From Strix aluco (Eukaryota; Chordata; Aves; Strigiformes; Strigidae), in assembly GCF_031877795.1 (NCBI RefSeq), contig NC_133942.1, positions 3,410,001 through 3,474,000 of the forward strand: a stretch of DNA of 64,000 nucleotides, in the 5' to 3' direction. Below, piece by piece: positions 1 through 64,000 of the stretch; position 1 is the first letter of the stretch; each line of letters begins with the position of its first letter. Below the pieces are notes generated by a model. It saw only the letters and a list, made by a program, of their open reading frames with translations. It ran no database searches and was not told where the DNA came from. The position numbers and the translations under genes were made by a program.

Positions 1-1570
1 TTGCCCCTGGGGACACAAAATGGGGCACACCAATCCAGATGTGGCCTCTGCAGTGCCAAGGGAAGGGCAACCCTCCCTCCCCTCAGCTTTCGACCAACAG
101 TTTGAGTTGGAAAAGACATTTTGAGATGACCCATGCCAACCATGGGTCCACCAAACAGGTCTGCTTTCACCTGAACAGGGGCTTGAGGCCTGCTCCCCAC
201 CCTACCAGCCAGAGGCTCTCACAGCTGAGCCTCCCAGGCCCACAAGTGGGCCACCAGATGACACTGAGGGTGCCAGCACTGGTGAGCGGTGAGAATAAAT
301 GGGAGGTTTGGATGACTTGGAGGGAGACAGTAGACAGCTTATGTTGGTGGAATAGTTTTGTCTGGATCTTTTTGCTAGCTCTGGCAAGCATTGTGCAATG
401 CCTGAGCATGGACCATAATACCACACAACCTGCAAAACTGATCATTTCCATCACTAGATGAAAATAGCTCTGATTCTCTTTCGGCTCTAGACGACGAGAG
501 TGGCGCTGAGTATATGGTATGGAGGTGATACATGTGGCAGTGCCTGTCTGCATGCAGAGCAAGGGTGGGAGGTGGTTGCAGTGGTGGTGGTGAGCATGAG
601 GAGCAGCTTGAGGAATGGTGTGTGCAGAGGACGTGAAGAAGGATTCCAGCCACTGTGTAATTTGGGTGTGCGGTGGGAGGAAGTCTATTCTTTGTGCAAT
701 GGTCCAAAGGCCTGTCTGTCTGGGCTGAAGTCACCCTGGAGACGCTGACCTACCCTCTCCAGGCTCCGGCATCGCAGAGACACCCTGAAGTTTACTGGAA
801 CTGCGTGTAACAATGCTCCTGGTAACTAAGAACTGAGACACCCTCATTGCTCTTGCAGCTTACGGCCCGTGGGCCAAGGCAAACACAAGGCGCCTCTCAT
901 AACTGGATTCTCTACCGAACGGGGACAAAGCTTCTCAAGTCTCTCACTCCAGGCTTGCTTCAAAGAAAAACAGCCATGCTCTTTGCTGTGCTGACAGTCA
1001 AAAGCCATCCTGGGCAGTGGGGTTGTATGTGGGGTTTGTGTTAGCACACGAGTTACAGACTCCCACTCTGTCATCAGCAGTCCTACGAGTAGGTGGAGTG
1101 AAGAACGGGAGGATCATGATTGCGCATGTCAGTTCCCTATGGAAATGCCCACCCTAACCTCATCTGGCACTCACACTGCCTACCTCCAGACATGAAAAGA
1201 GGTGCTTTTCTCCTTTCCTCTCCATACGCATGCCCTGGAATTTATTCCCACAGCACCATAGAAAAAGAGAGAAGTGCCATGACTGTTTTTCATACGATGT
1301 TTGTGAGCAAAAATTAAGAGGACCAAAATGCTCATTCAAACTATCTGTATTAAATACCTCAAGGAACAATGTGGCAACTGGCCCCACAGGCCCATGATCA
1401 GCAGGTTACAGATTCATGCTCAACGACTCTGAGGCTTTTTGGTGCTCTGCTATCAGTTGAGGGAGCTCTATCCCCAACTGGTGGTGAGCTCAGGACAGAA
1501 GTCAGTGCTCTTCCTTGCAGAGCAGAGGGTTAACTGAGGCAGGAGGAGAACAAACCACCACGGGTCTCCA
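1..1570. other. Array unit, non-genic part A (downstream of the keratin gene)
   Basis: Phases 1-1570 of each unit hold no recognised gene. Open frames up to 140 codons exist on both strands but resemble no known family and are broken in the diverged copies at 42305-42790 and 48180-48840. A GGT-rich stretch lies near 565-600. It separates the poly(A) site of one gene from the distal upstream flank of the gene to its left. Confidence 0.7.
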
Positions 1571-1586
1571 GCTGTGTTGCACAGTC

Positions 1587-1592
1587 TTTAAT
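1587..1592 (-). terminator. Poly(A) signal ATTAAA of keratin copy 1 (repeats every 4554 bp)
   Basis: ATTAAA on the minus strand about 425 bp past the stop codon. The equivalent sites of copies 2-9 are at 6141, 10695, 15249, 19803, 24357, 28911, 33465 and 38019. It is conserved in the inverted gene, which supports it as the true transcript end. Confidence 0.7.
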
Positions 1593-2017
1593 GAGAAGGA
1601 AGAAACGCAGTGGCACAGAACAGAGACCAAGAAACACATCTGCAGGGTTCAGGGAGGCACAGAGAATGGCCCGTTTCCCAAGGACAAGCTCCACACAAAG
1701 CGCTTGCCTTTTCCCATTCTGCTCTACCTGCTGGCCATCCCAGACCACCAAGAGCAGTCCTTAACTCCGGCACCCTCCCCGCAGCAGCAGGAGGTTCAGC
1801 AAAGCAGAAGAAAATGAGCCCTTTCTCGCTGAGTTCAGAGTGAAGCAGAGCGACAGGAGACACGGTGAGGACTGTCATGCAGTGAGGAGAAGTGAGCACA
1901 GGTCTCTTGGGCCAGGTGGAAGGAGAACACCCAGCCCGTCTGCAAGCAATGGCCACGCTCCCGCTGCTGAAAGTTCCTTGTCTTCCATCCTGCTCCAAAG
2001 GGGATGACCTGCCGCAT

Positions 2018-2335
2018 TCAGCAGTTCATACTGCAGAAGGGGGGAGGCAGACACAGCCCTGACCCTCCCAGGCCAAGGGAGCCCCCAGAAGAGATGGGAA
2101 CCCCCCCGGAGCTGAGGGAGCTCCCAACAGCAGCCGACAGAGAGGATCCCACGGCTGTGCTCTGGGGGAAAGAGGTGAGGATGGGGCCCGGCAGGGTCAC
2201 CACCACCGGGGAGGCCTGGATGGCCACCGTCGAGTCAGCGCAGCGGGCGACACAGGGCTCACTGCAGCTGCTTGCCAGTGGGGTTGGGCCAGAGGCACCG
2301 CAGGGGCGTGGGGGACAGGGTCTGCAGCAAGACAT
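2018..2335 (-). CDS. Feather-type corneous beta-protein (beta-keratin), array copy 1
   Basis: Encodes a 105-residue structural protein that would polymerise into the beta-sheet filaments of cornified avian skin appendages. It has a Cys-rich head (Cys 3, 4, 7, 12, 24, 28, 32), the family beta-core at about residues 34-67 containing [15 protein letters not shown] with prolines 43, 49, 51 and 57, then a Gly/Ser-rich segment (GVPISSGG at 78-85) and a tail ending [11 protein letters not shown] (Cys 95, 101, 105). No Lys, Tyr, Trp or His. The head motif [17 protein letters not shown] matches feather keratins, but the tail differs from the usual RRCLPC ending and the protein is slightly longer than the common 97-98 residues. 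The start is set by the splice acceptor at 2357-2358, 21 bp before the ATG; an in-frame Met further upstream lies in the intron. The coding region is one exon, as is usual for the family. Confidence 0.93.
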
Positions 2336-2356
2336 CTCTCGGTGAGGGAGGCAAAC

Positions 2357-2895
2357 CTGAAACACAGAGCAGGCAGGAAGCACCAAATTCAGTATCAGCC
2401 TGTCTCTCTTTTCCTCAGCTCTCTCTGTGGACACTGTATGCTTTAAAAGCTCAGACTGTGCCTACATCTCCCACGACCCTCATTGTGCCCTCCGAGTTGC
2501 ACGGTACAGGAAGGCTGACCCACGTAGGGATAGGACCCACCACAGTGGGTTTGAAGCACCCGTGGAAACACTGATCACAGCCCACCTCCAGAACGCGCAG
2601 TGCTGATCTTGAAGGCACTGGATGCACCTGGCCGTTTGGTTAGAGACCATCTGCTGCAGGTGCAAATTCTGGTGGGCAGGCCTCCCTGCAGCTGAGCCCC
2701 ATTGATTCCCTTCTGCTTGGAAGAACCCCCTCCTCCCAGGCCTCCCCAGCCACCTCCGCCAAGAGGGAAAGAGGTGACAGCCCTTCAACAGTTCTATTGC
2801 AGGCCCAGGCCGAGGCAGCCCAAGTGTCAACCTGAGCAGCCACCATGACAGCAGTTCAGCCCACAGAGAGAGAGATGCAGCGGACTCAGGCTTAC
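2357..2895 (-). other. 5'UTR intron of keratin copy 1 (representative)
   Basis: 539-bp intron with donor GTAAGC after exon 1 (ending at 2896) and acceptor TTTCAG before exon 2 (starting at 2356). The same interval recurs in every unit at +4554 steps and in the inverted gene at 45729-46267. Most variation between array units falls in or near this intron (phases 2406, 2596, 2634, 2656, 2733, 2804, 2808). Confidence 0.82.
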
Positions 2896-2955
2896 CTCGT
2901 TCCTCGAGGAAAGGGAGGCAAGAGAGGAGGATGCAGAGCCTGGAGCAGCGCAGGC

Positions 2956-2961
2956 TTTTAT
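2956..2961 (-). promoter_or_regulatory. TATA box of keratin copy 1
   Basis: ATAAAA on the minus strand, 60 bp upstream of the exon 1 donor (intron 2357-2895, GTAAGC at its start, TTTCAG at its end). Transcription should begin near 2930, giving an exon 1 of roughly 35 bases. A TATA box plus a short untranslated first exon and a 5'UTR intron is the standard layout of avian beta-keratin genes. Confidence 0.8.
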
Positions 2962-2969
2962 GCTGTGTC

Positions 2970-4554
2970 CCCGAGCCCCGTGGGGCCACAAACATTCCTT
3001 GCTCATGAAGCATCTGAACACCTAGCAGTTGTCGCTTGCTGAGGACTCGCTGGTGATTCAGCCCTTGCCTCTTTCATCCGAAATGTTGTGATCCCGCTTC
3101 ACACCACTGAACATCGAAACGATTCATCTGTGTCCCAGCTTCCTAAGTCCAATCAACTCAGTGGTCTCAGGCTAGTGTACAAGGGGATTTGAAGTGCGTT
3201 TGCATGATACAGATTGCCTTTGTCACTTTGCCTTCTTCATGGCGAGCATGGCCACCAGTCACAGTGAAATTGAGCTTTGAGGGACACCTCAAGTCAAGTG
3301 CTGTCAGTGCAGGCACTCCGGTTAACCCTGAGAGACATTTCCCCCCACGGGTCACGTAGACACACTGTGAGTAAGTTCAGGCAGCAGGGCAAGACGGCAC
3401 AATCCCCTATGGCGGGAGAAGAGACTCATCTCACCAGGGGTGAGGCAAAGCTCAACTCAACGGCAAAGTCCATTGTGGGCTGGAAGGATGTCCCCTGCGG
3501 GCAGGACTGATGGCCGTGAGGACCTTGCTTACGCTCATCAGGCTCTGCCACAGACTGGTGATGTGAGCAAAGCCGTGCCCACGTCCTTCCCTGAAGGAGA
3601 CCCACACGCAAATTGACCTGTTCTGCTCAGGGAGTTCATCCCAGAGGCCAGAGGCCACCATGGCCTGCTTTTGAGGGGAGGCTCGGGGCACGGAGCCAGG
3701 AGCTCCTGGCCCTTTACCCTGGGTCAGGGATGGGGTGGCCCATTCCATTCATTTCTGATTTCAAAGGGACATTGGATCAGTCTCCCAGAGCACTGGGAGT
3801 CATCGTGATGTGGAAGAGTCGGGAAAAACCCTCAGCTCCTGGCAAACATGAGTCACCCTGCTGTGGACTTCAGTGGACACGGTGGCCTGGTTCCCATGCG
3901 TGCCAGGGATACCAGAGCTCATAGCCCCAAAGTGCCGCCTTCCTCAAGGGTATTTCCACACATTTTAGCACCATTCCTGAATCAACTGGTGCTTCTCTGC
4001 AATCTCCTGCATTTTTTGTCTTCCGTGGCATGGTGGCTTTTGGTGGCTGCTCAGGGGCTCGTGTGACGCAGTGTCCCCCAGAACAACAAAGGTTGCAATG
4101 GGCCTCTGGAGGTCTTCTGCTCCGATCCACTGCTCTGTGCAGACCAAACTTCCCAGGTACCTCCGCAGGCTCTGGGCCTTGTCCTGTTGACTTCTGAACA
4201 CTGCCACTGTCAGAGAGGTCCCTGTCTCTTGAGTAGCTCTTCCAGGGCTGCACCGTGAGCTCTGTCACTGCTTTTCCCAAAAAGACATTTCCCTTGTTGC
4301 AACTTGTGGTTGTTGCCCCTTGCCCTTTTGCAGTGCACCTCTCAGGAGAGTCTGGCTCCATCCTTTCTCTAACCTCCTGGAGCTGGTGGGAGACAGCAGT
4401 TCCATTCCCTCCTCCCCACTTTGCTCATCTCCGCCAGGTTCCACAAACCTTGTGCCCTCGGCCTCACCCCATACGTCCCTCGCTCCAGCCCTTGCGTCCC
4501 GCCTGCTCCTCTGCCAGTACCTCTCTCCATGAGAGATCATCACCACCACCTCTC
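2970..4554. other. Array unit, non-genic part B (keratin 5' flank)
   Basis: Phases 2970-4554 lie upstream of the keratin promoter. No gene is recognised; the longest open frames (163, 134 and 119 codons) have no family resemblance. A diverged inverted version of phases about 3440-4230 survives at 43240-44235, where the frames are not kept. Regulatory elements of the keratin gene may be here, but none can be named. Confidence 0.65.
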
Positions 4555-6571
4555 TTGCCCCTGGGGACACAAAATGGGGCACACCAATCCAGATGTGGCC
4601 TCTGCAGTGCCAAGGGAAGGGCAACCCTCCCTCCCCTCAGCTTTCGACCAACAGTTTGAGTTGGAAAAGACATTTTGAGATGACCCATGCCAACCATGGG
4701 TCCACCAAACAGGTCTGCTTTCACCTGAACAGGGGCTTGAGGCCTGCTCCCCACCCTACCAGCCAGAGGCTCTCACAGCTGAGCCTCCCAGGCCCACAAG
4801 TGGGCCACCAGATGACACTGAGGGTGCCAGCACTGGTGAGCGGTGAGAATAAATGGGAGGTTTGGATGACTTGGAGGGAGACAGTAGACAGCTTATGTTG
4901 GTGGAATAGTTTTGTCTGGATCTTTTTGCTAGCTCTGGCAAGCATTGTGCAATGCCTGAGCATGGACCATAATACCACACAACCTGCAAAACTGATCATT
5001 TCCATCACTAGATGAAAATAGCTCTGATTCTCTTTCGGCTCTAGACGACGAGAGTGGCGCTGAGTATATGGTATGGAGGTGATACATGTGGCAGTGCCTG
5101 TCTGCATGCAGAGCAAGGGTGGGAGGTGGTTGCAGTGGTGGTGGTGAGCATGAGGAGCAGCTTGAGGAATGGTGTGTGCAGAGGACGTGAAGAAGGATTC
5201 CAGCCACTGTGTAATTTGGGTGTGCGGTGGGAGGAAGTCTATTCTTTGTGCAATGGTCCAAAGGCCTGTCTGTCTGGGCTGAAGTCACCCTGGAGACGCT
5301 GACCTACCCTCTCCAGGCTCCGGCATCGCAGAGACACCCTGAAGTTTACTGGAACTGCGTGTAACAATGCTCCTGGTAACTAAGAACTGAGACACCCTCA
5401 TTGCTCTTGCAGCTTACGGCCCGTGGGCCAAGGCAAACACAAGGCGCCTCTCATAACTGGATTCTCTACCGAACGGGGACAAAGCTTCTCAAGTCTCTCA
5501 CTCCAGGCTTGCTTCAAAGAAAAACAGCCATGCTCTTTGCTGTGCTGACAGTCAAAAGCCATCCTGGGCAGTGGGGTTGTATGTGGGGTTTGTGTTAGCA
5601 CACGAGTTACAGACTCCCACTCTGTCATCAGCAGTCCTACGAGTAGGTGGAGTGAAGAACGGGAGGATCATGATTGCGCATGTCAGTTCCCTATGGAAAT
5701 GCCCACCCTAACCTCATCTGGCACTCACACTGCCTACCTCCAGACATGAAAAGAGGTGCTTTTCTCCTTTCCTCTCCATACGCATGCCCTGGAATTTATT
5801 CCCACAGCACCATAGAAAAAGAGAGAAGTGCCATGACTGTTTTTCATACGATGTTTGTGAGCAAAAATTAAGAGGACCAAAATGCTCATTCAAACTATCT
5901 GTATTAAATACCTCAAGGAACAATGTGGCAACTGGCCCCACAGGCCCATGATCAGCAGGTTACAGATTCATGCTCAACGACTCTGAGGCTTTTTGGTGCT
6001 CTGCTATCAGTTGAGGGAGCTCTATCCCCAACTGGTGGTGAGCTCAGGACAGAAGTCAGTGCTCTTCCTTGCAGAGCAGAGGGTTAACTGAGGCAGGAGG
6101 AGAACAAACCACCACGGGTCTCCAGCTGTGTTGCACAGTCTTTAATGAGAAGGAAGAAACGCAGTGGCACAGAACAGAGACCAAGAAACACATCTGCAGG
6201 GTTCAGGGAGGCACAGAGAATGGCCCGTTTCCCAAGGACAAGCTCCACACAAAGCGCTTGCCTTTTCCCATTCTGCTCTACCTGCTGGCCATCCCAGACC
6301 ACCAAGAGCAGTCCTTAACTCCGGCACCCTCCCCGCAGCAGCAGGAGGTTCAGCAAAGCAGAAGAAAATGAGCCCTTTCTCGCTGAGTTCAGAGTGAAGC
6401 AGAGCGACAGGAGACACGGTGAGGACTGTCATGCAGTGAGGAGAAGTGAGCACAGGTCTCTTGGGCCAGGTGGAAGGAGAACACCCAGCCCGTCTGCAAG
6501 CAATGGCCACGCTCCCGCTGCTGAAAGTTCCTTGTCTTCCATCCTGCTCCAAAGGGGATGACCTGCCGCAT

Positions 6572-6889
6572 TCAGCAGTTCATACTGCAGAAGGGGGGAG
6601 GCAGACACAGCCCTGACCCTCCCAGGCCAAGGGAGCCCCCAGAAGAGATGGGAACCCCCCCGGAGCTGAGGGAGCTCCCAACAGCAGCCGACAGAGAGGA
6701 TCCCACGGCTGTGCTCTGGGGGAAAGAGGTGAGGATGGGGCCCGGCAGGGTCACCACCACCGGGGAGGCCTGGATGGCCACCGTCGAGTCAGCGCAGCGG
6801 GCGACACAGGGCTCACTGCAGCTGCTTGCCAGTGGGGTTGGGCCAGAGGCACCGCAGGGGCGTGGGGGACAGGGTCTGCAGCAAGACAT
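6572..6889 (-). CDS. Feather-type beta-keratin, array copy 2
   Basis: The predicted 105-residue protein is identical to copy 1. Gene structure is the same: acceptor just after position 6911, donor at 7448-7449, TATA at 7510. This unit shares the C at phase 2406 (intron) with units 1 and 9 and carries a private A at 7188 inside the 5'UTR intron. Neither change touches the coding exon or splice sites. Confidence 0.93.
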
Positions 6890-7509
6890 CTCTCGGTGAG
6901 GGAGGCAAACCTGAAACACAGAGCAGGCAGGAAGCACCAAATTCAGTATCAGCCTGTCTCTCTTTTCCTCAGCTCTCTCTGTGGACACTGTATGCTTTAA
7001 AAGCTCAGACTGTGCCTACATCTCCCACGACCCTCATTGTGCCCTCCGAGTTGCACGGTACAGGAAGGCTGACCCACGTAGGGATAGGACCCACCACAGT
7101 GGGTTTGAAGCACCCGTGGAAACACTGATCACAGCCCACCTCCAGAACGCGCAGTGCTGATCTTGAAGGCACTGGATGCACCTGGCCATTTGGTTAGAGA
7201 CCATCTGCTGCAGGTGCAAATTCTGGTGGGCAGGCCTCCCTGCAGCTGAGCCCCATTGATTCCCTTCTGCTTGGAAGAACCCCCTCCTCCCAGGCCTCCC
7301 CAGCCACCTCCGCCAAGAGGGAAAGAGGTGACAGCCCTTCAACAGTTCTATTGCAGGCCCAGGCCGAGGCAGCCCAAGTGTCAACCTGAGCAGCCACCAT
7401 GACAGCAGTTCAGCCCACAGAGAGAGAGATGCAGCGGACTCAGGCTTACCTCGTTCCTCGAGGAAAGGGAGGCAAGAGAGGAGGATGCAGAGCCTGGAGC
7501 AGCGCAGGC

Positions 7510-7515
7510 TTTTAT
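7510..7515 (-). promoter_or_regulatory. TATA box of keratin copy 2
   Basis: ATAAAA in the context of copy 1, unchanged. Confidence 0.78.
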
Positions 7516-10500
7516 GCTGTGTCCCCGAGCCCCGTGGGGCCACAAACATTCCTTGCTCATGAAGCATCTGAACACCTAGCAGTTGTCGCTTGCTGAGGAC
7601 TCGCTGGTGATTCAGCCCTTGCCTCTTTCATCCGAAATGTTGTGATCCCGCTTCACACCACTGAACATCGAAACGATTCATCTGTGTCCCAGCTTCCTAA
7701 GTCCAATCAACTCAGTGGTCTCAGGCTAGTGTACAAGGGGATTTGAAGTGCGTTTGCATGATACAGATTGCCTTTGTCACTTTGCCTTCTTCATGGCGAG
7801 CATGGCCACCAGTCACAGTGAAATTGAGCTTTGAGGGACACCTCAAGTCAAGTGCTGTCAGTGCAGGCACTCCGGTTAACCCTGAGAGACATTTCCCCCC
7901 ACGGGTCACGTAGACACACTGTGAGTAAGTTCAGGCAGCAGGGCAAGACGGCACAATCCCCTATGGCGGGAGAAGAGACTCATCTCACCAGGGGTGAGGC
8001 AAAGCTCAACTCAACGGCAAAGTCCATTGTGGGCTGGAAGGATGTCCCCTGCGGGCAGGACTGATGGCCGTGAGGACCTTGCTTACGCTCATCAGGCTCT
8101 GCCACAGACTGGTGATGTGAGCAAAGCCGTGCCCACGTCCTTCCCTGAAGGAGACCCACACGCAAATTGACCTGTTCTGCTCAGGGAGTTCATCCCAGAG
8201 GCCAGAGGCCACCATGGCCTGCTTTTGAGGGGAGGCTCGGGGCACGGAGCCAGGAGCTCCTGGCCCTTTACCCTGGGTCAGGGATGGGGTGGCCCATTCC
8301 ATTCATTTCTGATTTCAAAGGGACATTGGATCAGTCTCCCAGAGCACTGGGAGTCATCGTGATGTGGAAGAGTCGGGAAAAACCCTCAGCTCCTGGCAAA
8401 CATGAGTCACCCTGCTGTGGACTTCAGTGGACACGGTGGCCTGGTTCCCATGCGTGCCAGGGATACCAGAGCTCATAGCCCCAAAGTGCCGCCTTCCTCA
8501 AGGGTATTTCCACACATTTTAGCACCATTCCTGAATCAACTGGTGCTTCTCTGCAATCTCCTGCATTTTTTGTCTTCCGTGGCATGGTGGCTTTTGGTGG
8601 CTGCTCAGGGGCTCGTGTGACGCAGTGTCCCCCAGAACAACAAAGGTTGCAATGGGCCTCTGGAGGTCTTCTGCTCCGATCCACTGCTCTGTGCAGACCA
8701 AACTTCCCAGGTACCTCCGCAGGCTCTGGGCCTTGTCCTGTTGACTTCTGAACACTGCCACTGTCAGAGAGGTCCCTGTCTCTTGAGTAGCTCTTCCAGG
8801 GCTGCACCGTGAGCTCTGTCACTGCTTTTCCCAAAAAGACATTTCCCTTGTTGCAACTTGTGGTTGTTGCCCCTTGCCCTTTTGCAGTGCACCTCTCAGG
8901 AGAGTCTGGCTCCATCCTTTCTCTAACCTCCTGGAGCTGGTGGGAGACAGCAGTTCCATTCCCTCCTCCCCACTTTGCTCATCTCCGCCAGGTTCCACAA
9001 ACCTTGTGCCCTCGGCCTCACCCCATACGTCCCTCGCTCCAGCCCTTGCGTCCCGCCTGCTCCTCTGCCAGTACCTCTCTCCATGAGAGATCATCACCAC
9101 CACCTCTCTTGCCCCTGGGGACACAAAATGGGGCACACCAATCCAGATGTGGCCTCTGCAGTGCCAAGGGAAGGGCAACCCTCCCTCCCCTCAGCTTTCG
9201 ACCAACAGTTTGAGTTGGAAAAGACATTTTGAGATGACCCATGCCAACCATGGGTCCACCAAACAGGTCTGCTTTCACCTGAACAGGGGCTTGAGGCCTG
9301 CTCCCCACCCTACCAGCCAGAGGCTCTCACAGCTGAGCCTCCCAGGCCCACAAGTGGGCCACCAGATGACACTGAGGGTGCCAGCACTGGTGAGCGGTGA
9401 GAATAAATGGGAGGTTTGGATGACTTGGAGGGAGACAGTAGACAGCTTATGTTGGTGGAATAGTTTTGTCTGGATCTTTTTGCTAGCTCTGGCAAGCATT
9501 GTGCAATGCCTGAGCATGGACCATAATACCACACAACCTGCAAAACTGATCATTTCCATCACTAGATGAAAATAGCTCTGATTCTCTTTCGGCTCTAGAC
9601 GACGAGAGTGGCGCTGAGTATATGGTATGGAGGTGATACATGTGGCAGTGCCTGTCTGCATGCAGAGCAAGGGTGGGAGGTGGTTGCAGTGGTGGTGGTG
9701 AGCATGAGGAGCAGCTTGAGGAATGGTGTGTGCAGAGGACGTGAAGAAGGATTCCAGCCACTGTGTAATTTGGGTGTGCGGTGGGAGGAAGTCTATTCTT
9801 TGTGCAATGGTCCAAAGGCCTGTCTGTCTGGGCTGAAGTCACCCTGGAGACGCTGACCTACCCTCTCCAGGCTCCGGCATCGCAGAGACACCCTGAAGTT
9901 TACTGGAACTGCGTGTAACAATGCTCCTGGTAACTAAGAACTGAGACACCCTCATTGCTCTTGCAGCTTACGGCCCGTGGGCCAAGGCAAACACAAGGCG
10001 CCTCTCATAACTGGATTCTCTACCGAACGGGGACAAAGCTTCTCAAGTCTCTCACTCCAGGCTTGCTTCAAAGAAAAACAGCCATGCTCTTTGCTGTGCT
10101 GACAGTCAAAAGCCATCCTGGGCAGTGGGGTTGTATGTGGGGTTTGTGTTAGCACACGAGTTACAGACTCCCACTCTGTCATCAGCAGTCCTACGAGTAG
10201 GTGGAGTGAAGAACGGGAGGATCATGATTGCGCATGTCAGTTCCCTATGGAAATGCCCACCCTAACCTCATCTGGCACTCACACTGCCTACCTCCAGACA
10301 TGAAAAGAGGTGCTTTTCTCCTTTCCTCTCCATACGCATGCCCTGGAATTTATTCCCACAGCACCATAGAAAAAGAGAGAAGTGCCATGACTGTTTTTCA
10401 TACGATGTTTGTGAGCAAAAATTAAGAGGACCAAAATGCTCATTCAAACTATCTGTATTAAATACCTCAAGGAACAATGTGGCAACTGGCCCCACAGGCC

Positions 10501-11125
10501 CATGATCAGCAGGTTACAGATTCATGCTCAACGACTCTGAGGCTTTTTGGTGCTCTGCTATCAGTTGAGGGAGCTCTATCCCCAACTGGTGGTGAGCTCA
10601 GGACAGAAGTCAGTGCTCTTCCTTGCAGAGCAGAGGGTTAACTGAGGCAGGAGGAGAACAAACCACCACGGGTCTCCAGCTGTGTTGCACAGTCTTTAAT
10701 GAGAAGGAAGAAACGCAGTGGCACAGAACAGAGACCAAGAAACACATCTGCAGGGTTCAGGGAGGCACAGAGAATGGCCCGTTTCCCAAGGACAAGCTCC
10801 ACACAAAGCGCTTGCCTTTTCCCATTCTGCTCTACCTGCTGGCCATCCCAGACCACCAAGAGCAGTCCTTAACTCCGGCACCCTCCCCGCAGCAGCAGGA
10901 GGTTCAGCAAAGCAGAAGAAAATGAGCCCTTTCTCGCTGAGTTCAGAGTGAAGCAGAGCGACAGGAGACACGGTGAGGACTGTCATGCAGTGAGGAGAAG
11001 TGAGCACAGGTCTCTTGGGCCAGGTGGAAGGAGAACACCCAGCCCGTCTGCAAGCAATGGCCACGCTCCCGCTGCTGAAAGTTCCTTGTCTTCCATCCTG
11101 CTCCAAAGGGGATGACCTGCCGCAT

Positions 11126-11443
11126 TCAGCAGTTCATACTGCAGAAGGGGGGAGGCAGACACAGCCCTGACCCTCCCAGGCCAAGGGAGCCCCCAGAAGA
11201 GATGGGAACCCCCCCGGAGCTGAGGGAGCTCCCAACAGCAGCCGACAGAGAGGATCCCACGGCTGTGCTCTGGGGGAAAGAGGTGAGGATGGGGCCCGGC
11301 AGGGTCACCACCACCGGGGAGGCCTGGATGGCCACCGTCGAGTCAGCGCAGCGGGCGACACAGGGCTCACTGCAGCTGCTTGCCAGTGGGGTTGGGCCAG
11401 AGGCACCGCAGGGGCGTGGGGGACAGGGTCTGCAGCAAGACAT
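11126..11443 (-). CDS. Feather-type beta-keratin, array copy 3
   Basis: Protein identical to copy 1. The first unit with T at phase 2406, a state shared by units 3-8. Private changes are at 11704 (intron) and 12380 (upstream flank), and an A at 12793 is shared only with unit 5. All lie outside the coding exon, TATA box and splice sites. Confidence 0.93.
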
Positions 11444-12063
11444 CTCTCGGTGAGGGAGGCAAACCTGAAACACAGAGCAGGCAGGAAGCACCAAATTCAG
11501 TATCAGCCTGTCTTTCTTTTCCTCAGCTCTCTCTGTGGACACTGTATGCTTTAAAAGCTCAGACTGTGCCTACATCTCCCACGACCCTCATTGTGCCCTC
11601 CGAGTTGCACGGTACAGGAAGGCTGACCCACGTAGGGATAGGACCCACCACAGTGGGTTTGAAGCACCCGTGGAAACACTGATCACAGCCCACCTCCAGA
11701 ACGTGCAGTGCTGATCTTGAAGGCACTGGATGCACCTGGCCGTTTGGTTAGAGACCATCTGCTGCAGGTGCAAATTCTGGTGGGCAGGCCTCCCTGCAGC
11801 TGAGCCCCATTGATTCCCTTCTGCTTGGAAGAACCCCCTCCTCCCAGGCCTCCCCAGCCACCTCCGCCAAGAGGGAAAGAGGTGACAGCCCTTCAACAGT
11901 TCTATTGCAGGCCCAGGCCGAGGCAGCCCAAGTGTCAACCTGAGCAGCCACCATGACAGCAGTTCAGCCCACAGAGAGAGAGATGCAGCGGACTCAGGCT
12001 TACCTCGTTCCTCGAGGAAAGGGAGGCAAGAGAGGAGGATGCAGAGCCTGGAGCAGCGCAGGC

Positions 12064-12069
12064 TTTTAT
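12064..12069 (-). promoter_or_regulatory. TATA box of keratin copy 3
   Basis: ATAAAA, unchanged from copy 1. Confidence 0.78.
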
Positions 12070-15000
12070 GCTGTGTCCCCGAGCCCCGTGGGGCCACAAA
12101 CATTCCTTGCTCATGAAGCATCTGAACACCTAGCAGTTGTCGCTTGCTGAGGACTCGCTGGTGATTCAGCCCTTGCCTCTTTCATCCGAAATGTTGTGAT
12201 CCCGCTTCACACCACTGAACATCGAAACGATTCATCTGTGTCCCAGCTTCCTAAGTCCAATCAACTCAGTGGTCTCAGGCTAGTGTACAAGGGGATTTGA
12301 AGTGCGTTTGCATGATACAGATTGCCTTTGTCACTTTGCCTTCTTCATGGCGAGCATGGCCACCAGTCACAGTGAAATTCAGCTTTGAGGGACACCTCAA
12401 GTCAAGTGCTGTCAGTGCAGGCACTCCGGTTAACCCTGAGAGACATTTCCCCCCACGGGTCACGTAGACACACTGTGAGTAAGTTCAGGCAGCAGGGCAA
12501 GACGGCACAATCCCCTATGGCGGGAGAAGAGACTCATCTCACCAGGGGTGAGGCAAAGCTCAACTCAACGGCAAAGTCCATTGTGGGCTGGAAGGATGTC
12601 CCCTGCGGGCAGGACTGATGGCCGTGAGGACCTTGCTTACGCTCATCAGGCTCTGCCACAGACTGGTGATGTGAGCAAAGCCGTGCCCACGTCCTTCCCT
12701 GAAGGAGACCCACACGCAAATTGACCTGTTCTGCTCAGGGAGTTCATCCCAGAGGCCAGAGGCCACCATGGCCTGCTTTTGAGGGGAGGCTCAGGGCACG
12801 GAGCCAGGAGCTCCTGGCCCTTTACCCTGGGTCAGGGATGGGGTGGCCCATTCCATTCATTTCTGATTTCAAAGGGACATTGGATCAGTCTCCCAGAGCA
12901 CTGGGAGTCATCGTGATGTGGAAGAGTCGGGAAAAACCCTCAGCTCCTGGCAAACATGAGTCACCCTGCTGTGGACTTCAGTGGACACGGTGGCCTGGTT
13001 CCCATGCGTGCCAGGGATACCAGAGCTCATAGCCCCAAAGTGCCGCCTTCCTCAAGGGTATTTCCACACATTTTAGCACCATTCCTGAATCAACTGGTGC
13101 TTCTCTGCAATCTCCTGCATTTTTTGTCTTCCGTGGCATGGTGGCTTTTGGTGGCTGCTCAGGGGCTCGTGTGACGCAGTGTCCCCCAGAACAACAAAGG
13201 TTGCAATGGGCCTCTGGAGGTCTTCTGCTCCGATCCACTGCTCTGTGCAGACCAAACTTCCCAGGTACCTCCGCAGGCTCTGGGCCTTGTCCTGTTGACT
13301 TCTGAACACTGCCACTGTCAGAGAGGTCCCTGTCTCTTGAGTAGCTCTTCCAGGGCTGCACCGTGAGCTCTGTCACTGCTTTTCCCAAAAAGACATTTCC
13401 CTTGTTGCAACTTGTGGTTGTTGCCCCTTGCCCTTTTGCAGTGCACCTCTCAGGAGAGTCTGGCTCCATCCTTTCTCTAACCTCCTGGAGCTGGTGGGAG
13501 ACAGCAGTTCCATTCCCTCCTCCCCACTTTGCTCATCTCCGCCAGGTTCCACAAACCTTGTGCCCTCGGCCTCACCCCATACGTCCCTCGCTCCAGCCCT
13601 TGCGTCCCGCCTGCTCCTCTGCCAGTACCTCTCTCCATGAGAGATCATCACCACCACCTCTCTTGCCCCTGGGGACACAAAATGGGGCACACCAATCCAG
13701 ATGTGGCCTCTGCAGTGCCAAGGGAAGGGCAACCCTCCCTCCCCTCAGCTTTCGACCAACAGTTTGAGTTGGAAAAGACATTTTGAGATGACCCATGCCA
13801 ACCATGGGTCCACCAAACAGGTCTGCTTTCACCTGAACAGGGGCTTGAGGCCTGCTCCCCACCCTACCAGCCAGAGGCTCTCACAGCTGAGCCTCCCAGG
13901 CCCACAAGTGGGCCACCAGATGACACTGAGGGTGCCAGCACTGGTGAGCGGTGAGAATAAATGGGAGGTTTGGATGACTTGGAGGGAGACAGTAGACAGC
14001 TTATGTTGGTGGAATAGTTTTGTCTGGATCTTTTTGCTAGCTCTGGCAAGCATTGTGCAATGCCTGAGCATGGACCATAATACCACACAACCTGCAAAAC
14101 TGATCATTTCCATCACTAGATGAAAATAGCTCTGATTCTCTTTCGGCTCTAGACGACGAGAGTGGCGCTGAGTATATGGTATGGAGGTGATACATGTGGC
14201 AGTGCCTGTCTGCATGCAGAGCAAGGGTGGGAGGTGGTTGCAGTGGTGGTGGTGAGCATGAGGAGCAGCTTGAGGAATGGTGTGTGCAGAGGACGTGAAG
14301 AAGGATTCCAGCCACTGTGTAATTTGGGTGTGCGGTGGGAGGAAGTCTATTCTTTGTGCAATGGTCCAAAGGCCTGTCTGTCTGGGCTGAAGTCACCCTG
14401 GAGACGCTGACCTACCCTCTCCAGGCTCCGGCATCGCAGAGACACCCTGAAGTTTACTGGAACTGCGTGTAACAATGCTCCTGGTAACTAAGAACTGAGA
14501 CACCCTCATTGCTCTTGCAGCTTACGGCCCGTGGGCCAAGGCAAACACAAGGCGCCTCTCATAACTGGATTCTCTACCGAACGGGGACAAAGCTTCTCAA
14601 GTCTCTCACTCCAGGCTTGCTTCAAAGAAAAACAGCCATGCTCTTTGCTGTGCTGACAGTCAAAAGCCATCCTGGGCAGTGGGGTTGTATGTGGGGTTTG
14701 TGTTAGCACACGAGTTACAGACTCCCACTCTGTCATCAGCAGTCCTACGAGTAGGTGGAGTGAAGAACGGGAGGATCATGATTGCGCATGTCAGTTCCCT
14801 ATGGAAATGCCCACCCTAACCTCATCTGGCACTCACACTGCCTACCTCCAGACATGAAAAGAGGTGCTTTTCTCCTTTCCTCTCCATACGCATGCCCTGG
14901 AATTTATTCCCACAGCACCATAGAAAAAGAGAGAAGTGCCATGACTGTTTTTCATACGATGTTTGTGAGCAAAAATTAAGAGGACCAAAATGCTCATTCA

Positions 15001-15679
15001 AACTATCTGTATTAAATACCTCAAGGAACAATGTGGCAACTGGCCCCACAGGCCCATGATCAGCAGGTTACAGATTCATGCTCAACGACTCTGAGGCTTT
15101 TTGGTGCTCTGCTATCAGTTGAGGGAGCTCTATCCCCAACTGGTGGTGAGCTCAGGACAGAAGTCAGTGCTCTTCCTTGCAGAGCAGAGGGTTAACTGAG
15201 GCAGGAGGAGAACAAACCACCACGGGTCTCCAGCTGTGTTGCACAGTCTTTAATGAGAAGGAAGAAACGCAGTGGCACAGAACAGAGACCAAGAAACACA
15301 TCTGCAGGGTTCAGGGAGGCACAGAGAATGGCCCGTTTCCCAAGGACAAGCTCCACACAAAGCGCTTGCCTTTTCCCATTCTGCTCTACCTGCTGGCCAT
15401 CCCAGACCACCAAGAGCAGTCCTTAACTCCGGCACCCTCCCCGCAGCAGCAGGAGGTTCAGCAAAGCAGAAGAAAATGAGCCCTTTCTCGCTGAGTTCAG
15501 AGTGAAGCAGAGCGACAGGAGACACGGTGAGGACTGTCATGCAGTGAGGAGAAGTGAGCACAGGTCTCTTGGGCCAGGTGGAAGGAGAACACCCAGCCCG
15601 TCTGCAAGCAATGGCCACGCTCCCGCTGCTGAAAGTTCCTTGTCTTCCATCCTGCTCCAAAGGGGATGACCTGCCGCAT

Positions 15680-15997
15680 TCAGCAGTTCATACTGCAGAA
15701 GGGGGGAGGCAGACACAGCCCTGACCCTCCCAGGCCAAGGGAGCCCCCAGAAGAGATGGGAACCCCCCCGGAGCTGAGGGAGCTCCCAACAGCAGCCGAC
15801 AGAGAGGATCCCACGGCTGTGCTCTGGGGGAAAGAGGTGAGGATGGGGCCCGGCAGGGTCACCACCACCGGGGAGGCCTGGATGGCCACCGTCGAGTCAG
15901 CGCAGCGGGCGACACAGGGCTCACTGCAGCTGCTTGCCAGTGGGGTTGGGCCAGAGGCACCGCAGGGGCGTGGGGGACAGGGTCTGCAGCAAGACAT
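15680..15997 (-). CDS. Feather-type beta-keratin, array copy 4
   Basis: Protein identical to copy 1. The intron carries A at phase 2656, shared with units 5, 6 and 9, and the upstream flank carries a private A at 17349. Promoter, exon 1 and splice signals are unchanged. Confidence 0.93.
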
Positions 15998-16617
15998 CTC
16001 TCGGTGAGGGAGGCAAACCTGAAACACAGAGCAGGCAGGAAGCACCAAATTCAGTATCAGCCTGTCTTTCTTTTCCTCAGCTCTCTCTGTGGACACTGTA
16101 TGCTTTAAAAGCTCAGACTGTGCCTACATCTCCCACGACCCTCATTGTGCCCTCCGAGTTGCACGGTACAGGAAGGCTGACCCACGTAGGGATAGGACCC
16201 ACCACAGTGGGTTTGAAGCACCCGTGGAAACACTGATCACAGCCCACCTCCAGAACGCGCAGTGCTGATCTTGAAGGCACTGGATGCACCTGGCCGTTTG
16301 GTTAGAGACCATCTGCTACAGGTGCAAATTCTGGTGGGCAGGCCTCCCTGCAGCTGAGCCCCATTGATTCCCTTCTGCTTGGAAGAACCCCCTCCTCCCA
16401 GGCCTCCCCAGCCACCTCCGCCAAGAGGGAAAGAGGTGACAGCCCTTCAACAGTTCTATTGCAGGCCCAGGCCGAGGCAGCCCAAGTGTCAACCTGAGCA
16501 GCCACCATGACAGCAGTTCAGCCCACAGAGAGAGAGATGCAGCGGACTCAGGCTTACCTCGTTCCTCGAGGAAAGGGAGGCAAGAGAGGAGGATGCAGAG
16601 CCTGGAGCAGCGCAGGC

Positions 16618-16623
16618 TTTTAT
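16618..16623 (-). promoter_or_regulatory. TATA box of keratin copy 4
   Basis: ATAAAA, unchanged from copy 1. Confidence 0.78.
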
Positions 16624-19600
16624 GCTGTGTCCCCGAGCCCCGTGGGGCCACAAACATTCCTTGCTCATGAAGCATCTGAACACCTAGCAGTTGTCGCTTG
16701 CTGAGGACTCGCTGGTGATTCAGCCCTTGCCTCTTTCATCCGAAATGTTGTGATCCCGCTTCACACCACTGAACATCGAAACGATTCATCTGTGTCCCAG
16801 CTTCCTAAGTCCAATCAACTCAGTGGTCTCAGGCTAGTGTACAAGGGGATTTGAAGTGCGTTTGCATGATACAGATTGCCTTTGTCACTTTGCCTTCTTC
16901 ATGGCGAGCATGGCCACCAGTCACAGTGAAATTGAGCTTTGAGGGACACCTCAAGTCAAGTGCTGTCAGTGCAGGCACTCCGGTTAACCCTGAGAGACAT
17001 TTCCCCCCACGGGTCACGTAGACACACTGTGAGTAAGTTCAGGCAGCAGGGCAAGACGGCACAATCCCCTATGGCGGGAGAAGAGACTCATCTCACCAGG
17101 GGTGAGGCAAAGCTCAACTCAACGGCAAAGTCCATTGTGGGCTGGAAGGATGTCCCCTGCGGGCAGGACTGATGGCCGTGAGGACCTTGCTTACGCTCAT
17201 CAGGCTCTGCCACAGACTGGTGATGTGAGCAAAGCCGTGCCCACGTCCTTCCCTGAAGGAGACCCACACGCAAATTGACCTGTTCTGCTCAGGGAGTTCA
17301 TCCCAGAGGCCAGAGGCCACCATGGCCTGCTTTTGAGGGGAGGCTCGGAGCACGGAGCCAGGAGCTCCTGGCCCTTTACCCTGGGTCAGGGATGGGGTGG
17401 CCCATTCCATTCATTTCTGATTTCAAAGGGACATTGGATCAGTCTCCCAGAGCACTGGGAGTCATCGTGATGTGGAAGAGTCGGGAAAAACCCTCAGCTC
17501 CTGGCAAACATGAGTCACCCTGCTGTGGACTTCAGTGGACACGGTGGCCTGGTTCCCATGCGTGCCAGGGATACCAGAGCTCATAGCCCCAAAGTGCCGC
17601 CTTCCTCAAGGGTATTTCCACACATTTTAGCACCATTCCTGAATCAACTGGTGCTTCTCTGCAATCTCCTGCATTTTTTGTCTTCCGTGGCATGGTGGCT
17701 TTTGGTGGCTGCTCAGGGGCTCGTGTGACGCAGTGTCCCCCAGAACAACAAAGGTTGCAATGGGCCTCTGGAGGTCTTCTGCTCCGATCCACTGCTCTGT
17801 GCAGACCAAACTTCCCAGGTACCTCCGCAGGCTCTGGGCCTTGTCCTGTTGACTTCTGAACACTGCCACTGTCAGAGAGGTCCCTGTCTCTTGAGTAGCT
17901 CTTCCAGGGCTGCACCGTGAGCTCTGTCACTGCTTTTCCCAAAAAGACATTTCCCTTGTTGCAACTTGTGGTTGTTGCCCCTTGCCCTTTTGCAGTGCAC
18001 CTCTCAGGAGAGTCTGGCTCCATCCTTTCTCTAACCTCCTGGAGCTGGTGGGAGACAGCAGTTCCATTCCCTCCTCCCCACTTTGCTCATCTCCGCCAGG
18101 TTCCACAAACCTTGTGCCCTCGGCCTCACCCCATACGTCCCTCGCTCCAGCCCTTGCGTCCCGCCTGCTCCTCTGCCAGTACCTCTCTCCATGAGAGATC
18201 ATCACCACCACCTCTCTTGCCCCTGGGGACACAAAATGGGGCACACCAATCCAGATGTGGCCTCTGCAGTGCCAAGGGAAGGGCAACCCTCCCTCCCCTC
18301 AGCTTTCGACCAACAGTTTGAGTTGGAAAAGACATTTTGAGATGACCCATGCCAACCATGGGTCCACCAAACAGGTCTGCTTTCACCTGAACAGGGGCTT
18401 GAGGCCTGCTCCCCACCCTACCAGCCAGAGGCTCTCACAGCTGAGCCTCCCAGGCCCACAAGTGGGCCACCAGATGACACTGAGGGTGCCAGCACTGGTG
18501 AGCGGTGAGAATAAATGGGAGGTTTGGATGACTTGGAGGGAGACAGTAGACAGCTTATGTTGGTGGAATAGTTTTGTCTGGATCTTTTTGCTAGCTCTGG
18601 CAAGCATTGTGCAATGCCTGAGCATGGACCATAATACCACACAACCTGCAAAACTGATCATTTCCATCACTAGATGAAAATAGCTCTGATTCTCTTTCGG
18701 CTCTAGACGACGAGAGTGGCGCTGAGTATATGGTATGGAGGTGATACATGTGGCAGTGCCTGTCTGCATGCAGAGCAAGGGTGGGAGGTGGTTGCAGTGG
18801 TGGTGGTGAGCATGAGGAGCAGCTTGAGGAATGGTGTGTGCAGAGGACGTGAAGAAGGATTCCAGCCACTGTGTAATTTGGGTGTGCGGTGGGAGGAAGT
18901 CTATTCTTTGTGCAATGGTCCAAAGGCCTGTCTGTCTGGGCTGAAGTCACCCTGGAGACGCTGACCTACCCTCTCCAGGCTCCGGCATCGCAGAGGCACC
19001 CTGAAGTTTACTGGAACTGCGTGTAACAATGCTCCTGGTAACTAAGAACTGAGACACCCTCATTGCTCTTGCAGCTTACGGCCCGTGGGCCAAGGCAAAC
19101 ACAAGGCGCCTCTCATAACTGGATTCTCTACCGAACGGGGACAAAGCTTCTCAAGTCTCTCACTCCAGGCTTGCTTCAAAGAAAAACAGCCATGCTCTTT
19201 GCTGTGCTGACAGTCAAAAGCCATCCTGGGCAGTGGGGTTGTATGTGGGGTTTGTGTTAGCACACGAGTTACAGACTCCCACTCTGTCATCAGCAGTCCT
19301 ACGAGTAGGTGGAGTGAAGAACGGGAGGATCATGATTGCGCATGTCAGTTCCCTATGGAAATGCCCACCCTAACCTCATCTGGCACTCACACTGCCTACC
19401 TCCAGACATGAAAAGAGGTGCTTTTCTCCTTTCCTCTCCATACGCATGCCCTGGAATTTATTCCCACAGCACCATAGAAAAAGAGAGAAGTGCCATGACT
19501 GTTTTTCATACGATGTTTGTGAGCAAAAATTAAGAGGACCAAAATGCTCATTCAAACTATCTGTATTAAATACCTCAAGGAACAATGTGGCAACTGGCCC

Positions 19601-20233
19601 CACAGGCCCATGATCAGCAGGTTACAGATTCATGCTCAACGACTCTGAGGCTTTTTGGTGCTCTGCTATCAGTTGAGGGAGCTCTATCCCCAACTGGTGG
19701 TGAGCTCAGGACAGAAGTCAGTGCTCTTCCTTGCAGAGCAGAGGGTTAACTGAGGCAGGAGGAGAACAAACCACCACGGGTCTCCAGCTGTGTTGCACAG
19801 TCTTTAATGAGAAGGAAGAAACGCAGTGGCACAGAACAGAGACCAAGAAACACATCTGCAGGGTTCAGGGAGGCACAGAGAATGGCCCGTTTCCCAAGGA
19901 CAAGCTCCACACAAAGCGCTTGCCTTTTCCCATTCTGCTCTACCTGCTGGCCATCCCAGACCACCAAGAGCAGTCCTTAACTCCGGCACCCTCCCCGCAG
20001 CAGCAGGAGGTTCAGCAAAGCAGAAGAAAATGAGCCCTTTCTCGCTGAGTTCAGAGTGAAGCAGAGCGACAGGAGACACGGTGAGGACTGTCATGCAGTG
20101 AGGAGAAGTGAGCACAGGTCTCTTGGGCCAGGTGGAAGGAGAACACCCAGCCCGTCTGCAAGCAATGGCCACGCTCCCGCTGCTGAAAGTTCCTTGTCTT
20201 CCATCCTGCTCCAAAGGGGATGACCTGCCGCAT

Positions 20234-20551
20234 TCAGCAGTTCATACTGCAGAAGGGGGGAGGCAGACACAGCCCTGACCCTCCCAGGCCAAGGGAGCCC
20301 CCAGAAGAGATGGGAACCCCCCCGGAGCTGAGGGAGCTCCCAACAGCAGCCGACAGAGAGGATCCCACGGCTGTGCTCTGGGGGAAAGAGGTGAGGATGG
20401 GGCCCGGCAGGGTCACCACCACCGGGGAGGCCTGGATGGCCACCGTCGAGTCAGCGCAGCGGGCGACACAGGGCTCACTGCAGCTGCTTGCCAGTGGGGT
20501 TGGGCCAGAGGCACCGCAGGGGCGTGGGGGACAGGGTCTGCAGCAAGACAT
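20234..20551 (-). CDS. Feather-type beta-keratin, array copy 5
   Basis: Protein identical to copy 1. This is one of the more variable units: intron changes at phases 2656, 2733, 2804 and 2808 are shared with unit 9 (the last three also with the inverted gene), phase 780 is shared with unit 8, and phase 3685 with unit 3. A private change at 21115 alters the fourth-last base of exon 1 next to the GTAAGC donor; the donor itself is intact, so splicing should be preserved. Confidence 0.92.
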
Positions 20552-21171
20552 CTCTCGGTGAGGGAGGCAAACCTGAAACACAGAGCAGGCAGGAAGCACC
20601 AAATTCAGTATCAGCCTGTCTTTCTTTTCCTCAGCTCTCTCTGTGGACACTGTATGCTTTAAAAGCTCAGACTGTGCCTACATCTCCCACGACCCTCATT
20701 GTGCCCTCCGAGTTGCACGGTACAGGAAGGCTGACCCACGTAGGGATAGGACCCACCACAGTGGGTTTGAAGCACCCGTGGAAACACTGATCACAGCCCA
20801 CCTCCAGAACGCGCAGTGCTGATCTTGAAGGCACTGGATGCACCTGGCCGTTTGGTTAGAGACCATCTGCTACAGGTGCAAATTCTGGTGGGCAGGCCTC
20901 CCTGCAGCTGAGCCCCATTGATTCCCTTCTGCTTGGAAGAACCCCCTCTTCCCAGGCCTCCCCAGCCACCTCCGCCAAGAGGGAAAGAGGTGACAGCCCT
21001 TCAACAGTTCTATTGCAGGGCCAAGCCGAGGCAGCCCAAGTGTCAACCTGAGCAGCCACCATGACAGCAGTTCAGCCCACAGAGAGAGAGATGCAGCGGA
21101 CTCAGGCTTACCTCATTCCTCGAGGAAAGGGAGGCAAGAGAGGAGGATGCAGAGCCTGGAGCAGCGCAGGC

Positions 21172-21177
21172 TTTTAT
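21172..21177 (-). promoter_or_regulatory. TATA box of keratin copy 5
   Basis: ATAAAA, unchanged; exon 1 downstream has the private change at 21115. Confidence 0.78.
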
Positions 21178-24100
21178 GCTGTGTCCCCGAGCCCCGTGGG
21201 GCCACAAACATTCCTTGCTCATGAAGCATCTGAACACCTAGCAGTTGTCGCTTGCTGAGGACTCGCTGGTGATTCAGCCCTTGCCTCTTTCATCCGAAAT
21301 GTTGTGATCCCGCTTCACACCACTGAACATCGAAACGATTCATCTGTGTCCCAGCTTCCTAAGTCCAATCAACTCAGTGGTCTCAGGCTAGTGTACAAGG
21401 GGATTTGAAGTGCGTTTGCATGATACAGATTGCCTTTGTCACTTTGCCTTCTTCATGGCGAGCATGGCCACCAGTCACAGTGAAATTGAGCTTTGAGGGA
21501 CACCTCAAGTCAAGTGCTGTCAGTGCAGGCACTCCGGTTAACCCTGAGAGACATTTCCCCCCACGGGTCACGTAGACACACTGTGAGTAAGTTCAGGCAG
21601 CAGGGCAAGACGGCACAATCCCCTATGGCGGGAGAAGAGACTCATCTCACCAGGGGTGAGGCAAAGCTCAACTCAACGGCAAAGTCCATTGTGGGCTGGA
21701 AGGATGTCCCCTGCGGGCAGGACTGATGGCCGTGAGGACCTTGCTTACGCTCATCAGGCTCTGCCACAGACTGGTGATGTGAGCAAAGCCGTGCCCACGT
21801 CCTTCCCTGAAGGAGACCCACACGCAAATTGACCTGTTCTGCTCAGGGAGTTCATCCCAGAGGCCAGAGGCCACCATGGCCTGCTTTTGAGGGGAGGCTC
21901 AGGGCACGGAGCCAGGAGCTCCTGGCCCTTTACCCTGGGTCAGGGATGGGGTGGCCCATTCCATTCATTTCTGATTTCAAAGGGACATTGGATCAGTCTC
22001 CCAGAGCACTGGGAGTCATCGTGATGTGGAAGAGTCGGGAAAAACCCTCAGCTCCTGGCAAACATGAGTCACCCTGCTGTGGACTTCAGTGGACACGGTG
22101 GCCTGGTTCCCATGCGTGCCAGGGATACCAGAGCTCATAGCCCCAAAGTGCCGCCTTCCTCAAGGGTATTTCCACACATTTTAGCACCATTCCTGAATCA
22201 ACTGGTGCTTCTCTGCAATCTCCTGCATTTTTTGTCTTCCGTGGCATGGTGGCTTTTGGTGGCTGCTCAGGGGCTCGTGTGACGCAGTGTCCCCCAGAAC
22301 AACAAAGGTTGCAATGGGCCTCTGGAGGTCTTCTGCTCCGATCCACTGCTCTGTGCAGACCAAACTTCCCAGGTACCTCCGCAGGCTCTGGGCCTTGTCC
22401 TGTTGACTTCTGAACACTGCCACTGTCAGAGAGGTCCCTGTCTCTTGAGTAGCTCTTCCAGGGCTGCACCGTGAGCTCTGTCACTGCTTTTCCCAAAAAG
22501 ACATTTCCCTTGTTGCAACTTGTGGTTGTTGCCCCTTGCCCTTTTGCAGTGCACCTCTCAGGAGAGTCTGGCTCCATCCTTTCTCTAACCTCCTGGAGCT
22601 GGTGGGAGACAGCAGTTCCATTCCCTCCTCCCCACTTTGCTCATCTCCGCCAGGTTCCACAAACCTTGTGCCCTCGGCCTCACCCCATACGTCCCTCGCT
22701 CCAGCCCTTGCGTCCCGCCTGCTCCTCTGCCAGTACCTCTCTCCATGAGAGATCATCACCACCACCTCTCTTGCCCCTGGGGACACAAAATGGGGCACAC
22801 CAATCCAGATGTGGCCTCTGCAGTGCCAAGGGAAGGGCAACCCTCCCTCCCCTCAGCTTTCGACCAACAGTTTGAGTTGGAAAAGACATTTTGAGATGAC
22901 CCATGCCAACCATGGGTCCACCAAACAGGTCTGCTTTCACCTGAACAGGGGCTTGAGGCCTGCTCCCCACCCTACCAGCCAGAGGCTCTCACAGCTGAGC
23001 CTCCCAGGCCCACAAGTGGGCCACCAGATGACACTGAGGGTGCCAGCACTGGTGAGCGGTGAGAATAAATGGGAGGTTTGGATGACTTGGAGGGAGACAG
23101 TAGACAGCTTATGTTGGTGGAATAGTTTTGTCTGGATCTTTTTGCTAGCTCTGGCAAGCATTGTGCAATGCCTGAGCATGGACCATAATACCACACAACC
23201 TGCAAAACTGATCATTTCCATCACTAGATGAAAATAGCTCTGATTCTCTTTCGGCTCTAGACGACGAGAGTGGCGCTGAGTATATGGTATGGAGGTGATA
23301 CATGTGGCAGTGCCTGTCTGCATGCAGAGCAAGGGTGGGAGGTGGTTGCAGTGGTGGTGGTGAGCATGAGGAGCAGCTTGAGGAATGGTGTGTGCAGAGG
23401 ACGTGAAGAAGGATTCCAGCCACTGTGTAATTTGGGTGTGCGGTGGGAGGAAGTCTATTCTTTGTGCAATGGTCCAAAGGCCTGTCTGTCTGGGCTGAAG
23501 TCACCCTGGAGACGCTGACCTACCCTCTCCAGGCTCCGGCATCGCAGAGACACCCTGAAGTTTACTGGAACTGCGTGTAACAATGCTCCTGGTAACTAAG
23601 AACTGAGACACCCTCATTGCTCTTGCAGCTTACGGCCCGTGGGCCAAGGCAAACACAAGGCGCCTCTCATAACTGGATTCTCTACCGAACGGGGACAAAG
23701 CTTCTCAAGTCTCTCACTCCAGGCTTGCTTCAAAGAAAAACAGCCATGCTCTTTGCTGTGCTGACAGTCAAAAGCCATCCTGGGCAGTGGGGTTGTATGT
23801 GGGGTTTGTGTTAGCACACGAGTTACAGACTCCCACTCTGTCATCAGCAGTCCTACGAGTAGGTGGAGTGAAGAACGGGAGGATCATGATTGCGCATGTC
23901 AGTTCCCTATGGAAATGCCCACCCTAACCTCATCTGGCACTCACACTGCCTACCTCCAGACATGAAAAGAGGTGCTTTTCTCCTTTCCTCTCCATACGCA
24001 TCCCCTGGAATTTATTCCCACAGCACCATAGAAAAAGAGAGAAGTGCCATGACTGTTTTTCATACGATGTTTGTGAGCAAAAATTAAGAGGACCAAAATG

Positions 24101-24787
24101 CTCATTCAAACTATCTGTATTAAATACCTCAAGGAACAATGTGGCAACTGGCCCCACAGGCCCATGATCAGCAGGTTACAGATTCATGCTCAACGACTCT
24201 GAGGCTTTTTGGTGCTCTGCTATCAGTTGAGGGAGCTCTATCCCCAACTGGTGGTGAGCTCAGGACAGAAGTCAGTGCTCTTCCTTGCAGAGCAGAGGGT
24301 TAACTGAGGCAGGAGGAGAACAAACCACCACGGGTCTCCAGCTGTGTTGCACAGTCTTTAATGAGAAGGAAGAAACGCAGTGGCACAGAACAGAGACCAA
24401 GAAACACATCTGCAGGGTTCAGGGAGGCACAGAGAATGGCCCGTTTCCCAAGGACAAGCTCCACACAAAGCGCTTGCCTTTTCCCATTCTGCTCTACCTG
24501 CTGGCCATCCCAGACCACCAAGAGCAGTCCTTAACTCCGGCACCCTCCCCGCAGCAGCAGGAGGTTCAGCAAAGCAGAAGAAAATGAGCCCTTTCTCGCT
24601 GAGTTCAGAGTGAAGCAGAGCGACAGGAGACACGGTGAGGACTGTCATGCAGTGAGGAGAAGTGAGCACAGGTCTCTTGGGCCAGGTGGAAGGAGAACAC
24701 CCAGCCCGTCTGCAAGCAATGGCCACGCTCCCGCTGCTGAAAGTTCCTTGTCTTCCATCCTGCTCCAAAGGGGATGACCTGCCGCAT

Positions 24788-25105
24788 TCAGCAGTTCATA
24801 CTGCAGAAGGGGGGAGGCAGACACAGCCCTGACCCTCCCAGGCCAAGGGAGCCCCCAGAAGAGATGGGAACCCCCCCGGAGCTGAGGGAGCTCCCAACAG
24901 CAGCCGACAGAGAGGATCCCACGGCTGTGCTCTGGGGGAAAGAGGTGAGGATGGGGCCCGGCAGGGTCACCACCACCGGGGAGGCCTGGATGGCCACCGT
25001 CGAGTCAGCGCAGCGGGCGACACAGGGCTCACTGCAGCTGCTTGCCAGTGGGGTTGGGCCAGAGGCACCGCAGGGGCGTGGGGGACAGGGTCTGCAGCAA
25101 GACAT
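24788..25105 (-). CDS. Feather-type beta-keratin, array copy 6
   Basis: Protein identical to copy 1. The unit carries C at phase 1232 (24002), shared with unit 7 and the partial tenth unit, and A at phase 2656 in the intron. The gene's promoter, exon 1, splice sites and poly(A) signal match the others. Confidence 0.93.
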
Positions 25106-25725
25106 CTCTCGGTGAGGGAGGCAAACCTGAAACACAGAGCAGGCAGGAAGCACCAAATTCAGTATCAGCCTGTCTTTCTTTTCCTCAGCTCTCTCTGTGG
25201 ACACTGTATGCTTTAAAAGCTCAGACTGTGCCTACATCTCCCACGACCCTCATTGTGCCCTCCGAGTTGCACGGTACAGGAAGGCTGACCCACGTAGGGA
25301 TAGGACCCACCACAGTGGGTTTGAAGCACCCGTGGAAACACTGATCACAGCCCACCTCCAGAACGCGCAGTGCTGATCTTGAAGGCACTGGATGCACCTG
25401 GCCGTTTGGTTAGAGACCATCTGCTACAGGTGCAAATTCTGGTGGGCAGGCCTCCCTGCAGCTGAGCCCCATTGATTCCCTTCTGCTTGGAAGAACCCCC
25501 TCCTCCCAGGCCTCCCCAGCCACCTCCGCCAAGAGGGAAAGAGGTGACAGCCCTTCAACAGTTCTATTGCAGGCCCAGGCCGAGGCAGCCCAAGTGTCAA
25601 CCTGAGCAGCCACCATGACAGCAGTTCAGCCCACAGAGAGAGAGATGCAGCGGACTCAGGCTTACCTCGTTCCTCGAGGAAAGGGAGGCAAGAGAGGAGG
25701 ATGCAGAGCCTGGAGCAGCGCAGGC

Positions 25726-25731
25726 TTTTAT
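25726..25731 (-). promoter_or_regulatory. TATA box of keratin copy 6
   Basis: ATAAAA, unchanged from copy 1. Confidence 0.78.
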
Positions 25732-28700
25732 GCTGTGTCCCCGAGCCCCGTGGGGCCACAAACATTCCTTGCTCATGAAGCATCTGAACACCTAGCAGTT
25801 GTCGCTTGCTGAGGACTCGCTGGTGATTCAGCCCTTGCCTCTTTCATCCGAAATGTTGTGATCCCGCTTCACACCACTGAACATCGAAACGATTCATCTG
25901 TGTCCCAGCTTCCTAAGTCCAATCAACTCAGTGGTCTCAGGCTAGTGTACAAGGGGATTTGAAGTGCGTTTGCATGATACAGATTGCCTTTGTCACTTTG
26001 CCTTCTTCATGGCGAGCATGGCCACCAGTCACAGTGAAATTGAGCTTTGAGGGACACCTCAAGTCAAGTGCTGTCAGTGCAGGCACTCCGGTTAACCCTG
26101 AGAGACATTTCCCCCCACGGGTCACGTAGACACACTGTGAGTAAGTTCAGGCAGCAGGGCAAGACGGCACAATCCCCTATGGCGGGAGAAGAGACTCATC
26201 TCACCAGGGGTGAGGCAAAGCTCAACTCAACGGCAAAGTCCATTGTGGGCTGGAAGGATGTCCCCTGCGGGCAGGACTGATGGCCGTGAGGACCTTGCTT
26301 ACGCTCATCAGGCTCTGCCACAGACTGGTGATGTGAGCAAAGCCGTGCCCACGTCCTTCCCTGAAGGAGACCCACACGCAAATTGACCTGTTCTGCTCAG
26401 GGAGTTCATCCCAGAGGCCAGAGGCCACCATGGCCTGCTTTTGAGGGGAGGCTCGGGGCACGGAGCCAGGAGCTCCTGGCCCTTTACCCTGGGTCAGGGA
26501 TGGGGTGGCCCATTCCATTCATTTCTGATTTCAAAGGGACATTGGATCAGTCTCCCAGAGCACTGGGAGTCATCGTGATGTGGAAGAGTCGGGAAAAACC
26601 CTCAGCTCCTGGCAAACATGAGTCACCCTGCTGTGGACTTCAGTGGACACGGTGGCCTGGTTCCCATGCGTGCCAGGGATACCAGAGCTCATAGCCCCAA
26701 AGTGCCGCCTTCCTCAAGGGTATTTCCACACATTTTAGCACCATTCCTGAATCAACTGGTGCTTCTCTGCAATCTCCTGCATTTTTTGTCTTCCGTGGCA
26801 TGGTGGCTTTTGGTGGCTGCTCAGGGGCTCGTGTGACGCAGTGTCCCCCAGAACAACAAAGGTTGCAATGGGCCTCTGGAGGTCTTCTGCTCCGATCCAC
26901 TGCTCTGTGCAGACCAAACTTCCCAGGTACCTCCGCAGGCTCTGGGCCTTGTCCTGTTGACTTCTGAACACTGCCACTGTCAGAGAGGTCCCTGTCTCTT
27001 GAGTAGCTCTTCCAGGGCTGCACCGTGAGCTCTGTCACTGCTTTTCCCAAAAAGACATTTCCCTTGTTGCAACTTGTGGTTGTTGCCCCTTGCCCTTTTG
27101 CAGTGCACCTCTCAGGAGAGTCTGGCTCCATCCTTTCTCTAACCTCCTGGAGCTGGTGGGAGACAGCAGTTCCATTCCCTCCTCCCCACTTTGCTCATCT
27201 CCGCCAGGTTCCACAAACCTTGTGCCCTCGGCCTCACCCCATACGTCCCTCGCTCCAGCCCTTGCGTCCCGCCTGCTCCTCTGCCAGTACCTCTCTCCAT
27301 GAGAGATCATCACCACCACCTCTCTTGCCCCTGGGGACACAAAATGGGGCACACCAATCCAGATGTGGCCTCTGCAGTGCCAAGGGAAGGGCAACCCTCC
27401 CTCCCCTCAGCTTTCGACCAACAGTTTGAGTTGGAAAAGACATTTTGAGATGACCCATGCCAACCATGGGTCCACCAAACAGGTCTGCTTTCACCTGAAC
27501 AGGGGCTTGAGGCCTGCTCCCCACCCTACCAGCCAGAGGCTCTCACAGCTGAGCCTCCCAGGCCCACAAGTGGGCCACCAGATGACACTGAGGGTGCCAG
27601 CACTGGTGAGCGGTGAGAATAAATGGGAGGTTTGGATGACTTGGAGGGAGACAGTAGACAGCTTATGTTGGTGGAATAGTTTTGTCTGGATCTTTTTGCT
27701 AGCTCTGGCAAGCATTGTGCAATGCCTGAGCATGGACCATAATACCACACAACCTGCAAAACTGATCATTTCCATCACTAGATGAAAATAGCTCTGATTC
27801 TCTTTCGGCTCTAGACGACGAGAGTGGCGCTGAGTATATGGTATGGAGGTGATACATGTGGCAGTGCCTGTCTGCATGCAGAGCAAGGGTGGGAGGTGGT
27901 TGCAGTGGTGGTGGTGAGCATGAGGAGCAGCTTGAGGAATGGTGTGTGCAGAGGACGTGAAGAAGGATTCCAGCCACTGTGTAATTTGGGTGTGCGGTGG
28001 GAGGAAGTCTATTCTTTGTGCAATGGTCCAAAGGCCTGTCTGTCTGGGCTGAAGTCACCCTGGAGACGCTGACCTACCCTCTCCAGGCTCCGGCATCGCA
28101 GAGACACCCTGAAGTTTACTGGAACTGCGTGTAACAATGCTCCTGGTAACTAAGAACTGAGACACCCTCATTGCTCTTGCAGCTTACGGCCCGTGGGCCA
28201 AGGCAAACACAAGGCGCCTCTCATAACTGGATTCTCTACCGAACGGGGACAAAGCTTCTCAAGTCTCTCACTCCAGGCTTGCTTCAAAGAAAAACAGCCA
28301 TGCTCTTTGCTGTGCTGACAGTCAAAAGCCATCCTGGGCAGTGGGGTTGTATGTGGGGTTTGTGTTAGCACACGAGTTACAGACTCCCACTCTGTCATCA
28401 GCAGTCCTACGAGTAGGTGGAGTGAAGAACGGGAGGATCATGATTGCGCATGTCAGTTCCCTATGGAAATGCCCACCCTAACCTCATCTGGCACTCACAC
28501 TGCCTACCTCCAGACATGAAAAGAGGTGCTTTTCTCCTTTCCTCTCCATACGCATCCCCTGGAATTTATTCCCACAGCACCATAGAAAAAGAGAGAAGTG
28601 CCATGACTGTTTTTCATACGATGTTTGTGAGCAAAAATTAAGAGGACCAAAATGCTCATTCAAACTATCTGTATTAAATACCTCAAGGAACAATGTGGCA

Positions 28701-29341
28701 ACTGGCCCCACAGGCCCATGATCAGCAGGTTACAGATTCATGCTCAACGACTCTGAGGCTTTTTGGTGCTCTGCTATCAGTTGAGGGAGCTCTATCCCCA
28801 ACTGGTGGTGAGCTCAGGACAGAAGTCAGTGCTCTTCCTTGCAGAGCAGAGGGTTAACTGAGGCAGGAGGAGAACAAACCACCACGGGTCTCCAGCTGTG
28901 TTGCACAGTCTTTAATGAGAAGGAAGAAACGCAGTGGCACAGAACAGAGACCAAGAAACACATCTGCAGGGTTCAGGGAGGCACAGAGAATGGCCCGTTT
29001 CCCAAGGACAAGCTCCACACAAAGCGCTTGCCTTTTCCCATTCTGCTCTACCTGCTGGCCATCCCAGACCACCAAGAGCAGTCCTTAACTCCGGCACCCT
29101 CCCCGCAGCAGCAGGAGGTTCAGCAAAGCAGAAGAAAATGAGCCCTTTCTCGCTGAGTTCAGAGTGAAGCAGAGTGACAGGAGACACGGTGAGGACTGTC
29201 ATGCAGTGAGGAGAAGTGAGCACAGGTCTCTTGGGCCAGGTGGAAGGAGAACACCCAGCCCGTCTGCAAGCAATGGCCACGCTCCCGCTGCTGAAAGTTC
29301 CTTGTCTTCCATCCTGCTCCAAAGGGGATGACCTGCCGCAT

Positions 29342-29659
29342 TCAGCAGTTCATACTGCAGAAGGGGGGAGGCAGACACAGCCCTGACCCTCCCAGGCCAA
29401 GGGAGCCCCCAGAAGAGATGGGAACCCCCCCGGAGCTGAGGGAGCTCCCAACAGCAGCCGACAGAGAGGATCCCACGGCTGTGCTCTGGGGGAAAGAGGT
29501 GAGGATGGGGCCCGGCAGGGTCACCACCACCGGGGAGGCCTGGATGGCCACCGTCGAGTCAGCGCAGCGGGCGACACAGGGCTCACTGCAGCTGCTTGCC
29601 AGTGGGGTTGGGCCAGAGGCACCGCAGGGGCGTGGGGGACAGGGTCTGCAGCAAGACAT
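29342..29659 (-). CDS. Feather-type beta-keratin, array copy 7
   Basis: Protein identical to copy 1. A private T at 29175 lies in the 3'UTR. Phase 1232 has C, as in unit 6, while the intron at phase 2656 has the G seen in units 1-3 and 8, so the linkage of variants differs from unit 6. Confidence 0.93.
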
Positions 29660-30279
29660 CTCTCGGTGAGGGAGGCAAACCTGAAACACAGAGCAGGCAG
29701 GAAGCACCAAATTCAGTATCAGCCTGTCTTTCTTTTCCTCAGCTCTCTCTGTGGACACTGTATGCTTTAAAAGCTCAGACTGTGCCTACATCTCCCACGA
29801 CCCTCATTGTGCCCTCCGAGTTGCACGGTACAGGAAGGCTGACCCACGTAGGGATAGGACCCACCACAGTGGGTTTGAAGCACCCGTGGAAACACTGATC
29901 ACAGCCCACCTCCAGAACGCGCAGTGCTGATCTTGAAGGCACTGGATGCACCTGGCCGTTTGGTTAGAGACCATCTGCTGCAGGTGCAAATTCTGGTGGG
30001 CAGGCCTCCCTGCAGCTGAGCCCCATTGATTCCCTTCTGCTTGGAAGAACCCCCTCCTCCCAGGCCTCCCCAGCCACCTCCGCCAAGAGGGAAAGAGGTG
30101 ACAGCCCTTCAACAGTTCTATTGCAGGCCCAGGCCGAGGCAGCCCAAGTGTCAACCTGAGCAGCCACCATGACAGCAGTTCAGCCCACAGAGAGAGAGAT
30201 GCAGCGGACTCAGGCTTACCTCGTTCCTCGAGGAAAGGGAGGCAAGAGAGGAGGATGCAGAGCCTGGAGCAGCGCAGGC

Positions 30280-30285
30280 TTTTAT
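30280..30285 (-). promoter_or_regulatory. TATA box of keratin copy 7
   Basis: ATAAAA, unchanged from copy 1. Confidence 0.78.
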
Positions 30286-33200
30286 GCTGTGTCCCCGAGC
30301 CCCGTGGGGCCACAAACATTCCTTGCTCATGAAGCATCTGAACACCTAGCAGTTGTCGCTTGCTGAGGACTCGCTGGTGATTCAGCCCTTGCCTCTTTCA
30401 TCCGAAATGTTGTGATCCCGCTTCACACCACTGAACATCGAAACGATTCATCTGTGTCCCAGCTTCCTAAGTCCAATCAACTCAGTGGTCTCAGGCTAGT
30501 GTACAAGGGGATTTGAAGTGCGTTTGCATGATACAGATTGCCTTTGTCACTTTGCCTTCTTCATGGCGAGCATGGCCACCAGTCACAGTGAAATTGAGCT
30601 TTGAGGGACACCTCAAGTCAAGTGCTGTCAGTGCAGGCACTCCGGTTAACCCTGAGAGACATTTCCCCCCACGGGTCACGTAGACACACTGTGAGTAAGT
30701 TCAGGCAGCAGGGCAAGACGGCACAATCCCCTATGGCGGGAGAAGAGACTCATCTCACCAGGGGTGAGGCAAAGCTCAACTCAACGGCAAAGTCCATTGT
30801 GGGCTGGAAGGATGTCCCCTGCGGGCAGGACTGATGGCCGTGAGGACCTTGCTTACGCTCATCAGGCTCTGCCACAGACTGGTGATGTGAGCAAAGCCGT
30901 GCCCACGTCCTTCCCTGAAGGAGACCCACACGCAAATTGACCTGTTCTGCTCAGGGAGTTCATCCCAGAGGCCAGAGGCCACCATGGCCTGCTTTTGAGG
31001 GGAGGCTCGGGGCACGGAGCCAGGAGCTCCTGGCCCTTTACCCTGGGTCAGGGATGGGGTGGCCCATTCCATTCATTTCTGATTTCAAAGGGACATTGGA
31101 TCAGTCTCCCAGAGCACTGGGAGTCATCGTGATGTGGAAGAGTCGGGAAAAACCCTCAGCTCCTGGCAAACATGAGTCACCCTGCTGTGGACTTCAGTGG
31201 ACACGGTGGCCTGGTTCCCATGCGTGCCAGGGATACCAGAGCTCATAGCCCCAAAGTGCCGCCTTCCTCAAGGGTATTTCCACACATTTTAGCACCATTC
31301 CTGAATCAACTGGTGCTTCTCTGCAATCTCCTGCATTTTTTGTCTTCCGTGGCATGGTGGCTTTTGGTGGCTGCTCAGGGGCTCGTGTGACGCAGTGTCC
31401 CCCAGAACAACAAAGGTTGCAATGGGCCTCTGGAGGTCTTCTGCTCCGATCCACTGCTCTGTGCAGACCAAACTTCCCAGGTACCTCCGCAGGCTCTGGG
31501 CCTTGTCCTGTTGACTTCTGAACACTGCCACTGTCAGAGAGGTCCCTGTCTCTTGAGTAGCTCTTCCAGGGCTGCACCGTGAGCTCTGTCACTGCTTTTC
31601 CCAAAAAGACATTTCCCTTGTTGCAACTTGTGGTTGTTGCCCCTTGCCCTTTTGCAGTGCACCTCTCAGGAGAGTCTGGCTCCATCCTTTCTCTAACCTC
31701 CTGGAGCTGGTGGGAGACAGCAGTTCCATTCCCTCCTCCCCACTTTGCTCATCTCCGCCAGGTTCCACAAACCTTGTGCCCTCGGCCTCACCCCATACGT
31801 CCCTCGCTCCAGCCCTTGCGTCCCGCCTGCTCCTCTGCCAGTACCTCTCTCCATGAGAGATCATCACCACCACCTCTCTTGCCCCTGGGGACACAAAATG
31901 GGGCACACCAATCCAGATGTGGCCTCTGCAGTGCCAAGGGAAGGGCAACCCTCCCTCCCCTCAGCTTTCGACCAACAGTTTGAGTTGGAAAAGACATTTT
32001 GAGATGACCCATGCCAACCATGGGTCCACCAAACAGGTCTGCTTTCACCTGAACAGGGGCTTGAGGCCTGCTCCCCACCCTACCAGCCAGAGGCTCTCAC
32101 AGCTGAGCCTCCCAGGCCCACAAGTGGGCCACCAGATGACACTGAGGGTGCCAGCACTGGTGAGCGGTGAGAATAAATGGGAGGTTTGGATGACTTGGAG
32201 GGAGACAGTAGACAGCTTATGTTGGTGGAATAGTTTTGTCTGGATCTTTTTGCTAGCTCTGGCAAGCATTGTGCAATGCCTGAGCATGGACCATAATACC
32301 ACACAACCTGCAAAACTGATCATTTCCATCACTAGATGAAAATAGCTCTGATTCTCTTTCGGCTCTAGACGACGAGAGTGGCGCTGAGTATATGGTATGG
32401 AGGTGATACATGTGGCAGTGCCTGTCTGCATGCAGAGCAAGGGTGGGAGGTGGTTGCAGTGGTGGTGGTGAGCATGAGGAGCAGCTTGAGGAATGGTGTG
32501 TGCAGAGGACGTGAAGAAGGATTCCAGCCACTGTGTAATTTGGGTGTGCGGTGGGAGGAAGTCTATTCTTTGTGCAATGGTCCAAAGGCCTGTCTGTCTG
32601 GGCTGAAGTCACCCTGGAGACGCTGACCTACCCTCTCCAGGCTCCGGCATCGCAGAGGCACCCTGAAGTTTACTGGAACTGCGTGTAACAATGCTCCTGG
32701 TAACTAAGAACTGAGACACCCTCATTGCTCTTGCAGCTTACGGCCCGTGGGCCAAGGCAAACACAAGGCGCCTCTCATAACTGGATTCTCTACCGAACGG
32801 GGACAAAGCTTCTCAAGTCTCTCACTCCAGGCTTGCTTCAAAGAAAAACAGCCATGCTCTTTGCTGTGCTGACAGTCAAAAGCCATCCTGAGCAGTGGGG
32901 TTGTATGTGGGGTTTGTGTTAGCACACGAGTTACAGACTCCCACTCTGTCATCAGCAGTCCTACGAGTAGGTGGAGTGAAGAACGGGAGGATCATGATTG
33001 CGCATGTCAGTTCCCTATGGAAATGCCCACCCTAACCTCATCTGGCACTCACACTGCCTACCTCCAGACATGAAAAGAGGTGCTTTTCTCCTTTCCTCTC
33101 CATACGCATGCCCTGGAATTTATTCCCACAGCACCATAGAAAAAGAGAGAAGTGCCATGACTGTTTTTCATACGATGTTTGTGAGCAAAAATTAAGAGGA

Positions 33201-33895
33201 CCAAAATGCTCATTCAAACTATCTGTATTAAATACCTCAAGGAACAATGTGGCAACTGGCCCCACAGGCCCATGATCAGCAGGTTACAGATTCATGCTCA
33301 ACGACTCTGAGGCTTTTTGGTGCTCTGCTATCAGTTGAGGGAGCTCTATCCCCAACTGGTGGTGAGCTCAGGACAGAAGTCAGTGCTCTTCCTTGCAGAG
33401 CAGAGGGTTAACTGAGGCAGGAGGAGAACAAACCACCACGGGTCTCCAGCTGTGTTGCACAGTCTTTAATGAGAAGGAAGAAACGCAGTGGCACAGAACA
33501 GAGACCAAGAAACACATCTGCAGGGTTCAGGGAGGCACAGAGAATGGCCCGTTTCCCAAGGACAAGCTCCACACAAAGCGCTTGCCTTTTCCCATTCTGC
33601 TCTACCTGCTGGCCATCCCAGACCACCAAGAGCAGTCCTTAACTCCGGCACCCTCCCCGCAGCAGCAGGAGGTTCAGCAAAGCAGAAGAAAATGAGCCCT
33701 TTCTCGCTGAGTTCAGAGTGAAGCAGAGCGACAGGAGACACGGTGAGGACTGTCATGCAGTGAGGAGAAGTGAGCACAGGTCTCTTGGGCCAGGTGGAAG
33801 GAGAACACCCAGCCCGTCTGCAAGCAATGGCCACGCTCCCGCTGCTGAAAGTTCCTTGTCTTCCATCCTGCTCCAAAGGGGATGACCTGCCGCAT

Positions 33896-34213
33896 TCAGC
33901 AGTTCATACTGCAGAAGGGGGGAGGCAGACACAGCCCTGACCCTCCCAGGCCAAGGGAGCCCCCAGAAGAGATGGGAACCCCCCCGGAGCTGAGGGAGCT
34001 CCCAACAGCAGCCGACAGAGAGGATCCCACGGCTGTGCTCTGGGGGAAAGAGGTGAGGATGGGGCCCGGCAGGGTCACCACCACCGGGGAGGCCTCGATG
34101 AACACCGTCGAGTCAGCGCAGCGGGCGACACAGGGCTCACTGCAGCTGCTTGCCAGTGGGGTTGGGCCAGAGGCACCGCAGGGGCGTGGGGGACAGGGTC
34201 TGCAGCAAGACAT
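33896..34213 (-). CDS. Feather-type beta-keratin, array copy 8 (A38F, Q40E variant)
   Basis: Same architecture and length as the other copies, but three base differences within seven bases (34096, 34101, 34102) change residues 38 and 40 from Ala/Gln to Phe/Glu at the start of the beta-core (VFIEAS instead of VAIQAS). The inverted gene at 46289 has the same change. The rest of the protein is identical. Bulky Phe and acidic Glu in the first strand of the core could alter filament packing, but no functional effect can be read from sequence. The flanking variants (T at phase 2406, G at phase 2656) are of array type. Confidence 0.93.
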
Positions 34214-34833
34214 CTCTCGGTGAGGGAGGCAAACCTGAAACACAGAGCAGGCAGGAAGCACCAAATTCAGTATCAGCCTGTCTTTCTTTTCCTCAGCTCT
34301 CTCTGTGGACACTGTATGCTTTAAAAGCTCAGACTGTGCCTACATCTCCCACGACCCTCATTGTGCCCTCCGAGTTGCACGGTACAGGAAGGCTGACCCA
34401 CGTAGGGATAGGACCCACCACAGTGGGTTTGAAGCACCCGTGGAAACACTGATCACAGCCCACCTCCAGAACGCGCAGTGCTGATCTTGAAGGCACTGGA
34501 TGCACCTGGCCGTTTGGTTAGAGACCATCTGCTGCAGGTGCAAATTCTGGTGGGCAGGCCTCCCTGCAGCTGAGCCCCATTGATTCCCTTCTGCTTGGAA
34601 GAACCCCCTCCTCCCAGGCCTCCCCAGCCACCTCCGCCAAGAGGGAAAGAGGTGACAGCCCTTCAACAGTTCTATTGCAGGCCCAGGCCGAGGCAGCCCA
34701 AGTGTCAACCTGAGCAGCCACCATGACAGCAGTTCAGCCCACAGAGAGAGAGATGCAGCGGACTCAGGCTTACCTCGTTCCTCGAGGAAAGGGAGGCAAG
34801 AGAGGAGGATGCAGAGCCTGGAGCAGCGCAGGC

Positions 34834-34839
34834 TTTTAT
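34834..34839 (-). promoter_or_regulatory. TATA box of keratin copy 8
   Basis: ATAAAA, unchanged from copy 1. Confidence 0.78.
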
Positions 34840-37800
34840 GCTGTGTCCCCGAGCCCCGTGGGGCCACAAACATTCCTTGCTCATGAAGCATCTGAACACC
34901 TAGCAGTTGTCGCTTGCTGAGGACTCGCTGGTGATTCAGCCCTTGCCTCTTTCATCCGAAATGTTGTGATCCCGCTTCACACCACTGAACATCGAAACGA
35001 TTCATCTGTGTCCCAGCTTCCTAAGTCCAATCAACTCAGTGGTCTCAGGCTAGTGTACAAGGGGATTTGAAGTGCGTTTGCATGATACAGATTGCCTTTG
35101 TCACTTTGCCTTCTTCATGGCGAGCATGGCCACCAGTCACAGTGAAATTGAGCTTTGAGGGACACCTCAAGTCAAGTGCTGTCAGTGCAGGCACTCCGGT
35201 TAACCCTGAGAGACATTTCCCCCCACGGGTCACGTAGACACACTGTGAGTAAGTTCAGGCAGCAGGGCAAGACGGCACAATCCCCTATGGCGGGAGAAGA
35301 GACTCATCTCACCAGGGGTGAGGCAAAGCTCAACTCAACGGCAAAGTCCATTGTGGGCTGGAAGGATGTCCCCTGCGGGCAGGACTGATGGCCGTGAGGA
35401 CCTTGCTTACGCTCATCAGGCTCTGCCACAGACTGGTGATGTGAGCAAAGCCGTGCCCACGTCCTTCCCTGAAGGAGACCCACACGCAAATTGACCTGTT
35501 CTGCTCAGGGAGTTCATCCCAGAGGCCAGAGGCCACCATGGCCTGCTTTTGAGGGGAGGCTCGGGGCACGGAGCCAGGAGCTCCTGGCCCTTTACCCTGG
35601 GTCAGGGATGGGGTGGCCCATTCCATTCATTTCTGATTTCAAAGGGACATTGGATCAGTCTCCCAGAGCACTGGGAGTCATCGTGATGTGGAAGAGTCGG
35701 GAAAAACCCTCAGCTCCTGGCAAACATGAGTCACCCTGCTGTGGACTTCAGTGGACACGGTGGCCTGGTTCCCATGCGTGCCAGGGATACCAGAGCTCAT
35801 AGCCCCAAAGTGCCGCCTTCCTCAAGGGTATTTCCACACATTTTAGCACCATTCCTGAATCAACTGGTGCTTCTCTGCAATCTCCTGCATTTTTTGTCTT
35901 CCGTGGCATGGTGGCTTTTGGTGGCTGCTCAGGGGCTCGTGTGACGCAGTGTCCCCCAGAACAACAAAGGTTGCAATGGGCCTCTGGAGGTCTTCTGCTC
36001 CGATCCACTGCTCTGTGCAGACCAAACTTCCCAGGTACCTCCGCAGGCTCTGGGCCTTGTCCTGTTGACTTCTGAACACTGCCACTGTCAGAGAGGTCCC
36101 TGTCTCTTGAGTAGCTCTTCCAGGGCTGCACCGTGAGCTCTGTCACTGCTTTTCCCAAAAAGACATTTCCCTTGTTGCAACTTGTGGTTGTTGCCCCTTG
36201 CCCTTTTGCAGTGCACCTCTCAGGAGAGTCTGGCTCCATCCTTTCTCTAACCTCCTGGAGCTGGTGGGAGACAGCAGTTCCATTCCCTCCTCCCCACTTT
36301 GCTCATCTCCGCCAGGTTCCACAAACCTTGTGCCCTCGGCCTCACCCCATACGTCCCTCGCTCCAGCCCTTGCGTCCCGCCTGCTCCTCTGCCAGTACCT
36401 CTCTCCATGAGAGATCATCACCACCACCTCTCTTGCCCCTGGGGACACAAAATGGGGCACACCAATCCAGATGTGGCCTCTGCAGTGCCAAGGGAAGGGC
36501 AACCCTCCCTCCCCTCAGCTTTCGACCAACAGTTTGAGTTGGAAAAGACATTTTGAGATGACCCATGCCAACCATGGGTCCACCAAACAGGTCTGCTTTC
36601 ACCTGAACAGGGGCTTGAGGCCTGCTCCCCACCCTACCAGCCAGAGGCTCTCACAGCTGAGCCTCCCAGGCCCACAAGTGGGCCACCAGATGACACTGAG
36701 GGTGCCAGCACTGGTGAGCGGTGAGAATAAATGGGAGGTTTGGATGACTTGGAGGGAGACAGTAGACAGCTTATGTTGGTGGAATAGTTTTGTCTGGATC
36801 TTTTTGCTAGCTCTGGCAAGCATTGTGCAATGCCTGAGCATGGACCATAATACCACACAACCTGCAAAACTGATCATTTCCATCACTAGATGAAAATAGC
36901 TCTGATTCTCTTTCGGCTCTAGACGACGAGAGTGGCGCTGAGTATATGGTATGGAGGTGATACATGTGGCAGTGCCTGTCTGCATGCAGAGCAAGGGTGG
37001 GAGGTGGTTGCAGTGGTGGTGGTGAGCATGAGGAGCAGCTTGAGGAATGGTGTGTGCAGAGGACGTGAAGAAGGATTCCAGCCACTGTGTAATTTGGGTG
37101 TGCGGTGGGAGGAAGTCTATTCTTTGTGCAATGGTCCAAAGGCCTGTCTGTCTGGGCTGAAGTCACCCTGGAGACGCTGACCTACCCTCTCCAGGCTCCG
37201 GCATCGCAGAGACACCCTGAAGTTTACTGGAACTGCGTGTAACAATGCTCCTGGTAACTAAGAACTGAGACACCCTCATTGCTCTTGCAGCTTACGGCCC
37301 GTGGGCCAAGGCAAACACAAGGCGCCTCTCATAACTGGATTCTCTACCGAACGGGGACAAAGCTTCTCAAGTCTCTCACTCCAGGCTTGCTTCAAAGAAA
37401 AACAGCCATGCTCTTTGCTGTGCTGACAGTCAAAAGCCATCCTGGGCAGTGGGGTTGTATGTGGGGTTTGTGTTAGCACACGAGTTACAGACTCCCACTC
37501 TGTCATCAGCAGTCCTACGAGTAGGTGGAGTGAAGAACGGGAGGATCATGATTGCGCATGTCAGTTCCCTATGGAAATGCCCACCCTAACCTCATCTGGC
37601 ACTCACACTGCCTACCTCCAGACATGAAAAGAGGTGCTTTTCTCCTTTCCTCTCCATACGCATGCCCTGGAATTTATTCCCACAGCACCATAGAAAAAGA
37701 GAGAAGTGCCATGACTGTTTTTCATACGATGTTTGTGAGCAAAAATTAAGAGGACCAAAATGCTCATTCAAACTATCTGTATTAAATACCTCAAGGAACA

Positions 37801-38449
37801 ATGTGGCAACTGGCCCCACAGGCCCATGATCAGCAGGTTACAGATTCATGCTCAACGACTCTGAGGCTTTTTGGTGCTCTGCTATCAGTTGAGGGAGCTC
37901 TATCCCCAACTGGTGGTGAGCTCAGGACAGAAGTCAGTGCTCTTCCTTGCAGAGCAGAGGGTTAACTGAGGCAGGAGGAGAACAAACCACCACGGGTCTC
38001 CAGCTGTGTTGCACAGTCTTTAATGAGAAGGAAGAAACGCAGTGGCACAGAACAGAGACCAAGAAACACATCTGCAGGGTTCAGGGAGGCACAGAGAATG
38101 GCCCGTTTCCCAAGGACAAGCTCCACACAAAGCGCTTGCCTTTTCCCATTCTGCTCTACCTGCTGGCCATCCCAGACCACCAAGAGCAGTCCTTAACTCC
38201 GGCACCCTCCCCGCAGCAGCAGGAGGTTCAGCAAAGCAGAAGAAAATGAGCCCTTTCTCGCTGAGTTCAGAGTGAAGCAGAGCGACAGGAGACACGGTGA
38301 GGACTGTCATGCAGTGAGGAGAAGTGAGCACAGGTCTCTTGGGCCAGGTGGAAGGAGAACACCCAGCCCGTCTGCAAGCAATGGCCACGCTCCCGCTGCT
38401 GAAAGTTCCTTGTCTTCCATCCTGCTCCAAAGGGGATGACCTGCCGCAT

Positions 38450-38767
38450 TCAGCAGTTCATACTGCAGAAGGGGGGAGGCAGACACAGCCCTGACCCTCC
38501 CAGGCCAAGGGAGCCCCCAGAAGAGATGGGAACCCCCCCGGAGCTGAGGGAGCTCCCAACAGCAGCCGACAGAGAGGATCCCACGGCTGTGCTCTGGGGG
38601 AAAGAGGTGAGGATGGGGCCCGGCAGGGTCACCACCACCGGGGAGGCCTGGATGGCCACCGTCGAGTCAGCGCAGCGGGCGACACAGGGCTCACTGCAGC
38701 TGCTTGCCAGTGGGGTTGGGCCAGAGGCACCGCAGGGGCGTGGGGGACAGGGTCTGCAGCAAGACAT
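38450..38767 (-). CDS. Feather-type beta-keratin, array copy 9 (last whole unit)
   Basis: Protein identical to copy 1. The intron combines C at phase 2406 with the phases 2656, 2733, 2804 and 2808 variants of unit 5; the last three are also in the inverted gene. It is transcribed away from the array edge, so its promoter faces back to back with that of the inverted gene about 6.3 kb to the right. Confidence 0.93.
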
Positions 38768-39387
38768 CTCTCGGTGAGGGAGGCAAACCTGAAACACAGA
38801 GCAGGCAGGAAGCACCAAATTCAGTATCAGCCTGTCTCTCTTTTCCTCAGCTCTCTCTGTGGACACTGTATGCTTTAAAAGCTCAGACTGTGCCTACATC
38901 TCCCACGACCCTCATTGTGCCCTCCGAGTTGCACGGTACAGGAAGGCTGACCCACGTAGGGATAGGACCCACCACAGTGGGTTTGAAGCACCCGTGGAAA
39001 CACTGATCACAGCCCACCTCCAGAACGCGCAGTGCTGATCTTGAAGGCACTGGATGCACCTGGCCGTTTGGTTAGAGACCATCTGCTACAGGTGCAAATT
39101 CTGGTGGGCAGGCCTCCCTGCAGCTGAGCCCCATTGATTCCCTTCTGCTTGGAAGAACCCCCTCTTCCCAGGCCTCCCCAGCCACCTCCGCCAAGAGGGA
39201 AAGAGGTGACAGCCCTTCAACAGTTCTATTGCAGGGCCAAGCCGAGGCAGCCCAAGTGTCAACCTGAGCAGCCACCATGACAGCAGTTCAGCCCACAGAG
39301 AGAGAGATGCAGCGGACTCAGGCTTACCTCGTTCCTCGAGGAAAGGGAGGCAAGAGAGGAGGATGCAGAGCCTGGAGCAGCGCAGGC

Positions 39388-39393
39388 TTTTAT
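39388..39393 (-). promoter_or_regulatory. TATA box of keratin copy 9
   Basis: ATAAAA, unchanged; the nearest divergent promoter is that of the inverted gene at 45663. Confidence 0.78.
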
Positions 39394-42299
39394 GCTGTGT
39401 CCCCGAGCCCCGTGGGGCCACAAACATTCCTTGCTCATGAAGCATCTGAACACCTAGCAGTTGTCGCTTGCTGAGGACTCGCTGGTGATTCAGCCCTTGC
39501 CTCTTTCATCCGAAATGTTGTGATCCCGCTTCACACCACTGAACATCGAAACGATTCATCTGTGTCCCAGCTTCCTAAGTCCAATCAACTCAGTGGTCTC
39601 AGGCTAGTGTACAAGGGGATTTGAAGTGCGTTTGCATGATACAGATTGCCTTTGTCACTTTGCCTTCTTCATGGCGAGCATGGCCACCAGTCACAGTGAA
39701 ATTGAGCTTTGAGGGACACCTCAAGTCAAGTGCTGTCAGTGCAGGCACTCCGGTTAACCCTGAGAGACATTTCCCCCCACGGGTCACGTAGACACACTGT
39801 GAGTAAGTTCAGGCAGCAGGGCAAGACGGCACAATCCCCTATGGCGGGAGAAGAGACTCATCTCACCAGGGGTGAGGCAAAGCTCAACTCAACGGCAAAG
39901 TCCATTGTGGGCTGGAAGGATGTCCCCTGCGGGCAGGACTGATGGCCGTGAGGACCTTGCTTACGCTCATCAGGCTCTGCCACAGACTGGTGATGTGAGC
40001 AAAGCCGTGCCCACGTCCTTCCCTGAAGGAGACCCACACGCAAATTGACCTGTTCTGCTCAGGGAGTTCATCCCAGAGGCCAGAGGCCACCATGGCCTGC
40101 TTTTGAGGGGAGGCTCGGGGCACGGAGCCAGGAGCTCCTGGCCCTTTACCCTGGGTCAGGGATGGGGTGGCCCATTCCATTCATTTCTGATTTCAAAGGG
40201 ACATTGGATCAGTCTCCCAGAGCACTGGGAGTCATCGTGATGTGGAAGAGTCGGGAAAAACCCTCAGCTCCTGGCAAACATGAGTCACCCTGCTGTGGAC
40301 TTCAGTGGACACGGTGGCCTGGTTCCCATGCGTGCCAGGGATACCAGAGCTCATAGCCCCAAAGTGCCGCCTTCCTCAAGGGTATTTCCACACATTTTAG
40401 CACCATTCCTGAATCAACTGGTGCTTCTCTGCAATCTCCTGCATTTTTTGTCTTCCGTGGCATGGTGGCTTTTGGTGGCTGCTCAGGGGCTCGTGTGACG
40501 CAGTGTCCCCCAGAACAACAAAGGTTGCAATGGGCCTCTGGAGGTCTTCTGCTCCGATCCACTGCTCTGTGCAGACCAAACTTCCCAGGTACCTCCGCAG
40601 GCTCTGGGCCTTGTCCTGTTGACTTCTGAACACTGCCACTGTCAGAGAGGTCCCTGTCTCTTGAGTAGCTCTTCCAGGGCTGCACCGTGAGCTCTGTCAC
40701 TGCTTTTCCCAAAAAGACATTTCCCTTGTTGCAACTTGTGGTTGTTGCCCCTTGCCCTTTTGCAGTGCACCTCTCAGGAGAGTCTGGCTCCATCCTTTCT
40801 CTAACCTCCTGGAGCTGGTGGGAGACAGCAGTTCCATTCCCTCCTCCCCACTTTGCTCATCTCCGCCAGGTTCCACAAACCTTGTGCCCTCGGCCTCACC
40901 CCATACGTCCCTCGCTCCAGCCCTTGCGTCCCGCCTGCTCCTCTGCCAGTACCTCTCTCCATGAGAGATCATCACCACCACCTCTCTTGCCCCTGGGGAC
41001 ACAAAATGGGGCACACCAATCCAGATGTGGCCTCTGCAGTGCCAAGGGAAGGGCAACCCTCCCTCCCCTCAGCTTTCGACCAACAGTTTGAGTTGGAAAA
41101 GACATTTTGAGATGACCCATGCCAACCATGGGTCCACCAAACAGGTCTGCTTTCACCTGAACAGGGGCTTGAGGCCTGCTCCCCACCCTACCAGCCAGAG
41201 GCTCTCACAGCTGAGCCTCCCAGGCCCACAAGTGGGCCACCAGATGACACTGAGGGTGCCAGCACTGGTGAGCGGTGAGAATAAATGGGAGGTTTGGATG
41301 ACTTGGAGGGAGACAGTAGACAGCTTATGTTGGTGGAATAGTTTTGTCTGGATCTTTTTGCTAGCTCTGGCAAGCATTGTGCAATGCCTGAGCATGGACC
41401 ATAATACCACACAACCTGCAAAACTGATCATTTCCATCACTAGATGAAAATAGCTCTGATTCTCTTTCGGCTCTAGACGACGAGAGTGGCGCTGAGTATA
41501 TGGTATGGAGGTGATACATGTGGCAGTGCCTGTCTGCATGCAGAGCAAGGGTGGGAGGTGGTTGCAGTGGTGGTGGTGAGCATGAGGAGCAGCTTGAGGA
41601 ATGGTGTGTGCAGAGGACGTGAAGAAGGATTCCAGCCACTGTGTAATTTGGGTGTGCGGTGGGAGGAAGTCTATTCTTTGTGCAATGGTCCAAAGGCCTG
41701 TCTGTCTGGGCTGAAGTCACCCTGGAGACGCTGACCTACCCTCTCCAGGCTCCGGCATCGCAGAGACACCCTGAAGTTTACTGGAACTGCGTGTAACAAT
41801 GCTCCTGGTAACTAAGAACTGAGACACCCTCATTGCTCTTGCAGCTTACGGCCCGTGGGCCAAGGCAAACACAAGGCGCCTCTCATAACTGGATTCTCTA
41901 CCGAACGGGGACAAAGCTTCTCAAGTCTCTCACTCCAGGCTTGCTTCAAAGAAAAACAGCCATGCTCTTTGCTGTGCTGACAGTCAAAAGCCATCCTGGG
42001 CAGTGGGGTTGTATGTGGGGTTTGTGTTAGCACACGAGTTACAGACTCCCACTCTGTCATCAGCAGTCCTACGAGTAGGTGGAGTGAAGAACGGGAGGAT
42101 CATGATTGCGCATGTCAGTTCCCTATGGAAATGCCCACCCTAACCTCATCTGGCACTCACACTGCCTACCTCCAGACATGAAAAGAGGTGCTTTTCTCCT
42201 TTCCTCTCCATACGCATCCCCTGGAATTTATTCCCACAGCACCATAGAAAAAGAGAGAAGTGCCATGACTGTTTTTCATACAATGTTTGTGAGCAAAAA

Positions 42300-42304
42300 T
42301 TAAG
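42300..42304. other. Right breakpoint of the array
   Basis: The partial tenth unit matches the array through phase 1318 and then switches to sequence homologous to phase about 861 of a diverged unit. The five bases TTAAG occur at the join in both partners: the array has AAAATTAAGAGG, the diverged copy (reverse strand near 48721) has GCAGCTTAAGGCC. This is a microhomology junction or an illegitimate crossover between misaligned units. Confidence 0.8.
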
Positions 42305-42790
42305 GCCTGTGGGCCCAGGGAAGCACAAGGAGCTTCTCACAATGTGACTCTCTATCAAAAGGAGACAAATCTTCTCAAGTCTCTCATTCCAAGGTTGCTT
42401 AAAGGAAAAAGCACCATGCTCTTTGCTGTGCTGACAGTCAAAAACCATTCTGGGCAGTGGGGTTGCACGTGGAGTTTGTGTTAGCACAGTTTTTATAGAG
42501 TCCCACTCTGTCATCAGCAATGGTACAAATAGGTGGAGTTACGACGAGTGGCACCGCAACTTCCCTATTGAAATTCCCTGCTAACCCCATCTTGCCATCA
42601 CACTGCTTATGTCCAGAGATGAAAGGCAGCGCTTTTATCCTTTCTACCCCATACCCACATGCTGGAGTTTATTCCCACAACACCAATGATAGAGGGAAGT
42701 GCCATGACTTTTTTTCATATGAAATTTCTGAAGAAAAAGTGAGTGGACTGAGAATTTAACTCAAAGGTCTGTATTAATATTCACATCTGA
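42305..42790 (+). repeat. Diverged fragment of the array unit, direct orientation
   Basis: Aligns with array phases about 861-1390 with many substitutions and small indels. Bases 42300-42692 are almost identical, in inverted orientation, to 48331-48723 (about three mismatches by eye in 393 bp), while the next 100 bp of the two arms are clearly diverged. Confidence 0.85.
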
Positions 42791-42939
42791 ATAATTGGCT
42801 GAAAAATCTCTCTTGGAAGCTGGTTCCCATCTTTGAACACCCTCACAGTAAACCAGGGTTACTCTGTGTGGCATTTCTTGTATTTACATCCATTGTTTCT
42901 TGCCCTCCCACTGGGCACATTTGACAAGAGGATGACTCT

Positions 42940-43110
42940 CTTTATTTCACCTGTCCACCCTCCCACCCCAGGTGTTTGGAGACATGCATAAGGTACCCCT
43001 TTAGCCATCCTTTCCGCAGGCTAAACAACCCCAGTTCTCCCAGCCTGTACTTGTATGTCAGTTGAGCCAAATCCCTTTGGCAGGGTTGACAGAACCCCAA
43101 TCTGTACACG
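42940..43110 (-). mobile_element. CR1 LINE fragment, left arm
   Basis: On the minus strand it resembles the CR1 segment around the motif CTGGGAGAACTGGGGTTGTTTAGCCTG. The matching fragment lies at 48035-48180 on the plus strand in the right arm, so the insertion predates the inverted duplication. It is a heavily mutated internal piece with no coding capacity. Confidence 0.6.
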
Positions 43111-43239
43111 GTTACACCATTGGAGTCTGAGTAAGGGCACCTGGCATGCACCTGGGAGGCTCAGCTGTGAGACCCATTGACATCTCCTGGTAGCCCACAG
43201 GGGACACAGTGTAACCCTGAAGAGCTGCACAAAAGAGTG

Positions 43240-44235
43240 ACCTCTCTGACAGTATTAGTGCTCAGTCAACAGAACAAGGCCCAGAGCTTCGTGAGGTACC
43301 TGGGAAGTTCCATCCATTAAGAGCAGGAGGTCAGCCCAGAGGACTCACAGGAGTCATTTCTAACTTTCATTATTCTGGGGTTCACTGAGTCACACGAGCC
43401 CTTGAGCAGCCAATAAAAAGCAATGCCTTGGAATGCAGCAGCAGCACGAGAGTGCACAGAAGCACCAGCTGATGCAGGAATGGTCCTAAAATGTGTGGAA
43501 ACAGCCTAGAGGAAAGCATCAATTTCAGAGGAATGAGGCTATGAACTCTAGTATCCCTGGCACACCTGAGGCTGGGCCACCGTGTCCACTGAAGTCCACA
43601 GCAGGGTGACTCATGTTTGCCAGGAGCTCAGGGTTTTTCCCACCTCTTCCACATCACGATGACTCCCAGGTGCTCTGGGAGACTGATCCAATGTCCCTTT
43701 GTAGTATGAAATGCATGGAATGGGTCACTCCATCCCTGATCCTTGGTAAAGGGCCAGGAGCTCTTGGCTCCCTGCCTTGAGCCTCTCCTCAAAAGCATCT
43801 GGGATGACCTTGCTGAGCAAAACAGGTCAATTTGGGTGTGGGCCTCTTTCAGGGAAGGACACAGGCATCTCTTTGATCACCCTTTTAAGCGTCGATTTCC
43901 TTGTTTCCAACAGGTTCTCCACTTCCCAAGCCAAGCCCAGACTCCTGGCTGGAAGAAGTGTGAAAGTCTGGTCAAGTCCTCAAGAGACATGACTATAGAG
44001 ATCCCACAGAGACGTCACCTGAAAGAGACATGCCTGACCATCTGGTCTCCTCTTCATTATTATGAATCTGCCTTCATTCCCTGGGTTCATGGGCAGAAAA
44101 AAACAAGCTGTGGCAGAGCCTGATGAGCATAAGCAAGGTCCTCATGGCCCTCACTCCTGCCCACAAGGGTCCTTCCCTCAGCTCACAATGGTCTTTCCTT
44201 GTAGTTGAGCTTTGCCACATCCCTGGAGAGGTGAG
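43240..44235 (-). repeat. Diverged inverted copy of unit phases about 4230-3430
   Basis: Reads in reverse order against the array unit, with scattered substitutions. It contains about 225 bp (43881-44105) not present in any array unit between otherwise matching flanks. No gene is recognised. It forms the distal upstream flank of inverted keratin copy 10. Confidence 0.85.
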
Positions 44236-45224
44236 TGTTGCAGGTGAAAATATTTGACACGGTTTTGATTTAGCAGCAATTCAAGATTTATTAATGGTGT
44301 GAGGTGTATTAAAAGGTTAAATATTAGAAACACTTAATGATTAACCAGTTTAAAGATTAACAAGGTGATTTGGTGGAATATGTTATAATTAAAACAGCAA
44401 CTTAATTACAGATTTGATAATTATAAGATTCACACTAACTTACTATAAGGTACCCTAAATCAAAATATATATGTACATAAGTATAAGCGCAAACTATGCA
44501 CATGCACAGACAGAATTATTTGGATCCAGTGAAATATGTAGACACCCACACTCATGAAGGCAACTGTCCATATTTAAACACATAGATAGTTAGGTGAACG
44601 GAAGAGGCTAGCCTACATTTAAAGTTTTCTTCTTCTTGAGTTTAGACTAAATACTCAAAATGCATTGGCATTCCTCAATGGACAGTAACTGAGCCTCGAG
44701 AAATCTGACTTCACCCTGGCCCTTCATCAGCCTTGTCAGCAGATCGTCTTTAAACCTCAAGGACTCTGTTCCTGAGCGGCATCCCAGTTCAGGGGAGATG
44801 CTGGTCACAGCCCACTGCAATTCAGGACAGCTCAAAGGGTCTCACTCAGGGTCGCTATTTATAGGGTCCAAGATAATTGATATTCATCAGGTAATTTTCC
44901 ATTTCAGCTCAGCTCGGATGATGAAATACTCTGGTACTTTCTACCAGTTGTTCAGGACCAGAACTTGCTAGATTTTGAAGTTCTGGCATCTCTCCCTTTG
45001 GGCCACTACCAGGTACAGATGTACTAGGCTGTCAGGAGGTGACTGATTGTCATTATCATTCCCAAGTGATAGGAGAAGCAGGAGCCAGGTACGTTAAGGC
45101 GAAGCCTTATCATTCTGGAGTGTCACCTTTTGCAATCCATCTTGGGTTGGTAAGTGGTCCAGGGAGGGGGAATCACACCGAGCAATAAGCAGCCCAGGGA
45201 GGGTTGGTGGTTTGCACCACCACA
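44236..45224 (-). mobile_element. Solo LTR of an endogenous retrovirus, 989 bp, with target duplication
   Basis: The element begins TG and ends CA (TGTGGTGGTG...CCTGCAACA on the minus strand) and is flanked by GTGAG at 44231-44235 and at 45225-45229. The unit homology resumes exactly after the second GTGAG, which fixes both ends. It has a TATA-like TATAAATA at 44856-44863 and AATAAA at 44287-44292, both minus strand. No internal retroviral genes remain, so it is a recombined solo LTR. A 5-bp duplication fits the ERVL group, but the family is not certain. Confidence 0.85.
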
Positions 45225-45545
45225 GTGAGTCTCTTTGCCCGCCATCTCCTGTGAGCCTAAGATGATACACTGGGAGAGAGATGTCTTCCAGGGATAGACG
45301 GAGGCCATGCACTGAAAGCACTTCAGACCTACCTTGGGGTGCCCCTAATAATTGAATTGCACCATAACGGCTTGGCAAGCTCACCATGTAGAAGGCAATG
45401 TAAAAAATGCCATCCATGTGAGGGAAAGCCACTTCAAATCTCTGAACAATATCCTGAGACCTCTGAGCCAATTGGTCTTAGCAGGCGTGAACACAACTTA
45501 GTTATATTGATATTAGATGATATGCAGCAGGAGCAAAATATTTCA
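45225..45545 (-). repeat. Diverged inverted copy of unit phases about 3430-3080
   Basis: Homology to the array resumes right after the LTR and is strongly diverged until about 45546, where it changes abruptly to near identity. No gene is recognised here. Confidence 0.8.
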
Positions 45546-45662
45546 GATGAAAGAGGCAAGGGCTGAATCACCAGCGAGTCCTCAGCAAGCGACAACTGCT
45601 AGGTGTTCAGATGCTTCATGAGCAAGGAATGTTTGTGGTCCCACGGGGCTCTGGGACACAGC

Positions 45663-45668
45663 ATAAAA
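45663..45668 (+). promoter_or_regulatory. TATA box of inverted keratin copy 10
   Basis: ATAAAA on the plus strand, 60 bp before the exon 1 donor GT at 45729. Three single-base differences from the array lie within about 65 bp around it, none in the TATA box or the donor. Confidence 0.8.
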
Positions 45669-46288
45669 GCCTGCGCTGCTCCAGGCTCTGCATCCTCCTC
45701 TCTTGCCTCTCTTTCCTCGAGGAACGAGGTAAGCCTGAGTCCGCTGCATCTCTCTCTCTGTGGGCTGAACTGCTGTCATGGTGGCTGCTCAGGTTGACAC
45801 TTGGGCTGCCTCGGCTTGGCCCTGCAATAGAACTGTTGAAGGGCTGTCACCTCTTTCCCTCTTGGCGGAGGTGGCTGGGGAGGCCTGGGAAGAGGGGGTT
45901 CTTCCAAGCAGAAGGGAATCAATGGGGCTCAGCTGCAGGGAGGCCTGCCCACCAGAATTTGCACCTGCAGCAGATGGTCTCTAACCAAACGGCCAGGTGC
46001 ATCCAGTGCCTTCAAGATCAGCACTGCGCGTTCTGGAGGTGGGCTGTGATCAGTGTTTCCACGGGTGCTTCAAACCCACTGTGGTGGGTCCTATCCCTAC
46101 GTGGGTCAGCCTTCCTGTACCGTGCAACTCGGAGGGCACAATGAGGGTCGTGGGAGATGTAGGCACAGTCTGAGCTTTTAAAGCATACAGTGTCCACAGA
46201 GAGAGCTGAGGAAAAGAGAGACAGGCTGATACTGAATTTGGTGCTTCCTGCCTGCTCTGTGTTTCAGGTTTGCCTCCCTCACCGAGAG

Positions 46289-46606
46289 ATGTCTTGCTGC
46301 AGACCCTGTCCCCCACGCCCCTGCGGTGCCTCTGGCCCAACCCCACTGGCAAGCAGCTGCAGTGAGCCCTGTGTCGCCCGCTGCGCTGACTCGACGGTGT
46401 TCATCGAGGCCTCCCCGGTGGTGGTGACCCTGCCGGGCCCCATCCTCACCTCTTTCCCCCAGAGCACAGCCGTGGGATCCTCTCTGTCGGCTGCTGTTGG
46501 GAGCTCCCTCAGCTCCGGGGGGGTTCCCATCTCTTCTGGGGGCTCCCTTGGCCTGGGAGGGTCAGGGCTGTGTCTGCCTCCCCCCTTCTGCAGTATGAAC
46601 TGCTGA
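46289..46606 (+). CDS. Feather-type beta-keratin, inverted copy 10 (A38F, Q40E variant)
   Basis: A 105-residue beta-keratin identical to array copy 8, including Phe38 and Glu40, but on the opposite strand. TATA lies at 45663, exon 1 ends at 45728 before GTAAGC, the 5'UTR intron is 45729-46267 (539 bp, same as the array), and the ATG follows the acceptor by 21 bp. The poly(A) signal ATTAAA is at 47032. The gene sits in a nearly identical block (about 45546-47122) inside an otherwise diverged inverted unit. All signals needed for expression look intact. Confidence 0.93.
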
Positions 46607-47031
46607 ATGCGGCAGGTCATCCCCTTTGGAGCAGGATGGAAGACAAGGAACTTTCAGCAGCGGGAGCGTGGCCATTGCTTGCAGATGGGCTGGGTGTTCT
46701 CCTTCCACCTGGCCCAAGAGACCTGTGCCCACTTCTCCTCACTGCACGGCGGGCCTCATCATGTCTCCTATGGTTCTGCTTCGCTCTGAGCTCCTCGAGA
46801 AAGGGCTCGTTCTCTTCTGCTTTGCTGAACTTCCTGCTGCTGGGGGGAGGGTGCCGGAGTTAGGGACTGCTCTTGGTGGTCTGGGATGGCCAGCAGGTAG
46901 AGCAGAATGGGAAAAGGCAAGCGCTTTGTGTGGAGCTTGTCCTTGGGAAACGGGCCATTCTCTGTGCCTCCCTGAACCCTGCAGATGTGTTTCTTGGTCT
47001 CTGTTCTGTGCCACTGCGTTTCTTCCTTCTC

Positions 47032-47037
47032 ATTAAA
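47032..47037 (+). terminator. Poly(A) signal ATTAAA of inverted keratin copy 10
   Basis: ATTAAA about 425 bp after the stop codon, at the equivalent site to the array copies. Immediately downstream the sequence differs from the array by a few substitutions and small indels (47041-47072). Confidence 0.7.
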
Positions 47038-47122
47038 GACTTTGTGCAGCAGAGCTGTGTGGAGTCCTGTGGTGGTTTGTTCTCCTCCTGCCTCAGTTAA
47101 CCCTCTGCTCTGCAAGGAAGAG

Positions 47123-47990
47123 CAAGTGGCCTCTGTGCCGAGCTTACGCCCAGTTGAGAGTGGAGTTCCAACGCACCGAAAGTAAGCAAGCAGGCAAGAG
47201 AAAGACCAGAAAGCCTTGGCAAAACGGAGAGTGAGCGTCTAACGTGGTGATCTCAGCCCTGTGATACCTCTCATGGTCAGCCTTGAGTCTGGCCACTGAA
47301 AGCACTCAAGAGCTGATCTCAGTTCTTCTGCCAGTGTACCCGGCGCATCTTTGCATGTATGGTCAGGAAGCAGTGACTTTTCACTGCGTGCCCTGAGTAC
47401 CCCCAGCAGAGGAGAGAAGCAGGCTTATGAACTGGGCTGAGATGACAACACTCCTTGAGGTGGCAGGACAAAATGGACACGTGTGCTCAGCTGAGTTGTG
47501 GAGGGCTCCTTCAGAAACAGGCAGGGACAAGTTGCCTTTCTGAGCCTGAATCTCAGCCAGAGACAGGCCATTTGGAAGTCAGGTTTATTCCTCCTTTTGT
47601 TTTGGTGATGCACCTTGCTGCTCACAGGTGTTTTGGAGGAAAAAAGCACCTAAGCTGCTCAGCAGAAAAGCAAGGCCTCCTACATGCAAGTGTGCAGGCA
47701 AGGACAAAGAAATATCCGGTGTCCCTGCTCAGTCTCACAGATGATGCATTTCTCTCCTCAATGCTGTGCTCTCTCAGCACTCATTGCTGCTCAAGCTGCA
47801 TGAACTTTGGAGCAGGTACACATCTTCCCCTGACTGAATGTTGTTGCTTCTGCTTTCTCTCTTGGTCTAATCTGCTCCCAGCAGCAAGCAGAAAGACTTC
47901 TGCAAGCTTTACTTCCTCTGCAGGAGACCTGGACATCTGCATGCCAAGTGCCCGTATGAGGACTCCATAGGTGCCCTTCTGTGGCCCATT
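47123..47990. other. Spacer downstream of inverted keratin, no gene recognised
   Basis: No homology to the array unit was seen. A 171-codon open frame at 47455-47970 matches no family known to me. In another frame, 47901-47954 encodes a piece like CRRPGHLHAKCP that resembles a retroviral or retrotransposon zinc knuckle with one Cys replaced by Tyr, behind an upstream stop. Confidence 0.5.
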
Positions 47991-48034
47991 CCCACTTCTG
48001 CACATCTAGGGACTCTGTCAGCCCTGCCAAAGGG

Positions 48035-48180
48035 ACACTGAGGTAATCAAGGACTTGGTTCAGCTGCCATATAAGAACAGGCTGGGAGAGCTGGGGTTGG
48101 TTAGCCTGGGGAAGGGAATGCTGAGGTGGCATCTTATGCATCTCTTCAGACACCTGGGATGGGAGGGTGGACAGGTGTAA
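48035..48180 (+). mobile_element. CR1 LINE fragment, right arm
   Basis: Plus-strand counterpart of the fragment at 42940-43110, with the CR1-like segment GCTGGGAGAGCTGGGGTTGG. It is a short mutated piece. Confidence 0.6.
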
Positions 48181-48840
48181 TACAGAACACAGTAATGCTG
48201 TTTTACTGTGAGGGTGATCAAAGACCAGTGTCCCAACTGGTCAAATGTAAATGTTAATACTGACCTTTTGATAAGTCCTCTCAACTGTTCTTTGCAAACT
48301 TCATGTGAAAAGCAGGCATTGCAACTCTCGCTATCATTGGTGTTGTGGGAATAAACTCCAGCATGTGGGTATGGGGTGGAAAGGACAAAAGCGCTGCCTT
48401 TCATCTCTGGACATAAGCAGTGTGATGGCAAGATGGGGTTAGCAGGGAATTTCAATAGGGAAGTTGCGGTGCCACTCGTCGTAACTCCACCTATTTGTAC
48501 CATTGCTGATGACAGAGTGGGACTCTATAAAAACTGTGCTAACACAAACTCCACGTGCAATCCCACTGCCCAGAATGGTTTTTGACTGTCAGCACAGCAA
48601 AGAGCATGGTGCTTTTTCCTTTAAGCAACCTTGGAATGAGAGACTTGAGAAGATTTGTCTCCTTTTGATAGAGAGTCACATTGTGAGAAGCTCCTTGTGC
48701 TTCCCTGGGCCCACAGGCCTTAAGCTGCAAGAACAGTGAGGGTGTTTCAGTTCTTAGTTACCAGGAACATCACTACAACCAATTCCAGTAAATTTCAGGA
48801 TGTCTCTGCAATACTGAAGCCTGGACAAGATAGGTCAGCA
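48181..48840 (-). repeat. Diverged inverted copy of unit phases about 1390-760
   Basis: Reverse-complement homology to the array unit. The block 48331-48723 is nearly identical to the left arm 42300-42692; the remainder is more diverged. Homology to the array ends near 48840, which marks the right limit of the keratin repeat family in the window. Confidence 0.85.
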
Positions 48841-49851
48841 GCCTTGCACATGGGCTGGGCACATAGGTTCTCTGAGACATGCAGTCTTAAATGTTAAACA
48901 GAGTATTTCAGACCAAGTTACAGTGCATACCAGGGTCTGTCTTCAGGAAAGAGTGTCATAGAGGAAATAATGGTGTGTTCTGAACACAGACATGGTACAT
49001 ACTAACATCCCCTCTGAAGGGGGTGAAACCGCACATTTGACCAGCCAGCACTGGAGAGATGGAAAATGTGGAGGAGGATGGAGAGCAAATTCACTCCAGT
49101 GTGACTTTGAGACATTATATACAGAACAGGCATGCTCCCACTCTATCCCCAATTGCATGCCTGGCCTCATGAATCACAGTGTATGCCTTGGTCCCTACCT
49201 AGGCATTCTCGATCCTCATCTTTACCCTGCCATGGCAGCATGCTTTTTTGCCAGGTGCAACCAGCAACAGTAGCAGGTCCAGCTCTGGGCCATATCAAAA
49301 ATCCTTCTCCTCTGGCTCCTGTACCAACACCACAGTGAGGAGTCCAGCCTGGAGCCACCTCAGCAGGAAGAATACACTGGTCGTAGCAGGGTGTCCTCCA
49401 GGGCCCCAAGCAGCTGATGCTGTATCAGATTTTCTCAGCAGCAGCACCCTCACCTGGGATCCCTGGAGAAGAAACTGGGGAGAACCAGGGATGAAGAGAG
49501 AGCCTGCCCAGCAAAAGCAGATGTATCATGTCAGGGAATAGAGGACAGAGCAGAGGCTGTTGCCTCTCACCCAGGGTTACACGGACAGCACCCTGCCTCT
49601 GTGCTACTCTGATCACAGCAGTCCAGGGTTGTATAATGGCACTTGCAAGACCTGGGGCTGTTTCGTGAGACCCAGCAGCAGGGGTGAGGCTTTCCCCCCT
49701 TACAGGCCTGGGAGCAGACACAGATGCTTGGGTCAGGGGACATGGAGGTGGTGCCAGAGGCTGTATGGAACCAGCACTGGCCTGGCTGCCAGAAGCAGCT
49801 TTTACTGTGAGCAATAGAGCTGCCTGCTGAGCACCTGCTCTGTGCTTGTTT
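48841..49851. other. Intergenic, no gene recognised
   Basis: Several open frames of 60-130 codons, none recognisable. No RNA gene or clear repeat was seen. Confidence 0.5.
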
Positions 49852-50385
49852 CACAGAATCACAGAATTGTCTCGGTTGGAAAAGACCTTGAAGCTCCTCC
49901 AGTCCAGCCATGAACCTCACCCTGACCGTTCCCAACTCCACCAGATCCCTCAGCGCTGGGTCAACCCGACTCTTCAACCCCTCCAGGGATGGGGACTCCC
50001 CCCCTGCCCTGGGCAGCCCATTCCAACACCCAACAACCCCTTCTGCAAAGAAATCCTTCCTAAGAGCCAGTCTGACCCTGCCCTGGTGCAGCTTGAGGCC
50101 ATTCCCTCTTGTCCTGGCGCTGGTTCCTTGGCTCAAGAGACTCATCCCCCCTCTCTGCACCCTCCTTTCAGGGAGTTGGAGAGGGCCATGAGGTCTCCCC
50201 TCAGCCTCCTCTTCTCCAGACTAAACCCCCCCAGTTCCCTCAGCCGCTCCCCATCAGACCTGTGCTCCAGACCCTGCACCAGCTCCGTTGCCCTTCTCTG
50301 GACACGCTCGAGTCATTCAATGGCCTTTTTGGAGTGAGGGGCCCAAAACTGAACCCACTCATCGAGGGGCGGCCTCACCAGTTTC
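49852..50385 (-). mobile_element. CR1 LINE 3' end
   Basis: The minus strand ends with two ATTCTGTG octamers (49852-49867), the diagnostic CR1 terminus, preceded by the typical GGTCTTTTCCAACC segment. Homology extends up to the region around ACCAGTTTCC near 50385. It is 5'-truncated, as most CR1 copies are. Open frames across it (for example 49567-50160) are remnants of the element or chance. Confidence 0.9.
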
Positions 50386-50473
50386 CTTACTGGTGGGGGC
50401 TGAACTTGCTGGGGGAAGCTGAGCTGGCGGTTCTGGAGCAGGAGAAGCAAGGCACCGTGGAGCCCGTCTAAAG

Positions 50474-50477
50474 AAAA
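50474..50477 (-). terminator. RNA polymerase III terminator of tRNA-Gly
   Basis: TTTT on the minus strand just past the tRNA 3' end. Confidence 0.8.
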
Positions 50478-50484
50478 GTTGGTC

Positions 50485-50556
50485 TGCGTTGGCCGGGAAT
50501 CGAACCCGGGTCAACTGCTTGGAAGGCAGCTATGCTCACCACTATACCACCAACGC
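50485..50556 (-). tRNA. tRNA-Gly (anticodon TCC)
   Basis: A 72-nt cloverleaf starting GCGTTGGTGG, with A box TGGTATAGTGG, anticodon TCC (template 50521-50523) and B box GGTTCGATTCC. The acceptor arms GCGTTGG and CCAACGC pair perfectly, with discriminator A. As usual in vertebrate genes, CCA is not encoded. An oligo-T terminator (TTTT, template 50474-50477) follows 7 bases downstream. No intron. It looks functional. Confidence 0.97.
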
Positions 50557-50574
50557 GCTGGCAGTGCTCTTTTC

Positions 50575-50670
50575 TGCGCCTCCACAGAGCGGCCGCCCCG
50601 CCCCGTCCCGCCGGCCCCGCGCAGCGCTGCGAGCTGCGGCGGAGCGCTCGTGGCACTGAGCCGCTCGGAT
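50575..50670. promoter_or_regulatory. Short CpG-dense segment upstream of tRNA-Gly
   Basis: A GC-rich run with many CpG dinucleotides directly 5' of the tRNA gene, in contrast to the CpG-poor surroundings. It may be an unmethylated patch tied to active Pol III transcription; this is inference. Confidence 0.5.
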
Positions 50671-51029
50671 GTTGGCTATGGAACCCCAAGCTGCACTGGC
50701 CACCAACTAGGGGAGCTCAGCATCAGCGACTGCCCAGGCTTGGAGCAGGACACCGGTCAAACCGGGACTGAGCTCCGGGCGTGGACCCTGCACAGACCAA
50801 AGCCTGGGTACGACCCAGGGTTTAAGGGACCTGCTGGTGTGGGTCTGTATCCAGCACTGATTCCCAGCCCTAAGCAGCTGGAGGGAAAGAAAAGGGTTGG
50901 CCCGACTCTCTTGTTCATGCCTGTGTGAGGGCTGGTGCTTCTGTGGGTGCTGGTAATGGTGGCACATCCCATCTGCGCTCATACGTGTGCCAGCTCTGCA
51001 TGCACTGTGCAAGTGTCTGTGCGTTGTGT
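50671..51029. other. Intergenic, no gene recognised
   Basis: Sequence between the tRNA-Gly region and a decayed LTR. The open frames on both strands lack family resemblance. Confidence 0.5.
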
Positions 51030-51420
51030 GTATAAGCACAGCCCAGCTGCTCACTCCTTTCCCCACCTTCTCTGGGGTGCAGAGCACTGAAAACTGGATG
51101 AAAGCGCTCATGGATCAAGATAAACATAGGGATATGGGTTAGCAAAAACTGTTGTGGGCAAAACAGACTCAACTTGGGGAAATTTAATTTATTGCTGATT
51201 GAAATAGATTCACATAGTGAGAAACAAAAAGACAAACATAAAACACCACCTTTCCTCCATCTTACCCAGGCTTAACTTCACTCCTTCACACCAGACTCCT
51301 CTACCCACTCAACAGCACAGGGGGGATGCATTTTCCCTCTGCTCTTCCTGACCCTTTTTTTTTAGCTCTTTCTCTCTCTGTCTGGTATTTTCTGCTCTTT
51401 CTGGATTATGTTTTCATAGA
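51030..51420 (-). mobile_element. Decayed ERV LTR fragment
   Basis: On the minus strand the segment near 51160-51190 reads TTTCCCCAAGTTGAGTCTG, then TTTTGCCC, and the segment at 51040-51120 has the GAGTGAGCAGCTG-type 3' part, which resemble the 3' half of common avian ERVL LTRs as I remember them. Ends and target duplication are not visible. Confidence 0.4.
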
Positions 51421-52093
51421 GGCCACAAACTATGGTGATGGTTCAGCTGTGTCCTGTAGTGCATCTGCTGTGGAGATGTAGCCAGCTGTGTCTGGCACAG
51501 GGCAGCCCCTTAGCTCTTCCCACAGAGGCCACACCGCAGCACCTCCTCTCCCCTCCACACCAACACCTAGCCACATGGAGACAACGCAGTGCCCATTGGG
51601 AATACCTGCTCAGCCCTGCACCTGGATGGACCTGGGGGTGGGCACGGCAGCAAACACACTAGGATGAAGAAAGTCCCCAGGTGTTCAAGCGGATCACATT
51701 GGTGTTTCCCAAAGTAGCAGCAGCCGAGTTACTCTTCCCCACCTGCAGATTCCTGGAGGTCCCTGTCTGCAGCTGGGAAGTTGGGACTGAGCTTCATGAT
51801 GGGAAGGGAGAAACACACCTGTGTCCCCAGGACAGCCACTTCCTTGTGTGGGGAGCTCTGCCTGCTGCTCCACACCCACCCATCTGCCTTGCTGAGGGAC
51901 ACTTTGGGAGTGCTGTCTCCTAAGAAGGCAAAGGAGAAAGAAGGTGTCAGTGGCAGAGAGAAGGAACTGAGGGAGCAGGAGGGCCACGGCCATGGGTGCC
52001 CAGAGAGCGGAGCAGTGCAGGTTAAAACTTCCTTGGAATGATGCAAGGGAGAGGCAGTGACTGCTGTTGCTAAGAAAAGAAAGAAAAGACAAC
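51421..52093. other. Intergenic, no gene recognised
   Basis: Contains overlapping open frames on both strands. The longest minus frame (51729-52274) runs through the initiator tRNA gene and is therefore not credible. Confidence 0.5.
52084..52087 (-). terminator. RNA polymerase III terminator of initiator tRNA-Met
   Basis: TTTT on the minus strand, 6 bases past the tRNA 3' end, within a T/C-rich tract. Confidence 0.78.
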
Positions 52094-52165
52094 TAGCAGA
52101 GGATGGTTTCGATCCATCGACCTCTGGGTTATGGGCCCAGCACGCTTCCGCTGCGCCACTCTGCT
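52094..52165 (-). tRNA. Initiator tRNA-Met (anticodon CAT)
   Basis: A 72-nt gene starting AGCAGAGTGGCGCAGCGGAA, with anticodon CAT (template 52131-52133) and B box GGATCGAAACC. Initiator hallmarks are present: an A1-T72 pair at the acceptor end, the three G-C pairs closing the anticodon stem (GGG/CCC), and the T-loop form ATCGAAA in place of TTCGAAT. TTTT on the minus strand (template 52084-52087) terminates it. It starts every protein in the cytoplasm by pairing with AUG on the small ribosomal subunit. Confidence 0.97.
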
Positions 52166-52601
52166 CTTTGAAGGTTGTGAGTTGATGCCACCTAGAGCCC
52201 CACCTGATGATCCCTGGCACTGCCAGCACCAGCACTTGTGCTGACTTTCCCTTCCTCCTGTCTGTGCTCTGCACATACTTTTCCCTTCCCTAAACAGGTT
52301 GAGGTCTCTGCGTGAACTTTCTGCAAGATTTTGGACTCTAACCAGGGACCCCTGGCTCACCCCAAACTCCATGATGTGGATCACTTTTGAAGTGAGATTG
52401 TTATTTTATTTGGTCCCCCTCTGGACCCACTTCTGGGGTCAGTGTGGTTTGTCCTCCCACTTCTGAGATGGTTGGATCCCCTTCTGAAATCAGTTTGTCC
52501 TACCTCTGAGATATTTTGGCCCCCTCTGGGATTGGTTTAATGCTCTTGGTACCATATAAGTGCATATTGGTGATCTATCATAAGTATATATGCTGTTATA
52601 T
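52166..52601. other. Intergenic, no gene recognised
   Basis: Between initiator tRNA-Met and the solo LTR. It shows degenerate GGTCCCCCTCTGG-like and CCACTTCTG repeats around 52410-52530, but no gene. Confidence 0.45.
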
Positions 52602-53493
52602 TGTATTGAGGTTACATGGCAAGGTTTTGGTAGCAGGGGGGGCTACAGGGGCAACTTATGCAAGAAGCTGCTAGAAGCTTCCCCTATGTCCGACAGAGAC
52701 AATGCCAGCTGGCTCCAAGATGGAGCCGCCACTGGCCGAGGCCAAGCCTATCAGCAACCGTGGTAGTGCCTCTGGGATAACATAGTCAAGAAGAGGAAGA
52801 TGTTGCTGCAGAACAGCAACTGCAGCCAAAGAGAGGAGTGAGAATATGTGAGAGAAACAACTCTGCAGACACCAAGGTCAGTGAAGAAGGAGGGGGAGAA
52901 TGTGCTCCAGGCGCCAGAGCAGAGATTCCCCTGGAGCCCACGGTGAAGACCATGGTGAGGCAGGTTGTCCTTCTGCAGCACATGGAGGTCCACAGTGAAA
53001 CAGATGTCCACCTGAAGCCTGTGGAGGACCCCACACTGGAGCAGGGGGATTCACCCAAAGGAGGCTGTGACCCCGTGGAGAGTCTGTGCTGGAGCAGGCT
53101 CCTGGCAGGACCTGTGGACCCACACAGAGAGGAGCCTACACTGGAGCTGGTTTGCTGGCAGGACTTGTGACCCCCTGGGGGACCCACGCTGGAGCAGCCT
53201 GTTCCTGAAGGAGTGCACCCTGTGGAGAGGACCCATGCGGGAGCAGTTCATGAAGGACTATAGCCTGTGGGAAGGACCCACATTGGACAAGTTCATGGAG
53301 GATGGTCTCCTGTGGGTGGGACTCCATGTTGGAGCAGGGGAAGAGCGTGAGGAGTCCTCCCCTTGAGGAGGAACAAGCAGGAGAAACACACAAGCCTTTC
53401 ATTCTATTTTCTCTTGCCCCTCTCAGCTGAGAAGGGGAGTGATAGAGCAGCTTTGGTGGGCACCTGGTGTCCAGCCAGGGTCAACTCACGCCA
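52602..53493 (+). mobile_element. Solo ERVL-like LTR, 892 bp, with target duplication
   Basis: Begins TGTATTGAGG and ends CTCACGCCA, flanked by TATAT at 52597-52601 and 53494-53498. Its body (GGTTTTGGTAGC near the start, repeated CACACTGGAGCAG-like modules, and GGTGGGCACCTGGTGTCCAG at the end) matches an abundant avian LTR type from memory. No internal retroviral sequence follows. The flanking DNA is AT-rich, so the 5-bp match is weaker evidence than for the LTR at 44236. Confidence 0.75.
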
Positions 53494-53499
53494 TATATT

Positions 53500-53770
53500 A
53501 TTGATAAGTTTGCTTTACTAGCAATAAGTTTGTAGTAACATGTAATATTATATATACATTTGTTGCTGCTATTTTTGAGTGTCGCTGTTATTGATTGCTG
53601 CTATTATTTAATACCATTATTATTGATTGCTGCTATACTATTGATTGCTGATAATAATTTGTAATAGCTTGAGAAATATGTATTTGCTTTATTAATCATA
53701 GATATACTTGCTAGTGGTGATTTTTATGGTATTTGTGGTAATTTGTAGTAAAGTAGAGAAATTTTGAGGA
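53500..53770. repeat. AT-rich degenerate repeat
   Basis: Imperfect repeats of TTGATTGCTGCTATTATT between about 53570 and 53660 in a low-complexity AT-rich stretch. Likely decayed simple repeat. Confidence 0.6.
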
Positions 53771-56679
53771 TAAAACTTCCATGTCCTTGTGGATTATGGA
53801 ATCCTATAAACACACAATCACAATTGGTACACAGCCACAGGCCAGGTAACCCTTTAGGTCATGATGGCATAGTCAGCTCAATGACACCTACAACTCTGGT
53901 CAGCTAAACTGTACCCAGAACAGCATTCACCATATTAGAAGATCTTTATTCTACATGCTGTGAATTCAGGCACTGAAGCCTCTTTCTGTAGAATCTGGCT
54001 TTGTCCTGTCTTTGTTCCCACTCCTTACTTCCTTTATTACATACAAGAAAAGAAGCAATAGCAATTGTTGGAGCTTCTACTGGGCTTGAGTCACAGCACC
54101 CATCCTGCTCCCGCCCCATGGACAAAATCTGTGCAGGGTTTGTAAGAGAGATCATCACTGTTGGTTGGATGCAATCATTCTGGCCTATACTGCCTCCCTC
54201 AAAATGGCATGATAAGCACACATGAAGCCCTTGTTATCTATCTGCAACTCCGATAAAATGATGACATTTTTAGATATTTTGTTTTCCAGCTCAGTGCTAA
54301 AACTGCTGGACCACAGAACTCTCAGAATTATCTAAAAACATGGAAGCAGTGTTTAACATGGCAAGGGAGGAAAAAAAAAAGTCCTGCAGTCGTCTATCCA
54401 GAGACAGGATCCTTCAGGGAAGGGTCTGAAGGTTTGCTGACAAGGTCTCAAAGGCCTCTGTGTAGAATTATGCTCCTGTACACAACAAGCAGTCACAGCC
54501 TGTTCTAAACTGTCAGAGGTTCACCGAAGTCTGTGGAACTGTGGCTACTTAAAGGCACTTCGGACTTCTCCTCCATGTATGACTTCAAGAGTAAAAAGGA
54601 AACACAGAAATCTGGAGAAGGCTCATAAAATGGGAGTAATGTGTAGCTGATTGTCTTATTTTCATGTGACAAGGCTCGAAGTTTGGTCTCCTTCTGCCTT
54701 GCTTGTGAACTTCCTTAAGTCTCAGTCTTGTAAGTTCTTGCACCTGATGTCCTTGATTTTATTTTGGAGAGATAACACTGCACATGTTCATACCAGACAT
54801 AAATGAGGAAACAGGTTGGATTGGTAATTATCTTTACAGAAAGATGCTTAATCCTCTTTCATGATTTTTTTTTAATATATAAATTACATTTTGATAAATA
54901 AGTTTAACCACGTTCATATTTGGGCAAAGAACAATAATGTTAATATTAAGGTTAATGTTAATGAGGTGGTGATTTCTTTTATGTGATTATTCAGATTGCA
55001 TAAGATAACAGAAGTTCATAACAGTATTTCCCTAAGTGAAGGAGAAGGGTGGAATTCAGGTGTCCACGTGAGAATCACTACATGTGCCCTTTGTCATCAC
55101 CAGAATGTCATCTCCTAGGTCTGTCCGTACCCAGAAATCTGTATTAGAAGGAGTTGAATGTCCCACTGGTAGTGCCTAATTCCCTCTATAGACTATAGAG
55201 GAGGCATAAAGTGCTAGTTTTGAGTGAGATACCTAAAATCTGGATGATTAGGGCTGATGAATCCCAACCTTCTTGTTACGTTGGCTAGACACAGTCAGTG
55301 TGTGCAGCAATAGCTGTGACAGGGAGCAGTGTGTGCAGTCCCTGGCAACATGAAGATCAGGAGCCCATTGTCTGTTTTTTTAAGAACAAACAGTAAAGTT
55401 TGGTTAGGGGAGCCTGACTTGGGGTAGCTAATATGTGTGCCTAAATGAAGGACTAGATACAAAGCTTGGCCTGTAACAGTTGTGATTACCATCTTAAAAA
55501 ATGTGGGAAAAATACCCCAAACTTAAAAACAGGACTCTTAAATTAAGCAACAAAATATCAAGGATAACATAAACATCAACAGTAATAGAAAATCTATTAC
55601 TTTCCTCTATCACCATGGCAAAATCACAGAAAAGCTGGTTGTCAAGGATCATAAGGGGCTAGACATCCAGATCTTATTGCAGTTAAATAAGAGTAAATTA
55701 TCAAGTACAGCATCCTTCTTTCTTAGCGTCTGGTGTCTAACATCTAGTCAATTCAGTTTTAGTGACCAAGTTGGGCACTTCTTGATAGTGAGTCATCCCA
55801 TCTGAAGACAGATGCTTCAAGTAGATGGGAGAGAACACACCAAGCAAGGATCTGCTTCTGGATGATTTAAGGAAAATCCTGTATTTATTCCAGGATATGG
55901 TCATGTTAGCTGGCATGTAAACCCAGTTCATTAACTTCTCAGATATTTCAGTTATATTTTATAAAGGAATGTTTATGAAGTCAGCCACCTGTGGTCAATA
56001 TCCAGGAACCAGAATTTCTGTGTCATAATTTAATTTTTTCTTCTCAAGTTGAAATAAATTATTTGAATTTCTCATTTTCCTAGGAAATGGACCATCAATA
56101 TAGTTTTAAGATTATCTTATAACAATGTACCAATTCTTGTAAGTTTTCTTGTTTCAAAAAAATAGTACATTCCAGATGCAAACTGTTTCAACAGGCAAAT
56201 ATAGTGATAGAGGATGACCAGCTCTTACTTTCCAATAACTTCAGGATCATGGCACACCTGAATCCAAAAGGCTAGATGCTTAGTTTATCTAGCTCCCATT
56301 AATGCCTTTGAAAATTTGACCAAAGAACTGGTAAACAACTAGAATGAAGATGAACATAGGAATTGGGAGTGGGATTCATCAGAATTTACTATAAATGGCT
56401 TATAATTGGATGCCTATTCCTGTACTAGTCGTCTACATTTCCCTTATTACCAGACCTGCACTGTACATCATCCTAAGGTAGCTGTCAGTAGGTCAGATGA
56501 ACTGCCTGTTTCTTTCCATTGACTGAAAGGGGAACCTACAAGGCAAGCATCTAAAGCTTAGTCAGACAATTCCTATCTAGGGACTGGAATTTTTGTGTAA
56601 CTTTTAACTGTCCCATATTCTGATTTCTTTTTTCCAGGTCTAAGTTTAATCTCCAAGGCTCAGCTCTGCACTTCTCTGC
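53771..56679. other. Intergenic, AT-rich, no gene recognised
   Basis: Only short open frames are present (91 codons at 53946-54221 on the minus strand, 74 codons opposite). They match nothing known to me. Contains poly-A and poly-T runs near 54370 and 54867. Confidence 0.5.
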
Positions 56680-57632
56680 ATGGAGGAGAAGAATTCCACT
56701 CAGGTCCACATGTTCCTCTTGCTAGGATTCCCAGCCCTAGAGGACTTGCATGTATTGCTTTCCATAGTATTTCTGCTGACCTACATTTTAATTATTTTGG
56801 AGAATGTGGTCATCATTACCCTGATCAAGATAAACTGTGAGCTCTACAAACCCATGTATTTTTACCTTGGTCACCTCTCCTTCACCGAGATCTGGTATAT
56901 CTCAGTCACTATCCCTAAACTCTTGGCAAATTTCATTGCTGAAGACAGGAGTATTTCCCTTGTGGGAGGCATGACTCAACTGTTTCTCTTCAGCTCCTTC
57001 ATGTGCACTGAATGTGTCCTCTCTGCAATGGCATACGATCGCTATGTATCTGTCAACCATTTCACTATCCAGTTAAGATGACATACCAAATGTGCATATA
57101 CTTGGTAGTTGTCTCCTGGTTCAGCGGGTTCACAGTGTCTTTGATCAAGATTTCCTTCATCTCTCAGTTGAAGTTTTGTGGTCCCCATGTTATCAGCCAT
57201 TTTTTCTGTGATATTAGCCCTGTGCTGAACCTCACCTGCACTGATGCATCACTGGCAGAGATAGTGGACTTTGTGTTGGCCTTACTCATACTGCTTGTTT
57301 CCCTCTTCTTCACTATTGTCTCTTACCAAATAATTATCATTACAATCCTGCAATAAAGAAGAAAGTCTTCTCCACATGTTCTTCCCACCTAACTGTGGTC
57401 ACCATTTTCTTTTCAGCCACCCTCTTCATGTATGCCTGTCCTAAGAAGATCGACCCTTTTGACTTGAATAAGCTTGTGTCAGCTAGCTATTGTCACTCCC
57501 ATCTTAAACCCTTTCATTTACTGTCTGAGGAACCAGGAAGTGAAAAGAGCAGTGAAAAATGCTCTCTGTGAAAAAAAAAATGGTATCTCTAATGTCTCCA
57601 GATCCATCCCTTCTCCCCAAATGAAAGGATAA
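56680..57632 (+). pseudogene. Class II olfactory receptor pseudogene (family 6-like)
   Basis: A seven-helix odorant receptor, nearly full length but broken at three places. Segment 1 (56680 to about 57050) has the N-glycosylation site NST, TM1, PMYFYLGHLSFTEIWY and MAYDRY. A frame change near 57050 follows DRYV (net loss near the IC motif). Segment 2 continues with CQPFHYPVKM through TM5 to a TAA at 57354. Segment 3, in another frame after missing codons, has KKKVFSTCSSHLTVVTIFFS and PFDLNKLVS; a last shift near 57490 restores PILNPFIYCLRNQEVKRAV and a stop at 57630-57632. The family cysteine before TM3 is also lost (GGMTQL instead of GCMTQL), as is the TM1 Gly of the GN pair (ENVV). The LSFTEIWYIS and PFDLNKLVS motifs point to the OR6 group. 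Confidence 0.9.
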
Positions 57633-58540
57633 GCTATGACAAATTGGAACTGATAAGCACACCACAAGGATACCTAGCTAAGGACTGTTCAAAATGGACA
57701 CAGACAGTGATCAGAGGAACAGTGACAGGATGGAGAATGCTGACCACCTGATCCATCTGAATCAATCACCCCTAAGGCTATCAAAGGTGAATGACTGAGC
57801 CATTGTCACTGAAGCCTACTGGGGTGATTCAACAGATTAAACTCTCCCAAGTGCTGTGCAAACTAAAAGGGACTACTGTGTAAAGTAGTATAGAATTCAC
57901 TGTAGGAAGTCTGAGGGTGGAGGGAAAAATTGGGATTTAAAAAAAGAATTAGAGATGTTACAGGTTTTTTAGGGAAAAGGCCAAAGGAAGATAAAGAAAG
58001 ATATCAAGCACAAGAAAATGAAGAGAAAAGGAGGTAAAAGGGACTGGTCATGCATAAGTAGGCTGTTGGTCAATGCAGTTGTCTGGCCAACAACTGCCCC
58101 TCGTTACCACAATCTGTCCCACCTTTTTATTAAATTATTTTCCTTTCTACATCCTGCCTCAGGATTTTCCCTTTTATGTGTGCATGTGCATATATGTGAG
58201 TAATCTGGCAATCAACATAAAGCTATTGAGTAGGACAAGGGGCCTGAAAGCCACATTGTGAAGTGACAGAAGTTTAGTGTCCAAAAATTGGAGACACTGG
58301 TGTCAGGGAGCAAGATACTGGAGACACCCTAAGTCCAAAGTCAAACTACTGGACAGACTGGGACTCTGCATGTCAGACATTGAAAAGTCCAAGGTCCTGG
58401 GAGACCAAAACTGGGGAGGCAAAAGGTCTGATAGACAGAGAAGCCCATTAAGGGGATTTTCTATTAGTAGAGATCCCCATTCATGCTGTCTGTGTTATGT
58501 GGAGACCTGTAAAGATAGTGTCCTTCTATTGTATTGATCC
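57633..58540. other. Intergenic, no gene recognised
   Basis: Downstream of the receptor relic. Short open frames only (61-86 codons), none recognisable. Confidence 0.5.
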
Positions 58541-58546
58541 ATTTGT

Positions 58547-58580
58547 GTCTCCGTGTGTGTGTATGGGTGTGTGTACATGC
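58547..58580. repeat. GT microsatellite
   Basis: Interrupted (TG)n run, short and imperfect. Confidence 0.7.
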
Positions 58581-60711
58581 GCCTCTTGGGAATTCATGCT
58601 CAGGCTCACTGCTAGCATGACATGAAAACAAGGGGAAGGAGTAGTCATTCAACTCCCCCGTCCAGGACTGAGGAATTCCCTAGCTCTTTCAGCACATTGA
58701 ATTCAGCTACTCTTAACACACACTTAACCACAGCTCTCAGAATCTCTGAAAATTCATCACATTTCACATTGTCTGTGTGAGATACAGCAGCTAAACTAAT
58801 ATCCATCATTACCAATGCAACCATTTTCTCATTCTTGTCATTGACTAATGTTTGGGCATGTGGAATTTTCTTAAGGGTTTGGGTGGAGGTTTTTGGTTAT
58901 TCCAGGTTCCTCCATTTCAGATCATGTCTGTTTGGAGACTCCTCTTCTAGTCTCAACACCATACCATTAATCACAGGCTCAGATTGGTCATAAAAACTCA
59001 GATTAATTGTTTACAAGACAAAGTTGAAACTCCTTTTTTCCAAAAAGGTTTTTAGCACATATACACCCATGACATGGCATTGGCACAAAGAAAATAGAAA
59101 GTTCCACCAGATGGAAACTATTCCATGAAAATATTGTATGGTCCCAAAAGTCCCTTTTGTACAGTGGCCAAAGGAAGCATAGACTACCTTACACTGTGTC
59201 TTGACACCACTCTTCAATTCCATACCTACCACAGCGCATTGGTTTCTTCCACACTCAATAAGATATTCCATCATTTATTTTTTGCAGAACTCTCAGACAG
59301 CCTTTTCATTTCTTCCTGTTACCAGATCCAACATACTGGGCAAAATAATACTAAAAAGTGAAAATCACCACACCTCACTGTGTGACTGTGTGACAAAACC
59401 CCTTTTTGAACTCAAAAATTTAAACAAGAGCATCCACATTTCTGACATTGAGCTAGATGGCTACACAGTAGATGAGACCTGAAAGACATCTAACATAAAC
59501 AGTATGCCTTATGGCCATGGGCAATTTAGTCCACAAGGTGCAAGCTGTCATTTATTGGGCAAAAGCCAGTCTGCACCCACTGAGTTGGTAGCAGTGACCT
59601 CTCTTTGGTTTGGTCCACAAAGGAAGCACACACAGAGTCTTTGTCAGCACCGGTGTGGAGCTGAACACCAGGCTGTGTCATGCAGGGAGACAAACAGTTC
59701 CGTCACATCTTTCTAGCTAAAAAAAGTGCATCAGTTCACGGACTGCGGGCCCGAGCGCTGAAGTTAGCTTCATTCCTGTTCATTCTGCTTCACCCTGCAT
59801 TGCAATAAAGCTGGCATTGGAAGTGAAGACTTATGTCTTCCTACATATGCTGTTACAATACATTATGCCACAACATCTCATTACTTCCAAGAGTATTACA
59901 AGAATTGATCAAATCTTCCGTCTCTCTCAGGTAAGCCTGACAAAGGAGAGTGAACAGACTTGGGAAGAAAGTGAACAAAGAACTGATGAGAAGATTAATT
60001 TCTGACTTTCTGTGTTTTTCTATCAGTGGAAATAATTGTCCATGTGCTGAACTGTAAGGCTCCTCAGTTGCTGACGTGATTTTATTATGCCAGTCACAGC
60101 TTTATCTGAATGTCCAAATATGCTTTAAGTGATGAGACATTGAACAAACTGCAGAGACAGTCCTCCCCATGCCTAAAATTTCCCTACTTTGTAAATCCAC
60201 TGGGTCACCCAAGGTGCAGAGTATAAGAGATCTTGTGTGAAGGTTGTCTGGTTGCAGAAACTGATCTGATGTGACCGAAAGCTAATGCCATAGTTTAGGC
60301 GTAGGGAGTTTTGAACACCTTTCCCCATGTTGGTGCAGCTGGGTGATCTGCAAAGGAGCAGAAGTATATATGCAGAGCACAAAAATTCATTATTAGGGTA
60401 TGCCTCTACAAGACAGGGAAACAAGCCAGGACACTGAGCCAAAAAAGAGCATGTAATCATCCATACTTCTTAGAAAAGAAGTCTTGTCCCTGAGGCATAC
60501 CAACAGTGATTGACACTCAGATAAGACAGTCTGTTTTTTCACAGAAAATATTGCCAAAATGCTTTAAGGGTTGGGATTTAAATAAGTTATCAGGACACAG
60601 AGATTGGATCCAAGAATTAAGTTGAATAGTGCATCTTTACAGCTGTGCATGGACAACAGCTTTTTATTTTTTAGTATTACATTTTAGTGTTTGCTTTCCC
60701 CAAGATTCATC
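58581..60711. other. Intergenic, no gene recognised
   Basis: AT-richer sequence without a recognisable gene, RNA or mobile element. Frames of 60-95 codons on both strands lack family features. Confidence 0.5.
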
Positions 60712-61082
60712 ATGATGTCAGCTACAGAAAAGCAAAACCAAACCTGCATTACAGAATTCATCCTCCTGGGATTTGGCGATTTGCTCGACCTTCCGGTCCC
60801 TCCCTTCCTGCTCTTCCTGGTGATCTACATGGTGACAATGATGGGGAACATTCTCATCCTCATGTCGGTGGTGGCTGATCAGCATCTCCACACCCAATGT
60901 ACCTCTTCCTCAGTAACTTGTCCTGCTTGGAGATGTGCTACAGCTCCACCATCCTGCCCAAGCTGCCATCCCTAGCTGCTGCTACCCTATACTGCCGGTT
61001 GTGTACTACAGTCGCACCTTTGCCCGTCCTCACTGCCCTCCTTCACTTCATATTTTACACTGTAACAGTTCTTCCTTCCTAG
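60712..61082 (+). pseudogene. Truncated class II olfactory receptor pseudogene
   Basis: The 5' third of a receptor gene. The start is taken at ATG 60712 or 60715, giving an N-terminus with an N-glycosylation site (NQT) followed by TEFILLGFGD, TM1 with the GN pair (MMGNILIL) and HLHT. One C is missing from the run at 60893-60895, so the PMYLFLSNLSCLEMCY segment and STILPKL continue in another frame (60897 on). Similarity stops near 60965 and the frame ends at 61082; helices 3-7 and MAYDRY are absent. Family could be 6, 10 or 11-like; it is clearly not the same receptor as the relic at 56680. Confidence 0.85.
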
Positions 61083-64000
61083 CGGTTCACACTATAGACC
61101 TAAAGCGGTGTGAGATACTCAATCCACTGCCTTGTTTTCCCATGTCAACAGAAAGGTGACTGAAACCAGGGCTCACAAGACCTAGCTTTACATCTAAAAG
61201 TTCACTCTCTGAGCTGTGCTGGCTCCCTTTATGACCACTGGTGAGAAACTGTCTTCTCTGCTCTGTCGTGCTGGTCCACACACCACGTAGATCAGAGCTC
61301 CTCTTTCTATCCGCTGACTCTAAAGGGAGGCAAGATGACTAGCTCAGAGCTTGCATATCCAGTGTTTATCTCTAAGAACACAATCCAATATCCAAGAGCA
61401 GCTTACGCTTCAGCCCTTAAGTTTCAGCCCCCCCTTATGAAATGCTTACCACTTAGACTGTAGGCATGTCTACCAAAAGGCAGAAGTAGCTGCCTAAACA
61501 CAGGTGTGTGGTGCTGGTTCAGATACATTAAGGGATCCTGCAGATGCCTCGTAGGGTCTGTGTCACGTTTATCAACCCTGTACTGATGTCAGTGATGCCC
61601 TAGGTCACCCTAAATGGCACAAGACGCCTCTGCTTGGGCACCTGAATCACTGCTTGAATACCATTATCTAAAGTATCCATCTTCTCTCCTAGTGAATGGA
61701 GAGGCATCTCTCATGAATTTCTCTTCTCCCCTGCATTACAATGAGATGGGTCAAGGTAGGAGTTGTATGCTTGGTTTAGACTAGTAAAGGGTTCATTTGG
61801 ACTGTTTTTAGCTAGATGAAAATTAGCACTGGAACTGATACCAGTAAACTTTAAACATTGGCTGTGTAGATGTTTACATCTAAGTTAATATCTCTTAATA
61901 TCCAACTGTCAGAAAAAAAAAGTGCTTTTAGGGTGAAATTAGGTGATCAAATCATGTCTTCTCTAGGACGAGATGAATCTTGTTCCAGGTTGTGCTCACT
62001 GCACTGACTTCATCTAGTCCGACAAATGGGGGTTGAGGGCCAGATATGGACCCCTGTGCCATGGATAGCCCTTCTGAATTAAATAAACCTTTCGGAATTA
62101 GTAAACTAGACCTCCCCTCTCATCCTCCTGGTAAGCAACAGTCAAGTGTCAAGAAAGACTGATCCTCTTGTAACTTTCAGGTAGCTTAAAAGAGTTGACA
62201 AGCAGCTGCAGACAGAGTCATGGCTGCAAAAATATCTTAAATCCCTGATTTTCACATGGATTTTCAGCCTACATCCGAAATTGTGTGTCATGAATTCTCC
62301 AAAGTAGCTTCCTGTTTTGTTTGTTGCTGCTCATTGGCTTTAGAGAAAGGCTGCTCAGCTGCCTAGACTAAATACCAAAGTTTTTGGTACATATGCAGGA
62401 TGCACTTTGTCACTGCTCTTTACAACCTGCTCCCTCTGGAACAGACAAGCCATGTCCTTACTGCAACACAAGGCTGTATTTATCCCACAGTTTCTTGCAC
62501 TGTCTATCAGGGTTTTTTGAATACTGACTACAATGCAGTGTTTTCCACGTCTACATGTTGGTTGCCAACATTTCCTGAAGCACAGCTCGCTGTTGGATCC
62601 TCTTTATTTATTCAGACGGCTTTGTGTCAAGAGTGTCTGAACCCCTCAGCCAAAAGCCAGCCTGCCCTAACACTGAGACCTCCCTTAACATGTTGTCAGG
62701 CCTGAGACATTTAAAGGTTCTTCAATAATTAATATGTCTCTGTCATTTCCACTTAATATTGAGAGTTCCTCTCAGTTTGCCAGGTTTGTGCTAGGATGGT
62801 GTGTCAGGAAAAGGTCATTCTACATGCAGAAAAACATTGCATGTAGGCATGGAGGATGCAAAGTCTGCTCAGATGCTCATTATGTCTGTGGGCTGCAGCA
62901 GAGAGAGAAGTTTCATTCCCAAGCAAGCTGCTGCAGGTAGCTCCTTATTCACATTGCAAGGGTAGATGGTGGATGTTGAAATCCAGAACCTGGCACCACC
63001 TGCAGTAGCAGTTTCTGTATGCAGACCCTGTTACTCTGAATTTTGCAGTGTTTGGAATAACTGTGGCAAGATCTTGGTCCATCGTATGTTAGTTGCTCCT
63101 ACTATGATCAAACCCAGTACGTGTGCAGGGATCTTCAGGACTGCTGTTATTCAGTCCAGAGAAGATAACGGGCAAAGCTGGTCTCGTGTATCAGGCATAG
63201 GAGCCACTGCAGCTTGATCTAAAGAGGCAACCTTCTACAAAATGTCAGCAAACCGCTTGGGTGGAAGGGCACATCTAACTGTGGCGTTCTGCGGTGTAGA
63301 ATGAAGAATGTAGGCCTGGATATAAAGACTCCCTTTACAGCCAATGCAAAGACCTTGTCACTTCTTGGGTGTGATTCATCTCACCCTTAAGTAGATATCT
63401 GAAACCATCTGCTCTAACAGTGTCCTCACTGTATTTGCTAAACTCTGCAGAAAAATCAGAGATTCTTTAACTGAAATGTTTATTGTATGACTTAACTCTC
63501 ATACAGTCTGAATTGATACTGCTATGTGACTTAAGAAAAAAATTACTGACACAATGAAATAGAAAGCTGTGGTTTGAATATATCAGATGGAAATTTGAAC
63601 TCTACAACTGAAGTACAACTTTTAATAGGGATGGGGGAAATAGCTGTTTCCTGCTGAAAGGTCATCGTTGTGAAACTTCCTAAATAAGGAAATTGGAAAC
63701 TATAGAGAAAAGAAAGGAAGGCAACTGATGTCACTGTAGTGTTTTAGAAAATGCAGAATGACATGGGCTGGGTGGGCTGGTGAGGATTTAGCAGCAAGCC
63801 AAGCCCTGACAACCAGGATGAGGATGCCAGTTTGCCTTATTTCCCAGAGAATCTGCTCCCAAGGGACTTGCAAGGAGTGTATGAGTCAGAGGGTTCAAGA
63901 AACCAGTGTCCTACCTGATGGGCCTTACATGTTTGCTAAAGGGGCAGGCGTAGAGTCCTCAGGGCACTCTGCTGTCAGGAAGCCAAGGGAGGGCTGTTCC
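61083..64000. other. Intergenic, no gene recognised
   Basis: Only short open frames (up to 101 codons at 62400-62705). No further receptor motifs, keratin motifs, tRNA or clear repeats were seen. Confidence 0.5.

Follow-up and report, generated by a model that had tools for sequence, protein, structure and literature searches.

Concerted evolution of tandem gene arrays is known from rDNA and the histone genes, and the 5' UTR of avian beta-keratin genes is interrupted by an intron, leaving exon 1 noncoding. The closest described systems are those of chicken. One report describes the keratin genes of GGA25 as equally spaced (~3 kb); of the 61 genes on GGA27, 11 at one end have the opposite orientation (PMC2894828). 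BKJ is described as 109 aa long and placed on chicken chromosome 6, in 3 copies or 1 (PMC2894828, PMC4202321), and a 2014 survey of 48 birds gave 6 complete beta-keratins for the barn owl (PMC4264316). Here, we describe 20 feather-type beta-keratin genes arrayed in tandem in a bird, probably a strigid owl; the array has probably been kept alike by crossing-over and conversion, with a putative benefit in dosage.

Extent and variation of the array

The window (the whole 64,000-nucleotide stretch analysed, C12:3410001-3474000; C12, C21 and C24 are contigs of the same genome) was compared with itself at lags of 100-14,999. The top three lags were 4554, 9108 and 13662 (identity 0.68-0.73) and the next best reached 0.27, while ungapped self-matches of 1..42304 showed 99.85-99.90% identity with 0 gaps. 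Such an array is beyond the reach of Tandem Repeats Finder, whose longest period is 500.

1..42304, no strand: nine complete 4554-bp units and a further 1318 bp, forming the right-hand part of a direct tandem array (lag scan, self-alignment)

The right end of the array is at window position 42304 and its left end lies outside the window, at C12:3358330. The full array thus occupies C12:3358330-3452304 (93,975 bp, 20.64 units), with 11 further whole units and part of a twelfth to the left of the window edge in this assembly. It carries 20 intact beta-keratin genes, and all 19 spacings between them are exactly 4554 bp. OR10A7-like receptor genes are found near the array on this 27.5-Mb contig, and keratin arrays of other periods are present on C12, C21 and C24. 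The sequence-only reading had counted nine whole units at 4554-bp spacing without indels, about 17-20 variable sites by eye and 318 coding bases per unit; each of these holds, given the gapless self-match of 1..42304, the 18 columns that vary among the nine window units and a CDS of 318 bp including the stop (unit 0, minus strand). Across the full array 28 of 4554 columns vary (pi = 0.0011 over the 20 whole units).

Inflation of the array by the assembler, with far fewer units in the genome, would agree with the near-identity of the units, two pairs of which are identical (the adjacent -1 and 0, and -10 and -4). However, 18 distinct sequences were found among the 20 whole units with no recurring series of units, and neighbouring units differ at a mean of 4.1 sites. 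Moreover, 11 of the 28 variable columns are CpG transitions, against a CpG content of 4.6% of the unit's bases (P = 2e-8), an excess expected from germline mutation and not from read error. We therefore consider an inflated array very improbable.

Anatomy of the unit and its relatives

The keratin protein matched Pfam PF02422 over the entire profile (1-80 of 80, E = 6.3e-30). In unit 0, a TATA-like box, a donor and an acceptor were read from the sequence alone.

2018..2335, minus: beta-keratin CDS of unit 0, 105 aa plus stop, ATG at 2335, TGA at 2020-2018 (PF02422, sequence, spacing)
2357..2895, minus: predicted 539-bp 5' UTR intron of unit 0, GT 2895-2894 to AG 2358-2357
2955..2962, minus: TATA-like CATAAAAG, 60-67 bp upstream of the exon-1 donor (consensus match)
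287..289, no strand: duplication junction inside the unit, phase 287|289 (sequence comparison)
6572..6889, minus: keratin CDS, unit 1 (4554 spacing, ORF)
11126..11443, minus: keratin CDS, unit 2 (4554 spacing, ORF)
15680..15997, minus: keratin CDS, unit 3 (4554 spacing, ORF)
20234..20551, minus: keratin CDS, unit 4 (4554 spacing, ORF)
24788..25105, minus: keratin CDS, unit 5 (4554 spacing, ORF)
29342..29659, minus: keratin CDS, unit 6 (4554 spacing, ORF)
33896..34213, minus: keratin CDS, unit 7, with A38F and Q40E (sequence)
38450..38767, minus: keratin CDS, unit 8 (4554 spacing, ORF)

The encoded proteins are identical in 18 of 20 copies. The A38F/Q40E changes of unit 7 correspond to three linked bases, which form the ancestral family haplotype and are also present in an inverted copy (see below). 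The whole 4554-bp unit is repeated and not the gene alone. At the duplication junction there is about one extra base and no long homology at the break; since the first variable column is at phase 467, the junction is common to all units.

Among the best 120 of 608 keratin homologues, every match with a named species came from a bird (6 of the 120 were unnamed), the best named being budgerigar (90%) and manakin (87%), and the owl Tyto alba matched at 89% over 92% of the query. A chicken 'beta-keratin-related protein-like' sequence (XP_015147353.2) showed 90% identity over 97 aligned residues. A flanking olfactory receptor shared 98% identity with a Bubo scandiacus receptor over 321 aa; a search of NCBIfam, a prokaryote library, gave no match for the olfactory receptors. 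The named keratin matches and this receptor argue against a turtle origin and point to a bird, probably a strigid owl, though the best named keratin matches themselves leave the placement less sharp.

Exchange among the units

Within this genome, seven A-type copies outside the array have 94.3-96.5% identity to it, as against a pi of 0.0011 inside; array copies are thus closer to one another than to their relatives outside, as concerted evolution predicts. The exception is a 1.87-kb piece in an adjoining inverted repeat (C12:3329461-3331327), which is 99.7% identical to the array. The ten shared variable sites point to exchange between copies, as 25 of their 45 pairs were incompatible in a four-gamete test, and unit similarity falls with distance (Mantel r = 0.40, 1 in 20,000 permutations). 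At seven of these ten columns (1232, 2406, 2733, 2804, 2808, 3272 and 3685) the ancestral family allele is the rarer or the equally common one; counting against this, the minority allele is derived at the other three (780, 2656 and 3687). The ancestral alleles could instead stem from an amplification that started with at least two slightly different units, and not from later conversion.

The sequence-only reading had left the choice between recent amplification and continuous homogenisation. One very recent burst from a single unit, for example by rolling-circle amplification or repeated unequal crossing-over, followed by mutation only, would account for the low divergence, for the single junction common to the units and for 14 of the 18 single-unit variants, which are derived, private changes (3 of the others make up the ancestral three-site haplotype of unit 7 and 1 is unpolarised). 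A burst does not, however, predict ancestral alleles persisting at intermediate frequency, nor the conflict between shared sites, which was reached in 2 of 1039 mutation-only duplication simulations with 20-40 variable columns; these runs assumed uniform mutation and no CpG effect, and 0 of the 10 shared sites are CpG. A burst alone fits poorly and we regard it as improbable, whereas homogenisation is supported by site conflict, ancestral minority alleles and the conversion tract described below. With conflicting sites, decay with distance and a conversion tract all observed, exchange between the array copies appears to be continuing and to maintain their likeness.

Uniformity could also be ascribed to purifying selection on the keratin protein, and all 20 ORFs are indeed intact. 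Yet the uniformity extends equally to the intergenic DNA, and the CDS is not depleted in variable columns (4 of 318, compared with 24 of 4236 in the rest, P = 0.13; leaving out the three-site tract, 1 of 318, P = 1). This rules out purifying selection as the sole cause, and we give it next to no credence as a substitute for exchange.

Constancy of the period

The exact period had also been taken as a sign of recent origin or homogenisation, for which it turns out to be weak evidence. Locally, 6 gap events were counted per 132-139 substitutions; applied to the 28 variable columns, this ratio gives an expectation of ~1.2 indels, and observing zero has P = 0.30. The 4554-bp unit has no long simple repeats. 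As a control, three consecutive 6.6-kb units of another, equally homogeneous keratin array differ in length only at microsatellites, a 3-base gap in the last of them being an artefact of where the slice was cut. On the indel expectation and this control array, we reject a special meaning of the indel-free period; it is ordinary for a young unit free of slippage-prone repeats and needs no special mechanism.

A constraint on unit length, through chromatin spacing or an exchange process that rejects indels, would gain from a 10,618-bp array whose interior likewise shows no register shift (81 variable columns, first 3.3 units), the pooled expectation being 4.7 indels with a probability of zero of 0.009, a value computed after the fact. 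Against such a constraint stand the value of 0.30 for the 4554-bp array alone, the variation of unit length in other keratin arrays of this genome and the gaps that the 10,618-bp array shows near its edges (49 gapped columns when aligned). We judge it highly unlikely.

A probable conversion tract in an inverted copy

Beyond the right end of the array, alignment revealed an older inverted copy of the unit.

43205..48839, minus: older inverted copy of the unit, in pieces (alignment)
46289..46606, plus: inverted keratin CDS (keratin match, PF02422)
45584..46722, plus: conversion tract in the inverted copy, array phases 1902-3040 (ends set via ungapped alignment)

Outside the gene, the pieces have 79-89% identity, falling to ~70-76% just upstream of it. 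Within the tract, 50 of the 56 sites that differ between array and B-type copies are array-type, and the 6 exceptions are array polymorphisms. Of the informative sites, 28 of 30 in one flank and 27 of 27 in the other are of the partner type (B-type), and the longest array-type run (29 sites) was equalled in 0 of 20,000 shuffles. Given this array-like tract between flanks of another type, we infer gene conversion of the inverted copy. Over its 1139 bp the tract departs from the array consensus at 10 sites, of which the 6 in its core (phases 1939-2913, 975 bp) all vary within the array, while those at 1938, 2914, 2972 and 2985 are not array polymorphisms. Over phases 1902-3040, the inverted copy differs at 35-45 positions from three A-type copies and at 60-67 from three B-type copies. 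At 7 of the 31 sites that separate the array from A-type copies, the inverted copy is A-type. Because of these A-type sites and the four non-polymorphic mismatches, the array may have donated the tract while in an earlier state, or the donor may have been a mosaic. Past phase 3200, B-type copies and the array are roughly equally distant from the inverted copy (77% and 70% identity, respectively). In 2010 it was suggested that beta-keratins very rarely undergo gene conversion; this locus is at odds with that view.

A hint of GC bias

Derived AT-to-GC alleles occur in 4, 10, 18, 18, 19 and 19 of 20-21 units, whereas 14 of 17 GC-to-AT changes are confined to one unit; one GC-to-AT change is found in 11 of 21. 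This difference in spread, AT-to-GC alleles being the more frequent, comes from few, linked sites and gave P = 0.0003; merging linked sites and dropping CpG raised this to 0.021, and another stricter version gave 0.0095; the outgroup alleles are split at 916, 1768, 2634, 2808 and 3685. The pattern is a hint of GC-biased conversion in the array. That such conversion is the main force fixing variants array-wide, in direct and inverted copies alike, is possible but rather doubtful. If it were, new mutations (nearly all GC-to-AT, many of them CpG) would be purged while GC-raising variants swept the array, and repair bias, rather than selection on the protein, would homogenise avian keratin arrays and raise them to a high GC content.

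Discussion

In the history that we propose, an older keratin segment would have given rise to the array through a single duplication that joined two of its points, ~5 kb apart. Misaligned units would then undergo unequal crossing-over, which sets the copy number, and gene conversion, possibly GC-biased, would spread variants through the array, having probably also reached the inverted copy 4 kb away. The benefit may be one of gene dosage, with many copies encoding the same structural protein, for feather or skin. With a resolved array, outgroup copies, an inverted neighbour and ten mid-spread sites at one locus, the roles of crossing-over, conversion and repair bias, which are at issue in feather-gene evolution, become measurable.

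Arrays of this sort were hard to resolve in the assemblies behind earlier counts of avian keratins. In this genome 150 of 477 keratin candidates were scored, and all 150 matched; this figure of at least 150 stands against 6 in the barn owl, which belongs to another owl family and was counted in another way. BKJ differs from the owl array in both length and number (109 aa in 3 copies or 1, compared with 105 aa in 20 copies). Like the feather beta-keratin arrays on chicken microchromosomes 25 and 27, the owl array encodes short PF02422 proteins in direct tandem; unlike them, it repeats whole 4.55-kb units that are ~99.9% identical over 94 kb, lies near OR10A7-like receptor genes and shows visible conversion with an inverted copy. 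Its decay of similarity with distance and its mosaic units resemble the concerted evolution of rDNA and histone genes, although the array is small (20 units) and exchange reached an inverted copy outside it. Gene arrays of this kind are known, and the owl array is a very clean example.

Extent and homogeneity of the array

The sequence-only reading had described window positions 1-42304 as a beta-keratin array with an exact 4554-bp period, no indels, about 17-20 variable sites in nine whole units and 318 coding bases per unit. This description of the sequence is correct, and the observation is confirmed and extended here. Among lags of 100-14,999 bp the strongest were 4554 bp and its multiples, self-alignments over the interval were gap-free at 99.85-99.90% identity, and 18 variable columns (alignment positions across units) were counted in the nine whole units. 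The ORF of unit 0, the window's first gene, is 318 bp with its stop codon and spans the entire Pfam Keratin profile PF02422. Keratin matches were searched across the 1.41-Gb, 202-contig genome, and the array was traced through an extra 180 kb leftwards and 20 kb rightwards of the window. The window itself corresponds to C12:3410001-3474000. The array occupies C12:3358330-3452304 (93,975 bp, 20.64 units), extending left past the window edge, where units take negative numbers. Each unit carries one minus-strand keratin ORF, and the 20 genes are spaced by exactly 4554 bp in 19/19 intervals. Over the whole array, variation is confined to 28 of the unit's 4554 columns, 18 of them variable in just one unit and 10 shared among units, and 68 of 93,975 bases depart from the consensus. 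For the 20 whole units pi is 0.0011, with a mean pairwise difference of 5.0. At an avian substitution rate of ~2e-9 per site and year this diversity corresponds very roughly to 0.3 million years, a figure distorted by exchange.

Features of unit 0 (window positions; codons read directly, the remaining features predicted from sequence)
2962-2955, minus strand, TATA-like CATAAAAG
2895, minus strand, exon-1 donor
donor 2895, acceptor 2358-2357, minus strand, intron of 539 bp
2335, minus strand, start codon ATG
2020-2018, minus strand, stop codon
1592, minus strand, ATTAAA, possible polyadenylation signal
1246, minus strand, AATAAA, possible polyadenylation signal

Each of the 20 genes retains an intact ORF. 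Their proteins are identical in 18 cases and variant in two, unit -9 with T36M and unit 7 with A38F and Q40E. No column varies among whole units at phases (positions in the unit) 2900-3271, and phase 3002 varies solely in the truncated first unit. Every species-named protein match to the keratin among the 120 listed of 608 was a bird, the best named among them being budgerigar (90%); taken by themselves, these matches would not point to an owl. The predicted N-terminus of a Tyto alba database protein matches the reading frame at window 2480-3013 (minus strand). Since this frame begins upstream of the TATA-like box and reads into exon 1, that gene model probably starts outside the true coding region.

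An assembly artefact, in a genome with far fewer units, looks very unlikely: the 20 whole units comprise 18 distinct sequences (the identical pairs are -1/0 and -10/-4), and no series of units is repeated. CpG transitions account for 11/28 variable columns although CpG bases form 4.6% of the unit (P = 2e-8), an excess that points to germline mutation rather than to errors in reads. Adjacent units differ on average at 4.1 sites, sufficient in principle for long reads to distinguish them.

Probable continuing exchange among units

Recent amplification or homogenisation had been offered as alternatives; the data narrow this to an amplified array with ongoing exchange, which three results favour over a single burst. 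All four allele combinations are present in 25/45 pairs of shared sites. A single burst followed by mutation alone is unlikely, as mutation-only duplication simulations reached 25 conflicting pairs in just 2/1039 runs with 20-40 variable columns (mutation was uniform; 0/10 shared sites are CpG). Secondly, the farther apart two units lie, the more they differ: neighbours by 4.1 sites on average, the single pair separated by 19 units by 8 (Mantel r 0.40, 1 of 20,000 permutations). Thirdly, at 7/10 shared sites the rarer or equally common allele is the majority allele of the A-type copies, related keratin genes outside the array, which suggests that derived alleles are partway through their spread. 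Part of this ancestral-allele pattern would also follow if the array began from units of more than one kind.

Shared sites by rarer or equally common allele
phases 1232, 2406, 2733, 2804, 2808, 3272, 3685: A-type allele
phases 780, 2656, 3687: derived allele

The spread of variants shows the pattern expected under GC-biased conversion, at few sites. All variable columns but 492 could be polarised, 27 in total: 17 GC-to-AT (14 restricted to a single unit each), 6 AT-to-GC (at 4, 10, 18, 18, 19 and 19 of 20-21 units) and 4 in neither class. The two classes differ in spread (P = 0.0003), also after linked sites were merged and CpG dropped (4 versus 7 sites, P = 0.021) and with split-outgroup site 3685 also removed (P = 0.0095). 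Counter to the bias, one GC-to-AT allele is at 11/21 units.

The exact period

A young unit free of microsatellites is enough to account for the constant period. Compared with three copies from another keratin array, whose units measure 10,618 bp, the 4554-bp array shows 6 gap events per 132-139 substitutions; 28 variable columns lead to an expectation of 1.2 indels (P of zero = 0.30). The unit holds homopolymers of at most 7 and one (AG)5. As a control we took three consecutive units of the 6.6-kb keratin array that also lies on C12 (three of at least 20 such genes); these are 0 or 6 substitutions apart, yet their lengths differ by 50 and 10 bp, the changes sitting in (AATCC)n and (GGAGG)n. 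The minus-strand part of that array has 13 spacing values in 14 gene intervals. Given the low indel expectation and this microsatellite-bound length change, the constant period is unremarkable. If the interior of the 10,618-bp array is added to the calculation, the probability of zero indels falls to 0.009, a post hoc value on which we place no weight.

Origin of the unit and its surroundings

Two blocks of the 10,618-bp unit correspond to the 4554-bp unit: one matches phases 656-4554 plus 1-287 at 96.5%, and the other, which lies 550 bp upstream of the first in the 10,618-bp unit, matches phases 289-627. The unit junction, GTGAGC|G|GTGAGA, is without long homology and invariant among units, which suggests founding by one duplication of end-joining or replication type, followed by homologous exchange. 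The array starts at phase 2978 but ends at phase 1318, a mismatch that points to probable later rearrangement of its edges. On the left the array runs into one arm of a 10.6-kb inverted repeat (99.6%), and the opposite arm includes 1.87 kb of unit sequence (99.7%). Large inverted repeats of this kind make the locus a mosaic in which palindromes sit among direct arrays.

Neighbouring features
C12:3230001-3298450, inverted repeat of 31.5 kb, 99.3%
C12:3329461-3360193, inverted repeat of 10.6 kb, 99.6%
C12:3335511-3336122 and 3353535-3354146, ORF pieces, one per arm of the 10.6-kb repeat, by eye similar to CR1-type reverse transcriptase
C12:3280664-3329101, keratin array, 10,618 bp per unit, genes in opposite pairs; 3.3 interior units keep register despite 81 variable columns (4.4 units have 115), with gaps near its edges
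C12:3030535-3158784, 6.6-kb keratin array in two orientations; three units examined homogeneous, differing in length through two pentanucleotide microsatellites
contigs C21 and C24, keratin arrays, periods 14,723/14,725, 6598/6599 and 6374-6384 bp (among 150 scored matches listed)
window 50485-50556, minus strand, tRNA-Gly match, 63 bits, a gene or a repeat-derived copy
window 52094-52165, minus strand, tRNA-Met match, 58 bits, a gene or a repeat-derived copy
window 56680-57356 (two overlapping frames) and 60691-60975, olfactory receptor fragments; the latter receptor-like by eye, with zero matches in a Pfam search
L027:7585-8553 and L028:7782-8789 (= C12:3491782-3492789), downstream of the window, two long receptor-like ORFs; the second, intact-looking, shares 98% identity across 321 aa with an olfactory receptor of the snowy owl Bubo scandiacus, followed by a crane match at 87%, which places the bird probably in family Strigidae

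Probable conversion with an inverted neighbour

Right of the array lies an older copy of the unit related to the B-type genes, the inverted partners in the 10,618-bp array farther left.

43205-48839, inverted, older and fragmented copy of the unit; identity outside the gene 79-89%

The array differs from B-type at 149 informative sites (phases 1482-3295). The inverted copy is B-type at 28/30 of them in phases 1482-1895, array-type at 50/56 in phases 1902-3040, B-type again at 27/27 in phases 3079-3154 and mixed at the other 36/149, up to phase 3295; past phase 3200 its identity is just 77% with B-type and 70% with the array. Its longest array-type run, 29 sites, was matched in 0/20,000 shuffles. 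The six exceptions within the tract (phases 2218, 2223, 2224; 2733, 2804, 2808) are array alleles, occurring in unit 7 and units 4 and 8, and are the sole mismatches to the array in the 975 bp of phases 1939-2913. Phases 1902-3040 hold ten mismatches in 1139, four of which (1938, 2914, 2972, 2985) are absent from array polymorphisms. Over the same phases the inverted copy shows 35-45 differences to three A-type copies and 60-67 to three B-type copies. As the inverted copy is array-like at 24/31 sites separating array from A-type, the array, or possibly an earlier form of it, would be the best donor of the tract, which spans the predicted proximal promoter, exon 1, intron and CDS. The alleles in units 4, 7 and 8 may be retained ancestry or back-conversion.

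Comparison with known keratin arrays

No report of the present 4554-bp array was found in the literature searched, whose coverage leaves out many journals. Passages on chicken describe evenly spaced beta-keratin arrays (PMC2894828) and, in a later count, 47 beta-keratin genes on chromosome 27 (PMC4202321). Unlike in those arrays, here whole units and not genes alone are resolved, and the exchange pattern is measured, with conversion that involves an inverted copy. Such conversion runs counter to a 2010 passage stating that gene conversion may be very rare among beta-keratins. The array is useful chiefly as a test case of keratin-array homogenisation.
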